A stretch of DNA of 64,000 bases from Dokdonia sinensis (GTDB lineage Bacteria > Bacteroidota > Bacteroidia > Flavobacteriales > Flavobacteriaceae): the NCBI RefSeq assembly GCF_003688895.1, contig NZ_REFV01000011.1:62001-126000 (forward strand), written 5' to 3'. A program made the translations under genes and the position numbers. Below the pieces are notes generated by a model, which was not told the DNA's origin, made no database searches, and saw only the letters and a list, made by a program, of their open reading frames with translations. Positions 1 to 64,000 of the stretch are shown here, piece after piece (the first letter of the stretch is position 1; every line of letters begins with the position of its first letter).

Positions 1-677
1 TATAATCCTAATGAATCTCGCAGTTGTAGGAAATTAGTTTTTTTTAACAACACATCTGCATTGTCCTTTGTTATCATTCCTATCTGAGACCGTACTTGAC
101 TTCTCTTAACCCAGGTACTATCGTTTAGAAAATATGACTTAAACTGGAGACTCAGAGAATCTAATGCATATTTGTCTTCTTCCTTAAAATCTATAAAATG
201 CTTTTTAAGTCTTTCTAAATTAGTATAGTCCTCAGGAAGGTGAATGTATCGTAATTGCACTAAGGGCTCATTAAGAACAAAATTTTCTTTTTCGTCCTCG
301 TATAAAGTTTCGGCTGTTTTATCAGTCACAATAGTATCTAAACGCTGAATAATGAGGGCGTCCTTGTACGACTTTGTGTAGAGATCCTCCCTATACTTTT
401 TTACAAGTTCATCAAACTTATCTTGCTCATCGCTTGACAGGTTGCGTTTTGCTCCTTCTACAAGTAGTTGTCTTGTTGCCCAATTATTTATAAAGGCATT
501 TGCTATTCTAGAACTGTCCTGAATACTTAGTCCTTCAGGCACATTTTCATCTAGAGTATTGCGCGTTAAATAAGTATCATAAACACGAGCAACTACATCT
601 TGTTCTTTCTCTGTTGTAAATAAACTACAGCTTATAAACAACCCCAAGAAACAGATGTAGAACAGCATTCTAGACAT
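1..677 (-). CDS. Lipoprotein of the surA operon (3' part outside window)
   Basis: The frame stays open to base 1, so only about 225 N-terminal residues are visible. The protein starts with a hydrophobic stretch ending L-F-I-S-C, a lipobox with Cys17 as the probable lipidated residue, so it should be an envelope lipoprotein. The rest is charged and helical-looking, with no recognisable parvulin domain in the visible part. The ATG shares one base with the surA stop (TAATG), so translation is probably coupled and both belong to one operon read leftwards from the promoter near 2661-2690. I infer a role in outer-membrane protein folding alongside SurA from context only; the family itself is not one I can name with confidence. 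Confidence 0.75.
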   Translation of the reverse strand, partial: MSRMLFYICFLGLFISCSLFTTEKEQDVVARVYDTYLTRNTLDENVPEGLSIQDSSRIANAFINNWATRQLLVEGAKRNLSSDEQDKFDELVKKYREDLYTKSYKDALIIQRLDTIVTDKTAETLYEDEKENFVLNEPLVQLRYIHLPEDYTNLERLKKHFIDFKEEDKYALDSLSLQFKSYFLNDSTWVKRSQVRSQIGMITKDNADVLLKKTNFLQLRDSLGL

Positions 678-2641
678 TACTGAACGTTTAAGGATTTACT
701 TAGTTTTTTGAGCACTTTAGTGTTTATATCAATCTTTGCATTATCTCTTAATTGTTTCACCCAAATTTCCTCCACTTCTTTTTGGAAATCTGTAGCCACC
801 TGTCCTTTTACTTCATCTAAAGCTTTTACTCCCGCAGGAAGTATATCGTGAATTTGATAAACCTCATAATCTTTCTCTCCCAAAACATCACTTATTCCCA
901 ATGCTATATTTAACCTTTTAGGTAAACTAGGATCATTTACTGAAAATGTACGCCTGGTAACAATAATATTTATTTGTGTGCCTTCATTTAACGCAGCAGT
1001 AACTTGATCTACTGTTTGTCCATCATTTAGCATCTGCCTAGCTTGCTCTGCTACCGCTTTATCCGAAGTATTAATCACGGTCGCATCGATACGTTTATCC
1101 CATTGATAATTTTTACTATTCTTATTATAGTATTTTAGAAGGCCCAGGCTATCTGTTTTTGCTCTGTTCCATATCGTGGATTCCATTAAATCAAAAAGTA
1201 AAAGCCCCTCCTTATATTCTGTGATGATTCCAGCAAAATCTGGATCTTGCTCTTCTAGATGCTCCTCGTGATATTGTAGGGTTTTTGTCTCAAAAAATGA
1301 CGCAATCTTATTTTCTACAAACTCGGATGTACTAGCATATTTTTTTGAGCGCACCTGTGATCTTTCCAAAAACTCTCCCACGTCCATATAGCTGTATATC
1401 GTGTCATTGAGTGTTAAGGCAATTTTATCCAACCCATCTAAAGTTGCATCAAACTTCCATTTTTCTTGGTTTACAGCATCTGTAACTATTGCATTAAAAA
1501 AAGATACTAAATCATTAGGAATGGTGACGTTGTACTTTTCAAAAAGACGGTCTGTAAGTCGTTCTGAAATAATTCTTGCTCTCGCATCGCGCTTCACTTT
1601 GCTTTCCAGCTCATACTTCATTTGGTCATATGAACCTATAGGGTATCTCTTTTCTAACTTTGCAATATGCCAGCCAAAATCTGTTTTGAAGGGCTCTGTA
1701 TAATCCCCTTCCTTATTAAGCGCAAAAACTTTATTTTCAAAAGTAGTACTGCTCAACTGACCTTTAGAAAACTTGTTGAGTGTACCTCCTTTTTTTCCTG
1801 ACTTCTTATCCTCACTATATTTTATAGCGAGACTTTTAAAGGGTTCTCCCTGGCGTAGCAACGCGTAGATTTCATTTATGCGCTTCTCTGGGTCTACAGT
1901 TGTATCCTTTTGCTTAAGAGCAATCATAATATGAGAAGCTGCAACCTCACCGGCAGATTTACGACGCTCCGTGGGCTGCACGATATGGTAACCAAAACGC
2001 GTTCTAAAAGGTTTTGAAATCTCTCCTACTGGAGTATTATATGCCGTAGTCTCAAACGGGTAAACCATTTTAAAAGCTTTGAACCAGCCTAGCTCTCCAC
2101 CATTCTGTTTTGCACTTGGGTCATCACTATAACGCTTAGCCACCGATGTAAATGAATCGCCGTCAATAATCTTTTTGCGAGCTTCTATAATCTTGTTAAA
2201 TGCCTTTAATGTATCTGCTGCATTACTCTCATCATTTATCCTTACTAAAATATGACGCGCCTTTACTTCTTCGTTTATTCTATCATAAGCTTCTTTTACA
2301 AGCTTATCCGTAACTTCTATATCTGTAAGATGATTTTTTACCAGCTGGCGACGATATCCTTTCATCTCACGTTGATAGGTTTCTTTCTCGTCAAGTTTCT
2401 GATTATAGGCTTCTTGTATTTTGATCTTATAATCAATAAAAAGATCTAAATATCCCTCGACATCTTTTTGAGAGTCATCCTGAACCAAATTTAGATTTTT
2501 AAGATATACTCTCTTAAACTCTGCAACAGAGATTTTTTCTTCATTTATTGTTAGGAGAATATCGCTGTCTTGTTGTCCATATGAAATGGAGGCTATCACT
2601 AGAAATGACAGGGATAATAGGTTTTTTATTCTTCTGATCAT
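677..2641 (-). CDS. surA: SurA-like periplasmic peptidyl-prolyl isomerase with two parvulin domains
   Basis: This 654-residue protein has an N-terminal signal peptide (hydrophobic residues 8-20, cleavage probably after Y-G-Q near residue 23). An N-terminal helical chaperone region follows, then two parvulin (rotamase, PF00639-type) domains at about residues 127-227 and 235-340. Parvulin signatures visible are K-A-R-H-I-L-V, Y-S-D-D-P-S, N-G-G-E-L-G-W-F and F-G-Y-H-I; the second copy has S-H-I-M-I and F-G-W-H-I. About 300 C-terminal residues have no assigned domain. SurA-family proteins chaperone unfolded outer-membrane proteins through the periplasm. It is longer than E. coli SurA (428 residues), as is common in Bacteroidota. 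It is the first gene after a good promoter and overlaps the downstream lipoprotein start by one base. Confidence 0.9.
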   Translation of the reverse strand: MIRRIKNLLSLSFLVIASISYGQQDSDILLTINEEKISVAEFKRVYLKNLNLVQDDSQKDVEGYLDLFIDYKIKIQEAYNQKLDEKETYQREMKGYRRQLVKNHLTDIEVTDKLVKEAYDRINEEVKARHILVRINDESNAADTLKAFNKIIEARKKIIDGDSFTSVAKRYSDDPSAKQNGGELGWFKAFKMVYPFETTAYNTPVGEISKPFRTRFGYHIVQPTERRKSAGEVAASHIMIALKQKDTTVDPEKRINEIYALLRQGEPFKSLAIKYSEDKKSGKKGGTLNKFSKGQLSSTTFENKVFALNKEGDYTEPFKTDFGWHIAKLEKRYPIGSYDQMKYELESKVKRDARARIISERLTDRLFEKYNVTIPNDLVSFFNAIVTDAVNQEKWKFDATLDGLDKIALTLNDTIYSYMDVGEFLERSQVRSKKYASTSEFVENKIASFFETKTLQYHEEHLEEQDPDFAGIITEYKEGLLLFDLMESTIWNRAKTDSLGLLKYYNKNSKNYQWDKRIDATVINTSDKAVAEQARQMLNDGQTVDQVTAALNEGTQINIIVTRRTFSVNDPSLPKRLNIALGISDVLGEKDYEVYQIHDILPAGVKALDEVKGQVATDFQKEVEEIWVKQLRDNAKIDINTKVLKKLSKSLNVQ

Positions 2642-2660
2642 AGTAGTTTTTAAATGTGAG

Positions 2661-2690
2661 CAAAAATAACAATTCTCAAGGGTTGTACAA
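2661..2690 (-). promoter_or_regulatory. Bacteroidota-type promoter for surA
   Basis: Read on the minus strand there is TTG (2690-2688), a 19-base spacer, then TATTTTTG (2668-2661), matching the Bacteroidota -33/-7 pattern TTG-N17-23-TAnnTTTG. The -7 box lies 19 bases upstream of the surA ATG. Confidence 0.7.
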
Positions 2691-2728
2691 GTGTATTAGA
2701 ACGTGATAATACTGGCAAATAGTATAAG

Positions 2729-2750
2729 CGCATAGAGATACCCCTATGCG
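2729..2750. repeat. Inverted repeat between surA and the small plus-strand gene
   Basis: CGCATAG (2729-2735) and CTATGCG (2744-2750) are perfect 7-base arms around an 8-base spacer, in the divergent intergenic region. There is no T-run, so it is not a terminator. It could be an operator for either neighbour; no binding protein is suggested. Confidence 0.35.
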
Positions 2751-2773
2751 TCTGCTAGAATCTCTCTTTTTAA

Positions 2774-2781
2774 TATCTTTG
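2774..2781 (+). promoter_or_regulatory. Possible -7 promoter element (TATCTTTG)
   Basis: TATCTTTG fits the TAnnTTTG box and lies 16 bases upstream of the chosen start of the next gene. No TTG is found at the usual 17-23 base distance, so the assignment is weak. Confidence 0.35.
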
Positions 2782-2797
2782 TTTGATAAAATTAGAG

Positions 2798-3037
2798 ATG
2801 AAACAATTGAAACTTATTTGGGATTTTCGCGGTCCAGTGGCTGCTCAGACGGCTGCACATCACGTTATACATTTGAAAGAGTACGCTTCTGCAAAAGCGT
2901 TAAAAAACACCTTGTCTGGTACCGAAACACAAAATGATATGCACACCCTCGCTTATCTGGTAGTAGATGAAGTAGATATGCCACCTGTAAGAGACGACTT
3001 GAAGCCTCATAGAGGACAGCTATACATCCAAAATTAA
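2798..3037 (+). CDS. Small conserved-looking hypothetical protein
   Basis: The product is a 79-residue soluble protein beginning MKQLKLIWDFRG. It contains a His-rich stretch (A-A-H-H-V-I-H-L) and ends in a polar tail. I choose the ATG at 2798 over the in-frame ATG at 2783 because it leaves room for the TATCTTTG box and matches the style of neighbouring starts. It has no signal peptide, membrane segment or familiar domain. I have the impression that similar short proteins occur in other Flavobacteriaceae, but I cannot assign a function. It lies 73 bases upstream of the Skp-like gene, in the same direction. Confidence 0.6.
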   Translation: MKQLKLIWDFRGPVAAQTAAHHVIHLKEYASAKALKNTLSGTETQNDMHTLAYLVVDEVDMPPVRDDLKPHRGQLYIQN

Positions 3038-3069
3038 GTTAATGGCACAGAAATTGTTTTTGGAACTTA

Positions 3070-3077
3070 TATATTTG
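3070..3077 (+). promoter_or_regulatory. Possible -7 promoter element (TATATTTG) for the OmpH-like gene
   Basis: TATATTTG matches TAnnTTTG and lies 33 bases upstream of the ATG at 3111. The nearest TTG (3054-3056) is only 13 bases away, so the -33 element is unclear. Confidence 0.4.
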
Positions 3078-3110
3078 CCGGCATTGACGCCAAAATTTAA
3101 ATCTTATACA

Positions 3111-3620
3111 ATGAAAAAAATTATGTTATGTGTTGTGGTACTGTTTATAACCGCTGCAACATTTGCCCAGACTAAAGTAGGAACAATTGACCCTGAGTTC
3201 ATTATTTCAAAAATGCCAGAACTTGCTCAATCTCAAGAAGCCCTTAAGGTTTACAACCAAGACCTTGAAAAGCAACTTACCGATAAGATCGCTACTTATG
3301 AAGCTGCTCTTAAAGCTGCAAATGAAACTTTTACCACATTATCTGATGAGGCAAAAAACGCAAAGCAAACAGAACTTACAGGAATGGAGAATGACATTCA
3401 GAAATTTCGTGCAAATGGAGCTCAGCTTATACAGTTAAAGCAGTCTGAACTGCTCAACCCACTTTACAATAAAATATCGGAGGCACTCTCTGTGGTGGCA
3501 AAAGAGCAATCTTTTACACAAGTCCTCACCATAGGAAACAACAATAATCTTGCATATGCTGATCCTGCTTTTGATCTTACAAATGCAGTAATGGCAAAAT
3601 TAGGCATCGCTACAGAATAA
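3111..3620 (+). CDS. OmpH/Skp-family periplasmic chaperone
   Basis: With the ATG at 3111 the protein has 169 residues and a clean signal peptide (M-K-K-I-M-L-C followed by a hydrophobic core, cleavage after T-F-A-Q). The mature part is mostly a long charged coiled coil (about residues 40-110), typical of Skp/OmpH, with the family's opening D-P-E-F-I-I-S-K-M-P-E. An in-frame start at 3042 would put 23 poorly fitting residues before the signal peptide, so I reject it. Skp-type trimers hold unfolded outer-membrane proteins in the periplasm, consistent with surA nearby on the other strand. A strong terminator follows. Confidence 0.85.
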   Translation: MKKIMLCVVVLFITAATFAQTKVGTIDPEFIISKMPELAQSQEALKVYNQDLEKQLTDKIATYEAALKAANETFTTLSDEAKNAKQTELTGMENDIQKFRANGAQLIQLKQSELLNPLYNKISEALSVVAKEQSFTQVLTIGNNNNLAYADPAFDLTNAVMAKLGIATE

Positions 3621-3640
3621 TCTGTTATACCTTAATTATA

Positions 3641-3668
3641 AAGGGCCGCAAATGCGGCCCTTTTTTTA
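3641..3668 (+). terminator. Intrinsic terminator after the OmpH-like gene
   Basis: Stem GGGCCGC / GCGGCCC, extended by AAA/TTT pairs, with an AAAT loop and followed by a run of T. It lies about 20 bases after the stop codon; the flanking A-run suggests it may also act for the convergent gene ending at 3692. Confidence 0.9.
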
Positions 3669-3691
3669 TGACTTGAATATGGTAATTACTT

Positions 3692-4078
3692 TTAATTATC
3701 TAATATATTTTTAATATTAGGTTTGAAGTAGTTAGGACCCTTCAAAACTTTTCCATCCTCGCGAAATATGGGTTTACCGTCTTCACCCAGCTTACTCATA
3801 TTACTACGTTGTATTTCATTAAACACCTCAACAATCTTATCCTGCATCCCGTGTTCTATGATTGTCCCGCATAATATATAGAGCATATCACCTAGGGCAT
3901 CTGCCACCTCTACAAGATCGCCATCATTTGCCGCTTCAAGGTACTCCTCGTTTTCTTCTTTCATAAGATTATATCGGAGCAGGTTCTTTGCTTTTGGTAA
4001 ATTTGCGGTAGGTTCGTTCTCTATCCCGAGCCCAAAAGAGCTATGAAACTTATGTACAGCGGCTATTTTATCTTTCAT
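3692..4078 (-). CDS. MazG-like / phosphoribosyl-ATP pyrophosphohydrolase-like protein
   Basis: This is a 128-residue all-alpha protein with the metal-binding pattern of the MazG / PRA-PH superfamily: a glutamate cluster E-E-N-E-E at 41-45, then E57-V-A-D60-A-L-G-D64. Members hydrolyse nucleoside triphosphates to monophosphate and pyrophosphate, often as house-cleaning enzymes. The actual substrate cannot be read from sequence. It is not a histidine-pathway gene by context, since no his genes are near. It converges with the OmpH-like gene at the shared terminator, and a CGCTTTCGCGAAAGCG palindrome sits 32 bases upstream of its start. Confidence 0.8.
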   Translation of the reverse strand: MKDKIAAVHKFHSSFGLGIENEPTANLPKAKNLLRYNLMKEENEEYLEAANDGDLVEVADALGDMLYILCGTIIEHGMQDKIVEVFNEIQRSNMSKLGEDGKPIFREDGKVLKGPNYFKPNIKNILDN

Positions 4079-4109
4079 ATCAAACTGGTGTAAATTTTAT
4101 TGAGTAATC

Positions 4110-4125
4110 CGCTTTCGCGAAAGCG
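4110..4125. repeat. Highly iterated palindrome, copy 1 (intergenic)
   Basis: Perfect 16-base palindrome CGCTTTCGCGAAAGCG between two divergent genes. It is one of 13 copies of core CTTTCGCGAAAG in the window and one of only two outside genes. Confidence 0.95.
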
Positions 4126-4146
4126 TAATTTTTATATCCTTAATCG

Positions 4147-4154
4147 TATTTTTG
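4147..4154 (+). promoter_or_regulatory. Possible -7 promoter element (TATTTTTG)
   Basis: TATTTTTG fits TAnnTTTG and ends 21 bases upstream of the ATG at 4176. No TTG is seen at the expected upstream distance. Confidence 0.4.
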
Positions 4155-4175
4155 AAACCTCTAAAATAGGTAAAA

Positions 4176-4364
4176 ATGTTCAGTACGGGTCAATGGGTAT
4201 TTGTAGTCTTCTTTATCGTGGCATTTGTCGCGATTATCATCTTTTCATACCGAAAAGATGCAAACCTTCACCGTAAAAACTATAAAGGCAGTAAGTGGGT
4301 TCTCTTAGGTTTCTTAGGGTTTATAGCACTTCTTGTCTTTTTGAAATTTATCCTAAAGCACTAG
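4176..4364 (+). CDS. Small two-pass membrane protein
   Basis: The product has 62 residues with two hydrophobic segments (about residues 7-24 and 42-58) separated by a basic loop (Y-R-K-D-A-N-L-H-R-K-N-Y-K-G-S-K). This gives an inner-membrane hairpin with the loop probably in the cytoplasm. It has its own -7-like box. I do not recognise a functional family. It stands alone between the palindrome and the start of the signalling locus. Confidence 0.65.
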   Translation: MFSTGQWVFVVFFIVAFVAIIIFSYRKDANLHRKNYKGSKWVLLGFLGFIALLVFLKFILKH

Positions 4365-4444
4365 TACGATTGTAGTGTTATCGAGGCAGTTCGTCTATTT
4401 TATTTTTATTACTTGTAAAAAAAGGATAATTTATCTGTGCAATA

Positions 4445-4460
4445 TACCCAGTATTGGGTA
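4445..4460. promoter_or_regulatory. NarL-like operator upstream of the peptidase operon
   Basis: TACCCAG-TA-TTGGGTA is a 7-2-7 inverted repeat of heptamers close to the NarL consensus TACYYMT. It ends 35 bases before the ATG at 4496. The right half and its flank (ATTGGGTATGGTGT) are identical to the site at 9253-9268. The likely binder is the NarL-type regulator encoded at 8177-8809; that is inference. Confidence 0.65.
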
Positions 4461-4495
4461 TGGTGTATATTAGCATAAATGCCCATTTTTGAAAT

Positions 4496-5650
4496 ATGAG
4501 TTCAAACGATCTTCAATTCTACTGCTTTCTAGGAATGGATCATCAAGCGCAGCCCCTAAATTCATATTGGTGCTGGGCCGCCTGCCTATCTAAAATGATT
4601 AAGGGATTAAATTCGTCTTCTCAAATCGGTACGGCCCAATGTGAAATTGTAAGTCATTACATTCATTCTTTTAATTCCCATAATCTCATAACCGATGATA
4701 ATTATTGTTGCTCAGAAGACGGCGCAATGAGAACACCGTGCAATATCCCAATAGCTCAAGATCACCTCTGTGATGTTTTTAGAAACGGTGGCTTTGAAAC
4801 CGAGGAAATAAATGATCTTGAAATCTTTAATAACTATGAAACTATAGTTTCTATTCTCAAAACCTTTAATGCTCCTATAATTTTAAAAACACGTTTATTT
4901 CAGCAAGCGCATATGATCCTAATCACAGGATTCGGAAGCAGAAATCATTGTGATTATCTTCAGGTAGGCAACCCAGTAGACAATAATGAGAAGTATATGT
5001 TGTACGAGAACTTTCTTGCTAACATTCATATAGATAATGCTTGGACCGCAAAGGTTATAAGCGAAGAAAATCTAGAACAGGATAAAATTCTTGTAGATAA
5101 ATATAAGTTTATCAAAGAGTCATTAGATTTTATACAGACTCAAAAAAATATTGAGAACCCCCAATACCGTAACCCTTGGTATTACTTAACCCATCTCAAC
5201 GCTTTCAGCACACTTAAATATTATAGGGAATCTAATAATAAAGATGCCGCGCTCTTTGAGCTTGAATTACAAAATGATTTTGAGATTAATACGAATAGTT
5301 CAATTCCTATTGATAACTGCGAACCTTATGTTTATAGACATTGGCCAGTAAACTTTATGAGTATATCCCAATTTTCAGAAAGGGTTATTAATGATACAGA
5401 TAGCGAAGTTATCATACTTGATGAGAAGACTGTTAAGATAAAAGATTACGGTCTTACCCTAACTTATGATGAGCAACTAGATACCGATCTAGTGACCGTT
5501 ATATCAGGTCCTTTGAACTATGGTTTTGAAAAAGAAGCAATACAGTACACAACGTTTATTAGTCGACTAGAAGCCTTACCTAAACTGACTGCATTTAAAG
5601 ATAACTCTGCCGCAGTAGCACAATCACAAGTAAATATTAATTTTTCTTAA
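4496..5650 (+). CDS. Papain-like cysteine peptidase (C39/C70-like)
   Basis: This is a 384-residue protein without a signal peptide. The N-terminal half has the layout of papain-like bacterial peptidases: Gln19 ahead of W-C-W-A-A with Cys26 as candidate nucleophile, His139 in A-H-M-I-L-I-T-G-F, and N159/D162 in V-G-N-P-V-D as the third catalytic position. This resembles C39 leader peptidases and the C70/AvrRpt2-like group. Nine cysteines fall in the first 155 residues. Residues about 190-384 have no known domain. It heads an operon with an unknown protein, a histidine kinase and a response regulator, so it may be a regulated effector or processing enzyme. The substrate is unknown, and there is no bacteriocin-type export domain. 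Confidence 0.7.
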   Translation: MSSNDLQFYCFLGMDHQAQPLNSYWCWAACLSKMIKGLNSSSQIGTAQCEIVSHYIHSFNSHNLITDDNYCCSEDGAMRTPCNIPIAQDHLCDVFRNGGFETEEINDLEIFNNYETIVSILKTFNAPIILKTRLFQQAHMILITGFGSRNHCDYLQVGNPVDNNEKYMLYENFLANIHIDNAWTAKVISEENLEQDKILVDKYKFIKESLDFIQTQKNIENPQYRNPWYYLTHLNAFSTLKYYRESNNKDAALFELELQNDFEINTNSSIPIDNCEPYVYRHWPVNFMSISQFSERVINDTDSEVIILDEKTVKIKDYGLTLTYDEQLDTDLVTVISGPLNYGFEKEAIQYTTFISRLEALPKLTAFKDNSAAVAQSQVNINFS

Positions 5651-5664
5651 ATAACTTAAATATT

Positions 5665-6306
5665 ATGTCGCATCAAAGCTTAAAATTTCCACTACAACTC
5701 ATTGAAAATTCTGACTGGCAACCTATAGCAGGTACTCAAGATCACGGTACATTCTATATGATATATATCAAATTTAAATCCGTAAAAACAGAGGAGAATA
5801 ATTTTGGAGTAGAAGTCCAAAAAATAGAGTGCGATGTGCGCTTACAAAATTTTAAAGGTAGTATTACTATGGGACTAGTCGGCAATCCTACAATCCAGGT
5901 ACTATCACCTGAGGAGCGAGCTGCAAAGGTAAATACTTTTGACCCCGATGCTTTTATAGCAATAACTGTTGCCCCATTTCATAAAAATGATTTTATAAAG
6001 AATGTTATCTTGCAGACGGAGTATAAACTAACTGCTGGAATGGTGATTGAAACAAAGTACCAGCTGCAAGACCCTCCTCAAACCATACAGGATTTTGATA
6101 ATAACGCTAAGAAGTTTTTTGATATTAATGATCCAGATAATTCTGCATATGTAAATCCCGTTTACTTTGAGAGAGATGGAGATGAATATCTTGAGATAGC
6201 AACAAAAACTTGGAATACCCAACAACCGTTTCAGAGCAGGTCAGGCATAGGAGGTAGTCCTTGGGGTATATGTTTCCCAAATTTCTCTGTGATACTTGAC
6301 AACTAA
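5665..6306 (+). CDS. Unrecognised protein encoded between peptidase and kinase
   Basis: The product is 213 residues, soluble by appearance, with no signal peptide and no membrane segment. The sequence is rich in alternating beta-type patterns (for example F-Y-M-I-Y-I-K-F-K-S-V) and ends G-I-C-F-P-N-F-S-V-I-L-D-N. I do not recognise a family. It starts 14 bases after the peptidase stop, and its own stop overlaps the kinase start by one base (TAATG), so the genes are almost certainly co-transcribed. A partner, substrate or inhibitor of the peptidase is a reasonable guess from position only. Confidence 0.65.
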   Translation: MSHQSLKFPLQLIENSDWQPIAGTQDHGTFYMIYIKFKSVKTEENNFGVEVQKIECDVRLQNFKGSITMGLVGNPTIQVLSPEERAAKVNTFDPDAFIAITVAPFHKNDFIKNVILQTEYKLTAGMVIETKYQLQDPPQTIQDFDNNAKKFFDINDPDNSAYVNPVYFERDGDEYLEIATKTWNTQQPFQSRSGIGGSPWGICFPNFSVILDN

Positions 6307-8180
6307 TGCGTCTAAAAAATCTTAGATACCATATTTCGCTTATTTTAATCTTAGCGTCTATATCACTCTCCTTTGGACAGAATGTCCTTGGAGAGTTTTT
6401 TCAGTATAGTCAAAATGGATATTTTGTTAAAGCACAAAATACGCTTGCAGAGATTAAAGATCAAGAATTGAATGAGGTACTACGATATCATTTAGACATT
6501 TTAAAAATTGGACCAAATACTAGGCTCCTAGATGATGTTTCAAAGTATACCCATCCAGAATCCAAAATTATATGTAAAATTAACAATGGTATTATAGAAT
6601 TTGCCTACTTAGGTAATGAATTAAAATCCTTTCAACTACTTAGGCAAGCTCTAGAAGAAAGTATGGCACTAAACAATCGTGTCTTAGCCTGTGAGAGCCT
6701 TAAGTATATATTAGAAATTTATGAAAGATTTCATTTTGCAGCCGAAGACATTAGTTACACATACTTCATAGATACCTATAAACAACTAGCCTATAATGAG
6801 GTCGAATACAACATCGCACAATTTTATGACTATAGAATAACGCAGCGATTTCAATTTAAAAATCCAGAAATCGTTATCGACAAATACAAAAAATTAAAAA
6901 ATAGCCTAGAAAAATTATCCTCCCCTATTTACGCCATACGCCGGGATAACACACATTTTGTCCATCATCTCCAGTACTCAGGAAATAAGGATAGTGCTTA
7001 CTTTTATATAAACAGAGCACTCGACTCCCTAAAAGCCCCACGCGGCTTTTTTGAGAAAGAACGACTTATCGCTACTCAAATAAATCTTGCCGCCTACTTA
7101 ATAGATGCAAATAAGGTTAAACAAGGACTAGATGTTTTAAACAAACTCAATATTCCTGAAGATGGGTTTCTTAATCAATCATTACATCGTTTTGCTGTCT
7201 ATAGGGAACATCTCGCTTACAAAAAATTAGGAGATAGTCTTTCCAGCTTTAAGTATATGAATGAGTTTCTAAATGAAGAACTGAAATTAAATCAGACCAA
7301 GAATATTCAAATCATTTCAGAATATGAGACCAAATACCAAACCGCACAAAAAGAAAAACAAATCATCGCCGAAAAAGCTGATAAAGAGCGTAATCTCAAC
7401 ATAGCAATAGGACTGGCATTCCTTCTTATACTCTTAACCATAATAGGAGTACTCCTATATCGCAACTCAAAGCGCAATGAGCGCATTGCAGAGCAGGAAA
7501 AAGCCATTCAAATTCAAAAAACAGAAAAAGCATTAAAGGAAAAAGAAATAGAAACTATAAACGCAATGGTTTCTGGTCAGGAAAAAGAACGGCAGCGTCT
7601 CGCTGGCGAATTGCACGATAACTTGGGAGGTACCCTAGCAGCACTTAAAATGCATGTGGGAAATATTGAAAATACAATAGAACAAGGGAAAAGCCCCACC
7701 CTATCGCTAGCAAAAATGACAACACTCTTAAGCGCAGCTTACACTCAAGTAAGAGGCATAGCCCACGAAAAAAATAGTGGGGTTATGGCTAAAAATGGAC
7801 TCCTACCTGCTATCGAAAAACTAGCCAATACTATTTCTAGTAGTCAGGGATTACAAATTGAAGTTCAAGACTTCGGATTAGAAGATAGATTAAGTAATGA
7901 TCTAGAGATTACTATTTTTAGAATCATTCAGGAGCTCATTACAAATATTATAAAACACTCAAATGCCACAGAAGCGACCGTATCCCTAACGCAACACGAC
8001 AAAGAACTTAATATAATGGTAGAGGACAACGGAGTTGGGTTTAAAGTAGGTAAACTCACCAGTAGTAATGGCATGGGACTAGGCAGCATAGAGCGGCGTG
8101 TAGAACATCTAGAGGGCACTATGGAAGTAGATTCCTCTCCAGGAAAAGGAACTAACATTATAATAGACATACCCTTATGA
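6306..8180 (+). CDS. Sensor histidine kinase with predicted periplasmic helical sensor
   Basis: This 624-residue kinase has a signal peptide (about 1-24), then about 340 residues of helical, TPR-like sequence predicted to lie in the periplasm, one membrane segment (365-386) and a coiled coil (390-425). The HisKA_3-type dimerisation domain carries the phosphoacceptor His437 in G-E-L-H-D-N-L-G-G. The ATPase domain has N-box E-L-I-T-N-I-I-K-H, G1 D574-N-G-V-G-F and G2 G-M-G-L-G-S-I. HisKA_3 kinases pair with NarL/FixJ-type regulators, and exactly such a gene overlaps by four bases (ATGA). The signal is probably sensed outside the cytoplasm. Confidence 0.9.
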   Translation: MRLKNLRYHISLILILASISLSFGQNVLGEFFQYSQNGYFVKAQNTLAEIKDQELNEVLRYHLDILKIGPNTRLLDDVSKYTHPESKIICKINNGIIEFAYLGNELKSFQLLRQALEESMALNNRVLACESLKYILEIYERFHFAAEDISYTYFIDTYKQLAYNEVEYNIAQFYDYRITQRFQFKNPEIVIDKYKKLKNSLEKLSSPIYAIRRDNTHFVHHLQYSGNKDSAYFYINRALDSLKAPRGFFEKERLIATQINLAAYLIDANKVKQGLDVLNKLNIPEDGFLNQSLHRFAVYREHLAYKKLGDSLSSFKYMNEFLNEELKLNQTKNIQIISEYETKYQTAQKEKQIIAEKADKERNLNIAIGLAFLLILLTIIGVLLYRNSKRNERIAEQEKAIQIQKTEKALKEKEIETINAMVSGQEKERQRLAGELHDNLGGTLAALKMHVGNIENTIEQGKSPTLSLAKMTTLLSAAYTQVRGIAHEKNSGVMAKNGLLPAIEKLANTISSSQGLQIEVQDFGLEDRLSNDLEITIFRIIQELITNIIKHSNATEATVSLTQHDKELNIMVEDNGVGFKVGKLTSSNGMGLGSIERRVEHLEGTMEVDSSPGKGTNIIIDIPL

Positions 8181-8809
8181 TCACAATAGTAATAGGCGAA
8201 GATCATCAAGCAATTATAGACGGCATGGTACTGCTGCTCCAATATGATAAGAACATCAGTATTATAGATACTGCAAATGATGGTAAAGCCCTGCTTGATA
8301 TTGTGCTACAAAAAAGGCCCGACGTGGTAATTACGGATATCAGAATGCCCGTTATGGACGGAATTGCAGTCACTCGCGCTATTAAAGAGCAATTACCTAA
8401 CACTAAGATTGTTGCATTCTCAATGTTTGATCAAGATGATGCTTTTCTCCAAATGCACGAGGCAGGCGTATCAGGATATATTTTAAAAAACAGTCCTCTA
8501 GAAGAGGTGCGTAAAGCAGTCATAGCGGTCCATGCTGGAAAGGAGTATTATGATAGCGGTATAGACGAACGTTTATATGATAACGCTTTCGCGAAAGCAA
8601 AAACAACAAAATCAGTACTCTCAAAAAGTGAACGAGAAATCCTGAACCTCATCGCCCAAAACAAAACCTCTTCAGAAATCGCCGAAATAAGGTTTACGGC
8701 AGTCTCTACTGTCGAAAAACACCGCAAAAATATGATTCGAAAACTGGGCCTAAGCGGCAAAGGAGAACTTCTAAAATATGCCATCCAGCGCAAATACGAA
8801 TTCAACTAA
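8177..8809 (+). CDS. NarL/FixJ-family response regulator
   Basis: The protein has 210 residues. The receiver domain (1-120) has the acidic pair E8-D9, phosphoacceptor D54 in V-V-I-T-D-I-R-M-P and K104. The C-terminal LuxR-type helix-turn-helix (about 145-205) contains L-S-K-S-E-R-E-I-L and S-T-V-E-K-H-R-K-N. The start overlaps the kinase stop (ATGA), indicating a cognate pair. The inter-domain linker N-A-F-A-K-A-K is encoded by a copy of the iterated palindrome (8585-8598). Four nearby 7-2-7 sites of NarL type are its most likely targets, which would make the system autoregulated. A terminator that itself resembles the operator follows 15 bases after the stop. Confidence 0.92.
   Translation: MITIVIGEDHQAIIDGMVLLLQYDKNISIIDTANDGKALLDIVLQKRPDVVITDIRMPVMDGIAVTRAIKEQLPNTKIVAFSMFDQDDAFLQMHEAGVSGYILKNSPLEEVRKAVIAVHAGKEYYDSGIDERLYDNAFAKAKTTKSVLSKSEREILNLIAQNKTSSEIAEIRFTAVSTVEKHRKNMIRKLGLSGKGELLKYAIQRKYEFN
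8585..8598. repeat. Highly iterated palindrome, copy 2 (in response-regulator linker)
   Basis: GCTTTCGCGAAAGC, read in frame as A-F-A-K-A. It falls in the flexible linker between the receiver and DNA-binding domains. Confidence 0.95.
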
Positions 8810-8820
8810 ACAGTAATTAT

Positions 8821-8847
8821 AAAATACCCATTTTCGGGTATTTTTTT
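8821..8847 (+). terminator. Terminator with operator-like core (TACCCAT-TT-TCGGGTA)
   Basis: AAAATACCC / GGGTATTTT form a 9-base stem around ATTTTC, followed by a T-run: a good intrinsic terminator for the kinase-regulator operon. The core at 8825-8840 is also a 7-2-7 repeat related to the operators at 4445, 9253 and 10778, and it lies 34 bases upstream of the next gene. Dual use is possible. Confidence 0.75.
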
Positions 8848-8874
8848 GCCTTCTCCCCGTAAGTATCTTGCGGT

Positions 8875-9246
8875 ATGGATTTTACGCAAAAAATAATTAA
8901 CCTCATTAAAAAGGCACAAGAAGTAAATTGCGCCATTAGTCTATCTACCACCATTGCAATTGCACAAGAGTATCGGGATATTACAGATCACCCAGAACTT
9001 ATAGACAAAGTATTGTCGCTCATCTTAGTGTACGACAAGCAAAAAAAGAACATCGACAGACTTAGTAGCCGAGAATCCCAAATTTTTAACCTTATTGGGA
9101 TGGGATTTACAACAAAGGTTATTGCAAAAATTCTCAAAATAAGCGAAGCCACAGTAAGCACACACCGTAAAAATATTATCAAAAAATTACAGATATCCGG
9201 AGTTGGTCAGCTCAAAAATGTCGCACTACGTTACCATCAGGAGTAG
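8875..9246 (+). CDS. Stand-alone LuxR-type DNA-binding protein
   Basis: This 123-residue protein has a C-terminal LuxR/NarL helix-turn-helix (about 62-120: L-S-S-R-E-S-Q-I-F-N-L-I-G-M-G, S-T-H-R-K-N-I-I-K-K-L). The first 60 residues are helical and show no receiver-domain aspartate. Its HTH resembles that of the regulator just upstream (both end with a G-V/K-G-Q/E-L type turn), suggesting duplication and loss of the receiver. It could compete for the same operators or act as a constitutive helper; neither is proven. It sits between two operator-like sequences, so it probably belongs to the same circuit. Confidence 0.85.
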   Translation: MDFTQKIINLIKKAQEVNCAISLSTTIAIAQEYRDITDHPELIDKVLSLILVYDKQKKNIDRLSSRESQIFNLIGMGFTTKVIAKILKISEATVSTHRKNIIKKLQISGVGQLKNVALRYHQE

Positions 9247-9252
9247 TAACAA

Positions 9253-9268
9253 TACCCTTTATTGGGTA
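9253..9268. promoter_or_regulatory. NarL-like operator upstream of the DUF5723-type gene
   Basis: TACCCTT-TA-TTGGGTA, a 7-2-7 inverted repeat, 49 bases before the ATG at 9318. It shares ATTGGGTATGGTGT with the site upstream of 4496. Both promoters also have a downstream ATTAGCA element (about 4470 and 9295). Confidence 0.65.
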
Positions 9269-9317
9269 TGGTGTTGCCTCCATTCATCCTATACATTAGC
9301 AATCCAAACTTAACTTT

Positions 9318-10619
9318 ATGAATCTAAAATTACTTTTTTTAAGTCTCATCTGTGCAGCAACATTACAAGCACAATCATTTAAAGGATTGGGATCAAGCAA
9401 TTATGCCGGAATCCACGGAGCCATTTATAATCCAGCACAAATTGCGGCATCACCTTATACATTCGATTTTAATCTAGTATCTGTTTATGCGACCGCAGGT
9501 AGTGACTATTTTGGAATAGACCTAGGTAGTATTACAGACCAAAGCGAGGGATTTGACTTTGAGGATGCCAGCAAGCAATTCCCAAAAGATGATAATAATT
9601 TCTTTTTAAATACCGATGTCGTTGGCCCATCATTTATGTTTAACCTGAGCCCAAAAAGCTCCATTGGTATTATCACCAGAGCACGTGGGATGTTTAATCT
9701 GAACAATATTAGTGGAGAACTGTATGAGGATATAAGTGACAACTTTGACGAAGATGAAGATTTTGAGGCAAATTCAGAAAACTTTAGCGGTACCGTGCAT
9801 GCATGGGCAGAAATAGGTCTGACTTACGGTTATGTAGTAAGTAAGAGCGATAACCACGCTTTAAAAGTAGGAGCTACTGTAAAGTACCTTCAGGGAGCTG
9901 GAAGTTTGTTCCTAGCATCAGACAGTATTGATGCGGTACACGATGCCAGCGAAACTTCCCTTACAAGTACGGGAGATTTATCTTACGGCACGACTGTAGA
10001 TTTTGACAACGATGATATTAGTTTTGACAATCTTACTTCTGGTTTTGGGCTTGACATTGGGTTCGTATATGAATCTAAGAAGGATAGCCTATCTACAGAT
10101 AAGGGTTGGAAAATAGGAGTTTCGATTAATGACATAGGTAATATTAACTACAAGGATACAGAGACTACGGTGTACAACCTTAATCAAACTGTAGATACCG
10201 CCATTTTTGACGACGAAGATTTAGAACAAGTGCTCGAAGATAATTATGATGGGCAAACCAGCGTGGGTGCTACAAAAGTAGGTTTGCCCACATCTGCTCA
10301 CATCTTTGCAGATTATAACATCCATAAAAGATTATATATCGGTCTCGAATCTTCTATATCTTTAGTAAATCGCGATAAGACTAACGCAAATCGCATTTAT
10401 AGTTATGCTACGCTCAATCCTCGTCTAGAGATGAAGTGGCTTGCGGTGTATAGTCCTATTACGGTACAGCAATATACAGGACTATCCTGGGGAGCAGGAG
10501 TAAAATTAGGACCACTTACAATAGGTTCAGGTTCCATTTTGACCAATCTTTTATCCGATTCTTCAAAAGCTACAGACGTTTACGTAGGTCTGAAAGTACC
10601 GTTTTTTAAACGCTCATAA
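9318..10619 (+). CDS. DUF5723-type outer-membrane beta-barrel protein
   Basis: The product has 433 residues with a signal peptide (M-N-L-K-L-L-F-L-S-L-I, cleavage near L-Q-A-Q). The mature start, S-F-K-G-L-G-S-S-N-Y-A-G-I-H-G-A-I-Y-N-P-A, is the pattern I associate with DUF5723 proteins of Bacteroidota. Alternating beta patterns, acidic loops (D-N-F-D-E-D-E-D-F-E) and an aromatic end (V-P-F-F-K-R-S) fit a barrel. It is preceded by an operator of the local circuit, so it is probably under control of the neighbouring two-component system. Its biochemical role is unknown. A terminator follows. Confidence 0.75.
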   Translation: MNLKLLFLSLICAATLQAQSFKGLGSSNYAGIHGAIYNPAQIAASPYTFDFNLVSVYATAGSDYFGIDLGSITDQSEGFDFEDASKQFPKDDNNFFLNTDVVGPSFMFNLSPKSSIGIITRARGMFNLNNISGELYEDISDNFDEDEDFEANSENFSGTVHAWAEIGLTYGYVVSKSDNHALKVGATVKYLQGAGSLFLASDSIDAVHDASETSLTSTGDLSYGTTVDFDNDDISFDNLTSGFGLDIGFVYESKKDSLSTDKGWKIGVSINDIGNINYKDTETTVYNLNQTVDTAIFDDEDLEQVLEDNYDGQTSVGATKVGLPTSAHIFADYNIHKRLYIGLESSISLVNRDKTNANRIYSYATLNPRLEMKWLAVYSPITVQQYTGLSWGAGVKLGPLTIGSGSILTNLLSDSSKATDVYVGLKVPFFKRS

Positions 10620-10649
10620 AGATTGTTTGTTTATTTCTTGTTTAGCCGG

Positions 10650-10688
10650 GAAGCGCATTTGGAAAATTCCGAATGCGCTTCTCTTTTA
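10650..10688 (+). terminator. Intrinsic terminator after the DUF5723-type gene
   Basis: AAGCGCATT (10651-10659) pairs with AATGCGCTT (10672-10680). The inner GGAAAATTCC can extend the stem, and CTCTTTTAT follows. It lies 30 bases after the stop codon. Confidence 0.75.
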
Positions 10689-10777
10689 TCTCAAAGAGTA
10701 ATTTTCTCTTATACAAAATGCTCACTCCTTACTTGATGGTCTGTATGATATCTCTAATGTCATTCTCTCATAAAATA

Positions 10778-10793
10778 TAACCACTATTGGGTA
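10778..10793. promoter_or_regulatory. NarL-like operator touching the promoter of the PorT-like gene
   Basis: TAACCAC-TA-TTGGGTA, the most divergent left arm but an identical right arm. It abuts the TTG of the promoter at 10794, the position expected for an activating response regulator. Confidence 0.6.
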
Positions 10794-10824
10794 TTGTTTT
10801 AAGTTAAGCCTAAAATTATTTTTG
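10794..10824 (+). promoter_or_regulatory. Bacteroidota-type promoter for the PorT-like gene
   Basis: TTG (10794-10796), a 20-base spacer, then TATTTTTG (10817-10824), which lies 24 bases before the ATG at 10849. It fits TTG-N17-23-TAnnTTTG. Confidence 0.7.
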
Positions 10825-10848
10825 ATTTAAATTTAAAACTTACTAATT

Positions 10849-11478
10849 ATGAAGAAAATTTTATTTACAATTTTATGCGTAGGAACATTTATAGCTACGC
10901 AAGCTCAAGAATTTAATTTCGGAGCTAAAGCTGGTGTAAACCTTGCATCTATAGGCGGTGATGATACAGATGACCTAGACGGTAGGACATCTTTCCACCT
11001 TGGACTTACGGGGACGTATATGCTTTCTGAGCAATTTGCACTTCAGGGAGAACTTCTCTATTCTTCGGTAGGGGCAAAATTCGAAGAGAATGGGGATGGC
11101 TTTAGCGGTGAATCTGTAACCAAATTGGATTATTTAAGTATCCCACTATTAGGAAGATTTTTTGTAACTGAAGGTTTTAGCCTTGAAGCGGGTCCACAAA
11201 TCAGTTTGTTGCTTTCTGCAAAGGAAGAGTTTGACTTTTCTGATTCCTTTGAAGGTGAAGTTATTTCAGAATCTGGTGAAGAAGATGTAGACGAGTTTAT
11301 TAACGGTCTTGATCTAGGCTTTGCTTTAGGAACAACATACGAGCTTGATATGGGTGTATTCTTAAGCGCTCGTTATGTTTTAGGACTTTCTAATATTAAT
11401 GATTTTGATGATGATGATGGGGATGATTTTAAAAATCAAAACAATGTTCTGCAAGTTTCTGTAGGTTATAAGTTCTAG
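10849..11478 (+). CDS. PorT-like outer-membrane beta-barrel protein with acidic loops
   Basis: This 209-residue protein has a signal peptide (cleavage near T-Q-A-Q-E). The mature N-terminus F-N-F-G-A-K-A-G-V-N-L-A is the usual start of PorT/OMP_b-brl_2-type eight-stranded barrels, and the last residues L-Q-V-S-V-G-Y-K-F match a barrel C-terminus. The extracellular-type loops are strikingly acidic (G-D-D-T-D-D-L-D and D-F-D-D-D-D-G-D-D-F), compatible with divalent cation binding. It has its own promoter with an adjacent operator. I infer control by the two-component system; the function is not known. Confidence 0.8.
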   Translation: MKKILFTILCVGTFIATQAQEFNFGAKAGVNLASIGGDDTDDLDGRTSFHLGLTGTYMLSEQFALQGELLYSSVGAKFEENGDGFSGESVTKLDYLSIPLLGRFFVTEGFSLEAGPQISLLLSAKEEFDFSDSFEGEVISESGEEDVDEFINGLDLGFALGTTYELDMGVFLSARYVLGLSNINDFDDDDGDDFKNQNNVLQVSVGYKF

Positions 11479-11486
11479 TAGCGTTT

Positions 11487-11536
11487 AAAAAAATAAAAAA
11501 GGCCCAGTAAAAATTATTTTTACAGGGCCTCTTTTT
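11487..11536. terminator. Bidirectional terminator between convergent genes
   Basis: AGGCCC / GGGCCT close a long stem continued by GTAAAAAT / ATTTTTAC, with an A-run on the left and a T-run on the right. It lies between the PorT-like gene and glyA, which converge here. Confidence 0.85.
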
Positions 11537-11554
11537 ATGTTGTGACTTCTAATA

Positions 11555-12829
11555 TTACATCTTAAATAAAGGCTTCCCTCCCATCATAGTATTTACTTCT
11601 TGAGCCACATTCTCGAGAACTTCTTCATTATCGTGATGCTCAATCGCCTTGTCTATAAAGTTTGCGATGGTTAGCATATCATCTTCTTTAAGTCCACGTG
11701 TTGTCACAGCAGAAGTTCCTATACGGATTCCTGAAGTTACAAAAGGTGACCTATCGTCAAAGGGCACCATATTTTTATTTACCGTAATATCTGCTTTTCC
11801 TAAGGCTTCTTCGGCAGCTTTTCCTGTTACGTTTTTATTGCGCAGGTCTATAAGCATCATATGATTATCAGTCCCGCCAGAAATAATATCGTAACCTTTC
11901 AAGATTAGTGCATCTGCAAGAATCGACGCATTCTTCTTAACCTGAACCATATAATGTAGGAACTCGTCTGTAAGTGCCTCCCCAAAAGCAATTGCCTTTG
12001 CTGCAATGATATGCTCTAGTGGTCCACCTTGATTTCCTGGGAAAATCCCGCTGTCTAATAAAGAAGACATCATCCTGAGGTTTCCGTTCTTTAATTTGAT
12101 TCCGAAAGGGTTCTCAAAATCTTTACCCATTAGTATCATTCCGCCACGAGGGCCTCTTAATGTTTTGTGTGTCGTTGTCGTTACCACGTGACAATGTGGT
12201 AGTGGGTCTGCGATGATTCCTTTGGCAATAAGACCGGCTGGATGGGCCATATCTGCAAGGAGGATGGCGCCTACTTTGTCTGCAATTTCGCGAAAGCGGG
12301 CATAATCAATCTCACGAGAGTATGCAGAGGCACCTGCAATGATCATTTTTGGTTTTTCGCGCAAAGCGATTTCTTCTATTTTATCGTAATCTAGTCTTCC
12401 AGTAGCTTCCTCTACGCCATAAAATACCGGGTTGTAAAGGCGTCCAGAAAAGTTTACTGGTGATCCGTGCGTTAAGTGACCACCGTGTGATAAGTCAAAA
12501 CCTAAAAAGGTGTCTCCAGGCTTTAAACACGCGTGAAAAACAGCTGTATTAGCTTGTGAACCAGAATGTGGCTGTACGTTTGCATATTCGGCACCAAAAA
12601 GCTCTTTTGCGCGCTCGATAGCAATAGTCTCGACCTCATCTACTACCTCACAACCGCCATAATAGCGTTTTCCAGGGTAACCTTCGGCATATTTATTTGT
12701 GAGTACAGAGCCTGCCGCTTCCATCACTTGGTCGCTTACAAAATTCTCCGAAGCTATTAATTCTAGTCCGTTGAGCTGTCTCTGGTGTTCTTCTTTAATA
12801 AGGTCAAAAATGGCAGTATCGCGTTGCAT
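11555..12829 (-). CDS. glyA: Serine hydroxymethyltransferase
   Basis: The protein has 424 residues (E. coli GlyA 417), starting [18 protein letters not shown]. The frame is open further upstream, but those 63 residues match nothing and would collide with the fahA promoter. Diagnostic sequences are [20 protein letters not shown] and [16 protein letters not shown], which holds the PLP-binding lysine. It interconverts serine and glycine while charging tetrahydrofolate with a one-carbon unit in the cytoplasm. It is divergent from fahA. The sequence coding R-F-R-E-I contains a near-match to the iterated palindrome (12286-12297). Confidence 0.97.
12286..12297. repeat. Degenerate copy of the iterated palindrome in glyA
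   Basis: TTTCGCGAAAGC: the core is intact but one arm is lost. It may be a chance match in a conserved gene or a decayed copy. Confidence 0.5.
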
Positions 12830-12872
12830 AAAAATAGGATTTGTTAAAGTGCTGTAAAAATAAGCATATACA

Positions 12873-12902
12873 TTGGTAGACATCTGATAAATTCTATCTT
12901 TG
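12873..12902 (+). promoter_or_regulatory. Bacteroidota-type promoter for fahA
   Basis: TTG (12873-12875), a 19-base spacer, then TATCTTTG (12895-12902), 36 bases before the chosen fahA ATG. It is an exact match to both elements. Confidence 0.7.
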
Positions 12903-12938
12903 AGTAACACATTTACAAACATTTTATCAAGAATTGCT

Positions 12939-14231
12939 ATGCCATTAACCGCTAACGACCCAAATAAAAAGACCTGGCTTGATACGCCTAAAAACACGGA
13001 CTTCCCCATCCAGAACATCCCCTTTGGTGTGTTTCTTACTCGAGATGATGTTATTACTATAGGAACTCGTATAGGTGATTATGCCATAGATCTCGGGGCA
13101 TTGCACCAGTTGGGATACTTTGAAGGTATTCCACTTACAGACGATATATTTCTTCAGGATACCCTAAATGATTTTATTGCAGATGGCCGCAAGACTTGGC
13201 GTCTAGTGCGTAATCGAATCTCTGAAATTTTTGAGGAAAATAATGCCGCTTTGCGCGAAAATGAAGCCCACCGCGAGACTGTTATTTTTAAAATGGAAGA
13301 GGTCGAGATGCAACTGCCGGTGCAAATAGGCGATTACACAGATTTTTACAGTAGTATAGAGCACGCAACAAACGTAGGAACAATGTTCCGTGGTGAAGAA
13401 AACGCCTTGATGCCTAACTGGTTGCACCTTCCCGTAGCTTATCACGGAAGAAGTAGTTCAATCATTCCATCTGGAATACCGGTGCATCGCCCTAATGGTC
13501 AGAAATTACCTAATGGAGCCACAGAACCCATCTTTGGCCCATCGCGATTAGTAGATTTTGAACTGGAAATGGCGTTTATCACTACAGATGCAAATAATCT
13601 AGGAGAACCTATATCTACCAAAAATGCAGAAGAAAATATATTTGGAATGGTCCTTTTTAATGACTGGAGTGCTCGAGATATTCAGAAATGGGAATATGTA
13701 CCATTAGGACCCTTCCTTGCAAAGAATTTTGCCTCATCTATCTCACCTTGGATAGTAACATTAGATGCTCTTGAGCCCTTCCGCACGGAAAGTCCAAAAC
13801 CTAAAAAGAAGCTCTTGCCTTATTTGCAATATGAAGGAAAGAAAAGTTTTGATATAAAATTAGAAGTTGCCATACAACCGGAAAACAAGGTAGAAACGGT
13901 AGTGACAAAGTCTAACTTTAAATATATGTACTGGAATATGAGCCAGCAACTCGCGCACCATACTGTAAATGGATGTCCTGTAAACGCTGGAGATATGATG
14001 GGAACAGGAACACTATCTGGTCCTACTGAGGATTCTTATGGATCTATGCTTGAATTATCGTGGCGAGGGGAGAAACCTGTGAAACTCAAAGAAGGTGGAG
14101 ACCGCAAATTTATAGAAGATAATGATACGGTTATTATACGCGGATATTCTAAATCTAAAGAATACCCGAGAATAGGCTTCGGAGAGGTTTCTACTAAGCT
14201 GTTACCTGTTTTTAAGGCTAAGAAAAAATAA
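12939..14231 (+). CDS. fahA: Fumarylacetoacetase
   Basis: The protein has 430 residues (human FAH 419), starting [15 protein letters not shown]. An upstream TTG at 12900 lies inside the promoter and is rejected. It has the FAH N-terminal domain ([13 protein letters not shown]), then the catalytic fold: [28 protein letters not shown] and metal ligands in D-F-E-L-E-M-A. It hydrolyses 4-fumarylacetoacetate to fumarate and acetoacetate, the last step of tyrosine breakdown. No other tyrosine-pathway gene is adjacent. Confidence 0.95.
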
Positions 14232-14375
14232 CGGCAGTTGCAATTTGCAGTTGCAGTAAAAAGTGAGAAGTGGTAGTGAAAATGCTGACACTTCTCCAAA
14301 ACCTTAGGTGCGGTTGTTTTCTAGTTTCTGTAATTATTCTTTTACAAAAAATAGATGAAATGATATTACATAACA

Positions 14376-14415
14376 AAAGTCAGAGTTGCGGAATTCTTTC
14401 CTCACCTCTGACTTT
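14376..14415. terminator. Weak hairpin between fahA and recQ
   Basis: AAAGTCAGAG (14376-14385) pairs with CTCTGACTTT (14406-14415) around a 20-base loop, in the gap between convergent genes. There is no strong T-run, so termination is uncertain. The rest of the 270-base gap shows only a short direct repeat (CAGTTGCA at about 14236 and 14249). Confidence 0.4.
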
Positions 14416-14501
14416 AATAAGCTTTTGATTCTTTGACATTTTAGTTTAAGAGCGTAAAAAGCTATGTAAACAATACCGATAACAACACAGCAACGGCAAA
14501 C

Positions 14502-16697
14502 TTAATTTGCCACTTCACTCATAAACTTAATGCGATATAGACGTAATTCTTCATCATCATAATCACCATCAAATTCTTCTAAGGCCGCTTCAATCTTGTC
14601 TGTTTCGGCTTCCATAAAGTACTCGTGAAGCTCCTCTTGCTGGTCTTCGTCTAATAGATCATCTATCCAATAATCAATATTAAGCTTTGTACCACTAAAG
14701 ACAATAGCCTCCATTTCCTTTATGAAATCATTCATATCCTTCCCTTTTGCAGCGGCGATATCATCTAATGGTAATTTTCTATCTACGTTTTGAATGATAT
14801 ATAGTTTTAAACCACTATTTGCCCCAGTACTTTTTACTACTAGATCATCAGGTCTGACAATATCATTCTCCTCTACGTACTGAGTAATTAATTTTAAAAA
14901 TGGTTTTCCATATTTTTTTGCCTTGCCATCGCCTACCCCGTGTACAGAGCCTAGCTCCTCTAGCGTGATAGGATATTTAATTGCCATATCATTAAGCGAT
15001 GGATCCTGAAATATTACAAATGGAGGCACGTCGAGTTTCTTTGCCTCTTTCTTGCGCAAGTCTTTCAGTAACGCAATAAGTTGTTTATCTGTCTCGGCAA
15101 TTCCTTTTGAGGAAACTATGGTGTTGTCTGTGTTTTCGTCAAAAATGTGGTCATCTGCCATCATAAAAGACTCAGGATTTTTAATAAAATTATGACCCTT
15201 GTCTGTCAGCTTTACAACACCGTAGGTTTCTATATCTTTTCTTATAAACCCAGCGACAATAGCTTGACGCAGTAGAGCGTGCCAGTAAGCTTTATCTCTG
15301 GCACTTCCTGAACCGAAAAAGGGTTGTTCGTGCGTTTTATGTGAGCTAATGATAGCATTTTCTTTTCCTAACATTGTAAAAACAATGTCCTTACTCTTAT
15401 AAATTTCATTAGTCCCTTGCACTACCTTTAAAAGTGATAACAATTCATCTTGAGCCTCGTGTTTTTTCTTAGGGAAGCGCATATTATCATCTAGCATCCC
15501 TCCTTCTCCAGTCTCATTGTCATAATGCTCTCCAAAGTAATGAAGGATAAATTTTCTTCTAGAAATACTTGTCTCGCAATACGCGACTACTTCTTGAAGG
15601 AGGGCGTGCCCAATTTCTTGTTCGGCAATAGGCTTGCCACTCATAAATTTCTCGAGTTTCTCAATATCCTTGTAGGCATAAAATGCAAGGCAATGCCCTT
15701 CTCCTCCATCTCTTCCCGCTCTTCCGGTCTCCTGATAGTAACTCTCGATACTCTTAGGAATATCGTGGTGTATGACAAACCGTACGTCTGGTTTATCTAT
15801 TCCCATACCAAAAGCAATAGTTGCTACAACCACGTCCACATCTTCCATCAGAAATTCATCTTGATGGCGCACACGCGTTTTTGCATCGAGTCCTGCGTGA
15901 TAAGGCACCGCTTTAAGTCCGTTTACCTGCAACGTTTGTGCAAGCTCTTCTACTCGCTTGCGCGAAAGACAATAAATAATCCCACTCTTCCCCTCGTTCT
16001 GTTTTACAAACCGAATGATATCTGAATCTACATCCTTAGTCTTAGGACGAATCTCATAATACAGATTAGGTCTATTAAAGGAGGCTTTAAATGTATTTGC
16101 GTTCTGAATACCAAGGTTCTTAAGAATATCTTCTTGTACCTTAGGTGTTGCTGTTGCAGTAACAGCTATAATTGGGATAGAATCATCTATACGTTTTATA
16201 ATGCTACGCAGATTTCGGTATTCTGGCCTGAAGTCGTGCCCCCACTCTGAGATACAATGCGCTTCATCTATAGCAAGGAAAGATATTTTAACCGAGCGTA
16301 AAAACTCAGCATTTTCTTCTTTTGTTAAGGATTCTGGCGCTACATAAAGTAATTTTGTTACACCACTAGTTATATCCTCCTTTACGGTTTTGATTTCATT
16401 TTTAGTAAGTGAGGAGTTGAGCACGTGAGCAATCCCGTGATCTTCGGAAATACCGCGTATAGCATCTACCTGATTTTTCATCAGGGCAATGAGTGGCGAA
16501 ACCACAATAGCCGTGCCTTCTGCAATCAACGCTGGTAACTGATAACACAGCGATTTACCACCTCCAGTAGGCATAATCACAAAAGTGTTATGACCTCCTA
16601 CGATACTTCTAATCACTTCTTCTTGCAGCCCTTTAAACTGACTGAATCCAAAGTATTTTTTTAATGATTTGTGTAAGTCTAATTCTTCTGAACTCAT
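14502..16697 (-). CDS. recQ: ATP-dependent DNA helicase RecQ
   Basis: This 731-residue helicase has Walker A P-T-G-G-G-K-S (43-49), a DEAH box followed by C-I-S-E-W-G-H-D-F-R-P, and the helicase C-terminal block with F-G-M-G-I-D-K-P-D-V-R and Q-E-T-G-R-A-G-R-D-G. A RecQ zinc/winged-helix region follows, then an HRDC domain near residues 530-600 (L-R-K-K-E-A-K-K-L-D-V-P-P-F-V-I-F). About 130 further acidic C-terminal residues continue past HRDC. It unwinds DNA 3'-5' in recombination and fork repair. It is divergent from tatC. Confidence 0.95.
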   Translation of the reverse strand: MSSEELDLHKSLKKYFGFSQFKGLQEEVIRSIVGGHNTFVIMPTGGGKSLCYQLPALIAEGTAIVVSPLIALMKNQVDAIRGISEDHGIAHVLNSSLTKNEIKTVKEDITSGVTKLLYVAPESLTKEENAEFLRSVKISFLAIDEAHCISEWGHDFRPEYRNLRSIIKRIDDSIPIIAVTATATPKVQEDILKNLGIQNANTFKASFNRPNLYYEIRPKTKDVDSDIIRFVKQNEGKSGIIYCLSRKRVEELAQTLQVNGLKAVPYHAGLDAKTRVRHQDEFLMEDVDVVVATIAFGMGIDKPDVRFVIHHDIPKSIESYYQETGRAGRDGGEGHCLAFYAYKDIEKLEKFMSGKPIAEQEIGHALLQEVVAYCETSISRRKFILHYFGEHYDNETGEGGMLDDNMRFPKKKHEAQDELLSLLKVVQGTNEIYKSKDIVFTMLGKENAIISSHKTHEQPFFGSGSARDKAYWHALLRQAIVAGFIRKDIETYGVVKLTDKGHNFIKNPESFMMADDHIFDENTDNTIVSSKGIAETDKQLIALLKDLRKKEAKKLDVPPFVIFQDPSLNDMAIKYPITLEELGSVHGVGDGKAKKYGKPFLKLITQYVEENDIVRPDDLVVKSTGANSGLKLYIIQNVDRKLPLDDIAAAKGKDMNDFIKEMEAIVFSGTKLNIDYWIDDLLDEDQQEELHEYFMEAETDKIEAALEEFDGDYDDEELRLYRIKFMSEVAN

Positions 16698-16718
16698 CTA
16701 TTGTAGGTCAATTTTACA

Positions 16719-16726
16719 TACCTTTG
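16719..16726 (+). promoter_or_regulatory. Possible -7 element (TACCTTTG) pointing to tatC
   Basis: Exact TAnnTTTG on the plus strand, 173 bases before tatC, with TTG 15 bases upstream (short spacing). It would give a long leader; weak. Confidence 0.25.
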
Positions 16727-16732
16727 CTTACC

Positions 16733-16762
16733 TAAATATACATATTTCCTAACGTTAAACAA
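16733..16762 (-). promoter_or_regulatory. Candidate promoter for recQ
   Basis: On the minus strand: TTG (16762-16760), a 19-base spacer, TATATTTA (16740-16733), one mismatch to TAnnTTTG. The -7 box lies 35 bases upstream of the ATG. Confidence 0.5.
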
Positions 16763-16899
16763 ACTTAAAGAAAGCCAAGTTTTGAACGGAACTATACTTC
16801 ACACCACTAGCAAGTTATATGTCGTACTTATAAAAAACGAGTCAGGTACTGCAAATACTCGTTTAGGTAATCATTACCCATTTAATCACGCTGGCATCA

Positions 16900-17745
16900 A
16901 TGGCTAAAAAAGTTAAAAAAAATCCAGATGAAATGTCGTTTCTGGACCACTTAGAAGAATTGCGCTGGCATCTCATAAGAAGCACTATTGCAATTGTAGT
17001 TATAGGTATTATCGTTTTTGTCTTTAGGAGATTTCTTTTTGATGTAATTATCTTTGGACCATCTTATCCTGATTTTATCTCTTACGATGTGCTTTGCCGT
17101 ATTTCTACCTTTTTTGGGTTAGATAAAGGATGCATTGGTGATGGAGATATGGACTTTATTATCCAGAGTAGGAAAGTTGCTGGGCAGTTTAGCGTCGCCA
17201 TCTGGACCTCGATTACAGCTGGGTTTATTATAGGCTTCCCGTACATATTGTATGAATTTTGGCGTTTCATCTCCCCAGGCCTTTATGAGAATGAACGTAA
17301 ATATTCGAAAGGATTTATTTTTGTTGCTTCCTTCTTATTCTTTTTAGGAGTACTTTTTGGATACTTTGTGATTGCACCGCTTTCTATAAATTTTTTGGCC
17401 TCTTTCAGTATTTCGGAAGTGGTAAGTAATGAGTTTGATATAGATTCCTATATCGGGTTGGTAAGGGCATCTATTCTCGCTGCTGGACTTATTTTTGAGC
17501 TTCCTATTATTGTATTTTTTCTGAGTAAAATAGGGCTTATAACTCCAGAATTTATGAGAAAAAACCGTAAGTATGCCCTTGTACTCGTGTTAGTAACCGC
17601 GGCCATTATTACTCCACCAGATATATCGACACAAGTTATTGTAGCGATCCCAATATTGATACTTTATGAAGTAAGTATTTATATCTCGCGATTTGTAGTG
17701 CGTAGAGAAGAAAAACGACTCAAGAGACAACAAGCCTCTCAATAA
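16900..17745 (+). CDS. tatC: Twin-arginine translocase subunit TatC
   Basis: This is a 281-residue integral membrane protein with six predicted helices. TatC family marks are M-S-F-L-D-H-L-E-E-L-R-W-H-L near the N-terminus (the conserved E-L-R used for twin-arginine recognition), F-W-R-F-I-S-P-G-L-Y-E-N-E-R and the late T-P-P-D. A lysine-rich tail ends the protein. It works with TatA to export folded proteins. Residues 50-85 include a longer loop with two cysteines than in E. coli TatC. It leads a plus-strand cluster with an AhpD-like protein and lptB. Confidence 0.95.
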   Translation: MAKKVKKNPDEMSFLDHLEELRWHLIRSTIAIVVIGIIVFVFRRFLFDVIIFGPSYPDFISYDVLCRISTFFGLDKGCIGDGDMDFIIQSRKVAGQFSVAIWTSITAGFIIGFPYILYEFWRFISPGLYENERKYSKGFIFVASFLFFLGVLFGYFVIAPLSINFLASFSISEVVSNEFDIDSYIGLVRASILAAGLIFELPIIVFFLSKIGLITPEFMRKNRKYALVLVLVTAAIITPPDISTQVIVAIPILILYEVSIYISRFVVRREEKRLKRQQASQ

Positions 17746-17777
17746 TAATAAAAGCTGGATGTGAAGGTGTAGGAGTA

Positions 17778-17793
17778 CGCTTTCGCGAAAGCG
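17778..17793. repeat. Highly iterated palindrome, copy 3 (intergenic)
   Basis: CGCTTTCGCGAAAGCG in the 67-base gap between tatC and the AhpD-like gene, 19 bases before the next ATG. Confidence 0.95.
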
Positions 17794-17812
17794 CAAAAAA
17801 ACAAAAATAAAT

Positions 17813-18163
17813 ATGAGTTCAGATATAAAAGAATTTAATGACTACCGTTCTAAAATGAACGATAAGCTGCTGGGAGATAATAATAAAATTATCAAGAGGA
17901 TTTTTAACCTAGACACTAATGCTTTTTCTGCAGGAGCGCTGGATGTAAAGACCAAAGAATTGCTAGGACTTATTGCCTCTACCGTACTGCGCTGCGATGA
18001 CTGCGTGAAGTATCACTTGGAAAGTTGTTATAATGAAGGGGTCACTAAAGAAGAAGTGATGGAAACACTAAGCATAGGAACGCTCGTGGGCGGAACCATT
18101 GTTATACCACACTTACGCCGTGCTTATGAGTATTGGGAGGCGCTGGAAAATCAAAACGATTAA
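17813..18163 (+). CDS. Carboxymuconolactone decarboxylase / AhpD-like protein
   Basis: The product is 116 residues, all helical. It has the AhpD-type redox motif C-D-D-C-V-K-Y-H-L (two cysteines separated by two residues, then His three residues later) within V-K-T-K-E-L-L-G-L-I-A-S-T-V-L-R. Many such proteins are small thiol peroxidase partners rather than true decarboxylases, and the Cys pair favours a redox role. It follows tatC and precedes a tiny membrane protein and lptB in the same direction, an arrangement familiar from other Flavobacteriia. Confidence 0.85.
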   Translation: MSSDIKEFNDYRSKMNDKLLGDNNKIIKRIFNLDTNAFSAGALDVKTKELLGLIASTVLRCDDCVKYHLESCYNEGVTKEEVMETLSIGTLVGGTIVIPHLRRAYEYWEALENQND

Positions 18164-18166
18164 TGA

Positions 18167-18361
18167 ATGGCGGTTTTTACAAAAAAACGTGTCAGGCAAT
18201 TTGGCCAGCTTATAATTATTTACGCAGGAGTTCAAATTGCCTATTACAGCATAGCTCAAGACGAGATTAACTGGATGTCCATAATAATATCATCCCTTTT
18301 TTATGGTATTATAATGACAGCCCTATTTGCACGGGCGTACTCAAATACTAAGAATAGTTAA
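18167..18361 (+). CDS. Small two-pass membrane protein
   Basis: The product has 64 residues with two hydrophobic segments (about 12-28 and 36-54) and basic ends. The start is 3 bases after the preceding stop, so it is probably co-transcribed. No family is recognised. Confidence 0.6.
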   Translation: MAVFTKKRVRQFGQLIIIYAGVQIAYYSIAQDEINWMSIIISSLFYGIIMTALFARAYSNTKNS

Positions 18362-18415
18362 ATAAAAACAGGGGCGCCCGCCTATTTTTCAGCTTTCCAC
18401 TATATTTACGGTACT

Positions 18416-19156
18416 ATGAAATTACGTGCAGAAAACTTAATGAAATCTTACAAAGGCCGGAAGGTTGTTAAGAGCATTTCGGTAGAAGTTAATCAAGGAG
18501 AGATCGTAGGGTTACTAGGACCTAATGGCGCTGGAAAAACTACTTCTTTTTATATGATTGTGGGACTTGTAAAACCTAATGGCGGTCAGATCTTTTTAGA
18601 CGATAAGGAGATCACCACCTACCCTATGTATAAAAGGGCGCAAAATGGGATAGGATATCTCGCTCAGGAAGCTTCAGTTTTTAGGAAACTCAGTATAGAA
18701 GATAATATTCTGAGCGTGCTTCAGCTCACAAAGCTCTCTAAAAAAGAGCAACTTATGAAAATGGAGGAGCTCATCGAGGAGTTTAGTCTAGGGCATATCC
18801 GTAAAAGCCGCGGAGACTTACTCTCAGGAGGTGAGCGTCGTCGTACAGAGATTGCGCGCGCACTTGCTACTTCTCCTAGTTTTATACTTCTAGACGAACC
18901 TTTTGCAGGGGTAGACCCCGTTGCGGTTGAGGATATACAACGTATTGTAGCACAACTCAAAAATAAAAACATCGGGATATTAATTACAGACCATAATGTA
19001 CAAGAAACGCTTGCTATTACGGACAGGACGTACCTTATGTTTGAAGGGAGTATCCTTAAGCACGGAGAACCAGAAGAACTCGCGGCAGATGAAATGGTAC
19101 GTAAAGTGTATTTAGGTCAAAACTTTGAGTTGCGTAAAAAGAAAATATTTGATTGA
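18416..19156 (+). CDS. lptB: LPS export ABC transporter ATPase LptB
   Basis: This 246-residue ATPase has Walker [10 protein letters not shown] (35-43), Q-loop [12 protein letters not shown], signature L-L-S-G-G-E-R-R-R, Walker [14 protein letters not shown] and H-loop I-T-D-H-N-V. The E-A-S-V-F-R and [13 protein letters not shown] signatures are those of LptB, which with LptF/LptG extracts lipopolysaccharide from the inner membrane. LptF and LptG are not in the window. A GGGCGCCC palindrome lies in the leader at 18372-18379. Confidence 0.93.
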
Positions 19157-19285
19157 TATTGGAAGATGGAAGCTAAATAATCTATCTTAAATCTAAAATC
19201 ACCTCTTTTTTTGTCAAATCATTTCCTTATTTGTTCTTTAAGGGCTTAGATTAAAAAATAATAAAACTGACTCCCCTACTGACCT

Positions 19286-19861
19286 ATGATATTAGCAGCA
19301 TTACAAAACAGAAGTGAGCATAAATGCGAGCTTTGCTCAAACCCAAAAAGTCTTAATATTCATATTGTAGCTCCAGAAACGAGAGAAGCATTAGAATATG
19401 CAACCTTAATTTGTGAAACTTGTCAATTACAGATTACCAATCCAGAGGAGGCAGATCCTAACCATTGGCGTTGTCTTAATGATAGTGTTTGGAACCCTGA
19501 ACCAGCAGTACAGGTTTTAGCTTGGCGTATGCTCAAGCATCTTAAAAATCAAGACTGGACACGTGACCTTCTTGATATGATGTATATAGAAGATGATACA
19601 CTCGCTTGGGCAAAACGTGGCTACCAAGACCTAGATACAATTGTAAAGCACCGTGACAGTAACGGAACAATTTTAGAGGCGGGTGATGATGTTTCTTTAA
19701 TTAAAGACCTCGATGTAAAAGGTGGAGGAAACTTTACTGCAAAACGCGGTACGGTTGTACGACGCATCTCACTTGTGCACGATAATCCAGAACATATTGA
19801 GGGTAAAGTGGAAGGTGTTCATCTAGTGATTTTAACCAAGTTTGTAAAGAAGAGTAATTAG
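19286..19861 (+). CDS. PhnA/YjdM-type zinc-ribbon protein
   Basis: This 191-residue protein has an N-terminal zinc ribbon with C-E-L-C and C-E-T-C. The C-terminal PhnA domain contains D-D-V-S-L-I-K-D-L-D-V-K-G and F-T-A-K-R-G-T-V-V. It is longer than E. coli YjdM (111 residues) because about 70 residues lie between ribbon and C-terminal domain. The old phosphonoacetate-hydrolase name does not apply to this family, and its role is unclear. Its TAG stop codon is the first element of a seven-base tandem repeat. Confidence 0.85.
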   Translation: MILAALQNRSEHKCELCSNPKSLNIHIVAPETREALEYATLICETCQLQITNPEEADPNHWRCLNDSVWNPEPAVQVLAWRMLKHLKNQDWTRDLLDMMYIEDDTLAWAKRGYQDLDTIVKHRDSNGTILEAGDDVSLIKDLDVKGGGNFTAKRGTVVRRISLVHDNPEHIEGKVEGVHLVILTKFVKKSN

Positions 19862-19913
19862 TGTCTAGTGTCTAGTGTCTAGTGTCTAGTGTCTAGTGTC
19901 TAGTGTCTAGTGT
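19859..19913. repeat. Heptanucleotide tandem repeat (TGTCTAG)n
   Basis: Seven perfect head-to-tail copies of TGTCTAG (19862-19910) plus a partial copy, starting at the stop codon of the PhnA-type gene. It lies in the gap before the convergent polysaccharide locus. Confidence 0.95.
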
Positions 19914-20016
19914 AATTTAAAAATTGGGGTAGTCAAACGAATGAGTCGCCATAGGCAATCGCGAAAACTGAGAGGAGCGTGAGCGACGTACTCTTCACTT
20001 TTTACTTAATACTTAC

Positions 20017-21411
20017 TTACTGCCCGCGATAATACACTACTGTACTTATAGTTTTTAGGACAATACTTAGATCCATAAAGAGGTTTCTATGTTTTATATA
20101 GTAGAGGTCATACTGTAATTTTTCTAGCGCATGTTCTTCACTACTAGCATAACTTCCCATTACTTGAGCCCAGCCGGTTAATCCAGGCTTTACCACGTGG
20201 CGGGTTTCATAAAAAGGGATTTGCCTTGAGAGCTCTCTTACAAAAACTGGGCGTTCAGGTCTTGGACCTATTACGCTCATTTCTCCGAAAAATACATTAA
20301 AAAATTGTGGAACTTCGTCTATACGGGATTTACGGAGGAACTTACCAAATTTCGTAATACGTGCATCATTTTTTTGAGCCCATACAGCTCCAGCTTTTTC
20401 TGCATCTGTAACCATAGTACGCAATTTTATAATCTTGAACGCGCGTCCGTTTTTCCCTATACGCTGCTGCGTATAAAACAAAGGACCTCGATTTGCAACC
20501 AGATTTATTACAATTATAAACGGCGACAGCACTAAGAAAAACGCAATTCCCACAAGAGAAGCAAATATGTCAAAGAGCCTGTGAAAAAACTTGTAAAACT
20601 TGTTCTGATTGCTTCGGCTAAATGGGAAATAGCGATAAAAATCTTTATCTACGTGTTGTACGGGAATACGCTGGGTGATTTCTTCATAAACTTGCATATA
20701 CTCTCGTATGGGAAAACCAGATTCCAATAAATTTATAAGCTGGTTATAGAGTTCTACCTTTACACCACTTGTATAATCTGAGGCAACCACAATCTCAGAT
20801 ATACCATTGTCCATTACTGTAGACACTAGATTTTCAATAGGATATTGCTCTACATCTACATTCAGCATTTCTGGGACCACCGTATTAGAGGTATTAATAT
20901 ATCCAGCTACGCGATAATTAGGGTCTGCTCCCTCAAGATTTGAAATGATTTTTACAATATCAAAGGAATCCCCAACAACAAGCACACGTTTAAAAAATCG
21001 CGGAGAAGAAATAAGAGAAATATATAACCAACGCCAGATTAAAATTCCTACTGTCATAGCTAGGAAGAAATAGATAATCTGAAGCCTATTTTCTGGGAGA
21101 ACTGGAGTGTAAAAAGGTGTAAGCAAATAGAAAAGTACGGTTACAGAAACGGTCAGGATTGTATTTTTCAATATAGTTTGAAATCGGCTCGCGGCTTTGA
21201 GGTCGTATATTTCAAAAATAGTCCCAAAAATAGTGAGATACCCAGCAAGGACCAGGGGCCAAACCCAATGTGCGTCGTTGATAATAAAGTAGTCAAAATC
21301 AAAGAAATTACCGACTAGCTGCAATGCGCCAAAAACGAAAACCATATCCATAATGCGCAAAAGCACCTTGCGTTCTGAAATTTCAAAGTGTATGTCTGAA
21401 AGGATAGCCAT
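20017..21411 (-). CDS. Polyprenyl-phosphate sugar phosphotransferase (WcaJ-like)
   Basis: This 464-residue protein has about four N-terminal membrane helices, a nucleotide-binding-like middle domain and one further helix. The C-terminal bacterial sugar-transferase domain follows (about 265-464): R-L-F-D-I, R-I-G-K-N-G-R-A-F, K-L-R-T-M, S-R-I-D-E-V-P-Q-F-F-N-V, M-S-V-I-G-P-R-P-E and K-P-G-L-T-G-W-A-Q-V. Such enzymes load the first sugar phosphate onto undecaprenyl phosphate and so start repeat-unit synthesis. It is the last gene in the direction of transcription. The sugar cannot be deduced, though glucose or galactose phosphate is usual. Confidence 0.92.
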   Translation of the reverse strand: MAILSDIHFEISERKVLLRIMDMVFVFGALQLVGNFFDFDYFIINDAHWVWPLVLAGYLTIFGTIFEIYDLKAASRFQTILKNTILTVSVTVLFYLLTPFYTPVLPENRLQIIYFFLAMTVGILIWRWLYISLISSPRFFKRVLVVGDSFDIVKIISNLEGADPNYRVAGYINTSNTVVPEMLNVDVEQYPIENLVSTVMDNGISEIVVASDYTSGVKVELYNQLINLLESGFPIREYMQVYEEITQRIPVQHVDKDFYRYFPFSRSNQNKFYKFFHRLFDIFASLVGIAFFLVLSPFIIVINLVANRGPLFYTQQRIGKNGRAFKIIKLRTMVTDAEKAGAVWAQKNDARITKFGKFLRKSRIDEVPQFFNVFFGEMSVIGPRPERPVFVRELSRQIPFYETRHVVKPGLTGWAQVMGSYASSEEHALEKLQYDLYYIKHRNLFMDLSIVLKTISTVVYYRGQ

Positions 21412-21427
21412 AGGGGTTGGTATGGCA

Positions 21428-21435
21428 CAAAGATA
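21428..21435 (-). promoter_or_regulatory. Possible -7 element upstream of the WcaJ-like gene
   Basis: TATCTTTG on the minus strand, 16 bases before the ATG, in the 24-base gap after the preceding gene. No TTG at the right distance. Confidence 0.35.
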
Positions 21436-22461
21436 TTAGATTTTAAAGGATAACAGTTCGTTCCACTTCATTTTGATAGTTTGCCAGTCAAAACCTTCGG
21501 CAACAGTTCTAGCCCTTAATGAGATACGATGTGCAAATTCTGGTTGTGTTATCATTAATGCAATACCAGCCACGCAAGCATTAACATCACCTTTAGGAAT
21601 GAGTACTGCTGTACTGTCGTTTTCTAGCAGGTATGGAATACCGCCTACCTCTGTAGAAATTATGGGCAAACCTAAAGCCATTGCTTCTATGACGCTTACG
21701 GGTGTGTTGTCAAAATTTGTAGTATTCAAGAATATGTCACATTCAGCAGATAGTGTAATCCATTCTTTCTTAGATAATTTACCGGTAAAGGTGACGGGGA
21801 GTTTTTTCGCTTTCGCGAAAGCGAGACATTCGGCATAACTCTCATCTTTTTCGGGTCCTACCATACAAAGCGTTGCCTCTGGAAAATCCTTGAGTAATTT
21901 CTCCAGTACCTCGAGTGCCATCTTCGGGTTATAAATATGCGCAAAGGATCGTACCCACAGGAGTTTCGGAGCAACAATACTGCGTTCTTTAAAGGGATAG
22001 AGGTCTATCTCAATAGTATTTGGGATGTGTGTGATGTTTGAGAAGCCCGCTTTTACAAAAGCGTGATATAAATATTTGCTAGGTGCAATATTCATTCTCG
22101 CACCGCCAAATAGTTTCTGTGCGCTCCTTGTACTTTTAGCAAGTCGCTCAGGAAGATTCCCGCCGTGCAGTATGGGGAAATAGGGAATATGAAACGTACG
22201 GCACAACTGAGCCACGTTAACTGCATAAAAATAGTTTGTCGTGCTATACGTATCAATAAGCACGGCATCTACTCTATTTCTAAATTGAAAAACACTCCAA
22301 AGCATATCTAACAAACGCAACGCTTTGTTACGCTTGTTTGAAGTTACTACAACATCATATCCCTCTGACCTCAGCAATGTACTAAGTGTATCTATGGTAG
22401 TTACCGTAATCCCTTTATGTGATAATGCGTTTCCTACGTAGAGGAGTTTTTTTCTTTTCAT
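21436..22461 (-). CDS. Glycosyltransferase family 4
   Basis: About 341 residues, GT-B fold. The C-terminal signature D-N-T-P-V-S-V-I-E-A-M-A-L-G-L-P-I-I-S-T holds the conserved glutamates that bind the nucleotide sugar. I prefer the ATG at 22461 (MKRKKLLYVGN); an ATG three codons earlier is also possible. Either start lies inside the upstream ligase gene, so the two overlap by about 47 bases. The stretch C-L-A-F-A-K-A-K-K-L is encoded by a copy of the iterated palindrome. Donor and acceptor are unknown. Confidence 0.85.
   Translation of the reverse strand: MKRKKLLYVGNALSHKGITVTTIDTLSTLLRSEGYDVVVTSNKRNKALRLLDMLWSVFQFRNRVDAVLIDTYSTTNYFYAVNVAQLCRTFHIPYFPILHGGNLPERLAKSTRSAQKLFGGARMNIAPSKYLYHAFVKAGFSNITHIPNTIEIDLYPFKERSIVAPKLLWVRSFAHIYNPKMALEVLEKLLKDFPEATLCMVGPEKDESYAECLAFAKAKKLPVTFTGKLSKKEWITLSAECDIFLNTTNFDNTPVSVIEAMALGLPIISTEVGGIPYLLENDSTAVLIPKGDVNACVAGIALMITQPEFAHRISLRARTVAEGFDWQTIKMKWNELLSFKI
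21808..21823. repeat. Highly iterated palindrome, copy 4
   Basis: CGCTTTCGCGAAAGCG inside a GT4 gene, read as A-F-A-K-A. Confidence 0.95.
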
Positions 22462-23776
22462 GAACAACATTTAAGAGACAAAGTGCATAAATAAAGGCGG
22501 GTGCCGCGATACGCATCGAAGAGTGATTTATGGTAAGAAACCAAAAGCCTAGAGCAGCGTAAAAGAGGTAGTTGCGTCTGTTTTTATAGCGATAAACTAG
22601 GGGATAAAGTATTAGAATAAACAAAATGACCAATCCGAGAATGCCGTGCTCTGATAAGAGCCTACTTACCTCATTGTGCGAGGCGGCATAAATTCCAGTA
22701 GTTTCCTCGCGGTATTCCTTTATTTTCCCCACTCCCAACCCTGTCAAAGGATTTTCGTAAAAAGCCGAGAGTTCTGACTCAAGCAACTCGGCCCTCCCAG
22801 TTGTAATATCACTCTTAAGCCTTCCTGCAGCATCTCTATTTGTATATCTCTTATTGATAAGCCCATTAGTTTGAAAAGAGCTATAAGCCGCTGCGCCTAC
22901 AAAAACAACCGACAAAACGATTAAGTAGGTAACCATCTTCCTGCGTGCTTGACCTCGAGAGCCTGCGAAATAAATTAACATAAAAGCAAAGCTCACCACG
23001 AGTCCTGTAATCACACCCCCACGAGAGAAAGTTATAATTCCCTTATACAACATAAACCCAGTAATGACCAAGTGAACAAGAAACAGTATCTTATTTCTAC
23101 TGTTTATGATAAGTTGAACCAAGGCTACGAACATTCCTAGCCCCAAGACCGTAGATACTTGGTTAGGCCCGAAACCTCCCGTAGCGGCATAGTTTGCTCC
23201 CGTACTTCTCAAAGATTCTCTCAAATCTGGTGTTCCAAGAGTTATGTAGATAGCCATCGCGATTATAGGAAGTAAAATCCACCTAGTTAAATCAGACAGC
23301 TGTCTGTAGGTCAGCTTTCTATCTATGCAATAAAGTGCAGATAGCCCTAAACATATAGGACCACTAAGATTAAAAAAAATGGCTTTTTTTACATCAGTAC
23401 CAAAATTGAGATTCATTGCAGCGATCAAAATACTGGGAAGTAATAAAAAAATATAAAACCAATAAACGCCTGATTTTCTGCTAGTACCGCTTAAGACAAG
23501 ACCAATGAGCAAAAAAGTAATCACAGAGTATTTACCAGCTTCATATATAGGAACGGCTCGAGTCATTCTAAACAATACTTCGGCCCCAGTCATATATGCG
23601 GCAGCCATAAGTGCCTCATTATTTCTATTTCCAGATTTGAATATGAGAAATAAAAAAAATAGGATACTCCCAAAAAAATATAATGTAGAGAGAGACCTAA
23701 ATAAATATATTAGAACCCCAACAAGAATATGAATTCCTAGAAGTGTCAAGTATGTATTTTGTCTAGATAAATTCAC
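22415..23776 (-). CDS. O-antigen ligase / polymerase-like membrane protein (Wzy_C)
   Basis: This 453-residue polytopic protein has about eleven hydrophobic segments and a large polar loop after residue 300. The loop contains G-R-A-E-L-L-E-S-E and N-P-L-T-G-L-G-V-G-K, with H-N-E-V-S-R-L-L-S-E-H-G-I-L-G downstream; this is the conserved region of the O-antigen ligase/WaaL and Wzy group. It either ligates finished chains to lipid A-core or polymerises repeat units. Sequence alone does not separate these. The start is GTG. The long overlap with the downstream gene suggests tight coupling. Confidence 0.85.
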   Translation of the reverse strand: MNLSRQNTYLTLLGIHILVGVLIYLFRSLSTLYFFGSILFFLFLIFKSGNRNNEALMAAAYMTGAEVLFRMTRAVPIYEAGKYSVITFLLIGLVLSGTSRKSGVYWFYIFLLLPSILIAAMNLNFGTDVKKAIFFNLSGPICLGLSALYCIDRKLTYRQLSDLTRWILLPIIAMAIYITLGTPDLRESLRSTGANYAATGGFGPNQVSTVLGLGMFVALVQLIINSRNKILFLVHLVITGFMLYKGIITFSRGGVITGLVVSFAFMLIYFAGSRGQARRKMVTYLIVLSVVFVGAAAYSSFQTNGLINKRYTNRDAAGRLKSDITTGRAELLESELSAFYENPLTGLGVGKIKEYREETTGIYAASHNEVSRLLSEHGILGLVILFILILYPLVYRYKNRRNYLFYAALGFWFLTINHSSMRIAAPAFIYALCLLNVVHEKKKTPLRRKRIIT

Positions 23777-23780
23777 GAGC

Positions 23781-24854
23781 CTAAGATATCAAAGCTTTAT
23801 ATATAGGAACCAGCTTATTTATAAAAGCTTCTTGACTATATTTTTTTTGTACGCTTTCGCGAAAGCGTAAACCTATTAATTTAAGTTCATGTTCACTCTT
23901 CTCGTATAATCCTGCAAGAGCTTCTGGCAACTCGCTAGTTACGTTATCAATAATAACTCCTTGATTTCCTACGACTTCGGCACATTGTCCAACATTTGTT
24001 ACAACAACCGGTAGACCACCATGTCCATATTCAAGTATCGAGATCGGTAACCCTTCTGAAACCGATGCAAGAACTCCTATAGCACTCTGCTTTAAAATAT
24101 TGTTTATATCGTCACAACTCCCGTATAAAAAGACATTGTTATTCAAATGATTATCAGCAATTACTCTATTTACCATCTCTGAATATTCATCATTAAATGA
24201 TTTACCTACGAGATGCAATGTCCACCCAGGGTAATGCTCTATACTTTTCTGAAAAGATTTTATGAGCTCAACGTGATTTTTCTGTGGTCGAAGATTTGCC
24301 AAGCAAACAACTCTCTTTCCATCTATTCCTTTAAGAAATGTTTTTTTCTTTGATTCTTGAGCTAAAGTTGCAAAGTTTCTTAAAAAATAGACTTCTTTTA
24401 TCTTTAATACTTCTTTAGACCAATCTGCAAGTGTTTCATTTACCGCAATTGTAGCGTCAATGTATCTTGCTAAAATTTTTAGGGTTTTATAAGGGCGATG
24501 GACTATTGCATCGCTCATCCCATAATGGTCGTGCCATACGATCTTGAGCTTTCTATTATCAATTTTTGCAAGTACGGCTAGCAAGATAGATGTAGAATGT
24601 GCATGTATGATTTCTATCTGCTCTTTCCTTACCCATTTAAAGAACTTTCGAAATGCCATAAAGTCCAACTTTCCCTTTTTCTCGAGCAAAAAGAAGTTTA
24701 CATCCTTATTTATTTCCTTTTCTAGAGCGCCTGTCCTTCTCGTTGCACATAGATAAGATATTACTGGCTCTGATGATAGCGCATTTGCAATGTTAACCGC
24801 CATACGTTCGGCACCGCCAGCATCTAGAGAATCTATGAGTTGTAGTACTTTCAC
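23781..24854 (-). CDS. Glycosyltransferase family 4
   Basis: The product has 357 residues: N-terminal D-S-L-D-A-G-G-A-E-R-M-A-V-N (acceptor domain of GT4 enzymes) and C-terminal S-E-G-L-P-I-S-I-L-E-Y-G-H-G-G-L-P. The start is GTG and forms a GTGA overlap with the upstream GT4 gene. R-F-R-E-S near the C-terminus comes from a copy of the iterated palindrome, in a position between the catalytic core and the last helix. It is probably a mannosyl-, glucosyl- or galactosyltransferase; the specificity is unknown. Confidence 0.88.
   Translation of the reverse strand: MKVLQLIDSLDAGGAERMAVNIANALSSEPVISYLCATRRTGALEKEINKDVNFFLLEKKGKLDFMAFRKFFKWVRKEQIEIIHAHSTSILLAVLAKIDNRKLKIVWHDHYGMSDAIVHRPYKTLKILARYIDATIAVNETLADWSKEVLKIKEVYFLRNFATLAQESKKKTFLKGIDGKRVVCLANLRPQKNHVELIKSFQKSIEHYPGWTLHLVGKSFNDEYSEMVNRVIADNHLNNNVFLYGSCDDINNILKQSAIGVLASVSEGLPISILEYGHGGLPVVVTNVGQCAEVVGNQGVIIDNVTSELPEALAGLYEKSEHELKLIGLRFRESVQKKYSQEAFINKLVPIYKALIS
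23851..23868. repeat. Highly iterated palindrome, copy 5
   Basis: ACGCTTTCGCGAAAGCGT, 18-base perfect palindrome inside a GT4 gene, read as R-F-R-E-S. Confidence 0.95.
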
Positions 24855-25963
24855 GAGAGCAGTTTTTTAATTTCGATAGCAAAGGTATCCATTGTATACT
24901 GTCTTGACCACCCTATTGCCTTCTTGCTCATTTCTGATAGATGACTAATATCATTTAAACTTTGTTTGATTTTATCTAAATCTATACGCTGTAGATCATC
25001 AATTAGTATCCCTCGTTCTCCATAACCAAGCATCCAGGGTACGCAGGATACACTTGTCGCTATGGGAACTGCTCCCCAGAACATTCCCTCAGCAATGACC
25101 TTAGGCCAGCCTTCGCTTTGTGAGAGCAACAGGACAAAATGAGCGTTTTTGTAGGCCTCCTTGACTACTTCGGCAGGCTGGTTCCCGAGTAATTTTATGT
25201 GCTCTTGTAAATTACTCTCTTTACAAAATTGCTCAATATCATCCTTCAACGGGCCGTCACCAAACATATCAAGGGATATATCAATCCCTCGATGGCGCAA
25301 TTTTTCAACTAATTTAACGGTTTCCAATGGTCGCTTATTGGCTCCCATAGTACCAGCATAAACTGCTCTTAATGATGTGTTGAAGTCTTTTTTTATGATT
25401 ATCTCTTTATCACTATTAAAATAACTTGCCGTAAAAAAAGGTTTTATGTTTTTTGTCATCCCCTCCCACTCACCATAAACGAGTACCTGCATATTTCTGG
25501 TTAAAAACGTATTTGCAAGTAACCATTTTTGCATTCTGTATGAAAGTGGTTGTTTTGAATTAGGATCCCAGTTTCCGGCATACTTTGCAGTTTTCTTTTT
25601 GTGAGGGAAAAGCATTTGAACGAAACATCCTAAAAGTGTAAGGTTACCTGGCGCTCTTAAATGTATATGGTCCGCCTTAAGCATTTGATTGAAAAGTATA
25701 ATGACTTGGAAAGGTATGGTAACTATAGAAACTATTGCCGAGATAAAATTGTGAAATTCTAGGCGCCTGAGTCCTTTTACTAGTATATTCTGATGATTAA
25801 ACCCACTCGTAAGCAATCCCTTTTTATAGCGTGTTGGACATACAAAAGTTGCCTGATCTACAAACTTGAGCCAGAGATCCATTTCCTTTACGTAAGGTGC
25901 ATAAGCGACGTATTCCTCTCCTTTACGAAGAATGGGCGCGTCCGAAATGACTAAAAATCTCAT
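24851..25963 (-). CDS. Glycosyltransferase family 4
   Basis: This 370-residue GT-B protein has the nucleotide-sugar signature S-E-G-W-P-K-V-I-A-E-G-M-F-W-G-A-V-P. A hydrophobic segment near residues 70-90 (A-I-V-S-I-V-T-I-P-F-Q-V-I-I-L-F) suggests membrane association. The ATG overlaps the stop of the acyltransferase gene (ATGA), and its own stop overlaps the next start, so it lies in a tightly coupled run of four genes. Confidence 0.85.
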   Translation of the reverse strand: MRFLVISDAPILRKGEEYVAYAPYVKEMDLWLKFVDQATFVCPTRYKKGLLTSGFNHQNILVKGLRRLEFHNFISAIVSIVTIPFQVIILFNQMLKADHIHLRAPGNLTLLGCFVQMLFPHKKKTAKYAGNWDPNSKQPLSYRMQKWLLANTFLTRNMQVLVYGEWEGMTKNIKPFFTASYFNSDKEIIIKKDFNTSLRAVYAGTMGANKRPLETVKLVEKLRHRGIDISLDMFGDGPLKDDIEQFCKESNLQEHIKLLGNQPAEVVKEAYKNAHFVLLLSQSEGWPKVIAEGMFWGAVPIATSVSCVPWMLGYGERGILIDDLQRIDLDKIKQSLNDISHLSEMSKKAIGWSRQYTMDTFAIEIKKLLS

Positions 25964-26508
25964 AGGATGTAGTCTTTAGAATCATTTTGACTCACAACTT
26001 TAGCGGGTACACCTAAAACTGTAACACCTTCAGGTACGTTACCACTAACTAAAGAATTAGCACCTATTACAGAATGACTTCCTACCTTAATTTTTCCGAC
26101 TAGCACAGCATTTGCACCTATATAAACGCGATCTCCCACTATTGGGACTCCTCGCCTCTCTCCACGTCCGCTCACGCCAATGGTTACTCCTTGTGCAATA
26201 TTGCAATGGTTACCTATAACAGCATCAGAGCTTATAATTATTCCAGAATGATGACCTATGTATAAACCATCTCCTATAGTAGCCGAGTATGGTAAGGTAA
26301 TACCCGTGAGTATTTCAATCCATTTTTGATTGAGAACGCCAAGTGCTAATAAAGGCAGTTTTAAAATTTTAGGTAATTTAGAAGTGTATACTGCATTAAA
26401 TAATCGGTACACAAATAATGCCCAGAGACCTTGCTGCGTAAGTAATAATATGATTACACCCCGATTGCTATATTGCTTGTAACGCTGTATGTCCTTTTTA
26501 AAACGCAT
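25960..26508 (-). CDS. Hexapeptide-repeat O-acetyltransferase (CysE/WcaB-like)
   Basis: The product has 182 residues. A C-terminal left-handed beta-helix shows hexapeptide repeats (I-G-D-G-L-Y-I-G-H-H-S-G-I-I-I, G-N-H-C-N-I-A-Q-G-V-T-I-G, I-G-A-N-A-V-L-V-G). The H-H pair and H-C-N-I-A-Q-G match serine-acetyltransferase-like enzymes. In this setting it most likely acetylates a sugar from acetyl-CoA rather than serine. It overlaps the neighbouring GT4 gene and abuts a GT2 gene without spacing. Confidence 0.85.
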   Translation of the reverse strand: MRFKKDIQRYKQYSNRGVIILLLTQQGLWALFVYRLFNAVYTSKLPKILKLPLLALGVLNQKWIEILTGITLPYSATIGDGLYIGHHSGIIISSDAVIGNHCNIAQGVTIGVSGRGERRGVPIVGDRVYIGANAVLVGKIKVGSHSVIGANSLVSGNVPEGVTVLGVPAKVVSQNDSKDYIL

Positions 26509-27507
26509 TTATTTCGGTTTGCTTAAAAGTAGGCTAAAAAGACCAACCGTACGACCTAAAAATTCGGTAAGTGCTTCCTGACGGTCTGGGGTTGTTATCA
26601 CATTAAGCAATCGGATTCCTATAAGTATGCTACTAATTGCATACCATTTAAAAATGTTTTTAACGCCAGGTTTAGGATGCATCACTCTCCACACATACCA
26701 ACCGTTACGTGTGACCATTCTGCCGTACTTGAATTTATTAGGTCTCCCTGACGGATCGTGATGATGTTCTAAATTTGCCCCAGTATGGATGTATAAAGGT
26801 CCTAGTTTTGATATTCTGAAAGTATAATCTGCATCTTCATAAAGTCCGTAGCCCTCAAAATATTCTGAAAACTTATGTTCCTTAAGTATATGAAGCGGAA
26901 AACTGGAAACTCCACCCATAAGTTGCCTCACCTCATAGACTTTACCAGATGGTGGCAAAAAACTAGTGGAGCGCCCGTGACCAAATTTCGGCAAAATACC
27001 CGGAGGTTTATTAGAATCTAACCCTAATTTACGACGCAACTTAAACCGGCTTCCCTCTTTCCTTCTGTAGCCATCATAATAAAAATGATGAAGGTCATTC
27101 GGAATTTCTTGCTCGACCTTTTCCCATTGCACCTCATTATCGATATAACCACCTACTCCCAAGGCATCAGGAAATTTCTGATAAACTTCTAAAATATTTT
27201 CAAAATAGGTAGTTTTCAAAATTGTATCATCATCTAGAAAAAAAACTATATCTACATCATTCTGAACTTTTTCTATCCCCCAGTTGCGCTGTTTTGTTAA
27301 GCCCCTATGGTCTGGCGGCACCTTATGGTATTTTAAGTTTTTTATTCCGCTTTCGCGAAAGCGGAACCCAGTTTCATCATCAGTACTTCCGTCTATGACT
27401 AAAATCTCATCTGGATATACCGTCTGTCTCTGCACGGAAGCCAAAAGCGTTGCTAATGGTTCCGGACGCATATAGGTACAAATAATGAGTGAAATTTTCT
27501 TATTCAT
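26509..27507 (-). CDS. Glycosyltransferase family 2
   Basis: The protein has 332 residues. The GT-A core shows I-S-L-I-I-C-T-Y-M-R-P, L-V-I-D-G-S-T-D-D and the metal-binding F-F-L-D-D-D-T. A later E-D-A-D-Y-T-F-R segment is usual for the catalytic base region. Hydrophobic residues at about 285-305 may touch the membrane. The start overlaps the stop of the next upstream gene by eight bases. R-F-R-E-S at about residue 50 comes from a palindrome copy that extends to 22 bases. Confidence 0.88.
   Translation of the reverse strand: MNKKISLIICTYMRPEPLATLLASVQRQTVYPDEILVIDGSTDDETGFRFRESGIKNLKYHKVPPDHRGLTKQRNWGIEKVQNDVDIVFFLDDDTILKTTYFENILEVYQKFPDALGVGGYIDNEVQWEKVEQEIPNDLHHFYYDGYRRKEGSRFKLRRKLGLDSNKPPGILPKFGHGRSTSFLPPSGKVYEVRQLMGGVSSFPLHILKEHKFSEYFEGYGLYEDADYTFRISKLGPLYIHTGANLEHHHDPSGRPNKFKYGRMVTRNGWYVWRVMHPKPGVKNIFKWYAISSILIGIRLLNVITTPDRQEALTEFLGRTVGLFSLLLSKPK
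27345..27366. repeat. Highly iterated palindrome, copy 6 (longest)
   Basis: A 22-base perfect palindrome centred at 27355/27356, with CTTTCGCGAAAG extended by CCG/CGG and TT/AA arms. It lies inside a GT2 gene and reads F-R-F-R-E-S-G. Confidence 0.95.
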
Positions 27508-29038
27508 CTAGCGGAAGTTTAGAGGCCCATAAACGACTGCTTGACCACGCTTTTTTGTAATAGCGCACATAGGTAAAGGGGTTCTTAATAGATTGGCTTC
27601 GGAAATATTTAAAGAATAGTATCCACTTGTAACCTCGGAGCTGTTCTAGCGTGGTATTCTTTGTCCTGTGATACATTATTTGTGGTGAAGGTTTTGGTTG
27701 TATTTTATCATCTTTCCACGGGAATGATGGTGTGCTTCTAAAACCTCCAGTAGGTGCTTTGAGGTGCCTAATTTGTATTTCAGGGATATATAAAACATCT
27801 GCACCCAGATTGCGTATTTGCATTCCAAAATCTACATCTTCTCCATAGCCGTGCTCTAGCGCCATATCAAAAAAGGCTTTATTGATAATGTTTTTATGAA
27901 CTAAGCTACAACCTGAACCAAAATAAGGCCATTGTTTTATTCTCTTATTCGTTTCGACCTCACCGTTCTGTAAATAGGACATATTGATACACAAAGCCCC
28001 AGTTTTTTCTAGCGTGTGCTTTATCTGGTTCAGCACATTAGGCTCAAGCCTTCCATCATCGTCAAAAAGAAAGACCCAATCTGCATTACTTTTTGCAATG
28101 GCAAGGTTGCGAGCATTGCAGGCTCCGGTCTGATGCGTGAAAATATGGATGATCTCAAAAGGCCATTCTTCTGAAGCTATATAATCAAGTGCCGTCTTAC
28201 TATGAGGTTCTGGATTTTGTTCTACAATAATAATACGCTCAGGTAGATGTGATTGATTTTTAAAATCAAGTAAAACGTCGTGCAAATATTCTTTTCTTCC
28301 CAAAGTTGGAATTACAACATCTACGGTAAAAGGTTCTTCTATGCTAAGCGTAGAGTCCCAAGGTATTTCATTAAAATCTATTTCTAAAGCTGTTTTCTTT
28401 TCCAAAAATAATGCGCCTATTAACGTAAACACGGGAAAGAGTTTTTCGTACCGTACTTGCATCAATAGCATAAAAAATAGCCATCGTTTTTTATAATTCT
28501 GCTTTATAAAAGCATACAGTTCTTTTGTGGTTGCCTTTTGGCTATTCGCAAGGTTAGGCTCCTTTAATAAGCGTGGTTCCGATTGACAGATTAAACCACG
28601 TGGTTGTAGCTTTCGCGAAAGCATATTTAAAAAAAAATCCAACGTCTTATTGGTATCTATTTTAGTGGTGATCGCATTTAAGACGCTAGCGTGCAATCCA
28701 CCAATGAAACTATGCATTTGCCAGGTAGGATACGTCACATCAGGGTTTACTTTTATAAAGGGACTATCTTCTATGTACCCTATATGATTAGATAAAAATG
28801 GATGCGTTACATCGCCATAGCTCAGCATTAATCGCCGATGATGAAACAATTTCTTAATATCACTTAAATTTATAAACTCGCGCGCCTGCTCACTACACCA
28901 CAAAATGAGTTTTTCAGGAAATTGCTTAGCACACTCCAGAAGAACCTCTGTTGCTACCTTTTTATGATATGAGACTGGATTACCGAGATCATCCTCAACT
29001 GCCGAAACCAGACCCGCTATGTGATAGACGATAATCAT
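27500..29038 (-). CDS. Glycosyltransferase family 2 with long N-terminal domain
   Basis: The product has 512 residues. The GT2 core occupies about 240-450 (V-D-V-V-I-P-T-L-G-R, F-L-F-D-D-D-G and Y-G-E-D-V-D-F-G). The first 235 residues are not a recognisable GT domain and contain no membrane signature except a short hydrophobic patch near 190-215. They could be a second, degenerate transferase or a partner-binding domain. L-S-R-K at about 140 is encoded by a palindrome copy. The ATG overlaps the stop of the neighbouring GT4 gene (ATGA). Confidence 0.82.
   Translation of the reverse strand: MIIVYHIAGLVSAVEDDLGNPVSYHKKVATEVLLECAKQFPEKLILWCSEQAREFINLSDIKKLFHHRRLMLSYGDVTHPFLSNHIGYIEDSPFIKVNPDVTYPTWQMHSFIGGLHASVLNAITTKIDTNKTLDFFLNMLSRKLQPRGLICQSEPRLLKEPNLANSQKATTKELYAFIKQNYKKRWLFFMLLMQVRYEKLFPVFTLIGALFLEKKTALEIDFNEIPWDSTLSIEEPFTVDVVIPTLGRKEYLHDVLLDFKNQSHLPERIIIVEQNPEPHSKTALDYIASEEWPFEIIHIFTHQTGACNARNLAIAKSNADWVFLFDDDGRLEPNVLNQIKHTLEKTGALCINMSYLQNGEVETNKRIKQWPYFGSGCSLVHKNIINKAFFDMALEHGYGEDVDFGMQIRNLGADVLYIPEIQIRHLKAPTGGFRSTPSFPWKDDKIQPKPSPQIMYHRTKNTTLEQLRGYKWILFFKYFRSQSIKNPFTYVRYYKKAWSSSRLWASKLPLDE
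28609..28622. repeat. Highly iterated palindrome, copy 7
   Basis: GCTTTCGCGAAAGC in the N-terminal domain of the 512-residue GT2, read as M-L-S-R-K. Confidence 0.95.
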
Positions 29039-30177
29039 ATTGTAAGTATCCTTTTATAAAAGGCAATGTTCTTATGGACAAGTTTATTAATATCAAATTT
29101 CTGTTCAACAGATTTTCGTGCTTGTTGTCCCAACCGCTTTGATTTCTCCACGTCATTAAAAAGCAAATCTATACTATTTACATAAGCATCAATATCATCT
29201 GGGTGGTGCATAAAACCATCTACGCCGTGTGCTATAAGATCTTGTGCCCAACCTATATTTGTGTTCACTACCGCTTTTTGTAGCGCCATAGACTCAATAG
29301 TGACCATTCCCAACGTCTCTGCAAGAGAAGGGAAAACACAGACGTGGGCTTTTATAATTTCGTTTTTAACCTCTGCATATGGGATTTTACCTAGGTAGAA
29401 AATACTAGTTTTTGCCTCTGGGGTCATCTGTTCTTGCATTAACTCCCAAGTAGAGCTCTTTCCTGTATAGACATCGTAACTATCTGCCCCAATAAAATAT
29501 AATTGAGCATCTGGATGTATCTTTATGAGCTTATTAAACATTTCAATAAGTTGAAATACTCCTTTCTTTCGTATGAGAGTACCTATGTTTAATAGGCGTT
29601 TAGACTCAAAATTTTCAGGACGTTCATTTACAAAATTTTCTAATTCTAGACCGTAATGAATTACCTCTAGTTTTTCGATGGGTTGGTTGAAGAGTCTCAT
29701 ACTCTCCGTACCTGCAAAGGTGGTAGGTGCGATAAAAGCAGTAGCATTTTTTACCGCTTGTTTTTCGAAGAAGGCATTCTTTTTCTTTTGTGGACGACCT
29801 TCGATATGGCAAAAATAGGTGTCACTTCCGTGAAAACGTATCACGAGAGGTTTCCTGATATTCATAAAAGCCGTAATTCCTGTCCAGTCTGGTGCTTCTA
29901 TGAGATCAATTTCTTGCAAATGCTTATTTAAATAACGTTGAATATACTTTCGATAAAAGTAAAATCCTCCAAAACGATATTTTATGTGTCTAATTAAATG
30001 AAAAGTTACTCCGTTCTCACTAAATACCTCATCCGCTTTTTGACCGTAGACAAATAGGCTTACCTGATGACCTTGATCTACAAGAGCTGTTACGAGATTT
30101 TTGATACTGGTTCCCATCCCTCCGGAATTTCCTAATTTAGGATGTGGATACTCTGGTGTGAGATAGGCGATGTGCAT
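29035..30177 (-). CDS. Glycosyltransferase family 4
   Basis: The protein has 380 residues from MHIAYLTPEYPHPKLGN. The N-terminal G-G-M-G-T-S-I-K-N-L glycine loop and C-terminal A-E-T-L-G-M-V-T-I-E-S-M-A-L-Q-K-A are GT4 signatures. The frame is open 24 codons further upstream, but the ATG at 30177 shares one base with the stop of the SGNH gene (TAATG) and gives a natural N-terminus. Donor and acceptor are unknown. Confidence 0.88.
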   Translation of the reverse strand: MHIAYLTPEYPHPKLGNSGGMGTSIKNLVTALVDQGHQVSLFVYGQKADEVFSENGVTFHLIRHIKYRFGGFYFYRKYIQRYLNKHLQEIDLIEAPDWTGITAFMNIRKPLVIRFHGSDTYFCHIEGRPQKKKNAFFEKQAVKNATAFIAPTTFAGTESMRLFNQPIEKLEVIHYGLELENFVNERPENFESKRLLNIGTLIRKKGVFQLIEMFNKLIKIHPDAQLYFIGADSYDVYTGKSSTWELMQEQMTPEAKTSIFYLGKIPYAEVKNEIIKAHVCVFPSLAETLGMVTIESMALQKAVVNTNIGWAQDLIAHGVDGFMHHPDDIDAYVNSIDLLFNDVEKSKRLGQQARKSVEQKFDINKLVHKNIAFYKRILTI

Positions 30178-31046
30178 TAGTCTAAAAGAATTTCTTGTGT
30201 TAGGACTTCTGTAAACCGCTCTGCACCTTCTTTGTTCAAGTGACCGCAATTTGAATAGTATTGTTCTTGGTCATCAAAAATAGCAATGTAGTTTTTTAAT
30301 TTGGGATATCTCTCTGTTAATGCATCCATATACGCATCTCTATTAGCCGTGTTTTTACAATACGGAGCTGTAAAGAAGATGATATTTTCGTTGATTGATT
30401 GTATCGCATCTAATTCATCATTATTATTTGCTATTTCTTTAGGAAAGGTGACACTAACAGCAGTACCTATACCTTGTAAGGGTTTGAATCCATTACTCAA
30501 ATTATTACTCGGTTCTTTACCTGCATATTGCAGAATCATTTCCCTAATTCCGGTAAGCTTATCATTAGAAGCAAACCTAATAAAAGGTATTTTATAAGCT
30601 ATTGGTAAATTGAGTTCTTCCTTTATTTTCTTTGGAAAGTCATCCCTACCGACAAAAGGGACTAGATTAGCTAAAAAAGCGGGAGAATAATCATTGAGGT
30701 TATAACTATAGTCAAGTTGGACTAACATTTTTTCAAACGTGACTCTGTTTTCTTTAAGAAGTGAAATAAGAACTCTGTAGTCATTGAATCTGCCCCCTTG
30801 AAGTCCTAGATTAATACAGGATTTTCCAGTAAGATTTTCTATCTGCCCACAGTCAATATGATTTTCAACGCGAGAACTACCTAAAAAAATATAGTCAATG
30901 TGTTCATTCTTTAGATTTGCAACTAATTGTATTTTATTTCGTGGGAATTCATTTCGAAAAGCGGTAGAATAAACATAGTCAAGTACTATCATTAGTGTTA
31001 ACGTAACGATTACAATACTGGCTATATATAAAACTAATCTTCTCAC
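30177..31046 (-). CDS. SGNH/DltD-AlgJ-like protein, partner of MBOAT acyltransferase
   Basis: This 289-residue protein has one N-terminal membrane anchor (about 5-26), then a periplasmic SGNH-type domain: I-F-L-G-S-S-R-V-E-N with the candidate nucleophile serine, I-N-L-G-L-Q-G-G, and C-G-H-L-N-K-E-G-A near the C-terminus with the histidine. The residue three before that histidine is Asn instead of the usual Asp of the D-x-x-H dyad. It overlaps the MBOAT gene by one base (TAGTG, GTG start). By analogy with AlgI/AlgJ and DltB/DltD it would complete transfer of an acyl group to the polysaccharide outside the membrane. Confidence 0.75.
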   Translation of the reverse strand: MRRLVLYIASIVIVTLTLMIVLDYVYSTAFRNEFPRNKIQLVANLKNEHIDYIFLGSSRVENHIDCGQIENLTGKSCINLGLQGGRFNDYRVLISLLKENRVTFEKMLVQLDYSYNLNDYSPAFLANLVPFVGRDDFPKKIKEELNLPIAYKIPFIRFASNDKLTGIREMILQYAGKEPSNNLSNGFKPLQGIGTAVSVTFPKEIANNNDELDAIQSINENIIFFTAPYCKNTANRDAYMDALTERYPKLKNYIAIFDDQEQYYSNCGHLNKEGAERFTEVLTQEILLD

Positions 31047-32479
31047 TAGAATTGAAAGTATATAAAGTCGTTATGGTTAGAATATACCCCCAAGGTAAGC
31101 AACATCAGAATTACTGCAGTAATCTTAAACCATTTCCATCTTCCGTTAAAGGGGTGCTCCTGTGTTCTATTAAACCACTCAAAGAGTATTAAAATCAATA
31201 TAATTAACACCATCTCGACGTTGTAACGTTCAATATTTAAGTATTCTAAACGAAACGATACATTTGTAAATAATCGCTTTAAATAGTCCAGAGCAACCGA
31301 AACACTGTCAGCTCTAAAAAAGATCCAGGCTAAACAGGCCAAGGTAAATGTAAAAATCATCTGACCAAGCTCCTTTAATTTAGGCAAGAGCCTATGCATA
31401 GCAACCTGGTTGAGATTTCTTCTATTTGAATTCAACAATAAAATAGGAATAAAAAAAGCTGCGTGAAGCGCTCCCCAAACAATAAATGTCCAGTTTGCAC
31501 CGTGCCAGAATCCACTCACTAAAAATATGATCAACACATTGCGTAACTGGTTGAGCTTAGAACAACGAGAACCTCCTAAGGGAATGTAGAGATAGTCCCT
31601 AAACCAAGTAGAAAGTGAAATGTGCCATCTCCTCCAGAATTCTGCCATATCCCTAGAAAAATAGGGATAGTTGAAATTGCGCATTAAGTCAAAGCCCAGC
31701 AGTCTAGCAGAACCAATAGCAATATTAGAATAACCTGCAAAATCACCGTAAATCTGAAATGCAAAATAAAAAGCTCCTAATAACAAACTCAGAGAATTCA
31801 TTTCTTGATAATTCTCAAAAATCGCATTTACATAGGGCGCACAACTATCTGCAATTACTACCTTTTGAAACAGACCCCATAGTATTAAATTAATCCCAGA
31901 GATTCCCTGCTCCTGGTTGAATTCTCGCTTTTTCGCAAACTGGGGAAGTAAATTCGTCGCTCTTTCGATAGGGCCCGCAACTAACTGTGGAAAGAAGGCG
32001 ACGTATGCTGCAAAATTTACAAAGTTTGATGTTGCTTCTAACTTTTTACGGTACACATCAATCGTGTAGCTCAGCGTTTGAAAGGTGTAAAAAGAAATCC
32101 CTACAGGTAGGATAATGTTTAAGGTGCTTTTATGCATTGCTATCCCAAAGGATGCAAAGGCATCTATCCAACTATCAATAAAAAAATTATAATATTTAAA
32201 AAACCCAAGTAATCCTAGATTCACAAAAAGGGAAATCCCTAAAAGCAATTTTCTTTTTTTCCTAGCATCACTCCCTTGAATACTGAGGCCAATTAAATAA
32301 TCCACCACCGTACTAAAAGCAATGAGTGAGAGAAAACGCCAATCCCACCATCCATAGAAAACATAACTCCCTAAAAGTATAAAGATGTTTTGTCCCTTTA
32401 AGGTATTCTTAAGTAAAAACCAATATACCGCAAAAACTATGGGTAAAAAGACAAGATATTCTAGCGAATTGAAAAGCAT
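31046..32479 (-). CDS. MBOAT-family O-acyltransferase (AlgI/DltB-like)
   Basis: A 477-residue polytopic membrane protein. MBOAT marks are P-V-G-I-S-F-Y-T-F-Q-T-L-S-Y-T-I-D-V-Y, F-P-Q-L-V-A-G-P-I-E-R and the catalytic histidine in V-S-G-F-W-H-G-A-N-W-T-F. AlgI-type proteins pass an acyl group across the inner membrane to a periplasmic transferase. Here that partner is the overlapping SGNH gene. Together they probably decorate the polysaccharide made by this locus with acetyl or a similar group. Confidence 0.93.
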   Translation of the reverse strand: MLFNSLEYLVFLPIVFAVYWFLLKNTLKGQNIFILLGSYVFYGWWDWRFLSLIAFSTVVDYLIGLSIQGSDARKKRKLLLGISLFVNLGLLGFFKYYNFFIDSWIDAFASFGIAMHKSTLNIILPVGISFYTFQTLSYTIDVYRKKLEATSNFVNFAAYVAFFPQLVAGPIERATNLLPQFAKKREFNQEQGISGINLILWGLFQKVVIADSCAPYVNAIFENYQEMNSLSLLLGAFYFAFQIYGDFAGYSNIAIGSARLLGFDLMRNFNYPYFSRDMAEFWRRWHISLSTWFRDYLYIPLGGSRCSKLNQLRNVLIIFLVSGFWHGANWTFIVWGALHAAFFIPILLLNSNRRNLNQVAMHRLLPKLKELGQMIFTFTLACLAWIFFRADSVSVALDYLKRLFTNVSFRLEYLNIERYNVEMVLIILILILFEWFNRTQEHPFNGRWKWFKITAVILMLLTLGVYSNHNDFIYFQF

Positions 32480-32482
32480 AAA

Positions 32483-33115
32483 TTAATAAATTTCCTTTTC
32501 AGCTAAAAGAATGGTCCAAGGGAGTGGTGTTTCTACTGCAATCACTTTACCGAAATTTCTTTCTATTAATTTAATTATTGATGATTTAGACCAATGATTT
32601 AAGTGACCAGGGGTATTTCCTAAATCACCCCAATATTTAAATCTACACATATTCAAAATACGCCAGATAGGTTCTCTGGGAACCCCTAATATTAAATACC
32701 TTTTTGAGATTCTTTTCAACTCTTTTAAAGCTACTTCGGGGTGATCTAAATGTTCCAAAACCTCAAGTAAAAAGACGAGATCCGTACTATTATCCTCGTA
32801 TGTCAAATCGTACACACTTTCTTGAAATATTTTAGTTCTTGGATTAAGAATACTGGCTTTTTGAACATTATCAGGAACAAACTCAGAAGCTGTCAAAAAT
32901 GGCAAGAAGGCTCTAAGTCTGGCTGTAGACTCCCCTACCCCAGCGCCTATTTCATGAGCAGCGTGAACATCCTCTAGTCTATCTAGAAGTTTGGAGACAG
33001 AAACGAAGTAATTATTCACAAGATACTTTGCTATTCTACCTTGATTATTATACTTGCCACTAAAATTTTCGTCCTGAGGATTAGCTTTAAGTTTTGCGTG
33101 ATCAATAGATGGCAT
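32483..33115 (-). CDS. Class I SAM-dependent methyltransferase
   Basis: The protein has 210 residues. Motif I appears as H-E-I-G-A-G-V-G-E-S-T-A, followed by an acidic-loop region and D-L-V-F-L-L-E-V-L-E-H-L-D-H-P-E, typical of Methyltransf_11-type enzymes. The acceptor is unknown: a sugar hydroxyl, or a polyprenyl-linked intermediate given the GtrA/GtrB neighbours. It lies 3 bases from the MBOAT gene and 12 bases from the GtrA-like gene. Confidence 0.82.
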   Translation of the reverse strand: MPSIDHAKLKANPQDENFSGKYNNQGRIAKYLVNNYFVSVSKLLDRLEDVHAAHEIGAGVGESTARLRAFLPFLTASEFVPDNVQKASILNPRTKIFQESVYDLTYEDNSTDLVFLLEVLEHLDHPEVALKELKRISKRYLILGVPREPIWRILNMCRFKYWGDLGNTPGHLNHWSKSSIIKLIERNFGKVIAVETPLPWTILLAEKEIY

Positions 33116-33127
33116 AAATATGTATGA

Positions 33128-33523
33128 TTATTTATAAACGTAAATTTTTGAAACCATAAGTCGTATGGGAAACAACAATATTATAGTCAAGATAGACGAT
33201 AGCATATAATGTATTTGAATAGATAAAAAAGCATTGTAAATGAGATTTGCTAATGCATAAAAAACTAAGATATAGGCAATGAATTTGAAAAGCCTTAAAA
33301 TATTATGCTTTTTAGCAAATAAATATCGCAGTTGTATAAAGTATAAAAAAAAATAGTTTATTGCATATACTATAAAGAAAGCCAAAGTTTCATTTAAAGA
33401 AAAGTAATTTACTAGGACAAATAAAAATGTGAGAACAAATAAATAACTAACCAAGCTAATAAGAACATACCTTTTTAATAGCGTCTTGTTAGTAGAAATG
33501 ACTCTTTTTAACCAATCGTACAT
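33128..33523 (-). CDS. GtrA-like membrane protein
   Basis: 131 residues with four predicted helices and the GtrA-type motif Y-A-I-N-Y-F-F-L-Y-F-I-Q-L-R-Y-L-F between helices 2 and 3. GtrA-family proteins are thought to flip polyprenyl-phosphate-linked sugars across the inner membrane. It overlaps the GtrB/DPM1-like gene by one base, and a GT-C enzyme follows in the cluster, giving the full three-part modification module. Confidence 0.85.
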   Translation of the reverse strand: MYDWLKRVISTNKTLLKRYVLISLVSYLFVLTFLFVLVNYFSLNETLAFFIVYAINYFFLYFIQLRYLFAKKHNILRLFKFIAYILVFYALANLIYNAFLSIQIHYMLSSILTIILLFPIRLMVSKIYVYK

Positions 33524-34479
33524 TATTTCATCTTCTTTTTCAAGGAATATAACATACGCTCTTGATTTCTTCTTATCCTACTCAACATATCTCCGATAAG
33601 CGCTAATATTAAAAACAAAAAGAAAATTCCAAAAAAAGCTAACGCAACAATCCCAAAGCTCTTGTAGGGACTAATACTGCCCGTTTTTATCCAATTTTTC
33701 AGTACGAACCCTCCTAGTAAAATGGAAATAAACAGAAAAAACAAACCAATGTTAAAAAAGAAATAAAAAGGAGCGTAATCTTTATAACATTTAAAGATAA
33801 TTCTAGAAGTTCTTTTACCATACGTTAAGATATTACCAGCTACTCTAGATTCTCTGTCCGGAAAATATGTAACAGATATAGGTACCTGTTCAATGACTAA
33901 ATTCTTATCCAATAAGTCTAAAATAGTTTCGTGAGTGTACGTAAAATTGCCATGAAGATTTAAATGTAATAATGCTTCTGAAGAATATGCTCTGAATCCA
34001 CAAGATGCGTCCAAAATTTTGTTTCCACTTATTTTTGATATGATGCCATTTACAAGTTTATTTCCATAATACTTGACCTTTGACATATTGAGAGGTCTAC
34101 CGTTCTCAAATCTAATACCTAATACAAAATCGGATAACTTATTTTTAATGGGCTCTATTAATTTCTGAATCTCACTACTTTTAAATTGACCGTCTGCGTC
34201 TATGCTTACAAATGTTCCATAATCGTTATCTATAGCAAATCCTATTGCCGTTTGAAAAGCTGCTCCAACACCTTTATTCGATTGATGTTTAATAATCATC
34301 GCCCCTGCTTTCTGTGCAAGTTGACTCGTATTATCATCACTCCCATCGTCTACCACAAGAACTTTTAATACTCCTAGATTTTCTAATGAGGTTATACTCT
34401 GGATTACTTCAACTATTGTTGTCGCTTCATTGAGGGCAGGCATATAAACCAATGTTGCATTCTTATTGTCCGCAGTCAT
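33523..34479 (-). CDS. DPM1/GtrB-like polyprenyl-phosphate glycosyltransferase
   Basis: The product has 318 residues. The GT2 core (M-P-A-L-N-E-A-T-T-I, V-V-D-D-G-S-D-D-N-T, S-I-D-A-D-G-Q-F) is followed by two C-terminal membrane helices (about 232-255 and 272-297). This is the layout of enzymes that move a sugar from a nucleotide donor to undecaprenyl phosphate. Overlap with gtrA and adjacency to a GT-C protein support this over a chain-extending transferase. Confidence 0.87.
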   Translation of the reverse strand: MTADNKNATLVYMPALNEATTIVEVIQSITSLENLGVLKVLVVDDGSDDNTSQLAQKAGAMIIKHQSNKGVGAAFQTAIGFAIDNDYGTFVSIDADGQFKSSEIQKLIEPIKNKLSDFVLGIRFENGRPLNMSKVKYYGNKLVNGIISKISGNKILDASCGFRAYSSEALLHLNLHGNFTYTHETILDLLDKNLVIEQVPISVTYFPDRESRVAGNILTYGKRTSRIIFKCYKDYAPFYFFFNIGLFFLFISILLGGFVLKNWIKTGSISPYKSFGIVALAFFGIFFLFLILALIGDMLSRIRRNQERMLYSLKKKMK

Positions 34480-34481
34480 AT

Positions 34482-35639
34482 CTACAATTTATTGAATACT
34501 AAAATATCTAAGCGCAACTCATTAAAAACATAGATTACAGCAACGGTGAGCGCTATACATCTAAACCATATTTCGGGTATTCTTAGAGCGCTACTAGTCA
34601 AATAGAATCCTAATAAGTATGCCGGTAATAAGGGTAACCAATAACGGCTAAAACCCGTTCCAGCAAAAACTAGCCCAAGCATAATAAGAATTATTATCAA
34701 AAAGATTTTATTCCCCGCAGAAGAAAAGACCTTGAAATACCCATACAATGATAGAAACAATAAAGGAATGCTAAGCAACCAGCTACGCATACCCGTAATA
34801 GGAATAAATAATGACGCAAAGGCGGGAACACCATTTACTTTCCCTACTTCTTCGTGTCTTATCAGGCCTATTCCCGCTTTTAGATTATACAACAAACCGT
34901 GATTTTTAAACCTATTAAAATAACTTATACTATTGGTTTGCTCACTCTCTACTGTTCCTACATAATAAAACCATAAACCTAAGGGTATTAAAGCAAAAAG
35001 GACAGCAAAGACCAATTGTAAAATTTGAGAAAAATTCTTATTCTCATCTGCTTTTAAATATTTAATAAAAGCAAATAACACCAGCAAACCTACAACGGCA
35101 TATAAATATCTAGTTAAAACTAGAAGTAAGGTAAAAATTAAGATGTAAATCCAATTCTTAAATTTAGTTACGTCTTCGCTAAGATAATAAAGGAGAATCC
35201 ACAAAGAGCAGAATAATATACTATCTGGGTATAAAGATGAAATTGCCGAAACAAAATTTGTGTTTACGATTATAAGTAATACTATTAACGAGGTAATAGC
35301 TGGCTTATCCACAACTTTGGATATTGTTTTATGAGCATAAAAAACACCCACTAACGAAACGATTACTAAAAAAAGCCTAGAAAGAAAAATTCCTGATTCT
35401 ATTCCGTTGATTAAGGAGAAAGCACTTATTATAAGAGGAACAACTGGAGTAACTGTGCTAGCACGCTCGTGCAGCATATAATTGCCGTTTTCTAATAAGT
35501 TTGTAGCGATATTAACATAGGTGATCTCATCTCCTGTTAACGGCAAAAAAAAGGTTCTCAGACCTGAAATAATTGAAATTCCAGCAAGCGTATATAGTAT
35601 TGCAGGTCGTTCAAGAAGATTGCAGATTTTATTAAACAT
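34482..35639 (-). CDS. GT-C type membrane glycosyltransferase (ArnT/PMT-like)
   Basis: A 385-residue protein with about ten membrane helices. The first extracytoplasmic loop carries G-D-E (L-T-G-D-E-I-T-Y-V-N-I-A), the acidic pair GT-C enzymes use for catalysis. Such enzymes take sugar from polyprenyl phosphate on the periplasmic side. It is shorter than ArnT (about 550 residues) because the C-terminal soluble domain is missing. With the two preceding genes it makes a Gtr-type side-chain module. Confidence 0.8.
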   Translation of the reverse strand: MFNKICNLLERPAILYTLAGISIISGLRTFFLPLTGDEITYVNIATNLLENGNYMLHERASTVTPVVPLIISAFSLINGIESGIFLSRLFLVIVSLVGVFYAHKTISKVVDKPAITSLIVLLIIVNTNFVSAISSLYPDSILFCSLWILLYYLSEDVTKFKNWIYILIFTLLLVLTRYLYAVVGLLVLFAFIKYLKADENKNFSQILQLVFAVLFALIPLGLWFYYVGTVESEQTNSISYFNRFKNHGLLYNLKAGIGLIRHEEVGKVNGVPAFASLFIPITGMRSWLLSIPLLFLSLYGYFKVFSSAGNKIFLIIILIMLGLVFAGTGFSRYWLPLLPAYLLGFYLTSSALRIPEIWFRCIALTVAVIYVFNELRLDILVFNKL

Positions 35640-37045
35640 TATAAGTTATAGGTAATTTCATTTATCCCCTCCCAAATCCGCTCACTAGCCTTTTCTGGTT
35701 GCTCTGGTTTATTTACAATCCCAAACCATTCTTTAGTAACCGGGACAGGGTTCAAGGTTCCGTTAAGTAGACCTTTGATTCCGTCGTAAATCTCATTTTT
35801 ATTTAATGCCCAAGTGACGCTTTTATCATAATCTGGCATTGATCTAAAATGAACGTACTTATAATTTTGACCTATATCGCGTATTCCCTTTTTGAGCTGT
35901 GGCTGCTCATAGTTTGGGTAAATAGTGGGTTTGTCGTGAGCTACAAAATCAAAGACCATACTGGAACAGATATTCACCACGAGCTCACAATGATGACAAG
36001 TGTTAACCAGTAATGCAAAATCCTCTTTAGTAGGCATTACTTGATTCCACTGCGAACCCATCGGTTTCCATAATGGGTCTATGGCGGTAATGACATCTTT
36101 GTACGTTTCCAGCACCGCATCATACCTTCCGGAAAAGTCTATAGGCACCTTACGATAGATAATAGCTACATCTTCCCCTTCATCGCGAAGCTTTCTTACG
36201 GCCACGGCAGTGTCTTCTAAATAATATTGATCTAAAGGTGATGTCGTTTGATCATCTCCAGAAAAGCAAATGTATCTTGTTTCCTCATTAAGGTTATGCT
36301 GCTTACAGAATTGCTTTCGCGAAAGCAATAAACTCCCATCATAATGTGGTTCAAACTGTGGCGTACCCGTAACAAAAATCTGCTCCGCTCTCGTTTTGGG
36401 ATAATACTGAAGCAATTGATCTTTCATCAAGTCTGACCAAACAAAGTAGTAGTCAGTTTCAATCGTCGTCATCCCCTTGGGAAGATTGTCCCAACTATAA
36501 ATCCAGCAAGCGGTCTTGATGCCAAGATCCTGCGCTGCCAGAATGGGCGCTATGGCCTGTGTTGCACGCTGTGTGGTACAAAAAACGAGGTCTGGACGGT
36601 GTTCTTCTAATTGTTCTTTAAGTTCTTGATAGCGCTCTGTAGATCGCTCTGCCGCTTGCATTTGATCCATCAACCTTTGCCAACCTTTTGGCGTAGCACT
36701 AAATCTTTCGTGATATTTGACAAAGGCACTTTTGGCGGCTTTCTTAACACTATTCCACTGTAGCGGAAATCTGTAAGTGGGGTAGACATTGTCGTTTTCC
36801 CGCTTTCGCGAAAGCGCAAGTTCCACCCTTTTTCTTGCGTGACTTAGTGTAGGCGTTTTAGGATGAATCTTAGTGTTTTTTATAACCACCTCCTTGTAAC
36901 CCAATTCTTTCTCTAGAGAGAAGATGGTATTGTTCCAGTAGGTAATGTCAAAACCTTTCTCCTCACCTATTTCCTTGAATTTTGTGAACGCAAAATTGCG
37001 CAGGCCTACGCCGTCTGGGAAGAGAATAAAAACCTTTTTAGCCAT
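35639..37045 (-). CDS. Probable GT-B glycosyltransferase next to NulO genes
   Basis: This 468-residue protein opens with V-F-I-L-F-P-D-G-V-G-L-R-N. Two Rossmann-like halves are suggested by P-D-L-V-F-C-T-T-Q-R-A and I-F-V-T-G-T-P-Q-F-E, the latter like the second-domain start of CDP-glycerol or UDP-sugar transferases. I cannot place it in a numbered family. Its position directly after the NeuB-like gene makes a transferase for the CMP-activated nonulosonic acid attractive, but I see no conventional sialyltransferase motif. Two palindrome copies lie inside, both read as L-S-R-K. Confidence 0.6.
   Translation of the reverse strand: MAKKVFILFPDGVGLRNFAFTKFKEIGEEKGFDITYWNNTIFSLEKELGYKEVVIKNTKIHPKTPTLSHARKRVELALSRKRENDNVYPTYRFPLQWNSVKKAAKSAFVKYHERFSATPKGWQRLMDQMQAAERSTERYQELKEQLEEHRPDLVFCTTQRATQAIAPILAAQDLGIKTACWIYSWDNLPKGMTTIETDYYFVWSDLMKDQLLQYYPKTRAEQIFVTGTPQFEPHYDGSLLLSRKQFCKQHNLNEETRYICFSGDDQTTSPLDQYYLEDTAVAVRKLRDEGEDVAIIYRKVPIDFSGRYDAVLETYKDVITAIDPLWKPMGSQWNQVMPTKEDFALLVNTCHHCELVVNICSSMVFDFVAHDKPTIYPNYEQPQLKKGIRDIGQNYKYVHFRSMPDYDKSVTWALNKNEIYDGIKGLLNGTLNPVPVTKEWFGIVNKPEQPEKASERIWEGINEITYNL
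36311..36328. repeat. Highly iterated palindrome, copy 8
   Basis: TTGCTTTCGCGAAAGCAA, 18-base perfect palindrome, read as L-L-S-R-K. Confidence 0.95.
36801..36816. repeat. Highly iterated palindrome, copy 9
   Basis: CGCTTTCGCGAAAGCG, the second copy in the same gene, 490 bases from copy 8, read as A-L-S-R-K. Confidence 0.95.
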
Positions 37046-37048
37046 CTG

Positions 37049-37924
37049 TTAAGCCTTGCGGTACTTAAGTTTATCTCGTTGTACCTGCTCTATGGGTAAT
37101 ATATCTGTTGCCTTATAGTCCAGCGCTTGATGCACCGCCCTAAGGTCTCTAGCAAGTTTTCTCATCCCCGCAGGCTCCAGGGAAGCACTATGATCTGTCC
37201 CTTTCCAAGTTCGATCTAAGGTATAGTGACGCTCCACGATATTTGCACCTAATGTATAAGCAGCAACATCTACCGCAATACCGAGGTGGTGGCCTGAAAA
37301 GCCAATATGCTTCACACGATCCCCATATTTCTCGATAAGTGTCTTGATATCTAATAGACAAACATCTGGAAATGGTACCGGATATCCCGAAGTACAATTG
37401 TACAGCACAAGGTCTTTACCCCTGTTGTGCTTTTCGAAGAATGTAACAAGTTCCTCTATTTCATCTCTGGTAGTCATTCCTGTAGAGCAATGAATTTCCC
37501 CTTCGTAGTTCTCACACAACCAGCCTAACATCTCGTAGTGATTATTACAGGCACTTGGTATTTTTATAAATTCTGGGTGAAGTCCCGCGATCTCCTTTGC
37601 ACTTGTCGTATCCCAAACAGAGGTTGCATAGGTAATACCAAGCTCCTCACAAAAGTCCTTTAACTCGCTGTGTTGCGCCACGTCAAATTCCAAAAATTCC
37701 CGGTGAGCTCCGTAAGTGTCCCCATAAGAATTTACGGGATTGGGGTGCGGTGCTTCGTACTGCTCCTTAGTGAGAAGTTCTACATTGTGTCTTTTTTGAA
37801 ACTTTACAGCGTCTACCTTGCAAAAAATAGCCGCGACTTTAATCATTTCCTTTGCGATTTCCATATCGCCTTTGTGATTGCCACCTATTTCTGCAATGGT
37901 ATATGGGACTTTGTAATTACTCAT
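37049..37924 (-). CDS. NeuB-like nonulosonic acid synthase without SAF domain
   Basis: The protein has 291 residues from MSNYKVPYTIAEIGGNHKGD. The frame is open 52 codons upstream, but this region runs back into the fusion gene and has no family character. NeuB signatures are I-A-E-I-G-G-N-H-K-G, V-D-A-V-K-F-Q-K-R, I-K-I-P-S-A-C-N-N and H-C-S-T-G-M-T-T. NeuB enzymes condense phosphoenolpyruvate with a six-carbon amino sugar or its 6-phosphate to give a nine-carbon acid. The usual C-terminal antifreeze-like (SAF) domain, about 60 residues, is absent. The start overlaps the upstream stop (ATGAGTAA). Confidence 0.88.
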   Translation of the reverse strand: MSNYKVPYTIAEIGGNHKGDMEIAKEMIKVAAIFCKVDAVKFQKRHNVELLTKEQYEAPHPNPVNSYGDTYGAHREFLEFDVAQHSELKDFCEELGITYATSVWDTTSAKEIAGLHPEFIKIPSACNNHYEMLGWLCENYEGEIHCSTGMTTRDEIEELVTFFEKHNRGKDLVLYNCTSGYPVPFPDVCLLDIKTLIEKYGDRVKHIGFSGHHLGIAVDVAAYTLGANIVERHYTLDRTWKGTDHSASLEPAGMRKLARDLRAVHQALDYKATDILPIEQVQRDKLKYRKA

Positions 37925-39080
37925 AACGGTTGTTGTATTTAAATATAAAGTCGCAGGCCTCGCGTATCGCTCCTTCTGCACTATTATTCTGTAAGATAAT
38001 ATCTGCGTGATTCTTAATGGGCATTGTAGCGTTTGCAGGAGTGAGTGACCAGCCCACAGCACAAATATTTGCAAGATCATTTACATCATCACCTATATAA
38101 GCCATTTCTGAAAAGGAAATCCCACGGTCTGTCGCAATTCTCGATAGCAAGCTATATTTATCCTTAACGCCTAAGAATACATCTTTGATCTTTAATTTTT
38201 TCATTCGGCTGGCGACTATTTGAGAATCTTCTGAGGTCATCACCATCACCTCTACGTTGTGTTGACGTATAATCTCAAGTCCCATCCCGTCACGCATATC
38301 AAACTTTTTCATCAGCTCGCCTTCTGAGCCATAATAGATACATCCATCTGTAAAAACACCATCCACATCCAGAATAAGATGTGAGATGCGAGAAGCTCCT
38401 TTATTGGTTTTGAGCCTAGAAGCCAATAATTCTTCGACAATTTTCCAATCGGTGAGGGTGTCTATTTCTGTGAGACTGTCTTCTGGCATTTGTACGGTGG
38501 CAATGTTACCGCTGATTCTGTTTCCGCTCTTGCGAAAGGCTTTACTCGTCGTTACGTAGCACGCTCCATTTTCAATCAGTAAGCCATCAAAGTCCTGTCT
38601 GCGCGGTCGGTTAAAGACGTCATAATTTTTTGGAGTTCCATCTGCATTCCAAGTAAAGCGATGCGTGTTTACCACCGTAAGTGCCGAATCGTAGTTTTCA
38701 TCATTCGAGACTTTGTCAATGCAAGCATTAATATATATAGCTGTTGTAAATGGTGAAGTGGCTTGAAGTAGGCATAAAATATCAAAAGATGCATCTAGTC
38801 CCTTAACAAACTCCTGCATTCCCATTTCGGTAGATGCTGTATCTGTAGCGCTTGCTTCACTACGCTTTACTGTTTGTACTTTATCTGTCCAATGATATTC
38901 TCGCTTACAAAATGAGATGATATCATCATCGTCTGTGTAAACATAAATACTATCCAGCGTGGATGCAATCGCCTCTCCTAGTACCCAGCAAAATAGTGGG
39001 CGTCCGAGTAGCTTCTTTTTATTCTTTCCAGGAATACCTTTGGAGCCTTTACGTAAGGGCAAGAAGCCTATAGATTTCAT
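37917..39080 (-). CDS. CMP-nonulosonate cytidylyltransferase fused to KdsC-type HAD phosphatase
   Basis: The product has 387 residues. Residues 1-220 are a NeuA-type cytidylyltransferase (L-P-L-R-K-G-S-K-G-I-P-G-K-N, C-L-L-Q-A-T-S-P-F). Residues about 230-387 are a KdsC-like HAD phosphatase (H-L-I-L-D-V-D-G-V-F-T-D-G, V-M-T-S-E-D-S, I-G-D-D-V-N-D). The same two-domain order occurs in animal CMAS proteins. With the neighbouring NeuB it suggests the phosphate route: NulO 9-phosphate, dephosphorylation, then CMP activation. It starts a new block after a 285-base gap and is probably the first gene of its transcript. Confidence 0.9.
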   Translation of the reverse strand: MKSIGFLPLRKGSKGIPGKNKKKLLGRPLFCWVLGEAIASTLDSIYVYTDDDDIISFCKREYHWTDKVQTVKRSEASATDTASTEMGMQEFVKGLDASFDILCLLQATSPFTTAIYINACIDKVSNDENYDSALTVVNTHRFTWNADGTPKNYDVFNRPRRQDFDGLLIENGACYVTTSKAFRKSGNRISGNIATVQMPEDSLTEIDTLTDWKIVEELLASRLKTNKGASRISHLILDVDGVFTDGCIYYGSEGELMKKFDMRDGMGLEIIRQHNVEVMVMTSEDSQIVASRMKKLKIKDVFLGVKDKYSLLSRIATDRGISFSEMAYIGDDVNDLANICAVGWSLTPANATMPIKNHADIILQNNSAEGAIREACDFIFKYNNRYE

Positions 39081-39132
39081 AAGTCAGCGTATTGTAGTGT
39101 TACCTTGAACAGCCTGTCAACTATTTGTTCGA

Positions 39133-39140
39133 CAAAAGTA
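39133..39140 (-). promoter_or_regulatory. Possible -7 element upstream of the cytidylyltransferase fusion
   Basis: TACTTTTG on the minus strand, 52 bases before the ATG at 39080; no TTG at the usual distance. It lies in the largest gap of the polysaccharide locus. Confidence 0.35.
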
Positions 39141-39152
39141 TGTATTTTATGG

Positions 39153-39341
39153 GTAAAAGGTAAGGGATTATGTTGCTCTTTTTACAGACGGCTAGACAAG
39201 TCCTATGACCTCTTTACAGACGCTCCAACCGACGTCGATGCACATAGACAAGAGTTATAATAAAAGAACAGGAAAAGAAAAATGATCCGAACAGCGACGT
39301 CTTGCACAAAAACGCTCTTCACAGCATTCGTTACCTTTTAC
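39153..39341. repeat. Intergenic segment bounded by an 11-base inverted repeat
   Basis: GTAAAAGGTAA (39153-39163) and TTACCTTTTAC (39331-39341) are exact inverted copies 189 bases end to end. Between them are two copies of TTTACAGACG (about 39179 and 39213) and the palindrome CGACGTCG. No open frame of note was seen. It may be a decayed small insertion or a folded leader. Confidence 0.5.
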
Positions 39342-39365
39342 AAAGTTTGAAATAAGCGATTTACG

Positions 39366-40244
39366 TTAGTACTTTACGGGAGCAAGTTTATTCTTAGCAT
39401 CAATTGTTTTTTGAGAAACTGTAATCCTGTACTTTAATGTGCTGGGCAACTTAAATAGTGTAGAAAAAACGACTTGTGAGAATGATTTAAAATACTTCAA
39501 ATCTGTAAGCGCATATTTCCTAAAATTATGCAGGAGCGCTTTTAAAATCTTAAGTAAGGGTTTAGGATAGTAAACGATATAAAATTTAAGTGTATTCTGA
39601 AGTTGATGCTCAAATCTAAAGTAATTTCTGCCTGTGGCTTTTCTCTTTTCCACATCCACTCGATGGTTTACTTGAATATCATAGCAGTAAAGAATGTCGT
39701 ACCCAGCATCCAAAACCTCAATAGCCACGGCAGATTCTTCTCCGTAAATATCCATCCATAGCGGAAAACCATTGGTTTCCTCGTATACGGTCTTCTTTAT
39801 GGCAAATCCACAACCCACAAAATCATTAGTTAGATAGTTTGTAGCACTTTTAGCCTGCGCACGAGCTTCTGTGTCTGTTGCAAACAGACCACGCACTTCC
39901 TGAAAAGCTAGAATTCCGAGGTTTTTGCTTTCGCGAAAGCGTACTTCTACTTCTTCAATAAAATTAAGACTTAGGGGATGTGCATCGTCATCCAGTCCTA
40001 TAAAAATAGTTCCCTGCGCATTTTTATAAAGCGCGTTACGTGCAGGTGAGGCGCTTATACTCGCGTCTAACTTGCTCCAATGCACCCAATCGTACTCCGG
40101 AATTAAAGGTTCTGTCTTCTCACAGCCGTCTATAAAAACCCGTACTTCGTGACGCTCGTGATCCATCATTACCTTGAGGACATCAAGTGTAGTCCTCAAA
40201 TCTGCCGGTCGGTTTCTCGTTACGATTAGGAAGGAAATATCCAT
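39366..40244 (-). CDS. Glycosyltransferase family 2
   Basis: The product has 292 residues: GT-A core with I-S-F-L-I-V-T-R-N-R-P-A-D-L and metal site F-I-G-L-D-D-D-A-H-P. The E-E-S-A-V-A-I-E-V segment replaces the common E-D-x-D. R-F-R-E-S at about residue 103 is palindrome-encoded. It shares one base with the upstream GT4 stop and lies after the gap that separates it from the NulO genes. The acceptor is unknown. Confidence 0.85.
   Translation of the reverse strand: MDISFLIVTRNRPADLRTTLDVLKVMMDHERHEVRVFIDGCEKTEPLIPEYDWVHWSKLDASISASPARNALYKNAQGTIFIGLDDDAHPLSLNFIEEVEVRFRESKNLGILAFQEVRGLFATDTEARAQAKSATNYLTNDFVGCGFAIKKTVYEETNGFPLWMDIYGEESAVAIEVLDAGYDILYCYDIQVNHRVDVEKRKATGRNYFRFEHQLQNTLKFYIVYYPKPLLKILKALLHNFRKYALTDLKYFKSFSQVVFSTLFKLPSTLKYRITVSQKTIDAKNKLAPVKY
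39927..39940. repeat. Highly iterated palindrome, copy 10
   Basis: GCTTTCGCGAAAGC in a GT2 gene, read as R-F-R-E-S. Confidence 0.95.
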
Positions 40245-41395
40245 TACGATGAATGATTATAGACGTTTTTGTATAAATCGATTATCTGAGGTCGTAAGAT
40301 ACTTCTATTATAATTTTTGAGAATGAATTGCGTATTGAAGTCTTGAGCATTTTTTCTAAGCGACTCGTCAGTAATTGCTTTCTCGATGAGACCAGCAATT
40401 TCTTCTACGTCCAGCGGATTGTGTATGAGCAATCCGTTCTTCCCGTCTTGAATGACCTCCTCTGTCACCTTTCCAGGATTGGACTGGATGGGAAATGCGC
40501 CCATTCCCATAGCTTCGAGCAAGGCATTGGGCATCCCGTCAGAAAGGCTGTTTGCAACGTGAATACTACTGCTCCCCATAAGTTCCAGAAGCGTGGTGTT
40601 TTTGACAAAAGAATTTCTCGCAAATACTTTTGAAATGAGATCTGATAGCCTTTGCGAATTTCTGATCTGTTCCTCAACACTTCGATCTACACTATATAAA
40701 ACGATATCATAAGTATTAAAATAGTTCTTGTCCACTAACTCAAGTGCTTGCAGGACCACAGATGCTTTACCTACGCCATCGTCATACCCTTTGATGAGAA
40801 TGGTATTTCTTTCGGTGGTAGATTTAATGTGTGCGGGATCGAGGTCAAGGCCTCCATTGCCCGGAAATACTCCTAGAAATTTACCCTTAAATCCGTTTTC
40901 TTGAGCAATAGTCTGGTCTCTTTTACAATCTGTAATAAGGTAATTTGCCCTTTTTAGAAAATTTGAAACTTCTTGCTTAGTAAGTCCTAATCGTTTAAAG
41001 TCATAGATGTCGCTTCCCCAAGAGGAGTAAATCAAAGGAACCTCAACTTCTTGAAGCACAGAAAGAATTGGGATTCCTGCGAGTTGCATTTCAAAGCAAT
41101 GTATGATGTCGGGTTGTATGTTTTGGTACGCTTTCGCGAAAGCGTTTACAACATCATTCTCATTGCGCTCTTGGAGCTTCTTATATAGGTTAGGTAATTT
41201 ACTCTTGATGCTTGACCGCAAAGGAAAATCCCAGCGTAGTTTCCACCCTTTTATTTGGGTGACCCAAGGGATTTTAGAAGAAGGTGGTCCGCCATCTGTA
41301 ATGTCAAACCAAAACACCTCGTGCCCCGAATGCTCCAACTGGTTAACCCATTGAAAAAAGTGGTGGTTTGGTATGGCAACGGTTAGGATTTTCAA
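40244..41395 (-). CDS. Glycosyltransferase family 4
   Basis: The protein has 383 residues, starting with TTG (MKILTVAIPNHH) in a TTGA overlap with the upstream gene. GT-B marks are I-I-H-C-F-E-M-Q-L-A-G, S-S-W-G-S-D-I-Y and the C-terminal S-D-G-M-P-N-A-L-L-E-A-M-G-M-G. A-F-A-K-A at about residue 84 is palindrome-encoded. Confidence 0.87.
   Translation of the reverse strand: MKILTVAIPNHHFFQWVNQLEHSGHEVFWFDITDGGPPSSKIPWVTQIKGWKLRWDFPLRSSIKSKLPNLYKKLQERNENDVVNAFAKAYQNIQPDIIHCFEMQLAGIPILSVLQEVEVPLIYSSWGSDIYDFKRLGLTKQEVSNFLKRANYLITDCKRDQTIAQENGFKGKFLGVFPGNGGLDLDPAHIKSTTERNTILIKGYDDGVGKASVVLQALELVDKNYFNTYDIVLYSVDRSVEEQIRNSQRLSDLISKVFARNSFVKNTTLLELMGSSSIHVANSLSDGMPNALLEAMGMGAFPIQSNPGKVTEEVIQDGKNGLLIHNPLDVEEIAGLIEKAITDESLRKNAQDFNTQFILKNYNRSILRPQIIDLYKNVYNHSS
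41128..41145. repeat. Highly iterated palindrome, copy 11
   Basis: ACGCTTTCGCGAAAGCGT, 18-base perfect palindrome in a GT4 gene, read as A-F-A-K-A. Confidence 0.95.
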
Positions 41396-42567
41396 GAAAG
41401 TAAATTTCTATAAGATTGATTAAATTTTTCTATATCAAAATGATTGAGCGCGTAGTTTCTTGCGTTTTCAGCTAAGGCTAGTCTTTTAATATCGTTTGTG
41501 ATTAAATCACTCAAATTTTCTACAAAACTATCAATTATCTCAAGTTCTATTGATTCACCTACAAGAATACCATTCTCTTGATGACGTATATGCTCAGAAA
41601 TCCCACCTACATCTGTGCATACGGGTATCACTCCGTGAGGCATTGCCTCCATAAGAACCATAGGAAAACCCTCGGTGCTAGAACAAATTATAATTAAATC
41701 TAATTCCTTGTAAAACTTTGAAAGGTCTGAGATTGTTGTAATCTCACCTACATAATTCACTCCCGCTTCTTGTATACGACTTTTCTCTCCTTTCATTCCA
41801 GAACCCGCCATCTTAAAATGGGTGCCAGTAAACTTTAATTTTATTTTTTTTGCAATTTCAAGAAATATCCACGGTCTTTTCTCATCAGACCATCGTCCGA
41901 TAAAACCAACGTTTAATACCTCAGAAACTGGTTTGATTGAAAGGTCTTGAATATTTGATAGATCAACTCCATTTGAAATGATACGTATTTTATCTGGTGA
42001 GGCAATTATATTGTTCTCCCTATATATATTCAATACGTCTTCTTTGGCTTTTCTGTTGATGACCACTCGGGTATCGATATACTTAGCGGAGCTTGCTAAA
42101 GTTGATATTCTAGAATCATTAGGTGCTATGGCGTGTATTAAGTCTATACGCTGTTTTGAAGTATTAATTAATGATAAAATATCATAAAAATAAGTGCTGT
42201 TACAGCCAAAAACGTGTGTTACCGTTTTACTCCCATTGATTGCTTTTGCAATGGTGTTGAAAAGTGCCTTTCGAACTCTATTACTTTTCTTGTTGATAAT
42301 ACTATTAAGCTCAATAATGGTTGCGCTTTCGCGAAAGTGAGGTAAGTAATGATCTGTTGCCGAAAGATGGGTAAAAATAACCGTCACTTCTTTATGAGAA
42401 ACAGCCTTTACAATATCGAGATGAACCTGCTCTGCTCCACCTAAATGGTAGTAAGGGAATATAAAGATAATGTCTGATTTACTTATAATAAACGATTTGA
42501 AATACCGAAATATGAATAGATAAATCCAGCCTAAACAATACTTTACAAACCGCTTTAACCTATTCAT
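41392..42567 (-). CDS. Glycosyltransferase family 4 with N-terminal hydrophobic segment
   Basis: The product has 391 residues. A hydrophobic stretch (about 8-24) could anchor it. Y-Y-H-L-G-G-A-E-Q-V-H-L-D-I is the glycine loop, and S-T-E-G-F-P-M-V-L-M-E-A-M-P-H-G the donor site. F-R-E-S at about residue 76 is palindrome-encoded. The start overlaps the GT2 stop (ATGA). Confidence 0.87.
   Translation of the reverse strand: MNRLKRFVKYCLGWIYLFIFRYFKSFIISKSDIIFIFPYYHLGGAEQVHLDIVKAVSHKEVTVIFTHLSATDHYLPHFRESATIIELNSIINKKSNRVRKALFNTIAKAINGSKTVTHVFGCNSTYFYDILSLINTSKQRIDLIHAIAPNDSRISTLASSAKYIDTRVVINRKAKEDVLNIYRENNIIASPDKIRIISNGVDLSNIQDLSIKPVSEVLNVGFIGRWSDEKRPWIFLEIAKKIKLKFTGTHFKMAGSGMKGEKSRIQEAGVNYVGEITTISDLSKFYKELDLIIICSSTEGFPMVLMEAMPHGVIPVCTDVGGISEHIRHQENGILVGESIELEIIDSFVENLSDLITNDIKRLALAENARNYALNHFDIEKFNQSYRNLLS
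42326..42337. repeat. Highly iterated palindrome, copy 12
   Basis: CTTTCGCGAAAG, minimal 12-base core, read as H-F-R-E-S. It is the last copy before an 11-kb stretch without any. Confidence 0.9.
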
Positions 42568-43520
42568 CCTAAGTTAGCAATTTGAGAATTCTTTATTTTA
42601 CGATTTATGAAACTTAAAAGTATGAAAAGATAAAGCCTACATTTAAGTTTTAATGAAGTCATGAAATTTATAATATGGTGTTGACGAAATAACTTTATGA
42701 GATTTCGGTTTTGAGCAATTAAATTTTTATTGCTGGGAAAATAAAAATCTCGATACCATACTTTTAAATATCCTTTGAGAAATTTTTTTAAATCGGTTTT
42801 CCTTCTTCTTGTCAGCTCGTTTGAAATATCAGGAATAAATAATTGAAGACTATCGTAATACTTATCAATCATCATTACCCAATTTGAAACACTAGGATAA
42901 TAAACCGTATCGTAAGGAACTTCGTTAAACACTTTATAGCTCACACCAGGTGTCAATAATGCTCTAATCATTAATTCTGGATCATTAAGTCGTGGGTATC
43001 CTTCCTTAAACCCTTTGAGTGACTTTACAAATTCACTTTTCCAAATAGGAGACATAATAGACCAAGGGAGCTTATAACTAAGAAAATCTTGGAGAAATGT
43101 GGTGTCAGTTCTTATTTCTTTCTTAATAATATTATCACCTGTTGAAATACCCATAGGGAATACTAAAAATGTGTCTTGCTCATTTTTTTCAAAATAAGAT
43201 ACTCTTGATTTAAGACAATCAACTTCTAATGTATCATCGGAGTCTAAGAAAATTATAAAATCACCAACTGCATTCTCTATTCCTATATTTCTACAAGAAG
43301 GAGCACCTTTAAGTTTTGAATCATCGCGTTGAAAGATTTGAAATCTGGAATCTTGACTTGCTATCTCTTTAAGTAAAGATACAGTCTGATCTGTAGAACC
43401 ATCATCCACAATAATGCATTCCCAATTCTGAAACGTTTGTGCAATTACACTATCTAGTGTTTTTTGAATAATCTTTTCCCGATTATAAACTGGCATTACT
43501 ATGGAAACCATCTTATTCAT
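42564..43520 (-). CDS. Glycosyltransferase family 2
   Basis: 318 residues: V-S-I-V-M-P-V-Y-N-R, I-I-V-D-D-G-S-T-D-Q-T and F-L-D-S-D-D-T show a complete GT-A active site. The C-terminal 90 residues are basic and helical, perhaps membrane-associated. It begins a three-gene overlapping run with the two GT4 genes that follow. Acceptor unknown. Confidence 0.87.
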   Translation of the reverse strand: MNKMVSIVMPVYNREKIIQKTLDSVIAQTFQNWECIIVDDGSTDQTVSLLKEIASQDSRFQIFQRDDSKLKGAPSCRNIGIENAVGDFIIFLDSDDTLEVDCLKSRVSYFEKNEQDTFLVFPMGISTGDNIIKKEIRTDTTFLQDFLSYKLPWSIMSPIWKSEFVKSLKGFKEGYPRLNDPELMIRALLTPGVSYKVFNEVPYDTVYYPSVSNWVMMIDKYYDSLQLFIPDISNELTRRRKTDLKKFLKGYLKVWYRDFYFPSNKNLIAQNRNLIKLFRQHHIINFMTSLKLKCRLYLFILLSFINRKIKNSQIANLG

Positions 43521-43571
43521 TATAGGTTATGATCTAGATATTGCATTTTAACTCTTGTTCGATAATAATAG

Positions 43572-44591
43572 TCATTTTGATTTTAACTCAAGGGCTTTCT
43601 TCTCAATCAAATGCCAAGATAGATATCCAAAAATAATTGCTAAGCTCATAGATGACAGGATAAAAACTAAAATACTTGGTTTTAAAAAATACAGTAGCAA
43701 TTGCTGAATAGGAAAAGCATAAATATAAATTCCATAAGAAGCATCACCATACTTAGAAAAAGAACTTATTCCCTTAAGGGGGATAAATCCTATACCCAAT
43801 ACAACTAAAGGCAATAAAAGGTGCTTTGTCGTTATGAAAAAATCTAAGTGTATGGATACTAAGATCAAAACAAAGGAAACACCGACAAGCAATAGACTAT
43901 TCCATTTCTCAAAGTCTAGAGTCGCCAGTAAGGTACCTACGACAAAAAAGCCTCCCAGATTAAGGATATGAACTCCCACCATTCCAGCAATCTCAGCACC
44001 TCCGACCTGATCGAGTGCAAAGTGAAACAAGAACATCATCACGAGCAGGACGACACAAACTAAAGCTACGATCAATCGCTTTTGCTTTCTTACCAAAAAC
44101 AACAATGCAATAGCAAGATACAACGAGAATTCATACCTTATAGTCCACAACGATCCATTTATAGATTTATAGGGATGATGATCAAAAACTCCTGATATTA
44201 CTCCTTGAAAACCATATAAGGACAAATTATACGGTCCGTAGGTCCAGTAACTTCGGTTAGATAATAACGACGTTTCCCCTTCATATATAAAGGGAACAAT
44301 GAGGAGTGATAATACCAAAACCACAAGCAGACCGGGAAACACTCTCAAGACTCTTTTTTTTAAATAATCCCATAAATTCCTGCTTCGCTCACAGCTCCGA
44401 TAAATAAAAAATCCGCTAATGACAAAAAAACCACTCAGCCCTAATCCCGAAAAACTTAATTGTCTATTTGTAATTGCATATAACCACTCCTTTTCTTCAC
44501 CGACACCAGACAAAGCAAAGGAATGTGTAATTATAACAAATATGGCAAATAGAAAGCGAAGGAAGTCAAAGTTGTTATAGTGTCGTTTCAT
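43572..44591 (-). CDS. Acyltransferase family 3 (OafA-like) membrane protein
   Basis: A 339-residue protein with about ten helices. N-terminal F-D-F-L-R-F-L-F-A-I-F-V-I-I-T-H-S is the acyltransferase-3 motif with its conserved arginine and histidine. Enzymes of this family put acetyl or other acyl groups on sugars at the membrane. I choose the ATG at 44591 (MKRHYNN); a TTG at 44597 overlapping the upstream stop is possible. It is the second, unrelated acylation system in the locus besides MBOAT/SGNH. Confidence 0.88.
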   Translation of the reverse strand: MKRHYNNFDFLRFLFAIFVIITHSFALSGVGEEKEWLYAITNRQLSFSGLGLSGFFVISGFFIYRSCERSRNLWDYLKKRVLRVFPGLLVVLVLSLLIVPFIYEGETSLLSNRSYWTYGPYNLSLYGFQGVISGVFDHHPYKSINGSLWTIRYEFSLYLAIALLFLVRKQKRLIVALVCVVLLVMMFLFHFALDQVGGAEIAGMVGVHILNLGGFFVVGTLLATLDFEKWNSLLLVGVSFVLILVSIHLDFFITTKHLLLPLVVLGIGFIPLKGISSFSKYGDASYGIYIYAFPIQQLLLYFLKPSILVFILSSMSLAIIFGYLSWHLIEKKALELKSK

Positions 44592-44593
44592 AC

Positions 44594-45373
44594 TCAAAAC
44601 TTCTTGGGCTTATTTACCACAAACTTGAAAGTATGGAGGTACCGTTTTATCGCATACCAAACATCCTTGATAAAGCCTATTTTAAGCCAAAATATCGTAG
44701 CCACAACACCATTGCTGGCGGCAAGTAAACTAACCTCCTTGTGCCAGAGCTGGTAATTCCCGACCATATCATTTTTAAACCTAAAGAACTCCTGTTTTCT
44801 AGAACGTTTAATCTCATAATGAAATATGGCAGGTACAAATTCAATTTCGTAACCAGCTTCCAGAACACGCTTAGACCATTCCTTGTCTTCAAAGGTAGCA
44901 ACGTCCTCTCTAAAGGGGTGCTTCTCCCATACGGAACGCCTGAACGCAGATCCAGAAAATATCAATCCTGCTCTATTCGGATTTTCTTTTGCCTTTAAAT
45001 CGGTTATATAGGCACGATAGTCATTTGTACTGTGTAGGCATCTTAATCCGGCCAAATTCTTATTTCCTTCAAAACCTTGCTTAATGAGTTTAAAAAAGTC
45101 GTGGCTTACAGGATATGAGTGTGCACTAAAGATGACCACAATATCATTTCTAGATTCGCGCGCTGCGATGTTTGCACTCCCTCCGTAACTAAAGTTTTCA
45201 ATCGTTACGAGACGGGCTCCGTAGTCTTTACATATTTGGTCACTGCCATCTGTAGATAGGTTATCAACGACTATAATCTCGTCTATATCATCTACATACC
45301 TTCTCGTTAAATTGCCTAGAAGAAACGAGAGTGCATCTTTTTGATTTTTTGTACGTATTACGACTGAGATCAT
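44594..45373 (-). CDS. Glycosyltransferase family 2 with altered DxD
   Basis: The product has 259 residues: S-V-V-I-R-T-K-N-Q and E-I-I-V-V-D-N-L-S-T-D-G-S are normal, but the metal-binding position reads F-S-A-H-S-Y-P instead of D-x-D. This S-A-H variant is seen in a subset of GT2 proteins, so it may still be active. It overlaps or abuts the acyltransferase start. Confidence 0.82.
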   Translation of the reverse strand: MISVVIRTKNQKDALSFLLGNLTRRYVDDIDEIIVVDNLSTDGSDQICKDYGARLVTIENFSYGGSANIAARESRNDIVVIFSAHSYPVSHDFFKLIKQGFEGNKNLAGLRCLHSTNDYRAYITDLKAKENPNRAGLIFSGSAFRRSVWEKHPFREDVATFEDKEWSKRVLEAGYEIEFVPAIFHYEIKRSRKQEFFRFKNDMVGNYQLWHKEVSLLAASNGVVATIFWLKIGFIKDVWYAIKRYLHTFKFVVNKPKKF

Positions 45374-45382
45374 AGGGACAAT

Positions 45383-46237
45383 TTACTTTTTGTTTAGGAT
45401 GCGTTCTAAAATTCGATACGGTTTTAGTATAATTTTACCTAGTCTGTATTCCAGTGAATTTTGTAGACACTGTTCCTTTTTTCTACTCGTCGTAAGATAA
45501 TGCGTAAATACCTTTATGCAGTTGTCAAAGTCCTCTATATAAATATCGCGATGCTTGTGGATGATATACTCTTTCACACGTTCGGCATCCCTACTTATGG
45601 TCGTAACTAACATAGACTTCTTCGCTTTTCTATAATAAAAGAGAGGTTCTTCGAGTACCTTATACTTCCATCCTCTTTTTGTTACAGCGAGCCAAAATTC
45701 CCAGTCTTCAAAACCTTTCTTCATCGTTTCGTCATAACCTCCCACTTCGTCCCAACATTTTTTTCGATAAAGAGAAGTCGCTACTAGCTGATTTACGTAC
45801 AATAAGTAAGGATAGGTATCACCTTGTGGTCTTAATTGATGAATAACATTTTCTAAACTACCTTCAAAAAAAGTACTGTAGGTCGTAACAATGGCAAGCT
45901 CATTATTCTTATAAAGTACGGGTACTGTATATTCTAGATACCTCTTGTGTAATAGATCATCTGCATCCAGCGGAAGGATAAAGGTGCCGTTGCTTGCTTT
46001 TATTCCTGCATTCCTAGCGCTGGAAAGCCCTCCATTGTCTTTTGACACATATTTAAATCGATCATCCTTTTTGCACCAGTCATTAGCAACTTGGCCTGTA
46101 TTGTCTGGACTTCCATCATTCACTATAATACATTCCCAATGTCCGTACGTTTGTTTAAGGACGGACTGCAAGGACTCCTTTAGAAAGTGCGCTTGTTTAT
46201 AGCAGGGAACGATTATGGAAATAAGTGGCGTTGTCAC
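45383..46237 (-). CDS. Glycosyltransferase family 2
   Basis: 284 residues with P-L-I-S-I-I-V-P-C-Y-K-Q, I-I-V-N-D-G-S-P-D-N-T and L-P-L-D-A-D-D-L-L; the late K-G-F-E-D-W-E-F-W segment carries the catalytic base. GTG start. It follows a 159-base gap that holds a -7-like box, so it probably begins a transcript or sub-operon. Confidence 0.87.
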   Translation of the reverse strand: MTTPLISIIVPCYKQAHFLKESLQSVLKQTYGHWECIIVNDGSPDNTGQVANDWCKKDDRFKYVSKDNGGLSSARNAGIKASNGTFILPLDADDLLHKRYLEYTVPVLYKNNELAIVTTYSTFFEGSLENVIHQLRPQGDTYPYLLYVNQLVATSLYRKKCWDEVGGYDETMKKGFEDWEFWLAVTKRGWKYKVLEEPLFYYRKAKKSMLVTTISRDAERVKEYIIHKHRDIYIEDFDNCIKVFTHYLTTSRKKEQCLQNSLEYRLGKIILKPYRILERILNKK

Positions 46238-46266
46238 TAGCTTAAATTATTTCGATAGACTTTTTA

Positions 46267-46274
46267 CAAATCTA
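46267..46274 (-). promoter_or_regulatory. Possible -7 element (TAGATTTG) upstream of a GT2 gene
   Basis: Minus-strand TAGATTTG matches TAnnTTTG, 29 bases before the GTG start at 46237. No TTG at the expected spacing. Confidence 0.35.
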
Positions 46275-46396
46275 AGTGGTTTTAACAGAAGTAATCCTAA
46301 TCTGTAATCTTTACTGTATTTATGAATTATAACTATTTTTCTCAATTTGATTAAATGATATAAAAGTGGGAAAGAACTATTGGTTTTAAATCACTT

Positions 46397-47512
46397 TTAT
46401 TGAGAACTGATTATATCTATAATTTGAGCAACTGCTTTTCCATTTCCATAAGGATTTAAAGCATTTGCCATTTTATCATAATGACTTTTATTAGTAATGA
46501 GCTTGCGTACTGCTTCAACAATTCGATCTTTATCATTACCTACTAATAAAACCGCTCCACTTTCTACAGCTTCCTGCCTTTCTGTAAATTCTCGCATTAC
46601 GATGACAGGTTTGTTGAGCGATGGTGCTTCTTCTTGAATTCCACCACTATCTGTGATAATTAGGAAACTACGCTGCATCATCCAGATAAACAACTCATAA
46701 TCTAGTGGCGCTAGTAATTTTATATTGTCAATTCCTTCTAACTTTTGGCGTACTGGTTTGAGAATTCTAGGGTTTAAATGAACTGGAAATATAATAGTAA
46801 AGTCTGGAAATTCTTTTGCGATTACTATTAGTGCTTTGCATATTTCAAGGATGCCAGCGCCTTGATTTTCTCTTCGGTGACTGGTCACAAGAATAACTTT
46901 CAAATTACCAATTGATTTCTTAAAATCGAGTAGTCTTTGCGATGGTGAGTCCTTAACGATTTTTAAGCCTAGAAACAGGGCATCTATGACTGTATTACCA
47001 GTTACGGAAATGGATTGCTTATCTACCTTTTCATTTAGTAATTCTTGCAGTGATTGTTTTGTAGGTGCCATATGTAATGAAGCAAGCCTAGAAATAATTT
47101 GACGGTTTGCTTCTTCTGGAAAAGGAGAATAAATATTATGTGTGCGCAATCCTGCTTCGATGTGTACAATTTCCTTTTGAGCATAGAAAGCTGCGAGCGC
47201 CGCCATCATTGCAGTAGTTGTATCGCCATGCACAAATACATAATCCGGATCAAAATCATCAATAATAGCAGAGACCCCATCCATTAATCTACTGGATAAG
47301 GCTGCCAAGCTCTGATTAGGTTGCATGAGATCTAGGTCGCTATCTGAGGTTAAATCAAAGAAATCCATTACTTGATCTAGCATTTGTCTATGCTGACCGG
47401 TCAAGCAAACATGAGTATTAAATAAATCTGATCGTGTTTTAAATCCTTTGATCAAAGGCGCCATTTTTATGGCCTCTGGTCTAGTACCTATAACAACAAG
47501 TAGCTTTTTCAT
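46397..47512 (-). CDS. wecB: UDP-N-acetylglucosamine 2-epimerase (non-hydrolysing)
   Basis: This 371-residue enzyme has V-V-I-G-T-R-P-E-A-I-K-M-A-P, V-H-G-D-T-T-T-A-M-M-A, H-I-E-A-G-L-R-T and T-D-S-G-G-I-Q-E-E-A-P, all standard for WecB/MnaA, which interconverts UDP-GlcNAc and UDP-ManNAc. It is not a NeuC-type hydrolysing enzyme by length and motifs, so it supplies UDP-ManNAc rather than free ManNAc. No UDP-ManNAc dehydrogenase (WecC) lies in the window. It is flanked by 159- and 199-base gaps, unlike most of this locus. Confidence 0.93.
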   Translation of the reverse strand: MKKLLVVIGTRPEAIKMAPLIKGFKTRSDLFNTHVCLTGQHRQMLDQVMDFFDLTSDSDLDLMQPNQSLAALSSRLMDGVSAIIDDFDPDYVFVHGDTTTAMMAALAAFYAQKEIVHIEAGLRTHNIYSPFPEEANRQIISRLASLHMAPTKQSLQELLNEKVDKQSISVTGNTVIDALFLGLKIVKDSPSQRLLDFKKSIGNLKVILVTSHRRENQGAGILEICKALIVIAKEFPDFTIIFPVHLNPRILKPVRQKLEGIDNIKLLAPLDYELFIWMMQRSFLIITDSGGIQEEAPSLNKPVIVMREFTERQEAVESGAVLLVGNDKDRIVEAVRKLITNKSHYDKMANALNPYGNGKAVAQIIDIISSQ

Positions 47513-47711
47513 AAAATAAGTCTATCGAGGTTTGGTTCTAATTAATTCTATAATTTTTATTTTACTGAGATTCTTAAAATATAGATTTTACTAACCAACC
47601 TCTAATGTTATGCCTACTTTTTTCCTATCAAATCCAACTCAGGTAGCGAATATGATATTCAACTCTGACAAAGGTGTTGACTTATAAATACCTAATGTTA
47701 GATCAAAACAC

Positions 47712-48728
47712 CTATTTATAAATTTTAACAACTAACCTTTTGATTCTTTTGAGTGTATATATTAATAACCAAATGAGAGTTTGACCACTAAGTTTATACC
47801 CCTTCACAATGTTGAAGCTCACCTTTAGCGATTTGATGGTGGCTAAAAGATCTAAAAGCTTTTCATAATGTTTGATATGAGCATTAAAAGTAGTATCCGC
47901 ACCAAACTGAAAATAGTTTTGATGGATTTTAACTATACTCGCTATTAGAATTTTTTGATTTTCAAAAAGATACACAGAGGCCTCCTTCTTGTTCAAATGA
48001 TTTAAGACTAAAAATCGTTTGGTTATTTCATCATATCCGAAATTAATCTGAAGCTTCGTAAACATACGTTCAATCAAATCACGTCTAAAACCTCCAGATG
48101 CACTTATCTCAGTAGTTAAAGAAGATCCGTGTACTCTGTATTTATATAAATTTTCTTCAACTCTATATTGTCTAATAAACGGAAGGTTAGTTAACCAAAA
48201 TGCATAATCTTCTATTCTAAACAAATCAATATCATAAGTGTTTTTCTTAAATAGACTTGCTCTGCCTAAAAAACTTGGACCTATTACATTTTGAAAAAGT
48301 AACTCTTCTACTATTCCTACAGGTTGTTTTTTTATATGGTCACCGTCGTGATCTACAATATCATAATTAGAAAAAACGAAATCAGCCTTTGTTTGAATCA
48401 ATTTATTTAACAAAGTCTCTAAAAAATTAGGCTTCAAAAGGTTGTCATCACTTGTCCAGGTAATATATTCACCATGAGCAACTTCAAAACCAGCATTCAA
48501 ACTATATGGAAGCTTCTTATTTGTCTCGTTTTCAACAATTTTTATTCTCTTATCTATGGTCTGATAATATTTTGCAATTTTAAGACTTTGATCTGTTGAG
48601 CAATCATTAACAATAACAAGTTCCCAATTTTTGAAAGATTGATTCAAACAACTATCAATAGCCTGAGACAAATATTCTTCACCGTTAAAAACGGGCAATA
48701 TGATAGAAATTAAAGGAAAAGTATTCAC
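47712..48728 (-). CDS. Glycosyltransferase family 2
   Basis: 338 residues if started at GTG 48728 (MNTFPLISIILPVFNGEE), the usual distance from the GT2 core. A TTG at 48776 would add 16 polar residues; no ATG fits. L-V-I-V-N-D-C-S-T-D-Q-S and T-S-D-D-N form the active site, with T-S-D-D replacing the common D-x-D. The coding region is AT-rich. Confidence 0.82.
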   Translation of the reverse strand: MNTFPLISIILPVFNGEEYLSQAIDSCLNQSFKNWELVIVNDCSTDQSLKIAKYYQTIDKRIKIVENETNKKLPYSLNAGFEVAHGEYITWTSDDNLLKPNFLETLLNKLIQTKADFVFSNYDIVDHDGDHIKKQPVGIVEELLFQNVIGPSFLGRASLFKKNTYDIDLFRIEDYAFWLTNLPFIRQYRVEENLYKYRVHGSSLTTEISASGGFRRDLIERMFTKLQINFGYDEITKRFLVLNHLNKKEASVYLFENQKILIASIVKIHQNYFQFGADTTFNAHIKHYEKLLDLLATIKSLKVSFNIVKGYKLSGQTLIWLLIYTLKRIKRLVVKIYK

Positions 48729-48905
48729 TTTGTTGTTATAAAATTCAATTGTATGCTTATTCTTATTAACTGTCAAAAACGCTTATATTGAACGCATTAA
48801 TTACCATTTTCTTTTATGCCTTTCAATTACAATTTATAGATAAGTCTAAGGATTCTCCATTTGAAATGGACTTTGAGTACATCACTAATAAACAAAACAT
48901 AATGT

Positions 48906-49838
48906 TTAAGATCGAATATACTTCATTAAAAAATAACCTTTACCCGTCATAAACGTTACTGCAAGTGCCAATGGGTACAGCAGACCTTTCGCGCCAAAAA
49001 ATGTCGTAAGAAGCGAAGTTGTTTTCCATATCTTTTTAGGTATCACCTTTCCCCTTGCAAGTTCAAAATTAAGTATTACCTGGCTAGACAATAACCATCT
49101 AATCATCTCTACTGAACCAGTTTTTTTAAAATAATCTGCAGTAACAAGGTAATTATCAGCTGCAGTAATCTTAAACACATTCATATCTTTTTTTGCCATC
49201 TCAACCACTCCTCCATCGTGTATCCTTCGGTGCGTGAGTATTTCATTGATGAGATAACCATTTTCGGTAAGGAGTAAAAGTTTGATGTTATATTGATATT
49301 CTGTAGCCTGATCTCTAATGCCACCTACGAATGATATTTGATCTGCATATTCTCTAGAAACCAATAAATCATTTGTTATCCACGCCGTTTTAAATTGTGC
49401 AAAATTCATAGCCGATAAAACTGCTGTTTCTCGGTCTATTTCGTATGGACGCTCAAGAAATTCATCCTCATTGAAATTAATACAATCACCTACTACAAAA
49501 TCATAATCTCCCTCCTTCATATGCTTTAAGCTGACCTCTAAATGATGAGGAAGCATCACATCATCGCTATCAAAAAACTTAATATATGACCCTCTAGCAA
49601 AAGTATAGCCATAATTTCTAGAGTAATTTGCACCTTTTGGAACAGAATCAGGACGAACAATATACCTAAAGCGCGCGTCAGTTTTTTCAAACTCTTGAAC
49701 AATCTCTTCTGTATGATCTGTAGATCCATCGTCCACCACAATACACTCAAAGTCTCCGTACGTTTGATTTTGGATCGCGGTTAAGGTTTCGGCGATATAG
49801 TTTGCTCGATTATAAGTGGCTATAATTATTGAAATCAT
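48906..49838 (-). CDS. Glycosyltransferase family 2
   Basis: 310 residues: I-S-I-I-I-A-T-Y-N-R-A-N, I-V-V-D-D-G-S-T-D-H-T and K-F-F-D-S-D-D-V. The C-terminus has a hydrophobic stretch (about 270-300) that may sit on the membrane. It lies one base after the upstream GT2 stop. Confidence 0.87.
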   Translation of the reverse strand: MISIIIATYNRANYIAETLTAIQNQTYGDFECIVVDDGSTDHTEEIVQEFEKTDARFRYIVRPDSVPKGANYSRNYGYTFARGSYIKFFDSDDVMLPHHLEVSLKHMKEGDYDFVVGDCINFNEDEFLERPYEIDRETAVLSAMNFAQFKTAWITNDLLVSREYADQISFVGGIRDQATEYQYNIKLLLLTENGYLINEILTHRRIHDGGVVEMAKKDMNVFKITAADNYLVTADYFKKTGSVEMIRWLLSSQVILNFELARGKVIPKKIWKTTSLLTTFFGAKGLLYPLALAVTFMTGKGYFLMKYIRS

Positions 49839-49839
49839 A

Positions 49840-50688
49840 TTAACGTTTTGATATCAAGTTTTTAACGGGCGTTATTATTCTGCTTACGATAGAGGTTATG
49901 CTGTGCCCTAACTTGAAAGAAGTGGTATCCACTATTTTCTGCTTATCCTTAAGTAATATGTTACATTTCCTATGTAATTGTTCATAAATATATTTACCGT
50001 GCTCTCGGTAATCAGATTCATATTTTTCATAAATTTTTAACTTGAGAGCCAGGTCATTTTCATTTGCAGTGTATGTTCTAGAATCTAAGGTGTCCGTGTA
50101 GTTGAAAAGGATTTCATTTACGATTCCATAGTGATACCCATTCTTAAGTATTCTAATATTAAGATCCCAATCTTCATATCCCTTCTTAAAAGAAGTATCA
50201 TAACCACCCGCTTTTACGATTGCCTCCTTCTTAAATATCAAACAAGAAAGTGCACCATTATGCAGTAAACACGATTGTAGTGTGATGGCTACAGGTATAT
50301 ATGGTAATATTTTTTTATCATTCACTACTCTTACGTAGCCACACATCACAGCACCATAAGAATCGTTGTCTTGAAATTTTTTAAGAGCCTTCTCCACAAA
50401 CGTAGGTTCAAAATAATCGTCTGCATCTAACACGAGAATAAACGCACCCTTAGCCATTGCGATTGCTGTATTACGTGCACTTGAAACTCCAGCATTTTTT
50501 TGATCTATGATGACAAGTTCCCTGTGAGTGTGTTTTAATTTTTGAAGAACTGCTAGCGAACCATCTGTAGAACCATCATTTACGACGATTATCTCTCCAA
50601 TTTCAGCAGTTTGCTGGAGCACACTTTCTACAGCCCTAGTGATAGTAGCCTCTGCATTGTAACAAGGAATGATAGCGGAAACAGTCAT
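49840..50688 (-). CDS. Glycosyltransferase family 2
   Basis: 282 residues: V-S-A-I-I-P-C-Y-N-A-E, I-V-V-N-D-G-S-T-D-G-S, L-V-L-D-A-D-D-Y and K-K-G-Y-E-D-W-D-L. It is similar in layout to the GT2 genes at 45383 and 53507, suggesting paralogy. It lies 74 bases from the upstream WcaA-like gene. Confidence 0.87.
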   Translation of the reverse strand: MTVSAIIPCYNAEATITRAVESVLQQTAEIGEIIVVNDGSTDGSLAVLQKLKHTHRELVIIDQKNAGVSSARNTAIAMAKGAFILVLDADDYFEPTFVEKALKKFQDNDSYGAVMCGYVRVVNDKKILPYIPVAITLQSCLLHNGALSCLIFKKEAIVKAGGYDTSFKKGYEDWDLNIRILKNGYHYGIVNEILFNYTDTLDSRTYTANENDLALKLKIYEKYESDYREHGKYIYEQLHRKCNILLKDKQKIVDTTSFKLGHSITSIVSRIITPVKNLISKR

Positions 50689-50762
50689 ATACGAATGTAG
50701 GAAATTAAAAGGCCGAAGAAAAAAAGTAAGTCCATTTACTTATTACAATTTAAATGTAAATT

Positions 50763-51611
50763 CTAATTAAACCACTGTCGTTTTCTTTCCAAAATCCAAC
50801 CAAGAAAAGCGATAACGGCATTGAGGATTTTTAGAAAAAAAGCGTTTGTTACAACGATATTTAATTTGTCATTTACCTGTGACCAGACACTATCTATCTT
50901 CATTTGCTTTTCTAAGACATTATCAAAGGTCTCATCATACAAGTCAAAATGTTCTTTGAGCACCTGCTTACGCTCTGCTTTATGAAGCTCCGTGTTTTCA
51001 GGTGTCGTAGAGACTCCACCTTCATAAAAAGTAGAAATTACCATATCCACTTTAGCTTGCGACACCTTTGCTTCACATAATACTTTTATAAAAAATGCCC
51101 AGTCAGAAACAATTTTTAAATCAGTTCTATAGTTTCCGTAAGTTTCAAAAAGTGATCTCTTTATAAAAGTTGCACCGTGCCCTAGAGAAGTTCTCTTAAA
51201 AAATGAGAAATCTACGCATCCCGGATAGGTATTTGTAAAACTATATCCATCCTCTTTCACTATCCGTAAATTACCGTATACAATAGCAGTACCCGTCTGT
51301 AATGATTTACAAACTTGAGACAAGGCTCCCGCATTAAAGAGCGTATCTCCGCTATTTATAAAAAGAATATATTCACCCGTAGCTCTTTCGATTCCCTTAT
51401 TCATGGCATCATAAATACCGTTGTCCGGCTCGCTTACCCAATTTAAAAATTTACCTTGTGAGGTTTCGAGAAGTTCCTTACTCCCATCGGTAGAGCCTCC
51501 GTCTATGACTATATGTTCATAGTCGTCAAAATCCTGACACTGTACACTTTCTAGTGTTTTGATAAGACCACGGACATCGTTATAATTTACTGTAATGATG
51601 GATATGAGCAT
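50763..51611 (-). CDS. Glycosyltransferase family 2 (WcaA/EpsE-like subgroup)
   Basis: 282 residues: L-I-S-I-I-T-V-N-Y-N-D, H-I-V-I-D-G-G-S-T-D-G-S, E-P-D-N-G-I-Y-D-A-M-N-K-G and F-I-N-S-G-D. This D-G-G-S / N-S-G-D signature marks a defined GT2 subgroup common in colanic-acid-like loci. It is transcribed away from the FkbM gene, so a promoter should lie in 51612-51729. Confidence 0.88.
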   Translation of the reverse strand: MLISIITVNYNDVRGLIKTLESVQCQDFDDYEHIVIDGGSTDGSKELLETSQGKFLNWVSEPDNGIYDAMNKGIERATGEYILFINSGDTLFNAGALSQVCKSLQTGTAIVYGNLRIVKEDGYSFTNTYPGCVDFSFFKRTSLGHGATFIKRSLFETYGNYRTDLKIVSDWAFFIKVLCEAKVSQAKVDMVISTFYEGGVSTTPENTELHKAERKQVLKEHFDLYDETFDNVLEKQMKIDSVWSQVNDKLNIVVTNAFFLKILNAVIAFLGWILERKRQWFN

Positions 51612-51729
51612 TTTTTTACTTTTGGGTTACTAAACTACCTATATTGGGACAAAGTAATTCATTATGCGGATGAAAGTCAAATTAACGTACCTTTAAAAAG
51701 TAAAAAATCATTAGAAACCCACGAGTGCG

Positions 51730-52536
51730 ATGATACGAAAGTTTATTAAAAAGATGATTAAAAAGTGTATGCACCCTCATAACTTTTATTTGAGCGCAGT
51801 CACGCCTACTCACGTAGTTTCTGATTTTATTAAAGACTTTCGCCCCTATACCACAAACCAAGCACTTATAAGACTAGGAGCTTCTGGCGACGGAGGATAT
51901 CTTGTTCCAGATGATTTAGAAAATATAGCAGCATGCTTCTCACCAGGAGTAGATCGCGTTTCTGAATTTGAACAGGATTGTTTGGGCAAAAATATGAAAA
52001 TCTTTATGGCAGATGCCTCTGTAGACTTCCCTACTATTAATCTAGAGCCAGAAAAGTTTTCTTTTATTAAAAAGCACATTGGAGTCTTAAATAATGACCG
52101 ATTCATTACTATGGACAAGTGGATCAGTGACTCAAAAGTTGATAAAGATGCTGACCTGTTATTGCAAATGGACATAGAAGGTGCAGAATATGCTGCTCTA
52201 ACAAATATTAGTGCTGAAAATTTAAAGCGGTTTAGAATTATTGTGATCGAAGCTCACGGGTTAGACCACTTATGGGACACTGTTGCATTTGAGCACATAA
52301 GCACCCCTCTATATAGAATACTCGAGACCCACTATTGTGTTCATATCCACCCCAACAATGTTGGTGGCGCACTTACCCTAAATAATATAACAATCCCGAG
52401 ACTTTTAGAATTTACCTTTTTAAGAAAGGATAGAGTAACTACAAAAACATTGAGTAAAGAATTTCCACATGCACTGGATGCTCAAAACACTATGGCACCC
52501 CCTCTCGATTTACCTAAAAGATGGTACGACTCCTGA
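51730..52536 (+). CDS. FkbM-type methyltransferase, sole plus-strand gene of the locus
   Basis: The product has 268 residues. L-L-Q-M-D-I-E-G-A-E-Y is the FkbM-family signature, and A-S-G-D-G-G-Y-L-V-P and C-F-S-P-G-V-D precede it at the cofactor-binding region. The family O-methylates sugars and other small acceptors. The N-terminus is very basic (M-I-R-K-F-I-K-K-M-I-K-K-C) with no membrane segment. It is oriented against about 40 other genes, with both flanks intergenic, so it has its own promoter and may be a separate acquisition. Confidence 0.8.
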   Translation: MIRKFIKKMIKKCMHPHNFYLSAVTPTHVVSDFIKDFRPYTTNQALIRLGASGDGGYLVPDDLENIAACFSPGVDRVSEFEQDCLGKNMKIFMADASVDFPTINLEPEKFSFIKKHIGVLNNDRFITMDKWISDSKVDKDADLLLQMDIEGAEYAALTNISAENLKRFRIIVIEAHGLDHLWDTVAFEHISTPLYRILETHYCVHIHPNNVGGALTLNNITIPRLLEFTFLRKDRVTTKTLSKEFPHALDAQNTMAPPLDLPKRWYDS

Positions 52537-52603
52537 AACCTAAAGCTGTAGAATTAACTTTCTGATCAATTTTCAATTTTTATTTGATAAGTCTATAATT
52601 TTT

Positions 52604-52628
52604 ATCCTCTAGGAAAGGTGAAGAGGAT
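52604..52628. repeat. Small hairpin between the FkbM and GT2 genes
   Basis: ATCCTCT / AGAGGAT with an 11-base loop, touching the stop codon of the minus-strand GT2 gene. No T-run follows on either strand in the right place, so termination is doubtful. Confidence 0.3.
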
Positions 52629-53500
52629 CATTTAATACGAAGAGATCGTTTCAGTTTTTTCCACAACTTACCTAAAAAATAATGTCTATAAAGAATGACT
52701 TTTTGATTGTAAGGATGTAAATGCCAAAAAATATGCTTTCCCAAAGATTTTTCCAGATCGAAAATATCATTCACCGCATTTCTTAAATTAACAGCACTTG
52801 CTTGTTCCTCGTGTACTCGAAAAGATATTAATGTTTCATCTATGAAAGCAATATCTCCGTAATTCATTAGCCTATACCAATATTCGATATCCAATGCTTG
52901 TTTAAGCTCAGTATTAAAAGGACCTGTACGAAGCATAATATCTCTTTTAAGTAACGTAGCTGGTGGCTCACCTATTTTATTAACAGGTACTCCTAAGAGG
53001 TTTTTATTCTTTAAAAGTTCTCTTCCCTTATATACCTGATTAGGTTCGATTCTAATATTATGCCAATGAGTGTGCAATGATTTGTATTTTTCTACCCAAT
53101 CCACATCCCTTGGATTTGCTGTATCATAAATAAAGTGACGTTTGCAATACACCATAGCTATGTTTGTATCACTTAATGCAAGGCGAACCATTTTTTCTGT
53201 ACAATCTGAGCGCAAAACGTCATCCTGAAAGAGAAATTTAATATACTTTCCATTCGCCTTTTCAACAGTATTATTCCAGTTTGCTCCAATTCCAAGAGGC
53301 TCGTGACTATATATATAAACAGGAAAGGATACGCTTTCGCGAAAGCGTTCTAATATCTCCATCGTACAGTCGCTACTTTGATCATCACTAATGACCACTT
53401 CAATATTTTTGTAAGTTTGATTTTTAACGGAAGTTAGTGCTTCCTCGAGATAAAGCGCTCCATTGTATGTAGGAATGCAAATAGAAACTAAAGGATCCAT
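52628..53500 (-). CDS. Glycosyltransferase family 2
   Basis: 290 residues: V-S-I-C-I-P-T-Y-N-G, V-V-I-S-D-D-Q-S-S-D-C-T and F-L-F-Q-D-D-V. It carries the only palindrome copy in the 42.4-64 kb half, at residues reading E-R-F-R-E-S. It lies 6 bases after the upstream GT2 gene. Confidence 0.87.
   Translation of the reverse strand: MDPLVSICIPTYNGALYLEEALTSVKNQTYKNIEVVISDDQSSDCTMEILERFRESVSFPVYIYSHEPLGIGANWNNTVEKANGKYIKFLFQDDVLRSDCTEKMVRLALSDTNIAMVYCKRHFIYDTANPRDVDWVEKYKSLHTHWHNIRIEPNQVYKGRELLKNKNLLGVPVNKIGEPPATLLKRDIMLRTGPFNTELKQALDIEYWYRLMNYGDIAFIDETLISFRVHEEQASAVNLRNAVNDIFDLEKSLGKHIFWHLHPYNQKVILYRHYFLGKLWKKLKRSLRIK
53331..53348. repeat. Highly iterated palindrome, copy 13
   Basis: ACGCTTTCGCGAAAGCGT, 18-base perfect palindrome in a GT2 gene, read as R-F-R-E-S; isolated from all other copies. 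Confidence 0.95.
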
Positions 53501-53506
53501 GTGAAA

Positions 53507-54352
53507 TTATTTTATAGTGAAAAGTGTAAAGCCAAAAAGCCTTTTAGTAAGGTTATTTATTAAAAACTTCTCACTCTTGAGTTTACTTTCAAATCCCTCT
53601 TGCATTACATCGAGTTGCTTCTTACTATGAGCAATATCGTTTAGTTTTTCTGCCAATTTACGATGATATACTTTACTATACTTCTTTACGATGTAATCTC
53701 GATTTGCTACTAACATTTCGTCAGTAAATGTTCTAATCATCGAATTACTAGAAACAAAATATTTGAACGTAATTTGATGTAAATGGTGAAATTTTATATT
53801 TCTCACACCGAGAGCAATCCAAAATTCCCAATCTTCGTGACCTTGATAGGGCATTCTTTCATCGTAACCACCTACTTTTTCCCACAATTCTTTTCTGTAA
53901 ATGGCACAAGCATCGATAAAATTGCTTATCAACATCCTGTCAAGATTAAATTCACTAATCCCCCAGACACCACTCTTTTCCCCAAAATATTCGGCATTTC
54001 CGTGAACTACTCCTATTTTACTATTGGAATTTAGTAAATCTATCGCCTCTTGTCCAAACTCTTTAATTACTAAATTATCTGAATCTAATGGTAAAATATA
54101 ATTCCCAACAGCTTTCGAAATGCCAAAATTTCGCGTCTTACCTAAACCTTCATTAGGTTTTGAGAAATACTTAAAACGTTTATCTTTTGCTACCCAAGCA
54201 TTAGCAGTAGCTTCCGTATTATCAGTAGAGCCGTCATTTACAATAATTGCTTCCCAATTTTGAAAATTTTGATTCAAAACAGACGCTAAAGTTTTCTCTA
54301 GAGTTTTTTCTGAATTATAACAGGGGATAATTATACTTAGTTCAGGATTCAT
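53507..54352 (-). CDS. Glycosyltransferase family 2
   Basis: 281 residues: L-S-I-I-I-P-C-Y-N-S-E, I-I-V-N-D-G-S-T-D-N-T, L-P-L-D-S-D-N and Q-G-H-E-D-W-E-F-W. It resembles the GT2 at 45383 (both have L-P-L-D-x-D and E-D-W-E-F-W-x-A). The start overlaps the upstream stop by one base (TAATG). Confidence 0.87.
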   Translation of the reverse strand: MNPELSIIIPCYNSEKTLEKTLASVLNQNFQNWEAIIVNDGSTDNTEATANAWVAKDKRFKYFSKPNEGLGKTRNFGISKAVGNYILPLDSDNLVIKEFGQEAIDLLNSNSKIGVVHGNAEYFGEKSGVWGISEFNLDRMLISNFIDACAIYRKELWEKVGGYDERMPYQGHEDWEFWIALGVRNIKFHHLHQITFKYFVSSNSMIRTFTDEMLVANRDYIVKKYSKVYHRKLAEKLNDIAHSKKQLDVMQEGFESKLKSEKFLINNLTKRLFGFTLFTIK

Positions 54353-55212
54353 TATTTGATATTAAAACGACGGTGTAAATAATAGAGTCTTTTTAAAATT
54401 GGACTAGTCGGATATCTCATCTTGGCAAGACTACTTAAAACTTCTTTAATTTTTATGCGAACGATTATTTTTTCAGGATCATTTAGGTAAGGTGAAACTA
54501 TTTTATAAAAACTTAAGTAGTTTTCTTTTTCTTTAAACTTATCTAGTTTTGACCATAATCCCTCATTATGAATTCGATAAACGCTCATTACATCATCTAA
54601 GCATTTTATTTTTTTCCCTTCTGCACATATTAAATATAATCCCATATCGCCAAAAGGAAGTTTATTAAACCAAGTAGAAAATTTAATTATATCAGGCTTT
54701 CTTGTAACTACACTTGCTGTTGTAATAAAATTATAATATTCTAATAAATCTTTATAGATATACTCTCCATTACTAGAAATATCAGGTATTGGATGAAGAC
54801 TCAGGTCATTAGAATTTCTTAATAAATTAGCTCGGTGGAAACAGATATTAAAATCTTCGTTTACGTCTAAAAAATCCACCTGCTTTTGAAGTTTTAATGG
54901 GTCTGTCCAATAATCATCACCATCTGAAAGGGCAATATAATTACCCTTTGCTTTTTTTAGACAAAAAACCCACGGTTTTTTACCTTGAGAATATATGTTT
55001 TCTTCCTGATAGATTGGTTTTATTAATTGAGGATATTTTTTTTCGTAATCTCTTATAATTTGCGAAGTTCCATCTGTGGAACAATCGTCGTGAATTATAA
55101 TTTCAAAATCAAAATTACATTCTTGCATTAAAAAGCTATCTATAGCTTGAGAAATATACTTTTGCTGATTGTAGGTCGCACAAACTATTGAAACTTTTGG
55201 TATAGACGTCAT
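54352..55212 (-). CDS. Glycosyltransferase family 2
   Basis: 286 residues: V-S-I-V-C-A-T-Y-N-Q-Q, I-I-I-H-D-D-C-S-T-D-G-T and A-L-S-D-G-D-D-Y-W-T-D-P-L-K-L, the signature of a GT2 subgroup found widely in O-antigen loci. The ATG overlaps the ATP-grasp stop (ATGA). Confidence 0.88.
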   Translation of the reverse strand: MTSIPKVSIVCATYNQQKYISQAIDSFLMQECNFDFEIIIHDDCSTDGTSQIIRDYEKKYPQLIKPIYQEENIYSQGKKPWVFCLKKAKGNYIALSDGDDYWTDPLKLQKQVDFLDVNEDFNICFHRANLLRNSNDLSLHPIPDISSNGEYIYKDLLEYYNFITTASVVTRKPDIIKFSTWFNKLPFGDMGLYLICAEGKKIKCLDDVMSVYRIHNEGLWSKLDKFKEKENYLSFYKIVSPYLNDPEKIIVRIKIKEVLSSLAKMRYPTSPILKRLYYLHRRFNIK

Positions 55213-56213
55213 ATAATTTCTATAGATTTGAATTGTATCCTATTTGCCGTTTTGATTTTTAAATGGTCCGTCTGATTTTTTTGGAGCCAATCTATAATAG
55301 CTTTAGGCAAATTTACCCCAGCTGCATGTGTAAAGGGATAGCCTCCACCAAATCGAGCATTAAATTCTAACACCTTAAATTTATTGTCTTCTACTAAAAT
55401 ATCAACATCTAAATTTCCAATATGTTTGAGTTTAGCAGAGATAGCTTTTCCTATTTCCTCCAGTTCTCTATGGTTTGTTATCAGTTCTGAAATATCTGTT
55501 TCTCCAGAACGCATGGCAATTTTTCGCTTTACAAAGGTTCCTGAATAATTAGTATTTAAATCGTTAATAATGTCCAGTCCATACTCTTCACCAGCAATCA
55601 TTTTTTGAAAAATTACTCTGTTATCTGGAGTTAAACTAGACTCATATTTTAAGTAACATTCGTTTATTTGTTTCTGAATGTATTTATTAAAAAATAATAA
55701 TTCTTCCATATTGTCGGCTCTATAAACACCTATAGACCCCATTCCCCATCTTGGTTTAAGGATGAGAGGGTAATGAATTAGATTTCTATCTAAATCACTT
55801 TTAAGAAGCGATATTTCTATATAACTTTTAGGAGTATCAAAGCCATTCTTTGTTAAAAAATTATATGTTAACCACTTATCGTTACATAACTCAATAATTT
55901 GAGCATTCGAAACAAGTACCGTAATTCCATTTTTTAAAAAAACCCTTTTATTTCTAGATAAGACGAGTAAATCGATATCAAATAGAGGAATAACAAGAGT
56001 AATTTTATGCTTTCTGCAATATGATAATATTACTTGAATATATTCTTTATCGTATATTTGAGGAGAGACTAAAGTATGATCTGCAAATTTAAAGGACGAA
56101 CATAGTTCAGTCGAATTGGACACGTGTAGTTTTCCAGCTAAAGGTTCAATAGCCTCTTTAAAGTATTTAACCAAATAACTTCTTCTTCCAGCACTAGTTA
56201 AAAGTATATTCAT
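55209..56213 (-). CDS. ATP-grasp family ligase
   Basis: 334 residues. It has an N-terminal pre-ATP-grasp domain starting L-L-T-S-A-G-R-R-S-Y-L-V and an ATP-binding segment (Y-P-L-I-L-K-P-R-W-G-M-G-S). The late V-L-E-F-N-A-R-F-G-G-G-Y-P carries the metal-binding E and N residues. It resembles carbamoyl-phosphate-synthase-type ATP-grasp proteins in polysaccharide loci, which join a carboxylate to an amine or similar group by way of an acyl phosphate. The substrate is unknown; it may attach an amino acid or other acid to an amino sugar. Confidence 0.82.
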   Translation of the reverse strand: MNILLTSAGRRSYLVKYFKEAIEPLAGKLHVSNSTELCSSFKFADHTLVSPQIYDKEYIQVILSYCRKHKITLVIPLFDIDLLVLSRNKRVFLKNGITVLVSNAQIIELCNDKWLTYNFLTKNGFDTPKSYIEISLLKSDLDRNLIHYPLILKPRWGMGSIGVYRADNMEELLFFNKYIQKQINECYLKYESSLTPDNRVIFQKMIAGEEYGLDIINDLNTNYSGTFVKRKIAMRSGETDISELITNHRELEEIGKAISAKLKHIGNLDVDILVEDNKFKVLEFNARFGGGYPFTHAAGVNLPKAIIDWLQKNQTDHLKIKTANRIQFKSIEII

Positions 56214-56217
56214 TTTG

Positions 56218-56901
56218 TTATACTTTGAAGTATTTAGTAAACTCAGTCTGCGGATGAAGGGATTTTATATACGATTCTTTATAAACATACACAGTAAATT
56301 CAAATAAAGCATAGTTATGCTTTATTTCAAAAAATCTACTTAGTTCGTCATTAATGAAGTTTAATATTTTTGGTAAGTTGGCATAATAGGACTGTGTTTG
56401 GTAATAGTCCACAAAAGGAGAAACAAAATTAAATGCAATACCTTTTGTACACATATCAAATGCGTTTTTTAATAAATTCTGGGAAAAACTTTCCCATTCT
56501 CTAATTGAGCTTTCCCCTCTTTGATGAAAAACCCCACTAAGTACCACAAAATCGTAAGTATCATTGAAACTTGACTCCGCAATATCCCTATGAAAAAAAT
56601 TAAGTGAGGGAAATCTGTTTCTGGATTCCTTGACATATTCTTTAAGAATTTCTGACCCACTATATATTATTTCTTTATCCGGATAGTTATCTAGAATAAA
56701 TTGCTGAAGATCTGCCATACCCATACCTATCTCGTGTACGGTTATATGATTTTCTTCTTTGAAAATTCCACAAACATTAAGAAACCTTAATTTTTTATGC
56801 TCAATAGATTCTGAGCTTACGGCCATAGGAGTGCCTTTAAAACTCTGATAAAGCTTTCTATAAATTTTTTCTTGTTTTGTTCTGGTTGGATTATTATCCA
56901 T
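56218..56901 (-). CDS. SAM-dependent methyltransferase-like protein
   Basis: 227 residues: V-H-E-I-G-M-G-M-A-D-L at motif I, D-F-V-V-L-S-G-V-F-H-Q-R-G-E at motif IV and a Rossmann-like layout. The glycine-rich loop is G-M-G-M instead of G-x-G-x-G. It overlaps the GNAT stop by eight bases and precedes the ATP-grasp gene by four. It probably modifies the same unusual sugar as its neighbours. Confidence 0.7.
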   Translation of the reverse strand: MDNNPTRTKQEKIYRKLYQSFKGTPMAVSSESIEHKKLRFLNVCGIFKEENHITVHEIGMGMADLQQFILDNYPDKEIIYSGSEILKEYVKESRNRFPSLNFFHRDIAESSFNDTYDFVVLSGVFHQRGESSIREWESFSQNLLKNAFDMCTKGIAFNFVSPFVDYYQTQSYYANLPKILNFINDELSRFFEIKHNYALFEFTVYVYKESYIKSLHPQTEFTKYFKV

Positions 56902-57415
56902 AAAATTCTCTTTTCAAAATTGAATAAACTAGTTTATTTTCATAACTCCTATTCGAATAATAGTGCTCTCTTAAAACACCGTCTATTTGAAATCCAAGCT
57001 TCAAATACATCTTATTTGCTTGTAGAAATCGTTCTGAAGTTTGCAAAAATACCTTATTCAAATTCAATCTTTCAAAGGCGAAATTTAAAATCAGTCTTGT
57101 TGATTCCGAGCCCATTCCGCCAGATCTATTATCGTTTGTAGCGATAAATATATTGAACATACAATGCCTATTGATATAGTCAATATTTCCCAAGCCTACA
57201 TTTCCAATATGCTTATCGTTGTCGATTCGACAAATCGCGAAAACATATCTCGTCTTATCATTTTTTATAGAATCATACCATTCTAGCTGATTTTCAAAAG
57301 ACAGCACCGGCAGATAGCCCATAATTTCGCTAATTACTGAATCATTTATCCACTTTTGTGTCAAATGAATGTCTGTTTTTTCAAGTATTCTTAAGTAAAC
57401 TTTATCACCCTTCAT
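56894..57415 (-). CDS. GNAT-family N-acetyltransferase (RimJ/RimL or PseH-like)
   Basis: The protein has 173 residues starting MKGDKVYLRILEKTD. An upstream in-frame start at 57469 would overlap the previous gene by 53 bases, while the ATG at 57415 lies one base after its stop. GNAT acetyl-CoA site: G-N-V-G-L-G-N-I and R-S-G-G-M-G-S-E-S-T-R. The C-terminal G-F-Q-I-D-G-V-L-R-E-H is typical. With the DegT aminotransferase nearby, N-acylation of an amino sugar is the natural reading. Confidence 0.82.
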   Translation of the reverse strand: MKGDKVYLRILEKTDIHLTQKWINDSVISEIMGYLPVLSFENQLEWYDSIKNDKTRYVFAICRIDNDKHIGNVGLGNIDYINRHCMFNIFIATNDNRSGGMGSESTRLILNFAFERLNLNKVFLQTSERFLQANKMYLKLGFQIDGVLREHYYSNRSYENKLVYSILKREFYG

Positions 57416-57416
57416 A

Positions 57417-58346
57417 TCAGAATATTTTAGCCGTTTTTGTTTTATTATTTCTTGTTTGAGGATAATCATTGAATAGTTTAGGATTTATAAGGCAAATACC
57501 CAAGATTAGTGCTAGTTGCATAAATCCGGGAACGCCTGTCAAAAACAAGAAAAAATGCATACTCAATATTAAAAATATAATAATCTTATTATATCTATTT
57601 GTAAAAAGAATTATGATAACTGACAGTTCAACTATTATTGAAAGAATGGAAAGAATGGAAAAAATATAATTGTTAGAAGAATAATCAAAAAATGGCTCAT
57701 TAAATGTATAGTGCAAAAAACTGTCTAGAAAACGTTCGTATAAAATATTCTGACTTGTGCCTCCTTGCATCCATTCTATTAAAGTCGTTACCGGGAAAAT
57801 TTTAGCTAAACCCGCAGAAAAATAAATATATACAAACCATGCAGAAACTAATTCAATAGGCCATCTATACGAATTATATTGAATATTTTGAGTTTGTAAT
57901 GTCTTTCCAAAAACTAAAGCATCTAGTGATATATTATCAGAGCTTTTGCTAAAGCAAATTATTAGTAAAGGAAACCATATATACAACCACGGAACTGGAG
58001 CATCAAAGTTGATGTACCAAAAATCAAATAAAAACAAAAAAGAAATAAATAATAAAGGAGCCACAAATCGTGTTAAAAATCCTAATATTAACAAAACACT
58101 TAGGACTGGAACAATTATTTGAAGATAATCTACTAGGGTTGAAGCAATAAGTGTATCTAAAAAAGATGGGAAAATTGTTACTGTTTCTGAAGTTCCACCT
58201 GCTACTTGTAATAAATCGATTAGTTTACTATTTGACGAGTAAAATATTTGAAGTCCAAGTAGGATTCTAAAAATAGCCAACTGATTTCCAGAGCCTGCAA
58301 AATTTATTCTATTTAAAATATTATTTTCAAAAACACTATAGCTCAT
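57417..58346 (-). CDS. HTTM-like polytopic membrane protein
   Basis: The product has 309 residues from MSYSVFENN; an in-frame start at 58400 is possible but overlaps the previous gene more. About seven hydrophobic segments are present. The opening L-A-I-F-R-I-L-L-G-L-Q-I-F and the W-L-Y-I-W-F-P region with a later Y-F-S-A-G-L-A-K fit HTTM proteins, relatives of the membrane part of vitamin-K-dependent gamma-carboxylase. I see no clear carboxylase active site. It is very AT-rich. It overlaps the unknown membrane protein upstream, forming a pair. Confidence 0.6.
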   Translation of the reverse strand: MSYSVFENNILNRINFAGSGNQLAIFRILLGLQIFYSSNSKLIDLLQVAGGTSETVTIFPSFLDTLIASTLVDYLQIIVPVLSVLLILGFLTRFVAPLLFISFLFLFDFWYINFDAPVPWLYIWFPLLIICFSKSSDNISLDALVFGKTLQTQNIQYNSYRWPIELVSAWFVYIYFSAGLAKIFPVTTLIEWMQGGTSQNILYERFLDSFLHYTFNEPFFDYSSNNYIFSILSILSIIVELSVIIILFTNRYNKIIIFLILSMHFFLFLTGVPGFMQLALILGICLINPKLFNDYPQTRNNKTKTAKIF

Positions 58347-59097
58347 AACACTTTTGTATTTGATAGTTCGGTATATAAACTTTACCGTAATATCGTTCAT
58401 CAGTATTCAAAGTTATCGCATCACATATATCTGGATTAAATGTAACTTTTCTAGTTTCAAAATTTACACTTTGAACTCCAACCCAAAGAGTATCAATTTG
58501 CGCGTCGACGAGAGAATTAAGTAAATAATCAAAATTCTCTTTTTTTCCTTTATTATGAAAAGTTGTTGAAAACGTGTATTCGTGAGTGTATCCCAATCCT
58601 AATTTATCTGACAAAAAATAGAAGCCCTCCTTTCTTACATCTAAAATCTTTGGCTTGTTTTCTTCAAAATAGTAATATTTTAATCTATAGATTATCTTGC
58701 TTTTAGAATCACTATCAAAGTAAGATCTATTGCTGAACATCCCAACATTTGAAAAAGGATAAACAGTTTTACCTAATAAGACACAGATAAAGTTCCCTAC
58801 AAATACAATGATTATAATTAACTTAACATTATTTGGTATATTTAATTTTTTACTCTTCGAGTAGATTTTTCTAATAATACTATCCCTTTTTTTAAGGCTT
58901 TTTGAAAGTAAAAAACTAATTAAGACCAATGCTAAAAAGTGAAGGGAATAGAACAACTTTATTTTAAACGAACCTTCAAAAAAACTAGGTAAAGTATTAG
59001 TTTTGATTAAGTTTGATAAGATAAAAAAAATCAATAAAGCGTATATCAAATCTGCGAGGTACTTGAATTTATCCAGAATTTTATATTTGCTATTCAT
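58336..59097 (-). CDS. Unrecognised membrane protein paired with the HTTM-like gene
   Basis: 253 residues: helices at about 12-30, 45-65 and 92-112, then a soluble domain from about 115. Immediately after the third helix is Y-P-F-S-N-V-G-M-F-S, a motif I associate with small proteins beside HTTM genes. The C-terminal domain is predicted to be outside the cytoplasm. It overlaps both neighbours (8 bases with the DegT gene, 11 with the HTTM gene). Function unknown. Confidence 0.6.
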   Translation of the reverse strand: MNSKYKILDKFKYLADLIYALLIFFILSNLIKTNTLPSFFEGSFKIKLFYSLHFLALVLISFLLSKSLKKRDSIIRKIYSKSKKLNIPNNVKLIIIIVFVGNFICVLLGKTVYPFSNVGMFSNRSYFDSDSKSKIIYRLKYYYFEENKPKILDVRKEGFYFLSDKLGLGYTHEYTFSTTFHNKGKKENFDYLLNSLVDAQIDTLWVGVQSVNFETRKVTFNPDICDAITLNTDERYYGKVYIPNYQIQKCYEL

Positions 59098-60172
59098 TAT
59101 TTTGAATAATTTTATTTATAATATTCGAAATAGTAATTATTGCATTATTTTCTAATCCTACATATAACGGCAAGCAAAGAACTCGATTAGATACATCCTC
59201 GCTAGTAGGACACGCTACATTATCTACATAAGGTAATGTATTTAGGGAAGGAAAAAAATAACGTCTGGGATAAATATTATTTCTTTTTAATTCCTTAATT
59301 GATTTCAAAAGTTGTGACTCTGTATTAAAAATTAAAGGATAATAGCTATAATTCCATTCGGTATTGTCCCTTAATTTGACTTTTTTTATTTTAGAAAAAT
59401 CGAGGAGCTCATCATAAAATTCAACAACTCTTTTCCTTTGAGCTAGAATCACATTAAAATATGGGAAAACTGCCAATCCCATTGCCGCACTCAACTCCGA
59501 CATTTTTGCGTTAATTCCTACGTGATTAAAAGTCTCTGACGTGATGTGTCCGAAATTGCACTTTTGCAGTAACACATCCCGCATATCTGTATTATTAGTT
59601 GTGATACAACCGCCTTCTCCTGTATGGAAAATTTTCGTAGCGTGAAAGCTACACGTGCTTATATCTCCGTAGCTTAATAATGAGATGCCTCTGTAAGTAA
59701 CTCCGAAAGCGTGCGCAGCATCGTAAATCACTTTCAAGTGGTGCTTCTCAGCTATTTTTTGGATAGCATCTGTTGCACACGGGTTTCCAAAAACATGAGT
59801 TGCTAAAATCGCTGTGGTATTTTCAGTAATTGCGTCTTCAATTTTCTGTTCATCAATAGTCAGATAATCTGGATGAATATCAACAAAAACTGGCTTGCAA
59901 TTCTCCCAAACGATACTTGAAGTAGTGGCGACATAACTAAAAGGTGTAGTAATGATCTCTCCCCGATTACCTAAAAAATTTAAAGCAATTTGGATCGGTA
60001 ACGTACCATTAGCAACTGCTATAATGTGTTCAACACCCAAAAAACTTTTCAATTTCTGTTCTAACTCTAAAACTAACTCACCTCTGTTAGTAAGCCAACC
60101 ATTATCCCAAGCTCTTTTCAAAATGTTATTATATTCATTTTGTGGTGGTAAAAAAGTTTTTGTTACGTTCAT
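59090..60172 (-). CDS. DegT/DnrJ/EryC1-family sugar aminotransferase
   Basis: The enzyme has 360 residues. The PLP lysine lies in S-F-H-A-T-K-I-F-H-T-G-E-G-G, with V-I-Y-D-A-A-H-A-F-G before it. It transfers an amino group from glutamate to a nucleotide-linked keto-sugar. A dehydratase to make the keto-sugar (RmlB/FdtA type) is not in the window. The amino sugar formed could be the substrate of the GNAT and ATP-grasp enzymes downstream. It overlaps the Wzt gene by four bases. Confidence 0.92.
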   Translation of the reverse strand: MNVTKTFLPPQNEYNNILKRAWDNGWLTNRGELVLELEQKLKSFLGVEHIIAVANGTLPIQIALNFLGNRGEIITTPFSYVATTSSIVWENCKPVFVDIHPDYLTIDEQKIEDAITENTTAILATHVFGNPCATDAIQKIAEKHHLKVIYDAAHAFGVTYRGISLLSYGDISTCSFHATKIFHTGEGGCITTNNTDMRDVLLQKCNFGHITSETFNHVGINAKMSELSAAMGLAVFPYFNVILAQRKRVVEFYDELLDFSKIKKVKLRDNTEWNYSYYPLIFNTESQLLKSIKELKRNNIYPRRYFFPSLNTLPYVDNVACPTSEDVSNRVLCLPLYVGLENNAIITISNIINKIIQNNE

Positions 60173-61389
60173 ATTGTAGAAGAATTATCAACGATATATT
60201 CAGCATTGAGTAACATTGGCTCCCAAACTTGATCTGTATTAATTATTTGAAAATTAAAGCAACTGTTTGAGCGATAGATAGGCTGCTTAGTTTTAATATC
60301 TCGTACAGCTATGCTAATCGAATAGATACCTTTAGAGAGTTGCAGATTTTTATGCCTTAGCGTAAGTTCTAATTTATTTTTTTTAATTAATAATTGTTGT
60401 GTCGAACTATTTCGAAGGAATGAAGCAACAGGCCTCTGTTCCTTATCAGAAATAATAAGCGTAAATTGAAAATTAATATTGTCAGAACTGGTATTAAATT
60501 TTATTTTTATAATGAAATCACTATTCCAATTTAATTTTGGCAAATCAGTTAACGAATTTTCTACATTCAATAAAGTTACAGAATCGAGTGCGATTTGACC
60601 ATCATCAAAAACGATATTACTTTCATTGCCTGTCTGAAATCGCTCATAATACAAATCTATTCCTTGAGAAACTTGACTTCCGATAAACTTTGTTTTACCT
60701 GAATCCAGCATTAAAATTTGTGTGGCAATCCTAGAAACCATCGGCATACTATGAGAAACAAAAACCAGGGCTGTGTTAGGTAATATCGTATCAATCTGCT
60801 TAAAACATTTGAGTACAAAGCCTAAATCTCCTACCGCCAAAACCTCATCTATCAATAATATATCCGGCTCCATTTGTGCGGCCACAGAAAATCCCAAGCG
60901 TACTTTCATACCAGAACTGTAATTCTGTACGGGCATATCTATAAACTCTCTTATTTCTGCAAAATCAATTATACTTTCTACCTTACGATCGATCTCTTCT
61001 TTTGAAAACCCTAATACTGCACCGTTATTATAAATATTTTCTCTTCCTGTCATAATAGGATTAAAGCCTGCTCCTAGCTCTATAAGAGCCCCAACTCTAC
61101 CTCTCATCGTTACCTTACCATGATCTGGGTTAATCAACCCATTAAGGATTTTAAGCAACGTACTTTTACCAGCACCATTATGTCCAATAAGACCCAAACA
61201 TTCCCCACGTCTCACCTCAAAGTTGATGTCCTGCAAGGCGTAAAATTCATCAGGCCTTAACTCATCACTAGACTTCTTCCCTCTTAGATTACCTAAGAGA
61301 TCATAAACGCCATACTTCAAACTCTTCTTAAGACTTTTAGAAAACTTTTTTGAAAGCCCCTCTACTTTGACTAATACCTCTCTATCCAT
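60169..61389 (-). CDS. wzt: Polysaccharide ABC exporter ATPase Wzt with C-terminal domain
   Basis: The protein has 406 residues. The ATPase (1-245) has Walker A G-H-N-G-A-G-K-S-T, the family block A-L-I-E-L-G-A-G-F-N-P-I-M-T-G-R-E-N, signature Y-S-S-G-M-K-V-R-L-G and Walker B I-L-L-I-D-E-V-L-A-V-G-D. Residues about 255-400 form a Wzt_C-type beta-sandwich, the module that in some systems reads the chain terminus before export. Its presence argues for length control by a terminal modification. It sits beside the Wzm permease. Confidence 0.93.
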   Translation of the reverse strand: MDREVLVKVEGLSKKFSKSLKKSLKYGVYDLLGNLRGKKSSDELRPDEFYALQDINFEVRRGECLGLIGHNGAGKSTLLKILNGLINPDHGKVTMRGRVGALIELGAGFNPIMTGRENIYNNGAVLGFSKEEIDRKVESIIDFAEIREFIDMPVQNYSSGMKVRLGFSVAAQMEPDILLIDEVLAVGDLGFVLKCFKQIDTILPNTALVFVSHSMPMVSRIATQILMLDSGKTKFIGSQVSQGIDLYYERFQTGNESNIVFDDGQIALDSVTLLNVENSLTDLPKLNWNSDFIIKIKFNTSSDNINFQFTLIISDKEQRPVASFLRNSSTQQLLIKKNKLELTLRHKNLQLSKGIYSISIAVRDIKTKQPIYRSNSCFNFQIINTDQVWEPMLLNAEYIVDNSSTI

Positions 61390-61391
61390 AG

Positions 61392-62237
61392 TTATGCGCT
61401 AAAACGTTCTATAATTACGGGAATAGAAACTCTGTAAATTACTAAAGCAATTAAAAAAACAGGAATCATTACAAGTGCAAGTATGCCAAAATATGTTAAA
61501 AATTGAAAGTCTAACCCCAAGAGCACATTGCGGTTAACAAGAATTAAGGGCGTTAAGGGATTTATTTCCATAATAGTCTTGAGGATTCCAGATTCTGGGA
61601 TCACATATACCACCGGCGTAACATACATAATAAATCGTAACCCATAAGAAATAAAAGTAGCTACATCAGTATAAAGCATCCCTAGAGGGGTGATCAATAA
61701 TCCAAGTGATACTCCTGAAATAATTAAAATTAAGAAAGTACAGGGAAACAGAAGTAGAGACCAAGAGGGAACCACTTCATAAAAAAACAGAAAAAAAACA
61801 ATGAGTATAAACTTAAACGAACTATTAAAAAGCATCTTATATAAGCCAGATAAAATAATAGCTTCTTTCGGAATATTAATTTTAGAAAGAATCCCCTTTG
61901 CTCCATTAGTATTTGACAAAGGCATATTAATAGAATCTAATAATGTAGACCACAACAACGTACCACAAAAGACATATAAAGGGTATGGCACACCCGTGTC
62001 CTCTAAATCTACCGTACCAGAAGAGCTTAGGAAAATCCACACAAACGCTGTAGAAAGTGGAGCAATAAATGCCCATACAATCCCTAAAAGAGACTGTCTA
62101 TATTGTGATTTTATATCCCTAGTTGCTAGCTGCCTAGCCAGAAAACGAGAACCGTACAAATCTCCCAATGAGGACTTTATAAGTTTCGAAATACTTAAGG
62201 AATTACCTCGTTCATATATTTTAGTTTCCAGTTCCAT
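61392..62237 (-). CDS. wzm: Polysaccharide ABC exporter permease Wzm
   Basis: 281 residues with six predicted helices; R-F-L-A-R-Q-L-A-T-R-D-I-K-S-Q-Y-R-Q-S-L-L-G before the first helix is the ABC2/TagG-type permease signature. It moves undecaprenyl-linked glycan across the inner membrane with Wzt, 2 bases away. Confidence 0.93.
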   Translation of the reverse strand: MELETKIYERGNSLSISKLIKSSLGDLYGSRFLARQLATRDIKSQYRQSLLGIVWAFIAPLSTAFVWIFLSSSGTVDLEDTGVPYPLYVFCGTLLWSTLLDSINMPLSNTNGAKGILSKINIPKEAIILSGLYKMLFNSSFKFILIVFFLFFYEVVPSWSLLLFPCTFLILIISGVSLGLLITPLGMLYTDVATFISYGLRFIMYVTPVVYVIPESGILKTIMEINPLTPLILVNRNVLLGLDFQFLTYFGILALVMIPVFLIALVIYRVSIPVIIERFSA

Positions 62238-62297
62238 GGTATTCTCCTTATCCTATTTTCCTTTATATTATCCTTTATTGCTTCCTAGAGTTGGTCT

Positions 62298-63266
62298 TTA
62301 TTTAAGATGAGTACGTAATTTATTTAATAAATTCTTCATCTTGCGCTCTAACCAGTATCTATGTCCCCTAAATGTTTTTGAAACTGGAGTATTCTTTTTA
62401 CTATGCTTTATACAGGCTATTATAAAGTCTAAGAGATTTTCTTTATAAAAAAAATCAGGAGTTTCCCCATCCTTAAATATGGGTTGAGCCATCATATCGA
62501 CATACATTTCATCGTCAGAATCAAGTTCCATAATATGATGAATAAGCGACTCAGTATCAGAATAATCGTCATAATTAATAAAACGATGCTCATTAAATAC
62601 TTCTTTTACCTTAGGATCTCCGTAATAAATAGGGATTGCGTTACTTAAAAAAGCATCAGTAATCTTTTCCGTACAATATCCCTCTTCTTTTTCATTTTCA
62701 AAGGCAAATACGAATTTATGTTTATCGCAAAACTCCTTTTTGTCTGCAACAGGGCCGTTCACATTATTTTGAAATTTTCCTCCAGAATTAACCTTTTTAA
62801 TCCTATTTAAATCATCATAAAAATCGTTTCTAACCGTTCCCTCAGGGTTTGAAACCACCGTACAACAAAAATGCTCCTTAGCTTCGAGCACCTGCGCTGC
62901 CTCTACTTTAGAAAACACTTTCTCTAAAGCGTGTAATTGATTAGACTCCAGAACCCTTATTACGTAATGTGGTAGTTGATACTGCCATTTATGCGTTAAG
63001 TTCTCAAAACTGATAGAGTAATCACAAGCATTAAAATTAGTCTTGCGGTTTTCACCTGTATAAAACAGCTTAGCACAATTGTACTTTAAATGTGCTGTTC
63101 CAAAACAAGAAAAGATCAACAGCTCAGGATCACTTGATATAATAAGGTTGTAACGTTCAGAAAGTAGATAATAGAAAAAATTATTTTCTTTATCAAAATC
63201 ACGCCACATATCAGCATAATCTATTTTTAATGATTCCTTATGTTGTTTATTACCTACAGCACTCAT
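62298..63266 (-). CDS. GT10 fucosyltransferase-like protein
   Basis: 322 residues: the C-terminal F-A-F-E-N-E-K-E-E-G-Y-C-T-E-K-I-T-D-A-F and A-I-P-I-Y-Y-G-D-P make the alpha-1,3/4-fucosyltransferase signature of family GT10, which uses GDP-fucose. The tail after residue 285 is highly basic and probably lies on the membrane. No GDP-fucose pathway genes (gmd, fcl) are in view. Confidence 0.88.
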   Translation of the reverse strand: MSAVGNKQHKESLKIDYADMWRDFDKENNFFYYLLSERYNLIISSDPELLIFSCFGTAHLKYNCAKLFYTGENRKTNFNACDYSISFENLTHKWQYQLPHYVIRVLESNQLHALEKVFSKVEAAQVLEAKEHFCCTVVSNPEGTVRNDFYDDLNRIKKVNSGGKFQNNVNGPVADKKEFCDKHKFVFAFENEKEEGYCTEKITDAFLSNAIPIYYGDPKVKEVFNEHRFINYDDYSDTESLIHHIMELDSDDEMYVDMMAQPIFKDGETPDFFYKENLLDFIIACIKHSKKNTPVSKTFRGHRYWLERKMKNLLNKLRTHLK

Positions 63267-63434
63267 TTACTACATTTATCCTCAAAAAATTACAACAGGA
63301 AATCTTTCTGTTCCTTACCTCTTTCAGTTAATACTTAAATGGGACAAAAAGGATTATAAAAGCAAAGGGGTCCTATTCTGTCCTACCTAAAATAAATATT
63401 ATAACATCTAATCATTCGAGATCTAGGTACGCCA

Positions 63435-64000
63435 TTACTTTCGTTTTATAAGTCTTTTTAACCAGCTACGCCGCTCCTCCTCGTGATAACCATTATTATA
63501 GGTACCATAACCATAGCCGTAGCCATAACCATAGCTAGATCCAGAGCCGTATCCGTATCCGTATTTACCTTTTTGCTGGAAATAATTAAGAACAAAACTT
63601 ATATGTTTAATTTCTCCTTTTTCAAATTTATCATTTACTAATCCCAACATATCCTTTTTGGTATACCCCTGACGCACCACATAGAGTGAGGCATCTACAT
63701 AAGGCATGAGCTCAAAAGAATCGGTAACCAGACCTAGCGGTGGGGTGTCCAGTACAATATAATCGTATTCCTGTTTCAATTGTTCGATAAAATCCCCCAT
63801 AGCGTCACTTATAATAAGCTCAGAAGGGTTAGGAGGAATAGGGCCAGATAATATAACATCCAGGTGATCAATCCCAGAAGATTGTTTGATCTCATTCAAA
63901 GTTGCATCGCCTATAAGATAATTTACGACGCCTTTATCATTCTCTATATTGAAATCGTCAAAAATTTTCGGCTTACGGAGATCCAGCCCCACGAGTACGG
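63435..64000 (-). CDS. Bacterial tyrosine autokinase (Wzc-like), C-terminal part only
   Basis: The frame is open to the right edge, so the membrane domain and Walker A lie outside. Visible are Walker A' V-L-V-G-L-D-L-R-K-P-K and Walker B D-Y-I-V-L-D-T-P-P-L-G. A tail rich in Gly-Tyr pairs (G-K-Y-G-Y-G-Y-G-S-G-S-S-Y then repeated G-Y) ends in a basic segment W-L-K-R-L-I-K-R-K. Such kinases phosphorylate a C-terminal tyrosine cluster in trans and control chain export and length together with a Wza channel. A GTG inside the visible part should not be taken as the start. Confidence 0.9.
   Translation of the reverse strand, partial: VLVGLDLRKPKIFDDFNIENDKGVVNYLIGDATLNEIKQSSGIDHLDVILSGPIPPNPSELIISDAMGDFIEQLKQEYDYIVLDTPPLGLVTDSFELMPYVDASLYVVRQGYTKKDMLGLVNDKFEKGEIKHISFVLNYFQQKGKYGYGYGSGSSYGYGYGYGYGTYNNGYHEEERRSWLKRLIKRK

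Follow-up and report, generated by a model that had tools for sequence, protein, structure and literature searches.

A maintained, highly iterated palindrome with strand-biased arms in two separate flavobacterial lineages

Background

A palindrome repeated many times, in genes and between them, in one stretch of Dokdonia sinensis DNA of 64,000 nucleotides (the window) raises the question of what keeps it there and what it is used for. To our knowledge, iterated palindromes such as the cyanobacterial HIP1 have no agreed function as yet. In this study, we report that the palindrome is a DNA element of about 900 copies per chromosome which is maintained by selection or biased transfer, and that it lies between strand-biased arms with a period near three bases, a feature that is new here.

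Results

Copy number and over-representation

The motif scan of the window (GC 36.3%) located 13 perfect copies of CTTTCGCGAAAG, all where the initial annotation had placed them, except that the copy given as 36313 starts at 36314. Two near-copies, ATTTCGCGAAAG and CTTGCGCGAAAG, carry one mismatch each. Most copies had been described as extending into longer palindromes, and 12 of the 13 cores do lie in perfect palindromes of 14-22 bp. The site core is CGCTTTCGCGAAAGCG, tending to TACGCTTTCGCGAAAGCGTA. The sites, listed without strand, are as follows.

4112..4123, core site CTTTCGCGAAAG in the gap of a divergent gene pair, perfectly palindromic over 16 bp
8586..8597, core site within a gene on the + strand (frame AFAKA), palindromic over 14 bp
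12285..12296, ATTTCGCGAAAG, a near-site with one mismatch
15957..15968, CTTGCGCGAAAG, a near-site with one mismatch
17780..17791, core site in the gap of a tandem gene pair, palindromic over 16 bp
21810..21821, core site within a gene on the - strand (frame AFAKA), palindromic over 18 bp
23854..23865, core site within a gene on the - strand (frame RFRES), palindromic over 20 bp
27350..27361, core site within a gene on the - strand (frame RFRES), palindromic over 22 bp
28610..28621, core site within a gene on the - strand (frame LSRK), palindromic over 14 bp
36314..36325, core site within a gene on the - strand (frame LSRK), palindromic over 20 bp, 2 substitutions in aligned G321
36803..36814, core site within a gene on the - strand (frame LSRK), palindromic over 16 bp
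39928..39939, core site within a gene on the - strand (frame RFRES), palindromic over 14 bp, 1 substitution in aligned G319
41131..41142, core site within a gene on the - strand (frame AFAKA), palindromic over 18 bp, 3 substitutions in aligned G321
42326..42337, core site within a gene on the - strand (frame HFRES), palindromic over no more than 12 bp
53334..53345, core site within a gene on the - strand (frame RFRES), palindromic over 18 bp

When up to two mismatches were allowed, the window held 19 matches against 2.86 expected, a number reached by none of 100 dinucleotide shuffles. A 224-kb sample of the genome of the window (G000, 3.65 Mb) contained 58 copies against a Markov expectation of 0.013-0.018, and the whole of it contained 917 copies of CTTTCGCGAAAG and 2 of the reversed control. 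The palindrome therefore stands genome-wide far above Markov expectation, as in the HIP class; the view that its iteration is far from chance was borne out by all three comparisons, and counts near expectation, which would have spoken against it, were not observed.

Distribution among genera

In the family sample, the carriers were all 18 genomes of g1 (presumably Dokdonia, the genus of the window), all 23 genomes of g11 (presumably Nonlabens) and one g191 genome. Carriers held 297-937 copies and the other surveyed genera 0-21, an all-or-none pattern in this sample, and in the rpoB tree the carriers formed two separate lineages. The copy number of CTTTCGCGAAAG depended little on genome size (2.9-5.5 Mb in g1). 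Samples of 20-54 kb from 11 non-carrier genera contained no 10- or 12-mer palindrome of their own with at least three copies, the exception being CTTTCGCGAAAG sites in stretches picked for holding them. Dialects of the core were rejected: enrichment of TTTCGCGAAA was seen in none but these three genera. Site-bearing islands do occur in other genera, for example a copper-resistance-like island in Aquimarina, and the site also works as a marker of origin for DNA which appears to have come out of these lineages. Searches of phage and plasmid collections with a 42-nt consensus-like query gave no flavobacterial match; the query shared 17 bases with each of two Mycobacterium prophage records (E 8).

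Conservation and mode of gain

When the G000 window was compared with five relatives at 70-72% identity, the intact site was kept in 20 of 29 alignable comparisons, a count in which the same sites appear more than once. Of the control 12-mers, 190 of 6739 were kept. Where the residues were conserved, synonymous codons within sites were identical in 17/19, 17/17, 11/13, 18/19 and 30/30 cases, the identity outside sites being 0.48-0.56. Pure protein constraint was thus ruled out, and with it the possibility, raised in the initial annotation, that protein sequence might fully explain the conservation. That annotation had also asked whether the site is gained as a unit. Among 21 listed cases of an aligned relative lacking the site, 14 differed by 1-3 substitutions and two by 5 or 7, and five were gapped in the site; gain was therefore mostly by point substitution rather than insertion, as in USS/DUS. 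These alignments make a mobile repeat unlikely.

Spacing and gene context

The sites were evenly spread and excluded one another within about 1.5 kb, the pair ratio being 0.14, 0.22, 0.55 and 0.89 at 0-0.5, 0.5-1, 1-1.5 and 1.5-2 kb, respectively, and about 1 beyond. In the window, 11 of the 13 copies lay in script-predicted genes and two were intergenic; among 113 placed sites 74 (65%) were in genes, against 88.5% coding, and intergenic DNA was about four times denser in sites than genes. This excess between genes, together with the even spacing, matches what is expected of USS/DUS. Tandem, divergent and convergent gaps held 0.67, 1.04 and 0.94 sites per kb, with no strong preference for gene orientation. 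An intrinsic terminator or promoter element was ruled out by these densities and by the share of sites in genes, and the gene-context analysis agreed with the earlier statement that the sites lack a T-run and keep to no fixed place with respect to genes. A REP/RAYT-type unit inserted mainly between genes fitted neither the context nor the alignments. Accessory genes occurred in two of the three long gaps between sites that were read (a giant adhesin; RHS and pilus genes), and the third held ordinary metabolic genes.

Strand-biased arms outside the palindrome

Core and arms were derived from 274, then 405, de-duplicated sites, both sets with a small number of chance sites from unrelated organisms. 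Each arm, about 20 bp long and outside the palindrome (about +10 to +30), was strand-biased with a period near three bases, the 5' side being G/T-rich and the 3' side G-poor, also in strictly non-coding sites. In g1 and g11, each taken separately, G dropped outward from 0.176-0.183 to 0.087-0.092, and A peaked at +11, +14, +17 and +20. The A phase excess at 72 strictly non-coding sites had a z of 5.8 (far control, -0.3). For A at 109 intergenic sites, Fourier analysis gave a best period of 3.2, not exactly 3, which was matched by 0.2% of 500 position shuffles; the period was clear for A only (T, 8.8% of shuffles; C and G, none). A codon origin of the period was ruled out for non-coding sites. 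Sites in the RFRES frame, where codons act in the opposite direction, lacked the period (z -1.6), as did the 27 sites of G190 (z 0.9) and 13 island sites (z -0.1). Chance sites in viral contigs of GC >= 0.50 (53 sites) had no arm features, and in AT-rich viral contigs, whose hosts are not established, the sites had similar but weaker arms.

Over 88 conserved site comparisons, interspecies identity per position in the arms (0.825-0.850) was no higher than in DNA 41-100 bp away (0.806-0.857), and changes involving G were rarer in the arms (0.23 vs 0.42). Dyad covariation between left and right arms was not clear past position 9, and hence the arms are not a longer hairpin; the predicted hairpin energy was -6.8, against -6.3 to -6.8 for three permuted palindromes.

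Candidate protein partners

PF00145 had no match in four of ten carriers (G321, G325, G335 and G190), and PF01555 had none at E <= 0.001 in four of ten (G000, G319, G325 and G335); G325 and G335 lacked a match to both at E <= 0.001. For these two families, a C5 or PF01555 methyltransferase was thereby ruled out as universal partner, and no cognate methyltransferase from either family, of the kind expected in HIP genomes, was common to the carriers. The PF00263 secretin was likewise ruled out as universal partner, with matches in 3 of 10 carriers against 5 of 25 genomes without the motif, and by this marker the carriers do not share the type IV pilus or pseudopilus machine that goes with USS/DUS. 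An AddB-type PF12705 protein was present in 30 of 30 genomes, with or without the motif (second match in 25 of 30), and the AddB tree neither united the carriers nor gave a sign of shared ancestry.

In the ParB alignment, which left out the chromosomal ParB of G303, the presumed recognition region of the chromosomal ParB of g1 and G190 was the same as in several non-carriers, and three g11 rows differed at two residues of it. A second ParB was absent in nine of ten carriers, and a parS-like site was present in sampled G190 DNA. ParB/parS was ruled out on g1 and G190, whose recognition region is not visibly adapted. The half-site GCGAAAGC outside palindromes was not enriched in G000 (4 vs 3.8 expected) and was in slight excess in four relatives (observed/expected 4/1.1, 6/2.6, 2/0.3 and 1/0.5); a short one-sided word enriched by itself, as expected of Chi, was thus not found. 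Among the families searched, no cognate site-binding protein was found.

Discussion

About 900 evenly spread, maintained copies in a few lineages look like docking sites of a chromosome-wide protein. We tentatively favour a reading in which the palindrome is the docking site of a dimer that seeds an oligomer outward, three bases per subunit, in the service of recombination or recognition of self DNA. A putative dimeric DNA-binding protein would dock on the palindrome and seed the oligomer symmetrically on both sides, each subunit reading about three nucleotides on one strand; were the duplex opened or cut at the site, the G/T-rich strand, which lies 5' of it whichever strand is read, would be the 3'-ended one. 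The most likely use of the sites would then be in bidirectional nucleation or self-recognition for homologous recombination or DNA transfer, reaching over about 1-1.5 kb. The docking step is likely and the triplet oligomer along the arms plausible; the recombination role is a guess. RecA-type and DnaA-type ATPases read about three nucleotides per subunit. The DnaA-trios offer a precedent, PMC8287927 describing a double-strand box that directs an oligomer to NAN triplets. Against this reading, a preference for biased arms is also conceivable in a symmetric nucleoid protein. Also against it stand the arm positions that are no better conserved than DNA farther out, the missing period in RFRES-frame, G190 and island sites, its clarity for A only, a best value of 3.2, the AddB tree and the lack of a cognate protein among the families searched.

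With still more reserve, the sites may represent a new class of element, in which some 900 bidirectional nucleation sites mark self for a RecA-like or AAA+ oligomer. In each, two strand-biased, triplet-phased arms would flank a docking palindrome of 20 bp, and the chromosome would bear a self mark every few kilobases. This would imply a transfer of the system between two separate flavobacterial lineages, or its retention in both, and the mark may be copied by phages and mobile islands of those lineages.

The initial annotation had likened the palindrome to HIP1 or to an uptake, chromosome-organising or methylation site. Its picture of a HIP-like, iterated and maintained palindrome stood, and the methylation version was weakened by G325 and G335. 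Neither the arms nor the exclusion range nor the two-lineage distribution could be seen in that first reading. An uptake signal, a palindromic counterpart of USS/DUS raised to saturation by preferred uptake or transfer and recombination, is rather unlikely. Gain by substitution is reported for USS too, and the share of sites in genes is close to that of the H. influenzae USS (65% against about 86% coding, as given in PMC2346458). Karlin's claim of even spacing for USS is cited, and played down, in PMC1939737, and the islands in other genera would also suit this reading. The sites here are palindromic, however, and the USS is described in PMC1939737 as not a palindrome. The secretin is scattered over carriers and non-carriers, and AT-rich viral contigs of hosts not established carry sites with weaker, similar arms. 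The strand-biased triplet arms themselves appear foreign to USS, for which we know of no feature of this kind.

It is doubtful that the palindrome is a chromosome-organising site, at which an architectural protein bound about every 4 kb would structure the chromosome. Evenly spaced sites that exclude one another below about 1.5 kb, perfect symmetry, the weak influence of gene orientation and a copy number little dependent on genome size would all be expected of it; an architectural protein does not, however, predict strand-biased three-base arms, the ParB of g1 and G190 looks like that of several non-carriers alongside a parS-like site in G190, and two of the three long gaps hold accessory genes, with one holding ordinary metabolic genes.

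The usual methyltransferase site is smaller than a 16-20 bp core plus arms, which, with a density of about 1 per 4 kb rather than 1 per kb and the unmatched PF00145 and PF01555 carriers, makes an origin of the HIP1 type, in which methylation and biased mismatch repair yield the palindrome as a by-product (the Elhai 2015 model), very improbable, even though the palindrome is iterated, has a GC centre and is gained by substitution, and the saturation within about 1 kb that the model expects, as stated in PMC4390886, is near the exclusion range found. A Chi site for AddAB, made bidirectional by its palindromy, would agree with the density and the G/T-rich strand 5' of the site, both as in E. coli, and with the AddB-type protein in all 30 genomes tested, but is most unlikely, since that protein is equally present where the motif, confined to three genera, is missing, the AddB tree has no carrier clade and the half-site alone is not enriched in G000 and only slightly in relatives.

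CTTTCGCGAAAG was not found in literature text, most subscription papers lying outside that scope, so that a report there is possible. Papers that contain TTTCGCGAAA concerned other subjects, by titles and abstract openings, and among the matches listed for flavobacterial, Dokdonia or Nonlabens palindrome, uptake or motif literature there was no report of the site. Being all-or-none between genera of one family, the element is a cleaner case than HIP1; the site is long enough for pull-down identification of its binding protein, the exclusion range is measurable, and the internal architecture points to mechanism. The host genera include cultured marine strains.

Comparison with known systems

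Like HIP1 (GCGATCGC) and the alternate HIPs, the element is a short, lineage-restricted palindrome in huge genome-wide excess, but its core is longer (16-20 bp) with AT-rich halves and strand-biased near-three-base arms, exclusion extends over 1.5 kb, and no PF00145 or PF01555 methyltransferase is common to carriers. With Haemophilus USS and Neisseria DUS it shares substitution gain, about 65% of sites in genes (H. influenzae), hundreds of copies and even spacing; it differs in its palindromy, its strand-biased arms, the lack of a common secretin and its occurrence in two separate lineages. Chi of AddAB/RecBCD has a similar density and G/T-rich strand 5' of the site, whereas here the palindrome is long, the half-site is not enriched alone in G000 and the presumed partner enzyme also occurs in genomes without the motif. 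REP/RAYT elements likewise number hundreds of palindromic copies, whereas here most gains and losses are substitutions and 65% of sites lie inside genes. The parS/Noc sites of ParB are 16-bp palindromes with the same TTTC...GAAA half-sites, but the central spacer here is 2 bp instead of 4, copies number about 900, and the ParB of g1 and G190 is not visibly adapted. The DnaA box consensus is unlike the core of this site. The module of DnaA-box and DnaA-trio places a double-strand binding site beside NAN-type triplets on one strand, a likeness that the A peaks at +11, +14, +17 and +20 may suggest here, the site differing in being symmetric, present in about 900 copies and flanked by G-poor arms.

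Abundance and conservation of the palindrome

The 12-base palindromic core CTTTCGCGAAAG was found 13 times in the window, at the positions reported in the initial annotation with one shifted by 1 base, and 12 of the 13 copies are perfect palindromes of 14-22 bp, an extension that had been claimed for most of them. The 3.65-Mb genome of D. sinensis (G000) contains 917 copies against 2 of the reversed word, and 224 kb of it held 58 copies where the Markov expectation was 0.013-0.018, bearing out genome-wide the earlier claim that the repeat is far from chance. One-mismatch versions were scarcer than perfect copies (12 vs 58).

Orthologues with and without the site were compared, as the initial annotation had proposed. 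At 70-72% DNA identity the full 12-mer was kept in 20/29 site comparisons, which are non-independent and set the window against five relatives within its own genus, vs 190/6739 control 12-mers. Of the 12 sites that could be aligned at 94% identity, 11 were intact. Among 21 printed cases in which the relative lacked the site, 14 differed by 1-3 substitutions (e.g. GCTTTTGTAAAAGC), two showed 5 or 7 differences, and five had alignment gaps in which insertion and drift are indistinguishable. With so few substitutions, the 14 sites arise or decay in place. Across five comparisons with partly overlapping sites, codons for conserved amino acids were identical within sites in 17/19, 17/17, 11/13, 18/19 and 30/30 cases, against 0.48-0.56 elsewhere for the same amino-acid set, and protein constraint was thus rejected as the cause of conservation.

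A separate feature of the window is a perfect tandem repeat of TAGTGTC (19859-19913; 7-bp unit, 7.9 copies). Because 7 is not divisible by 3, the repeat could act as a reading-frame switch if it lies inside a gene.

Distribution among lineages

Hundreds of copies of CTTTCGCGAAAG were present in four of 298 family genomes (G000, G010, G241 and G190), and 0-21 in the remainder. All searched genomes of genera g1 (18/18; 383-937 copies) and g11 (23/23; 297-879 copies) were carriers. Protein identities lead us to equate g1 with Dokdonia and g11 with Nonlabens: Dokdonia-named loci had a median of 83% to g1 (n=6) and 47.5% to g11 (n=4), and Nonlabens-named loci 64% to g11 (n=10) and 50% to g1 (n=16). 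Enrichment of the shorter core TTTCGCGAAA was confined to g1, g11 and g191, the genus of G190; other genomes had 0-34 copies each, usually under the count of the reversed control. Among the 80 matches listed, of at least 108 in named genomes, multi-site loci were confined to Dokdonia, Nonlabens (with strain BBFL7, presumed to belong to that genus) and one Aquimarina island.

In an rpoB tree of 30 genomes, well-supported branches force two changes for the carriers, with g11 by itself and g1 together with g191. Presence in two lineages implies that the system was either transferred or lost from relatives. G144, with 13 copies of CTTTCGCGAAAG, falls within the g1 and g191 group; it is the non-carrier closest to Dokdonia and G190, has a slight excess of TTTCGCGAAA over the reversed control (34 vs 21), and its core words are possibly a relic of a lost system. 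Genome size has little influence on copy number in g1 (mean 815, Spearman 0.44, p 0.14; 13 genomes at least 90% complete) or g11 (mean 658, Spearman 0.24, p 0.31; 20 genomes).

Placement of sites and composition of the arms

Placement was determined over 464 kb of DNA from carriers; genes were predicted with a simple script of our own, and two edge sites were dropped. Inside genes lay 74 of 113 placed sites and between genes 39, the coding share of the DNA being 88.5%. Density was about 0.18 per kb in genes, 0.67 in tandem gaps (22 sites in 33.0 kb), 1.04 in divergent gaps (12 in 11.5 kb) and 0.94 in convergent gaps (5 in 5.3 kb). Sites avoid near neighbours: three genomes, each represented by its first 94-100 listed sites, gave observed/expected pairs of 0.14, 0.22, 0.55 and 0.89 in the first four 0.5-kb bins and about 1 further out.

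When either flank is read outward from the 16-bp core, the strand is G-poor between about +10 and +30 and has returned to normal by about +40. Positions beyond 9 showed no clear left/right covariation, and the arms therefore reflect per-strand composition rather than an extended inverted repeat. A is maximal at +11, +14, +17 and +20. The 72 sites in which all six frames are interrupted by stop codons had an A phase excess of 0.117 (z 5.8) and no phase effect at positions 37-60. For 109 intergenic sites the best period of A was 3.2, matched by 1/500 shuffles; that of T was also 3.2, but 8.8% of shuffles equalled its signal, and C and G showed no periodicity. The frame AFAKA was preferred by in-gene sites (47/74), perhaps because it places third codon positions on +11, +14, +17 and +20.

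The arm pattern was alike in g11 and g1 taken separately and scarcely visible in G190. Islands in other genera (13 sites) had a weaker skew and no period; AT-rich viral contigs (43 sites) gave a weaker skew and a period signal (z 3.7). Neither was present in viral contigs with GC of at least 0.50, whose sites were taken as chance matches. Base-by-base conservation of the arms, no higher than that of more distant DNA, counts against this interpretation of the arms.

Mobile DNA and long gaps

Small site clusters occur in several non-carrier genomes, and a pair spaced 933 bp recurs in five records (G101, G214, G078, G087 and Aquimarina locus L047). In L047 (115-1332 and downstream) both sites, read as AFAKAQ, lie within a TolC-like efflux gene adjoining a multicopper-oxidase-like gene, both named by eye, and the region looks like a copper-resistance island. 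The repeated spacing in the other four records suggests spread from Dokdonia/Nonlabens-like donors, and with the clusters it indicates that the site probably marks carrier-derived DNA. An IMG/VR contig with phage-type frames, recognised by eye, has three sites in 11.3 kb. The lytic Nonlabens phage P12024S (L406; 35.7 kb) contains neither the site nor TCGCGA; in this single record the absence of TCGCGA possibly reflects avoidance by a lytic phage.

Seven long gaps without sites were retrieved, three of which contain TTTCGCGAAA, and three were inspected by eye:
L403 (G319), 1225-16407: a giant adhesin-like single open frame of 5060 residues with many near-identical repeats
L400 (G298, Nonlabens): pilus and RHS-like genes, with a pseudopilus-type locus at 105-6298 (T2SSE ATPase and secretin by Pfam; pilin-like protein, prepilin peptidase-like protein and accessory genes by eye)
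G000: ordinary metabolic genes

Candidate proteins and proposed mechanism

None of the candidate partners fits the role by its distribution. PF00145 (C5 methyltransferase) had no match in carriers G321, G325, G335 and G190, nor PF01555 in G000, G319, G325 and G335. All 30 genomes tested have a PF12705 protein, about 900 residues long and taken as AddB, and 25 of them have another, AddA-like match; carriers were not grouped in the AddB tree, for which the loci were cut to 572-771 residues. ParB_N had one match in each of nine carriers and two in G303. In an alignment lacking G303's own chromosomal ParB, the presumed recognition region, whose place within ParB we assume, was identical in g1, G190 and several non-carriers, and differed at two residues in three comparable g11 rows; sampled G190 DNA held one parS-like site. 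Secretin occurred in 3/10 carriers and 5/25 other genomes, and by this count (8/35 searched genomes) the pseudopilus-type locus is patchy within the family.

The results suggest a symmetric sequence-specific factor that requires the whole palindrome and has no benefit from another site less than about 1.5 kb away; in the arms it would read a single strand in near-three-base steps. An uptake signal and a chromosome organiser are close rivals. The reading we favour is that a putative dimer docks onto the palindrome and would seed a RecA- or DnaA-type oligomer outward in both directions, which may serve recombination or self-DNA recognition. It is preferred because the near-three-base step in the arms has counterparts in two known systems. 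RecA-type filaments bind three nucleotides per subunit. DnaA engages NAN triplets beside DnaA boxes (PMC8287927).
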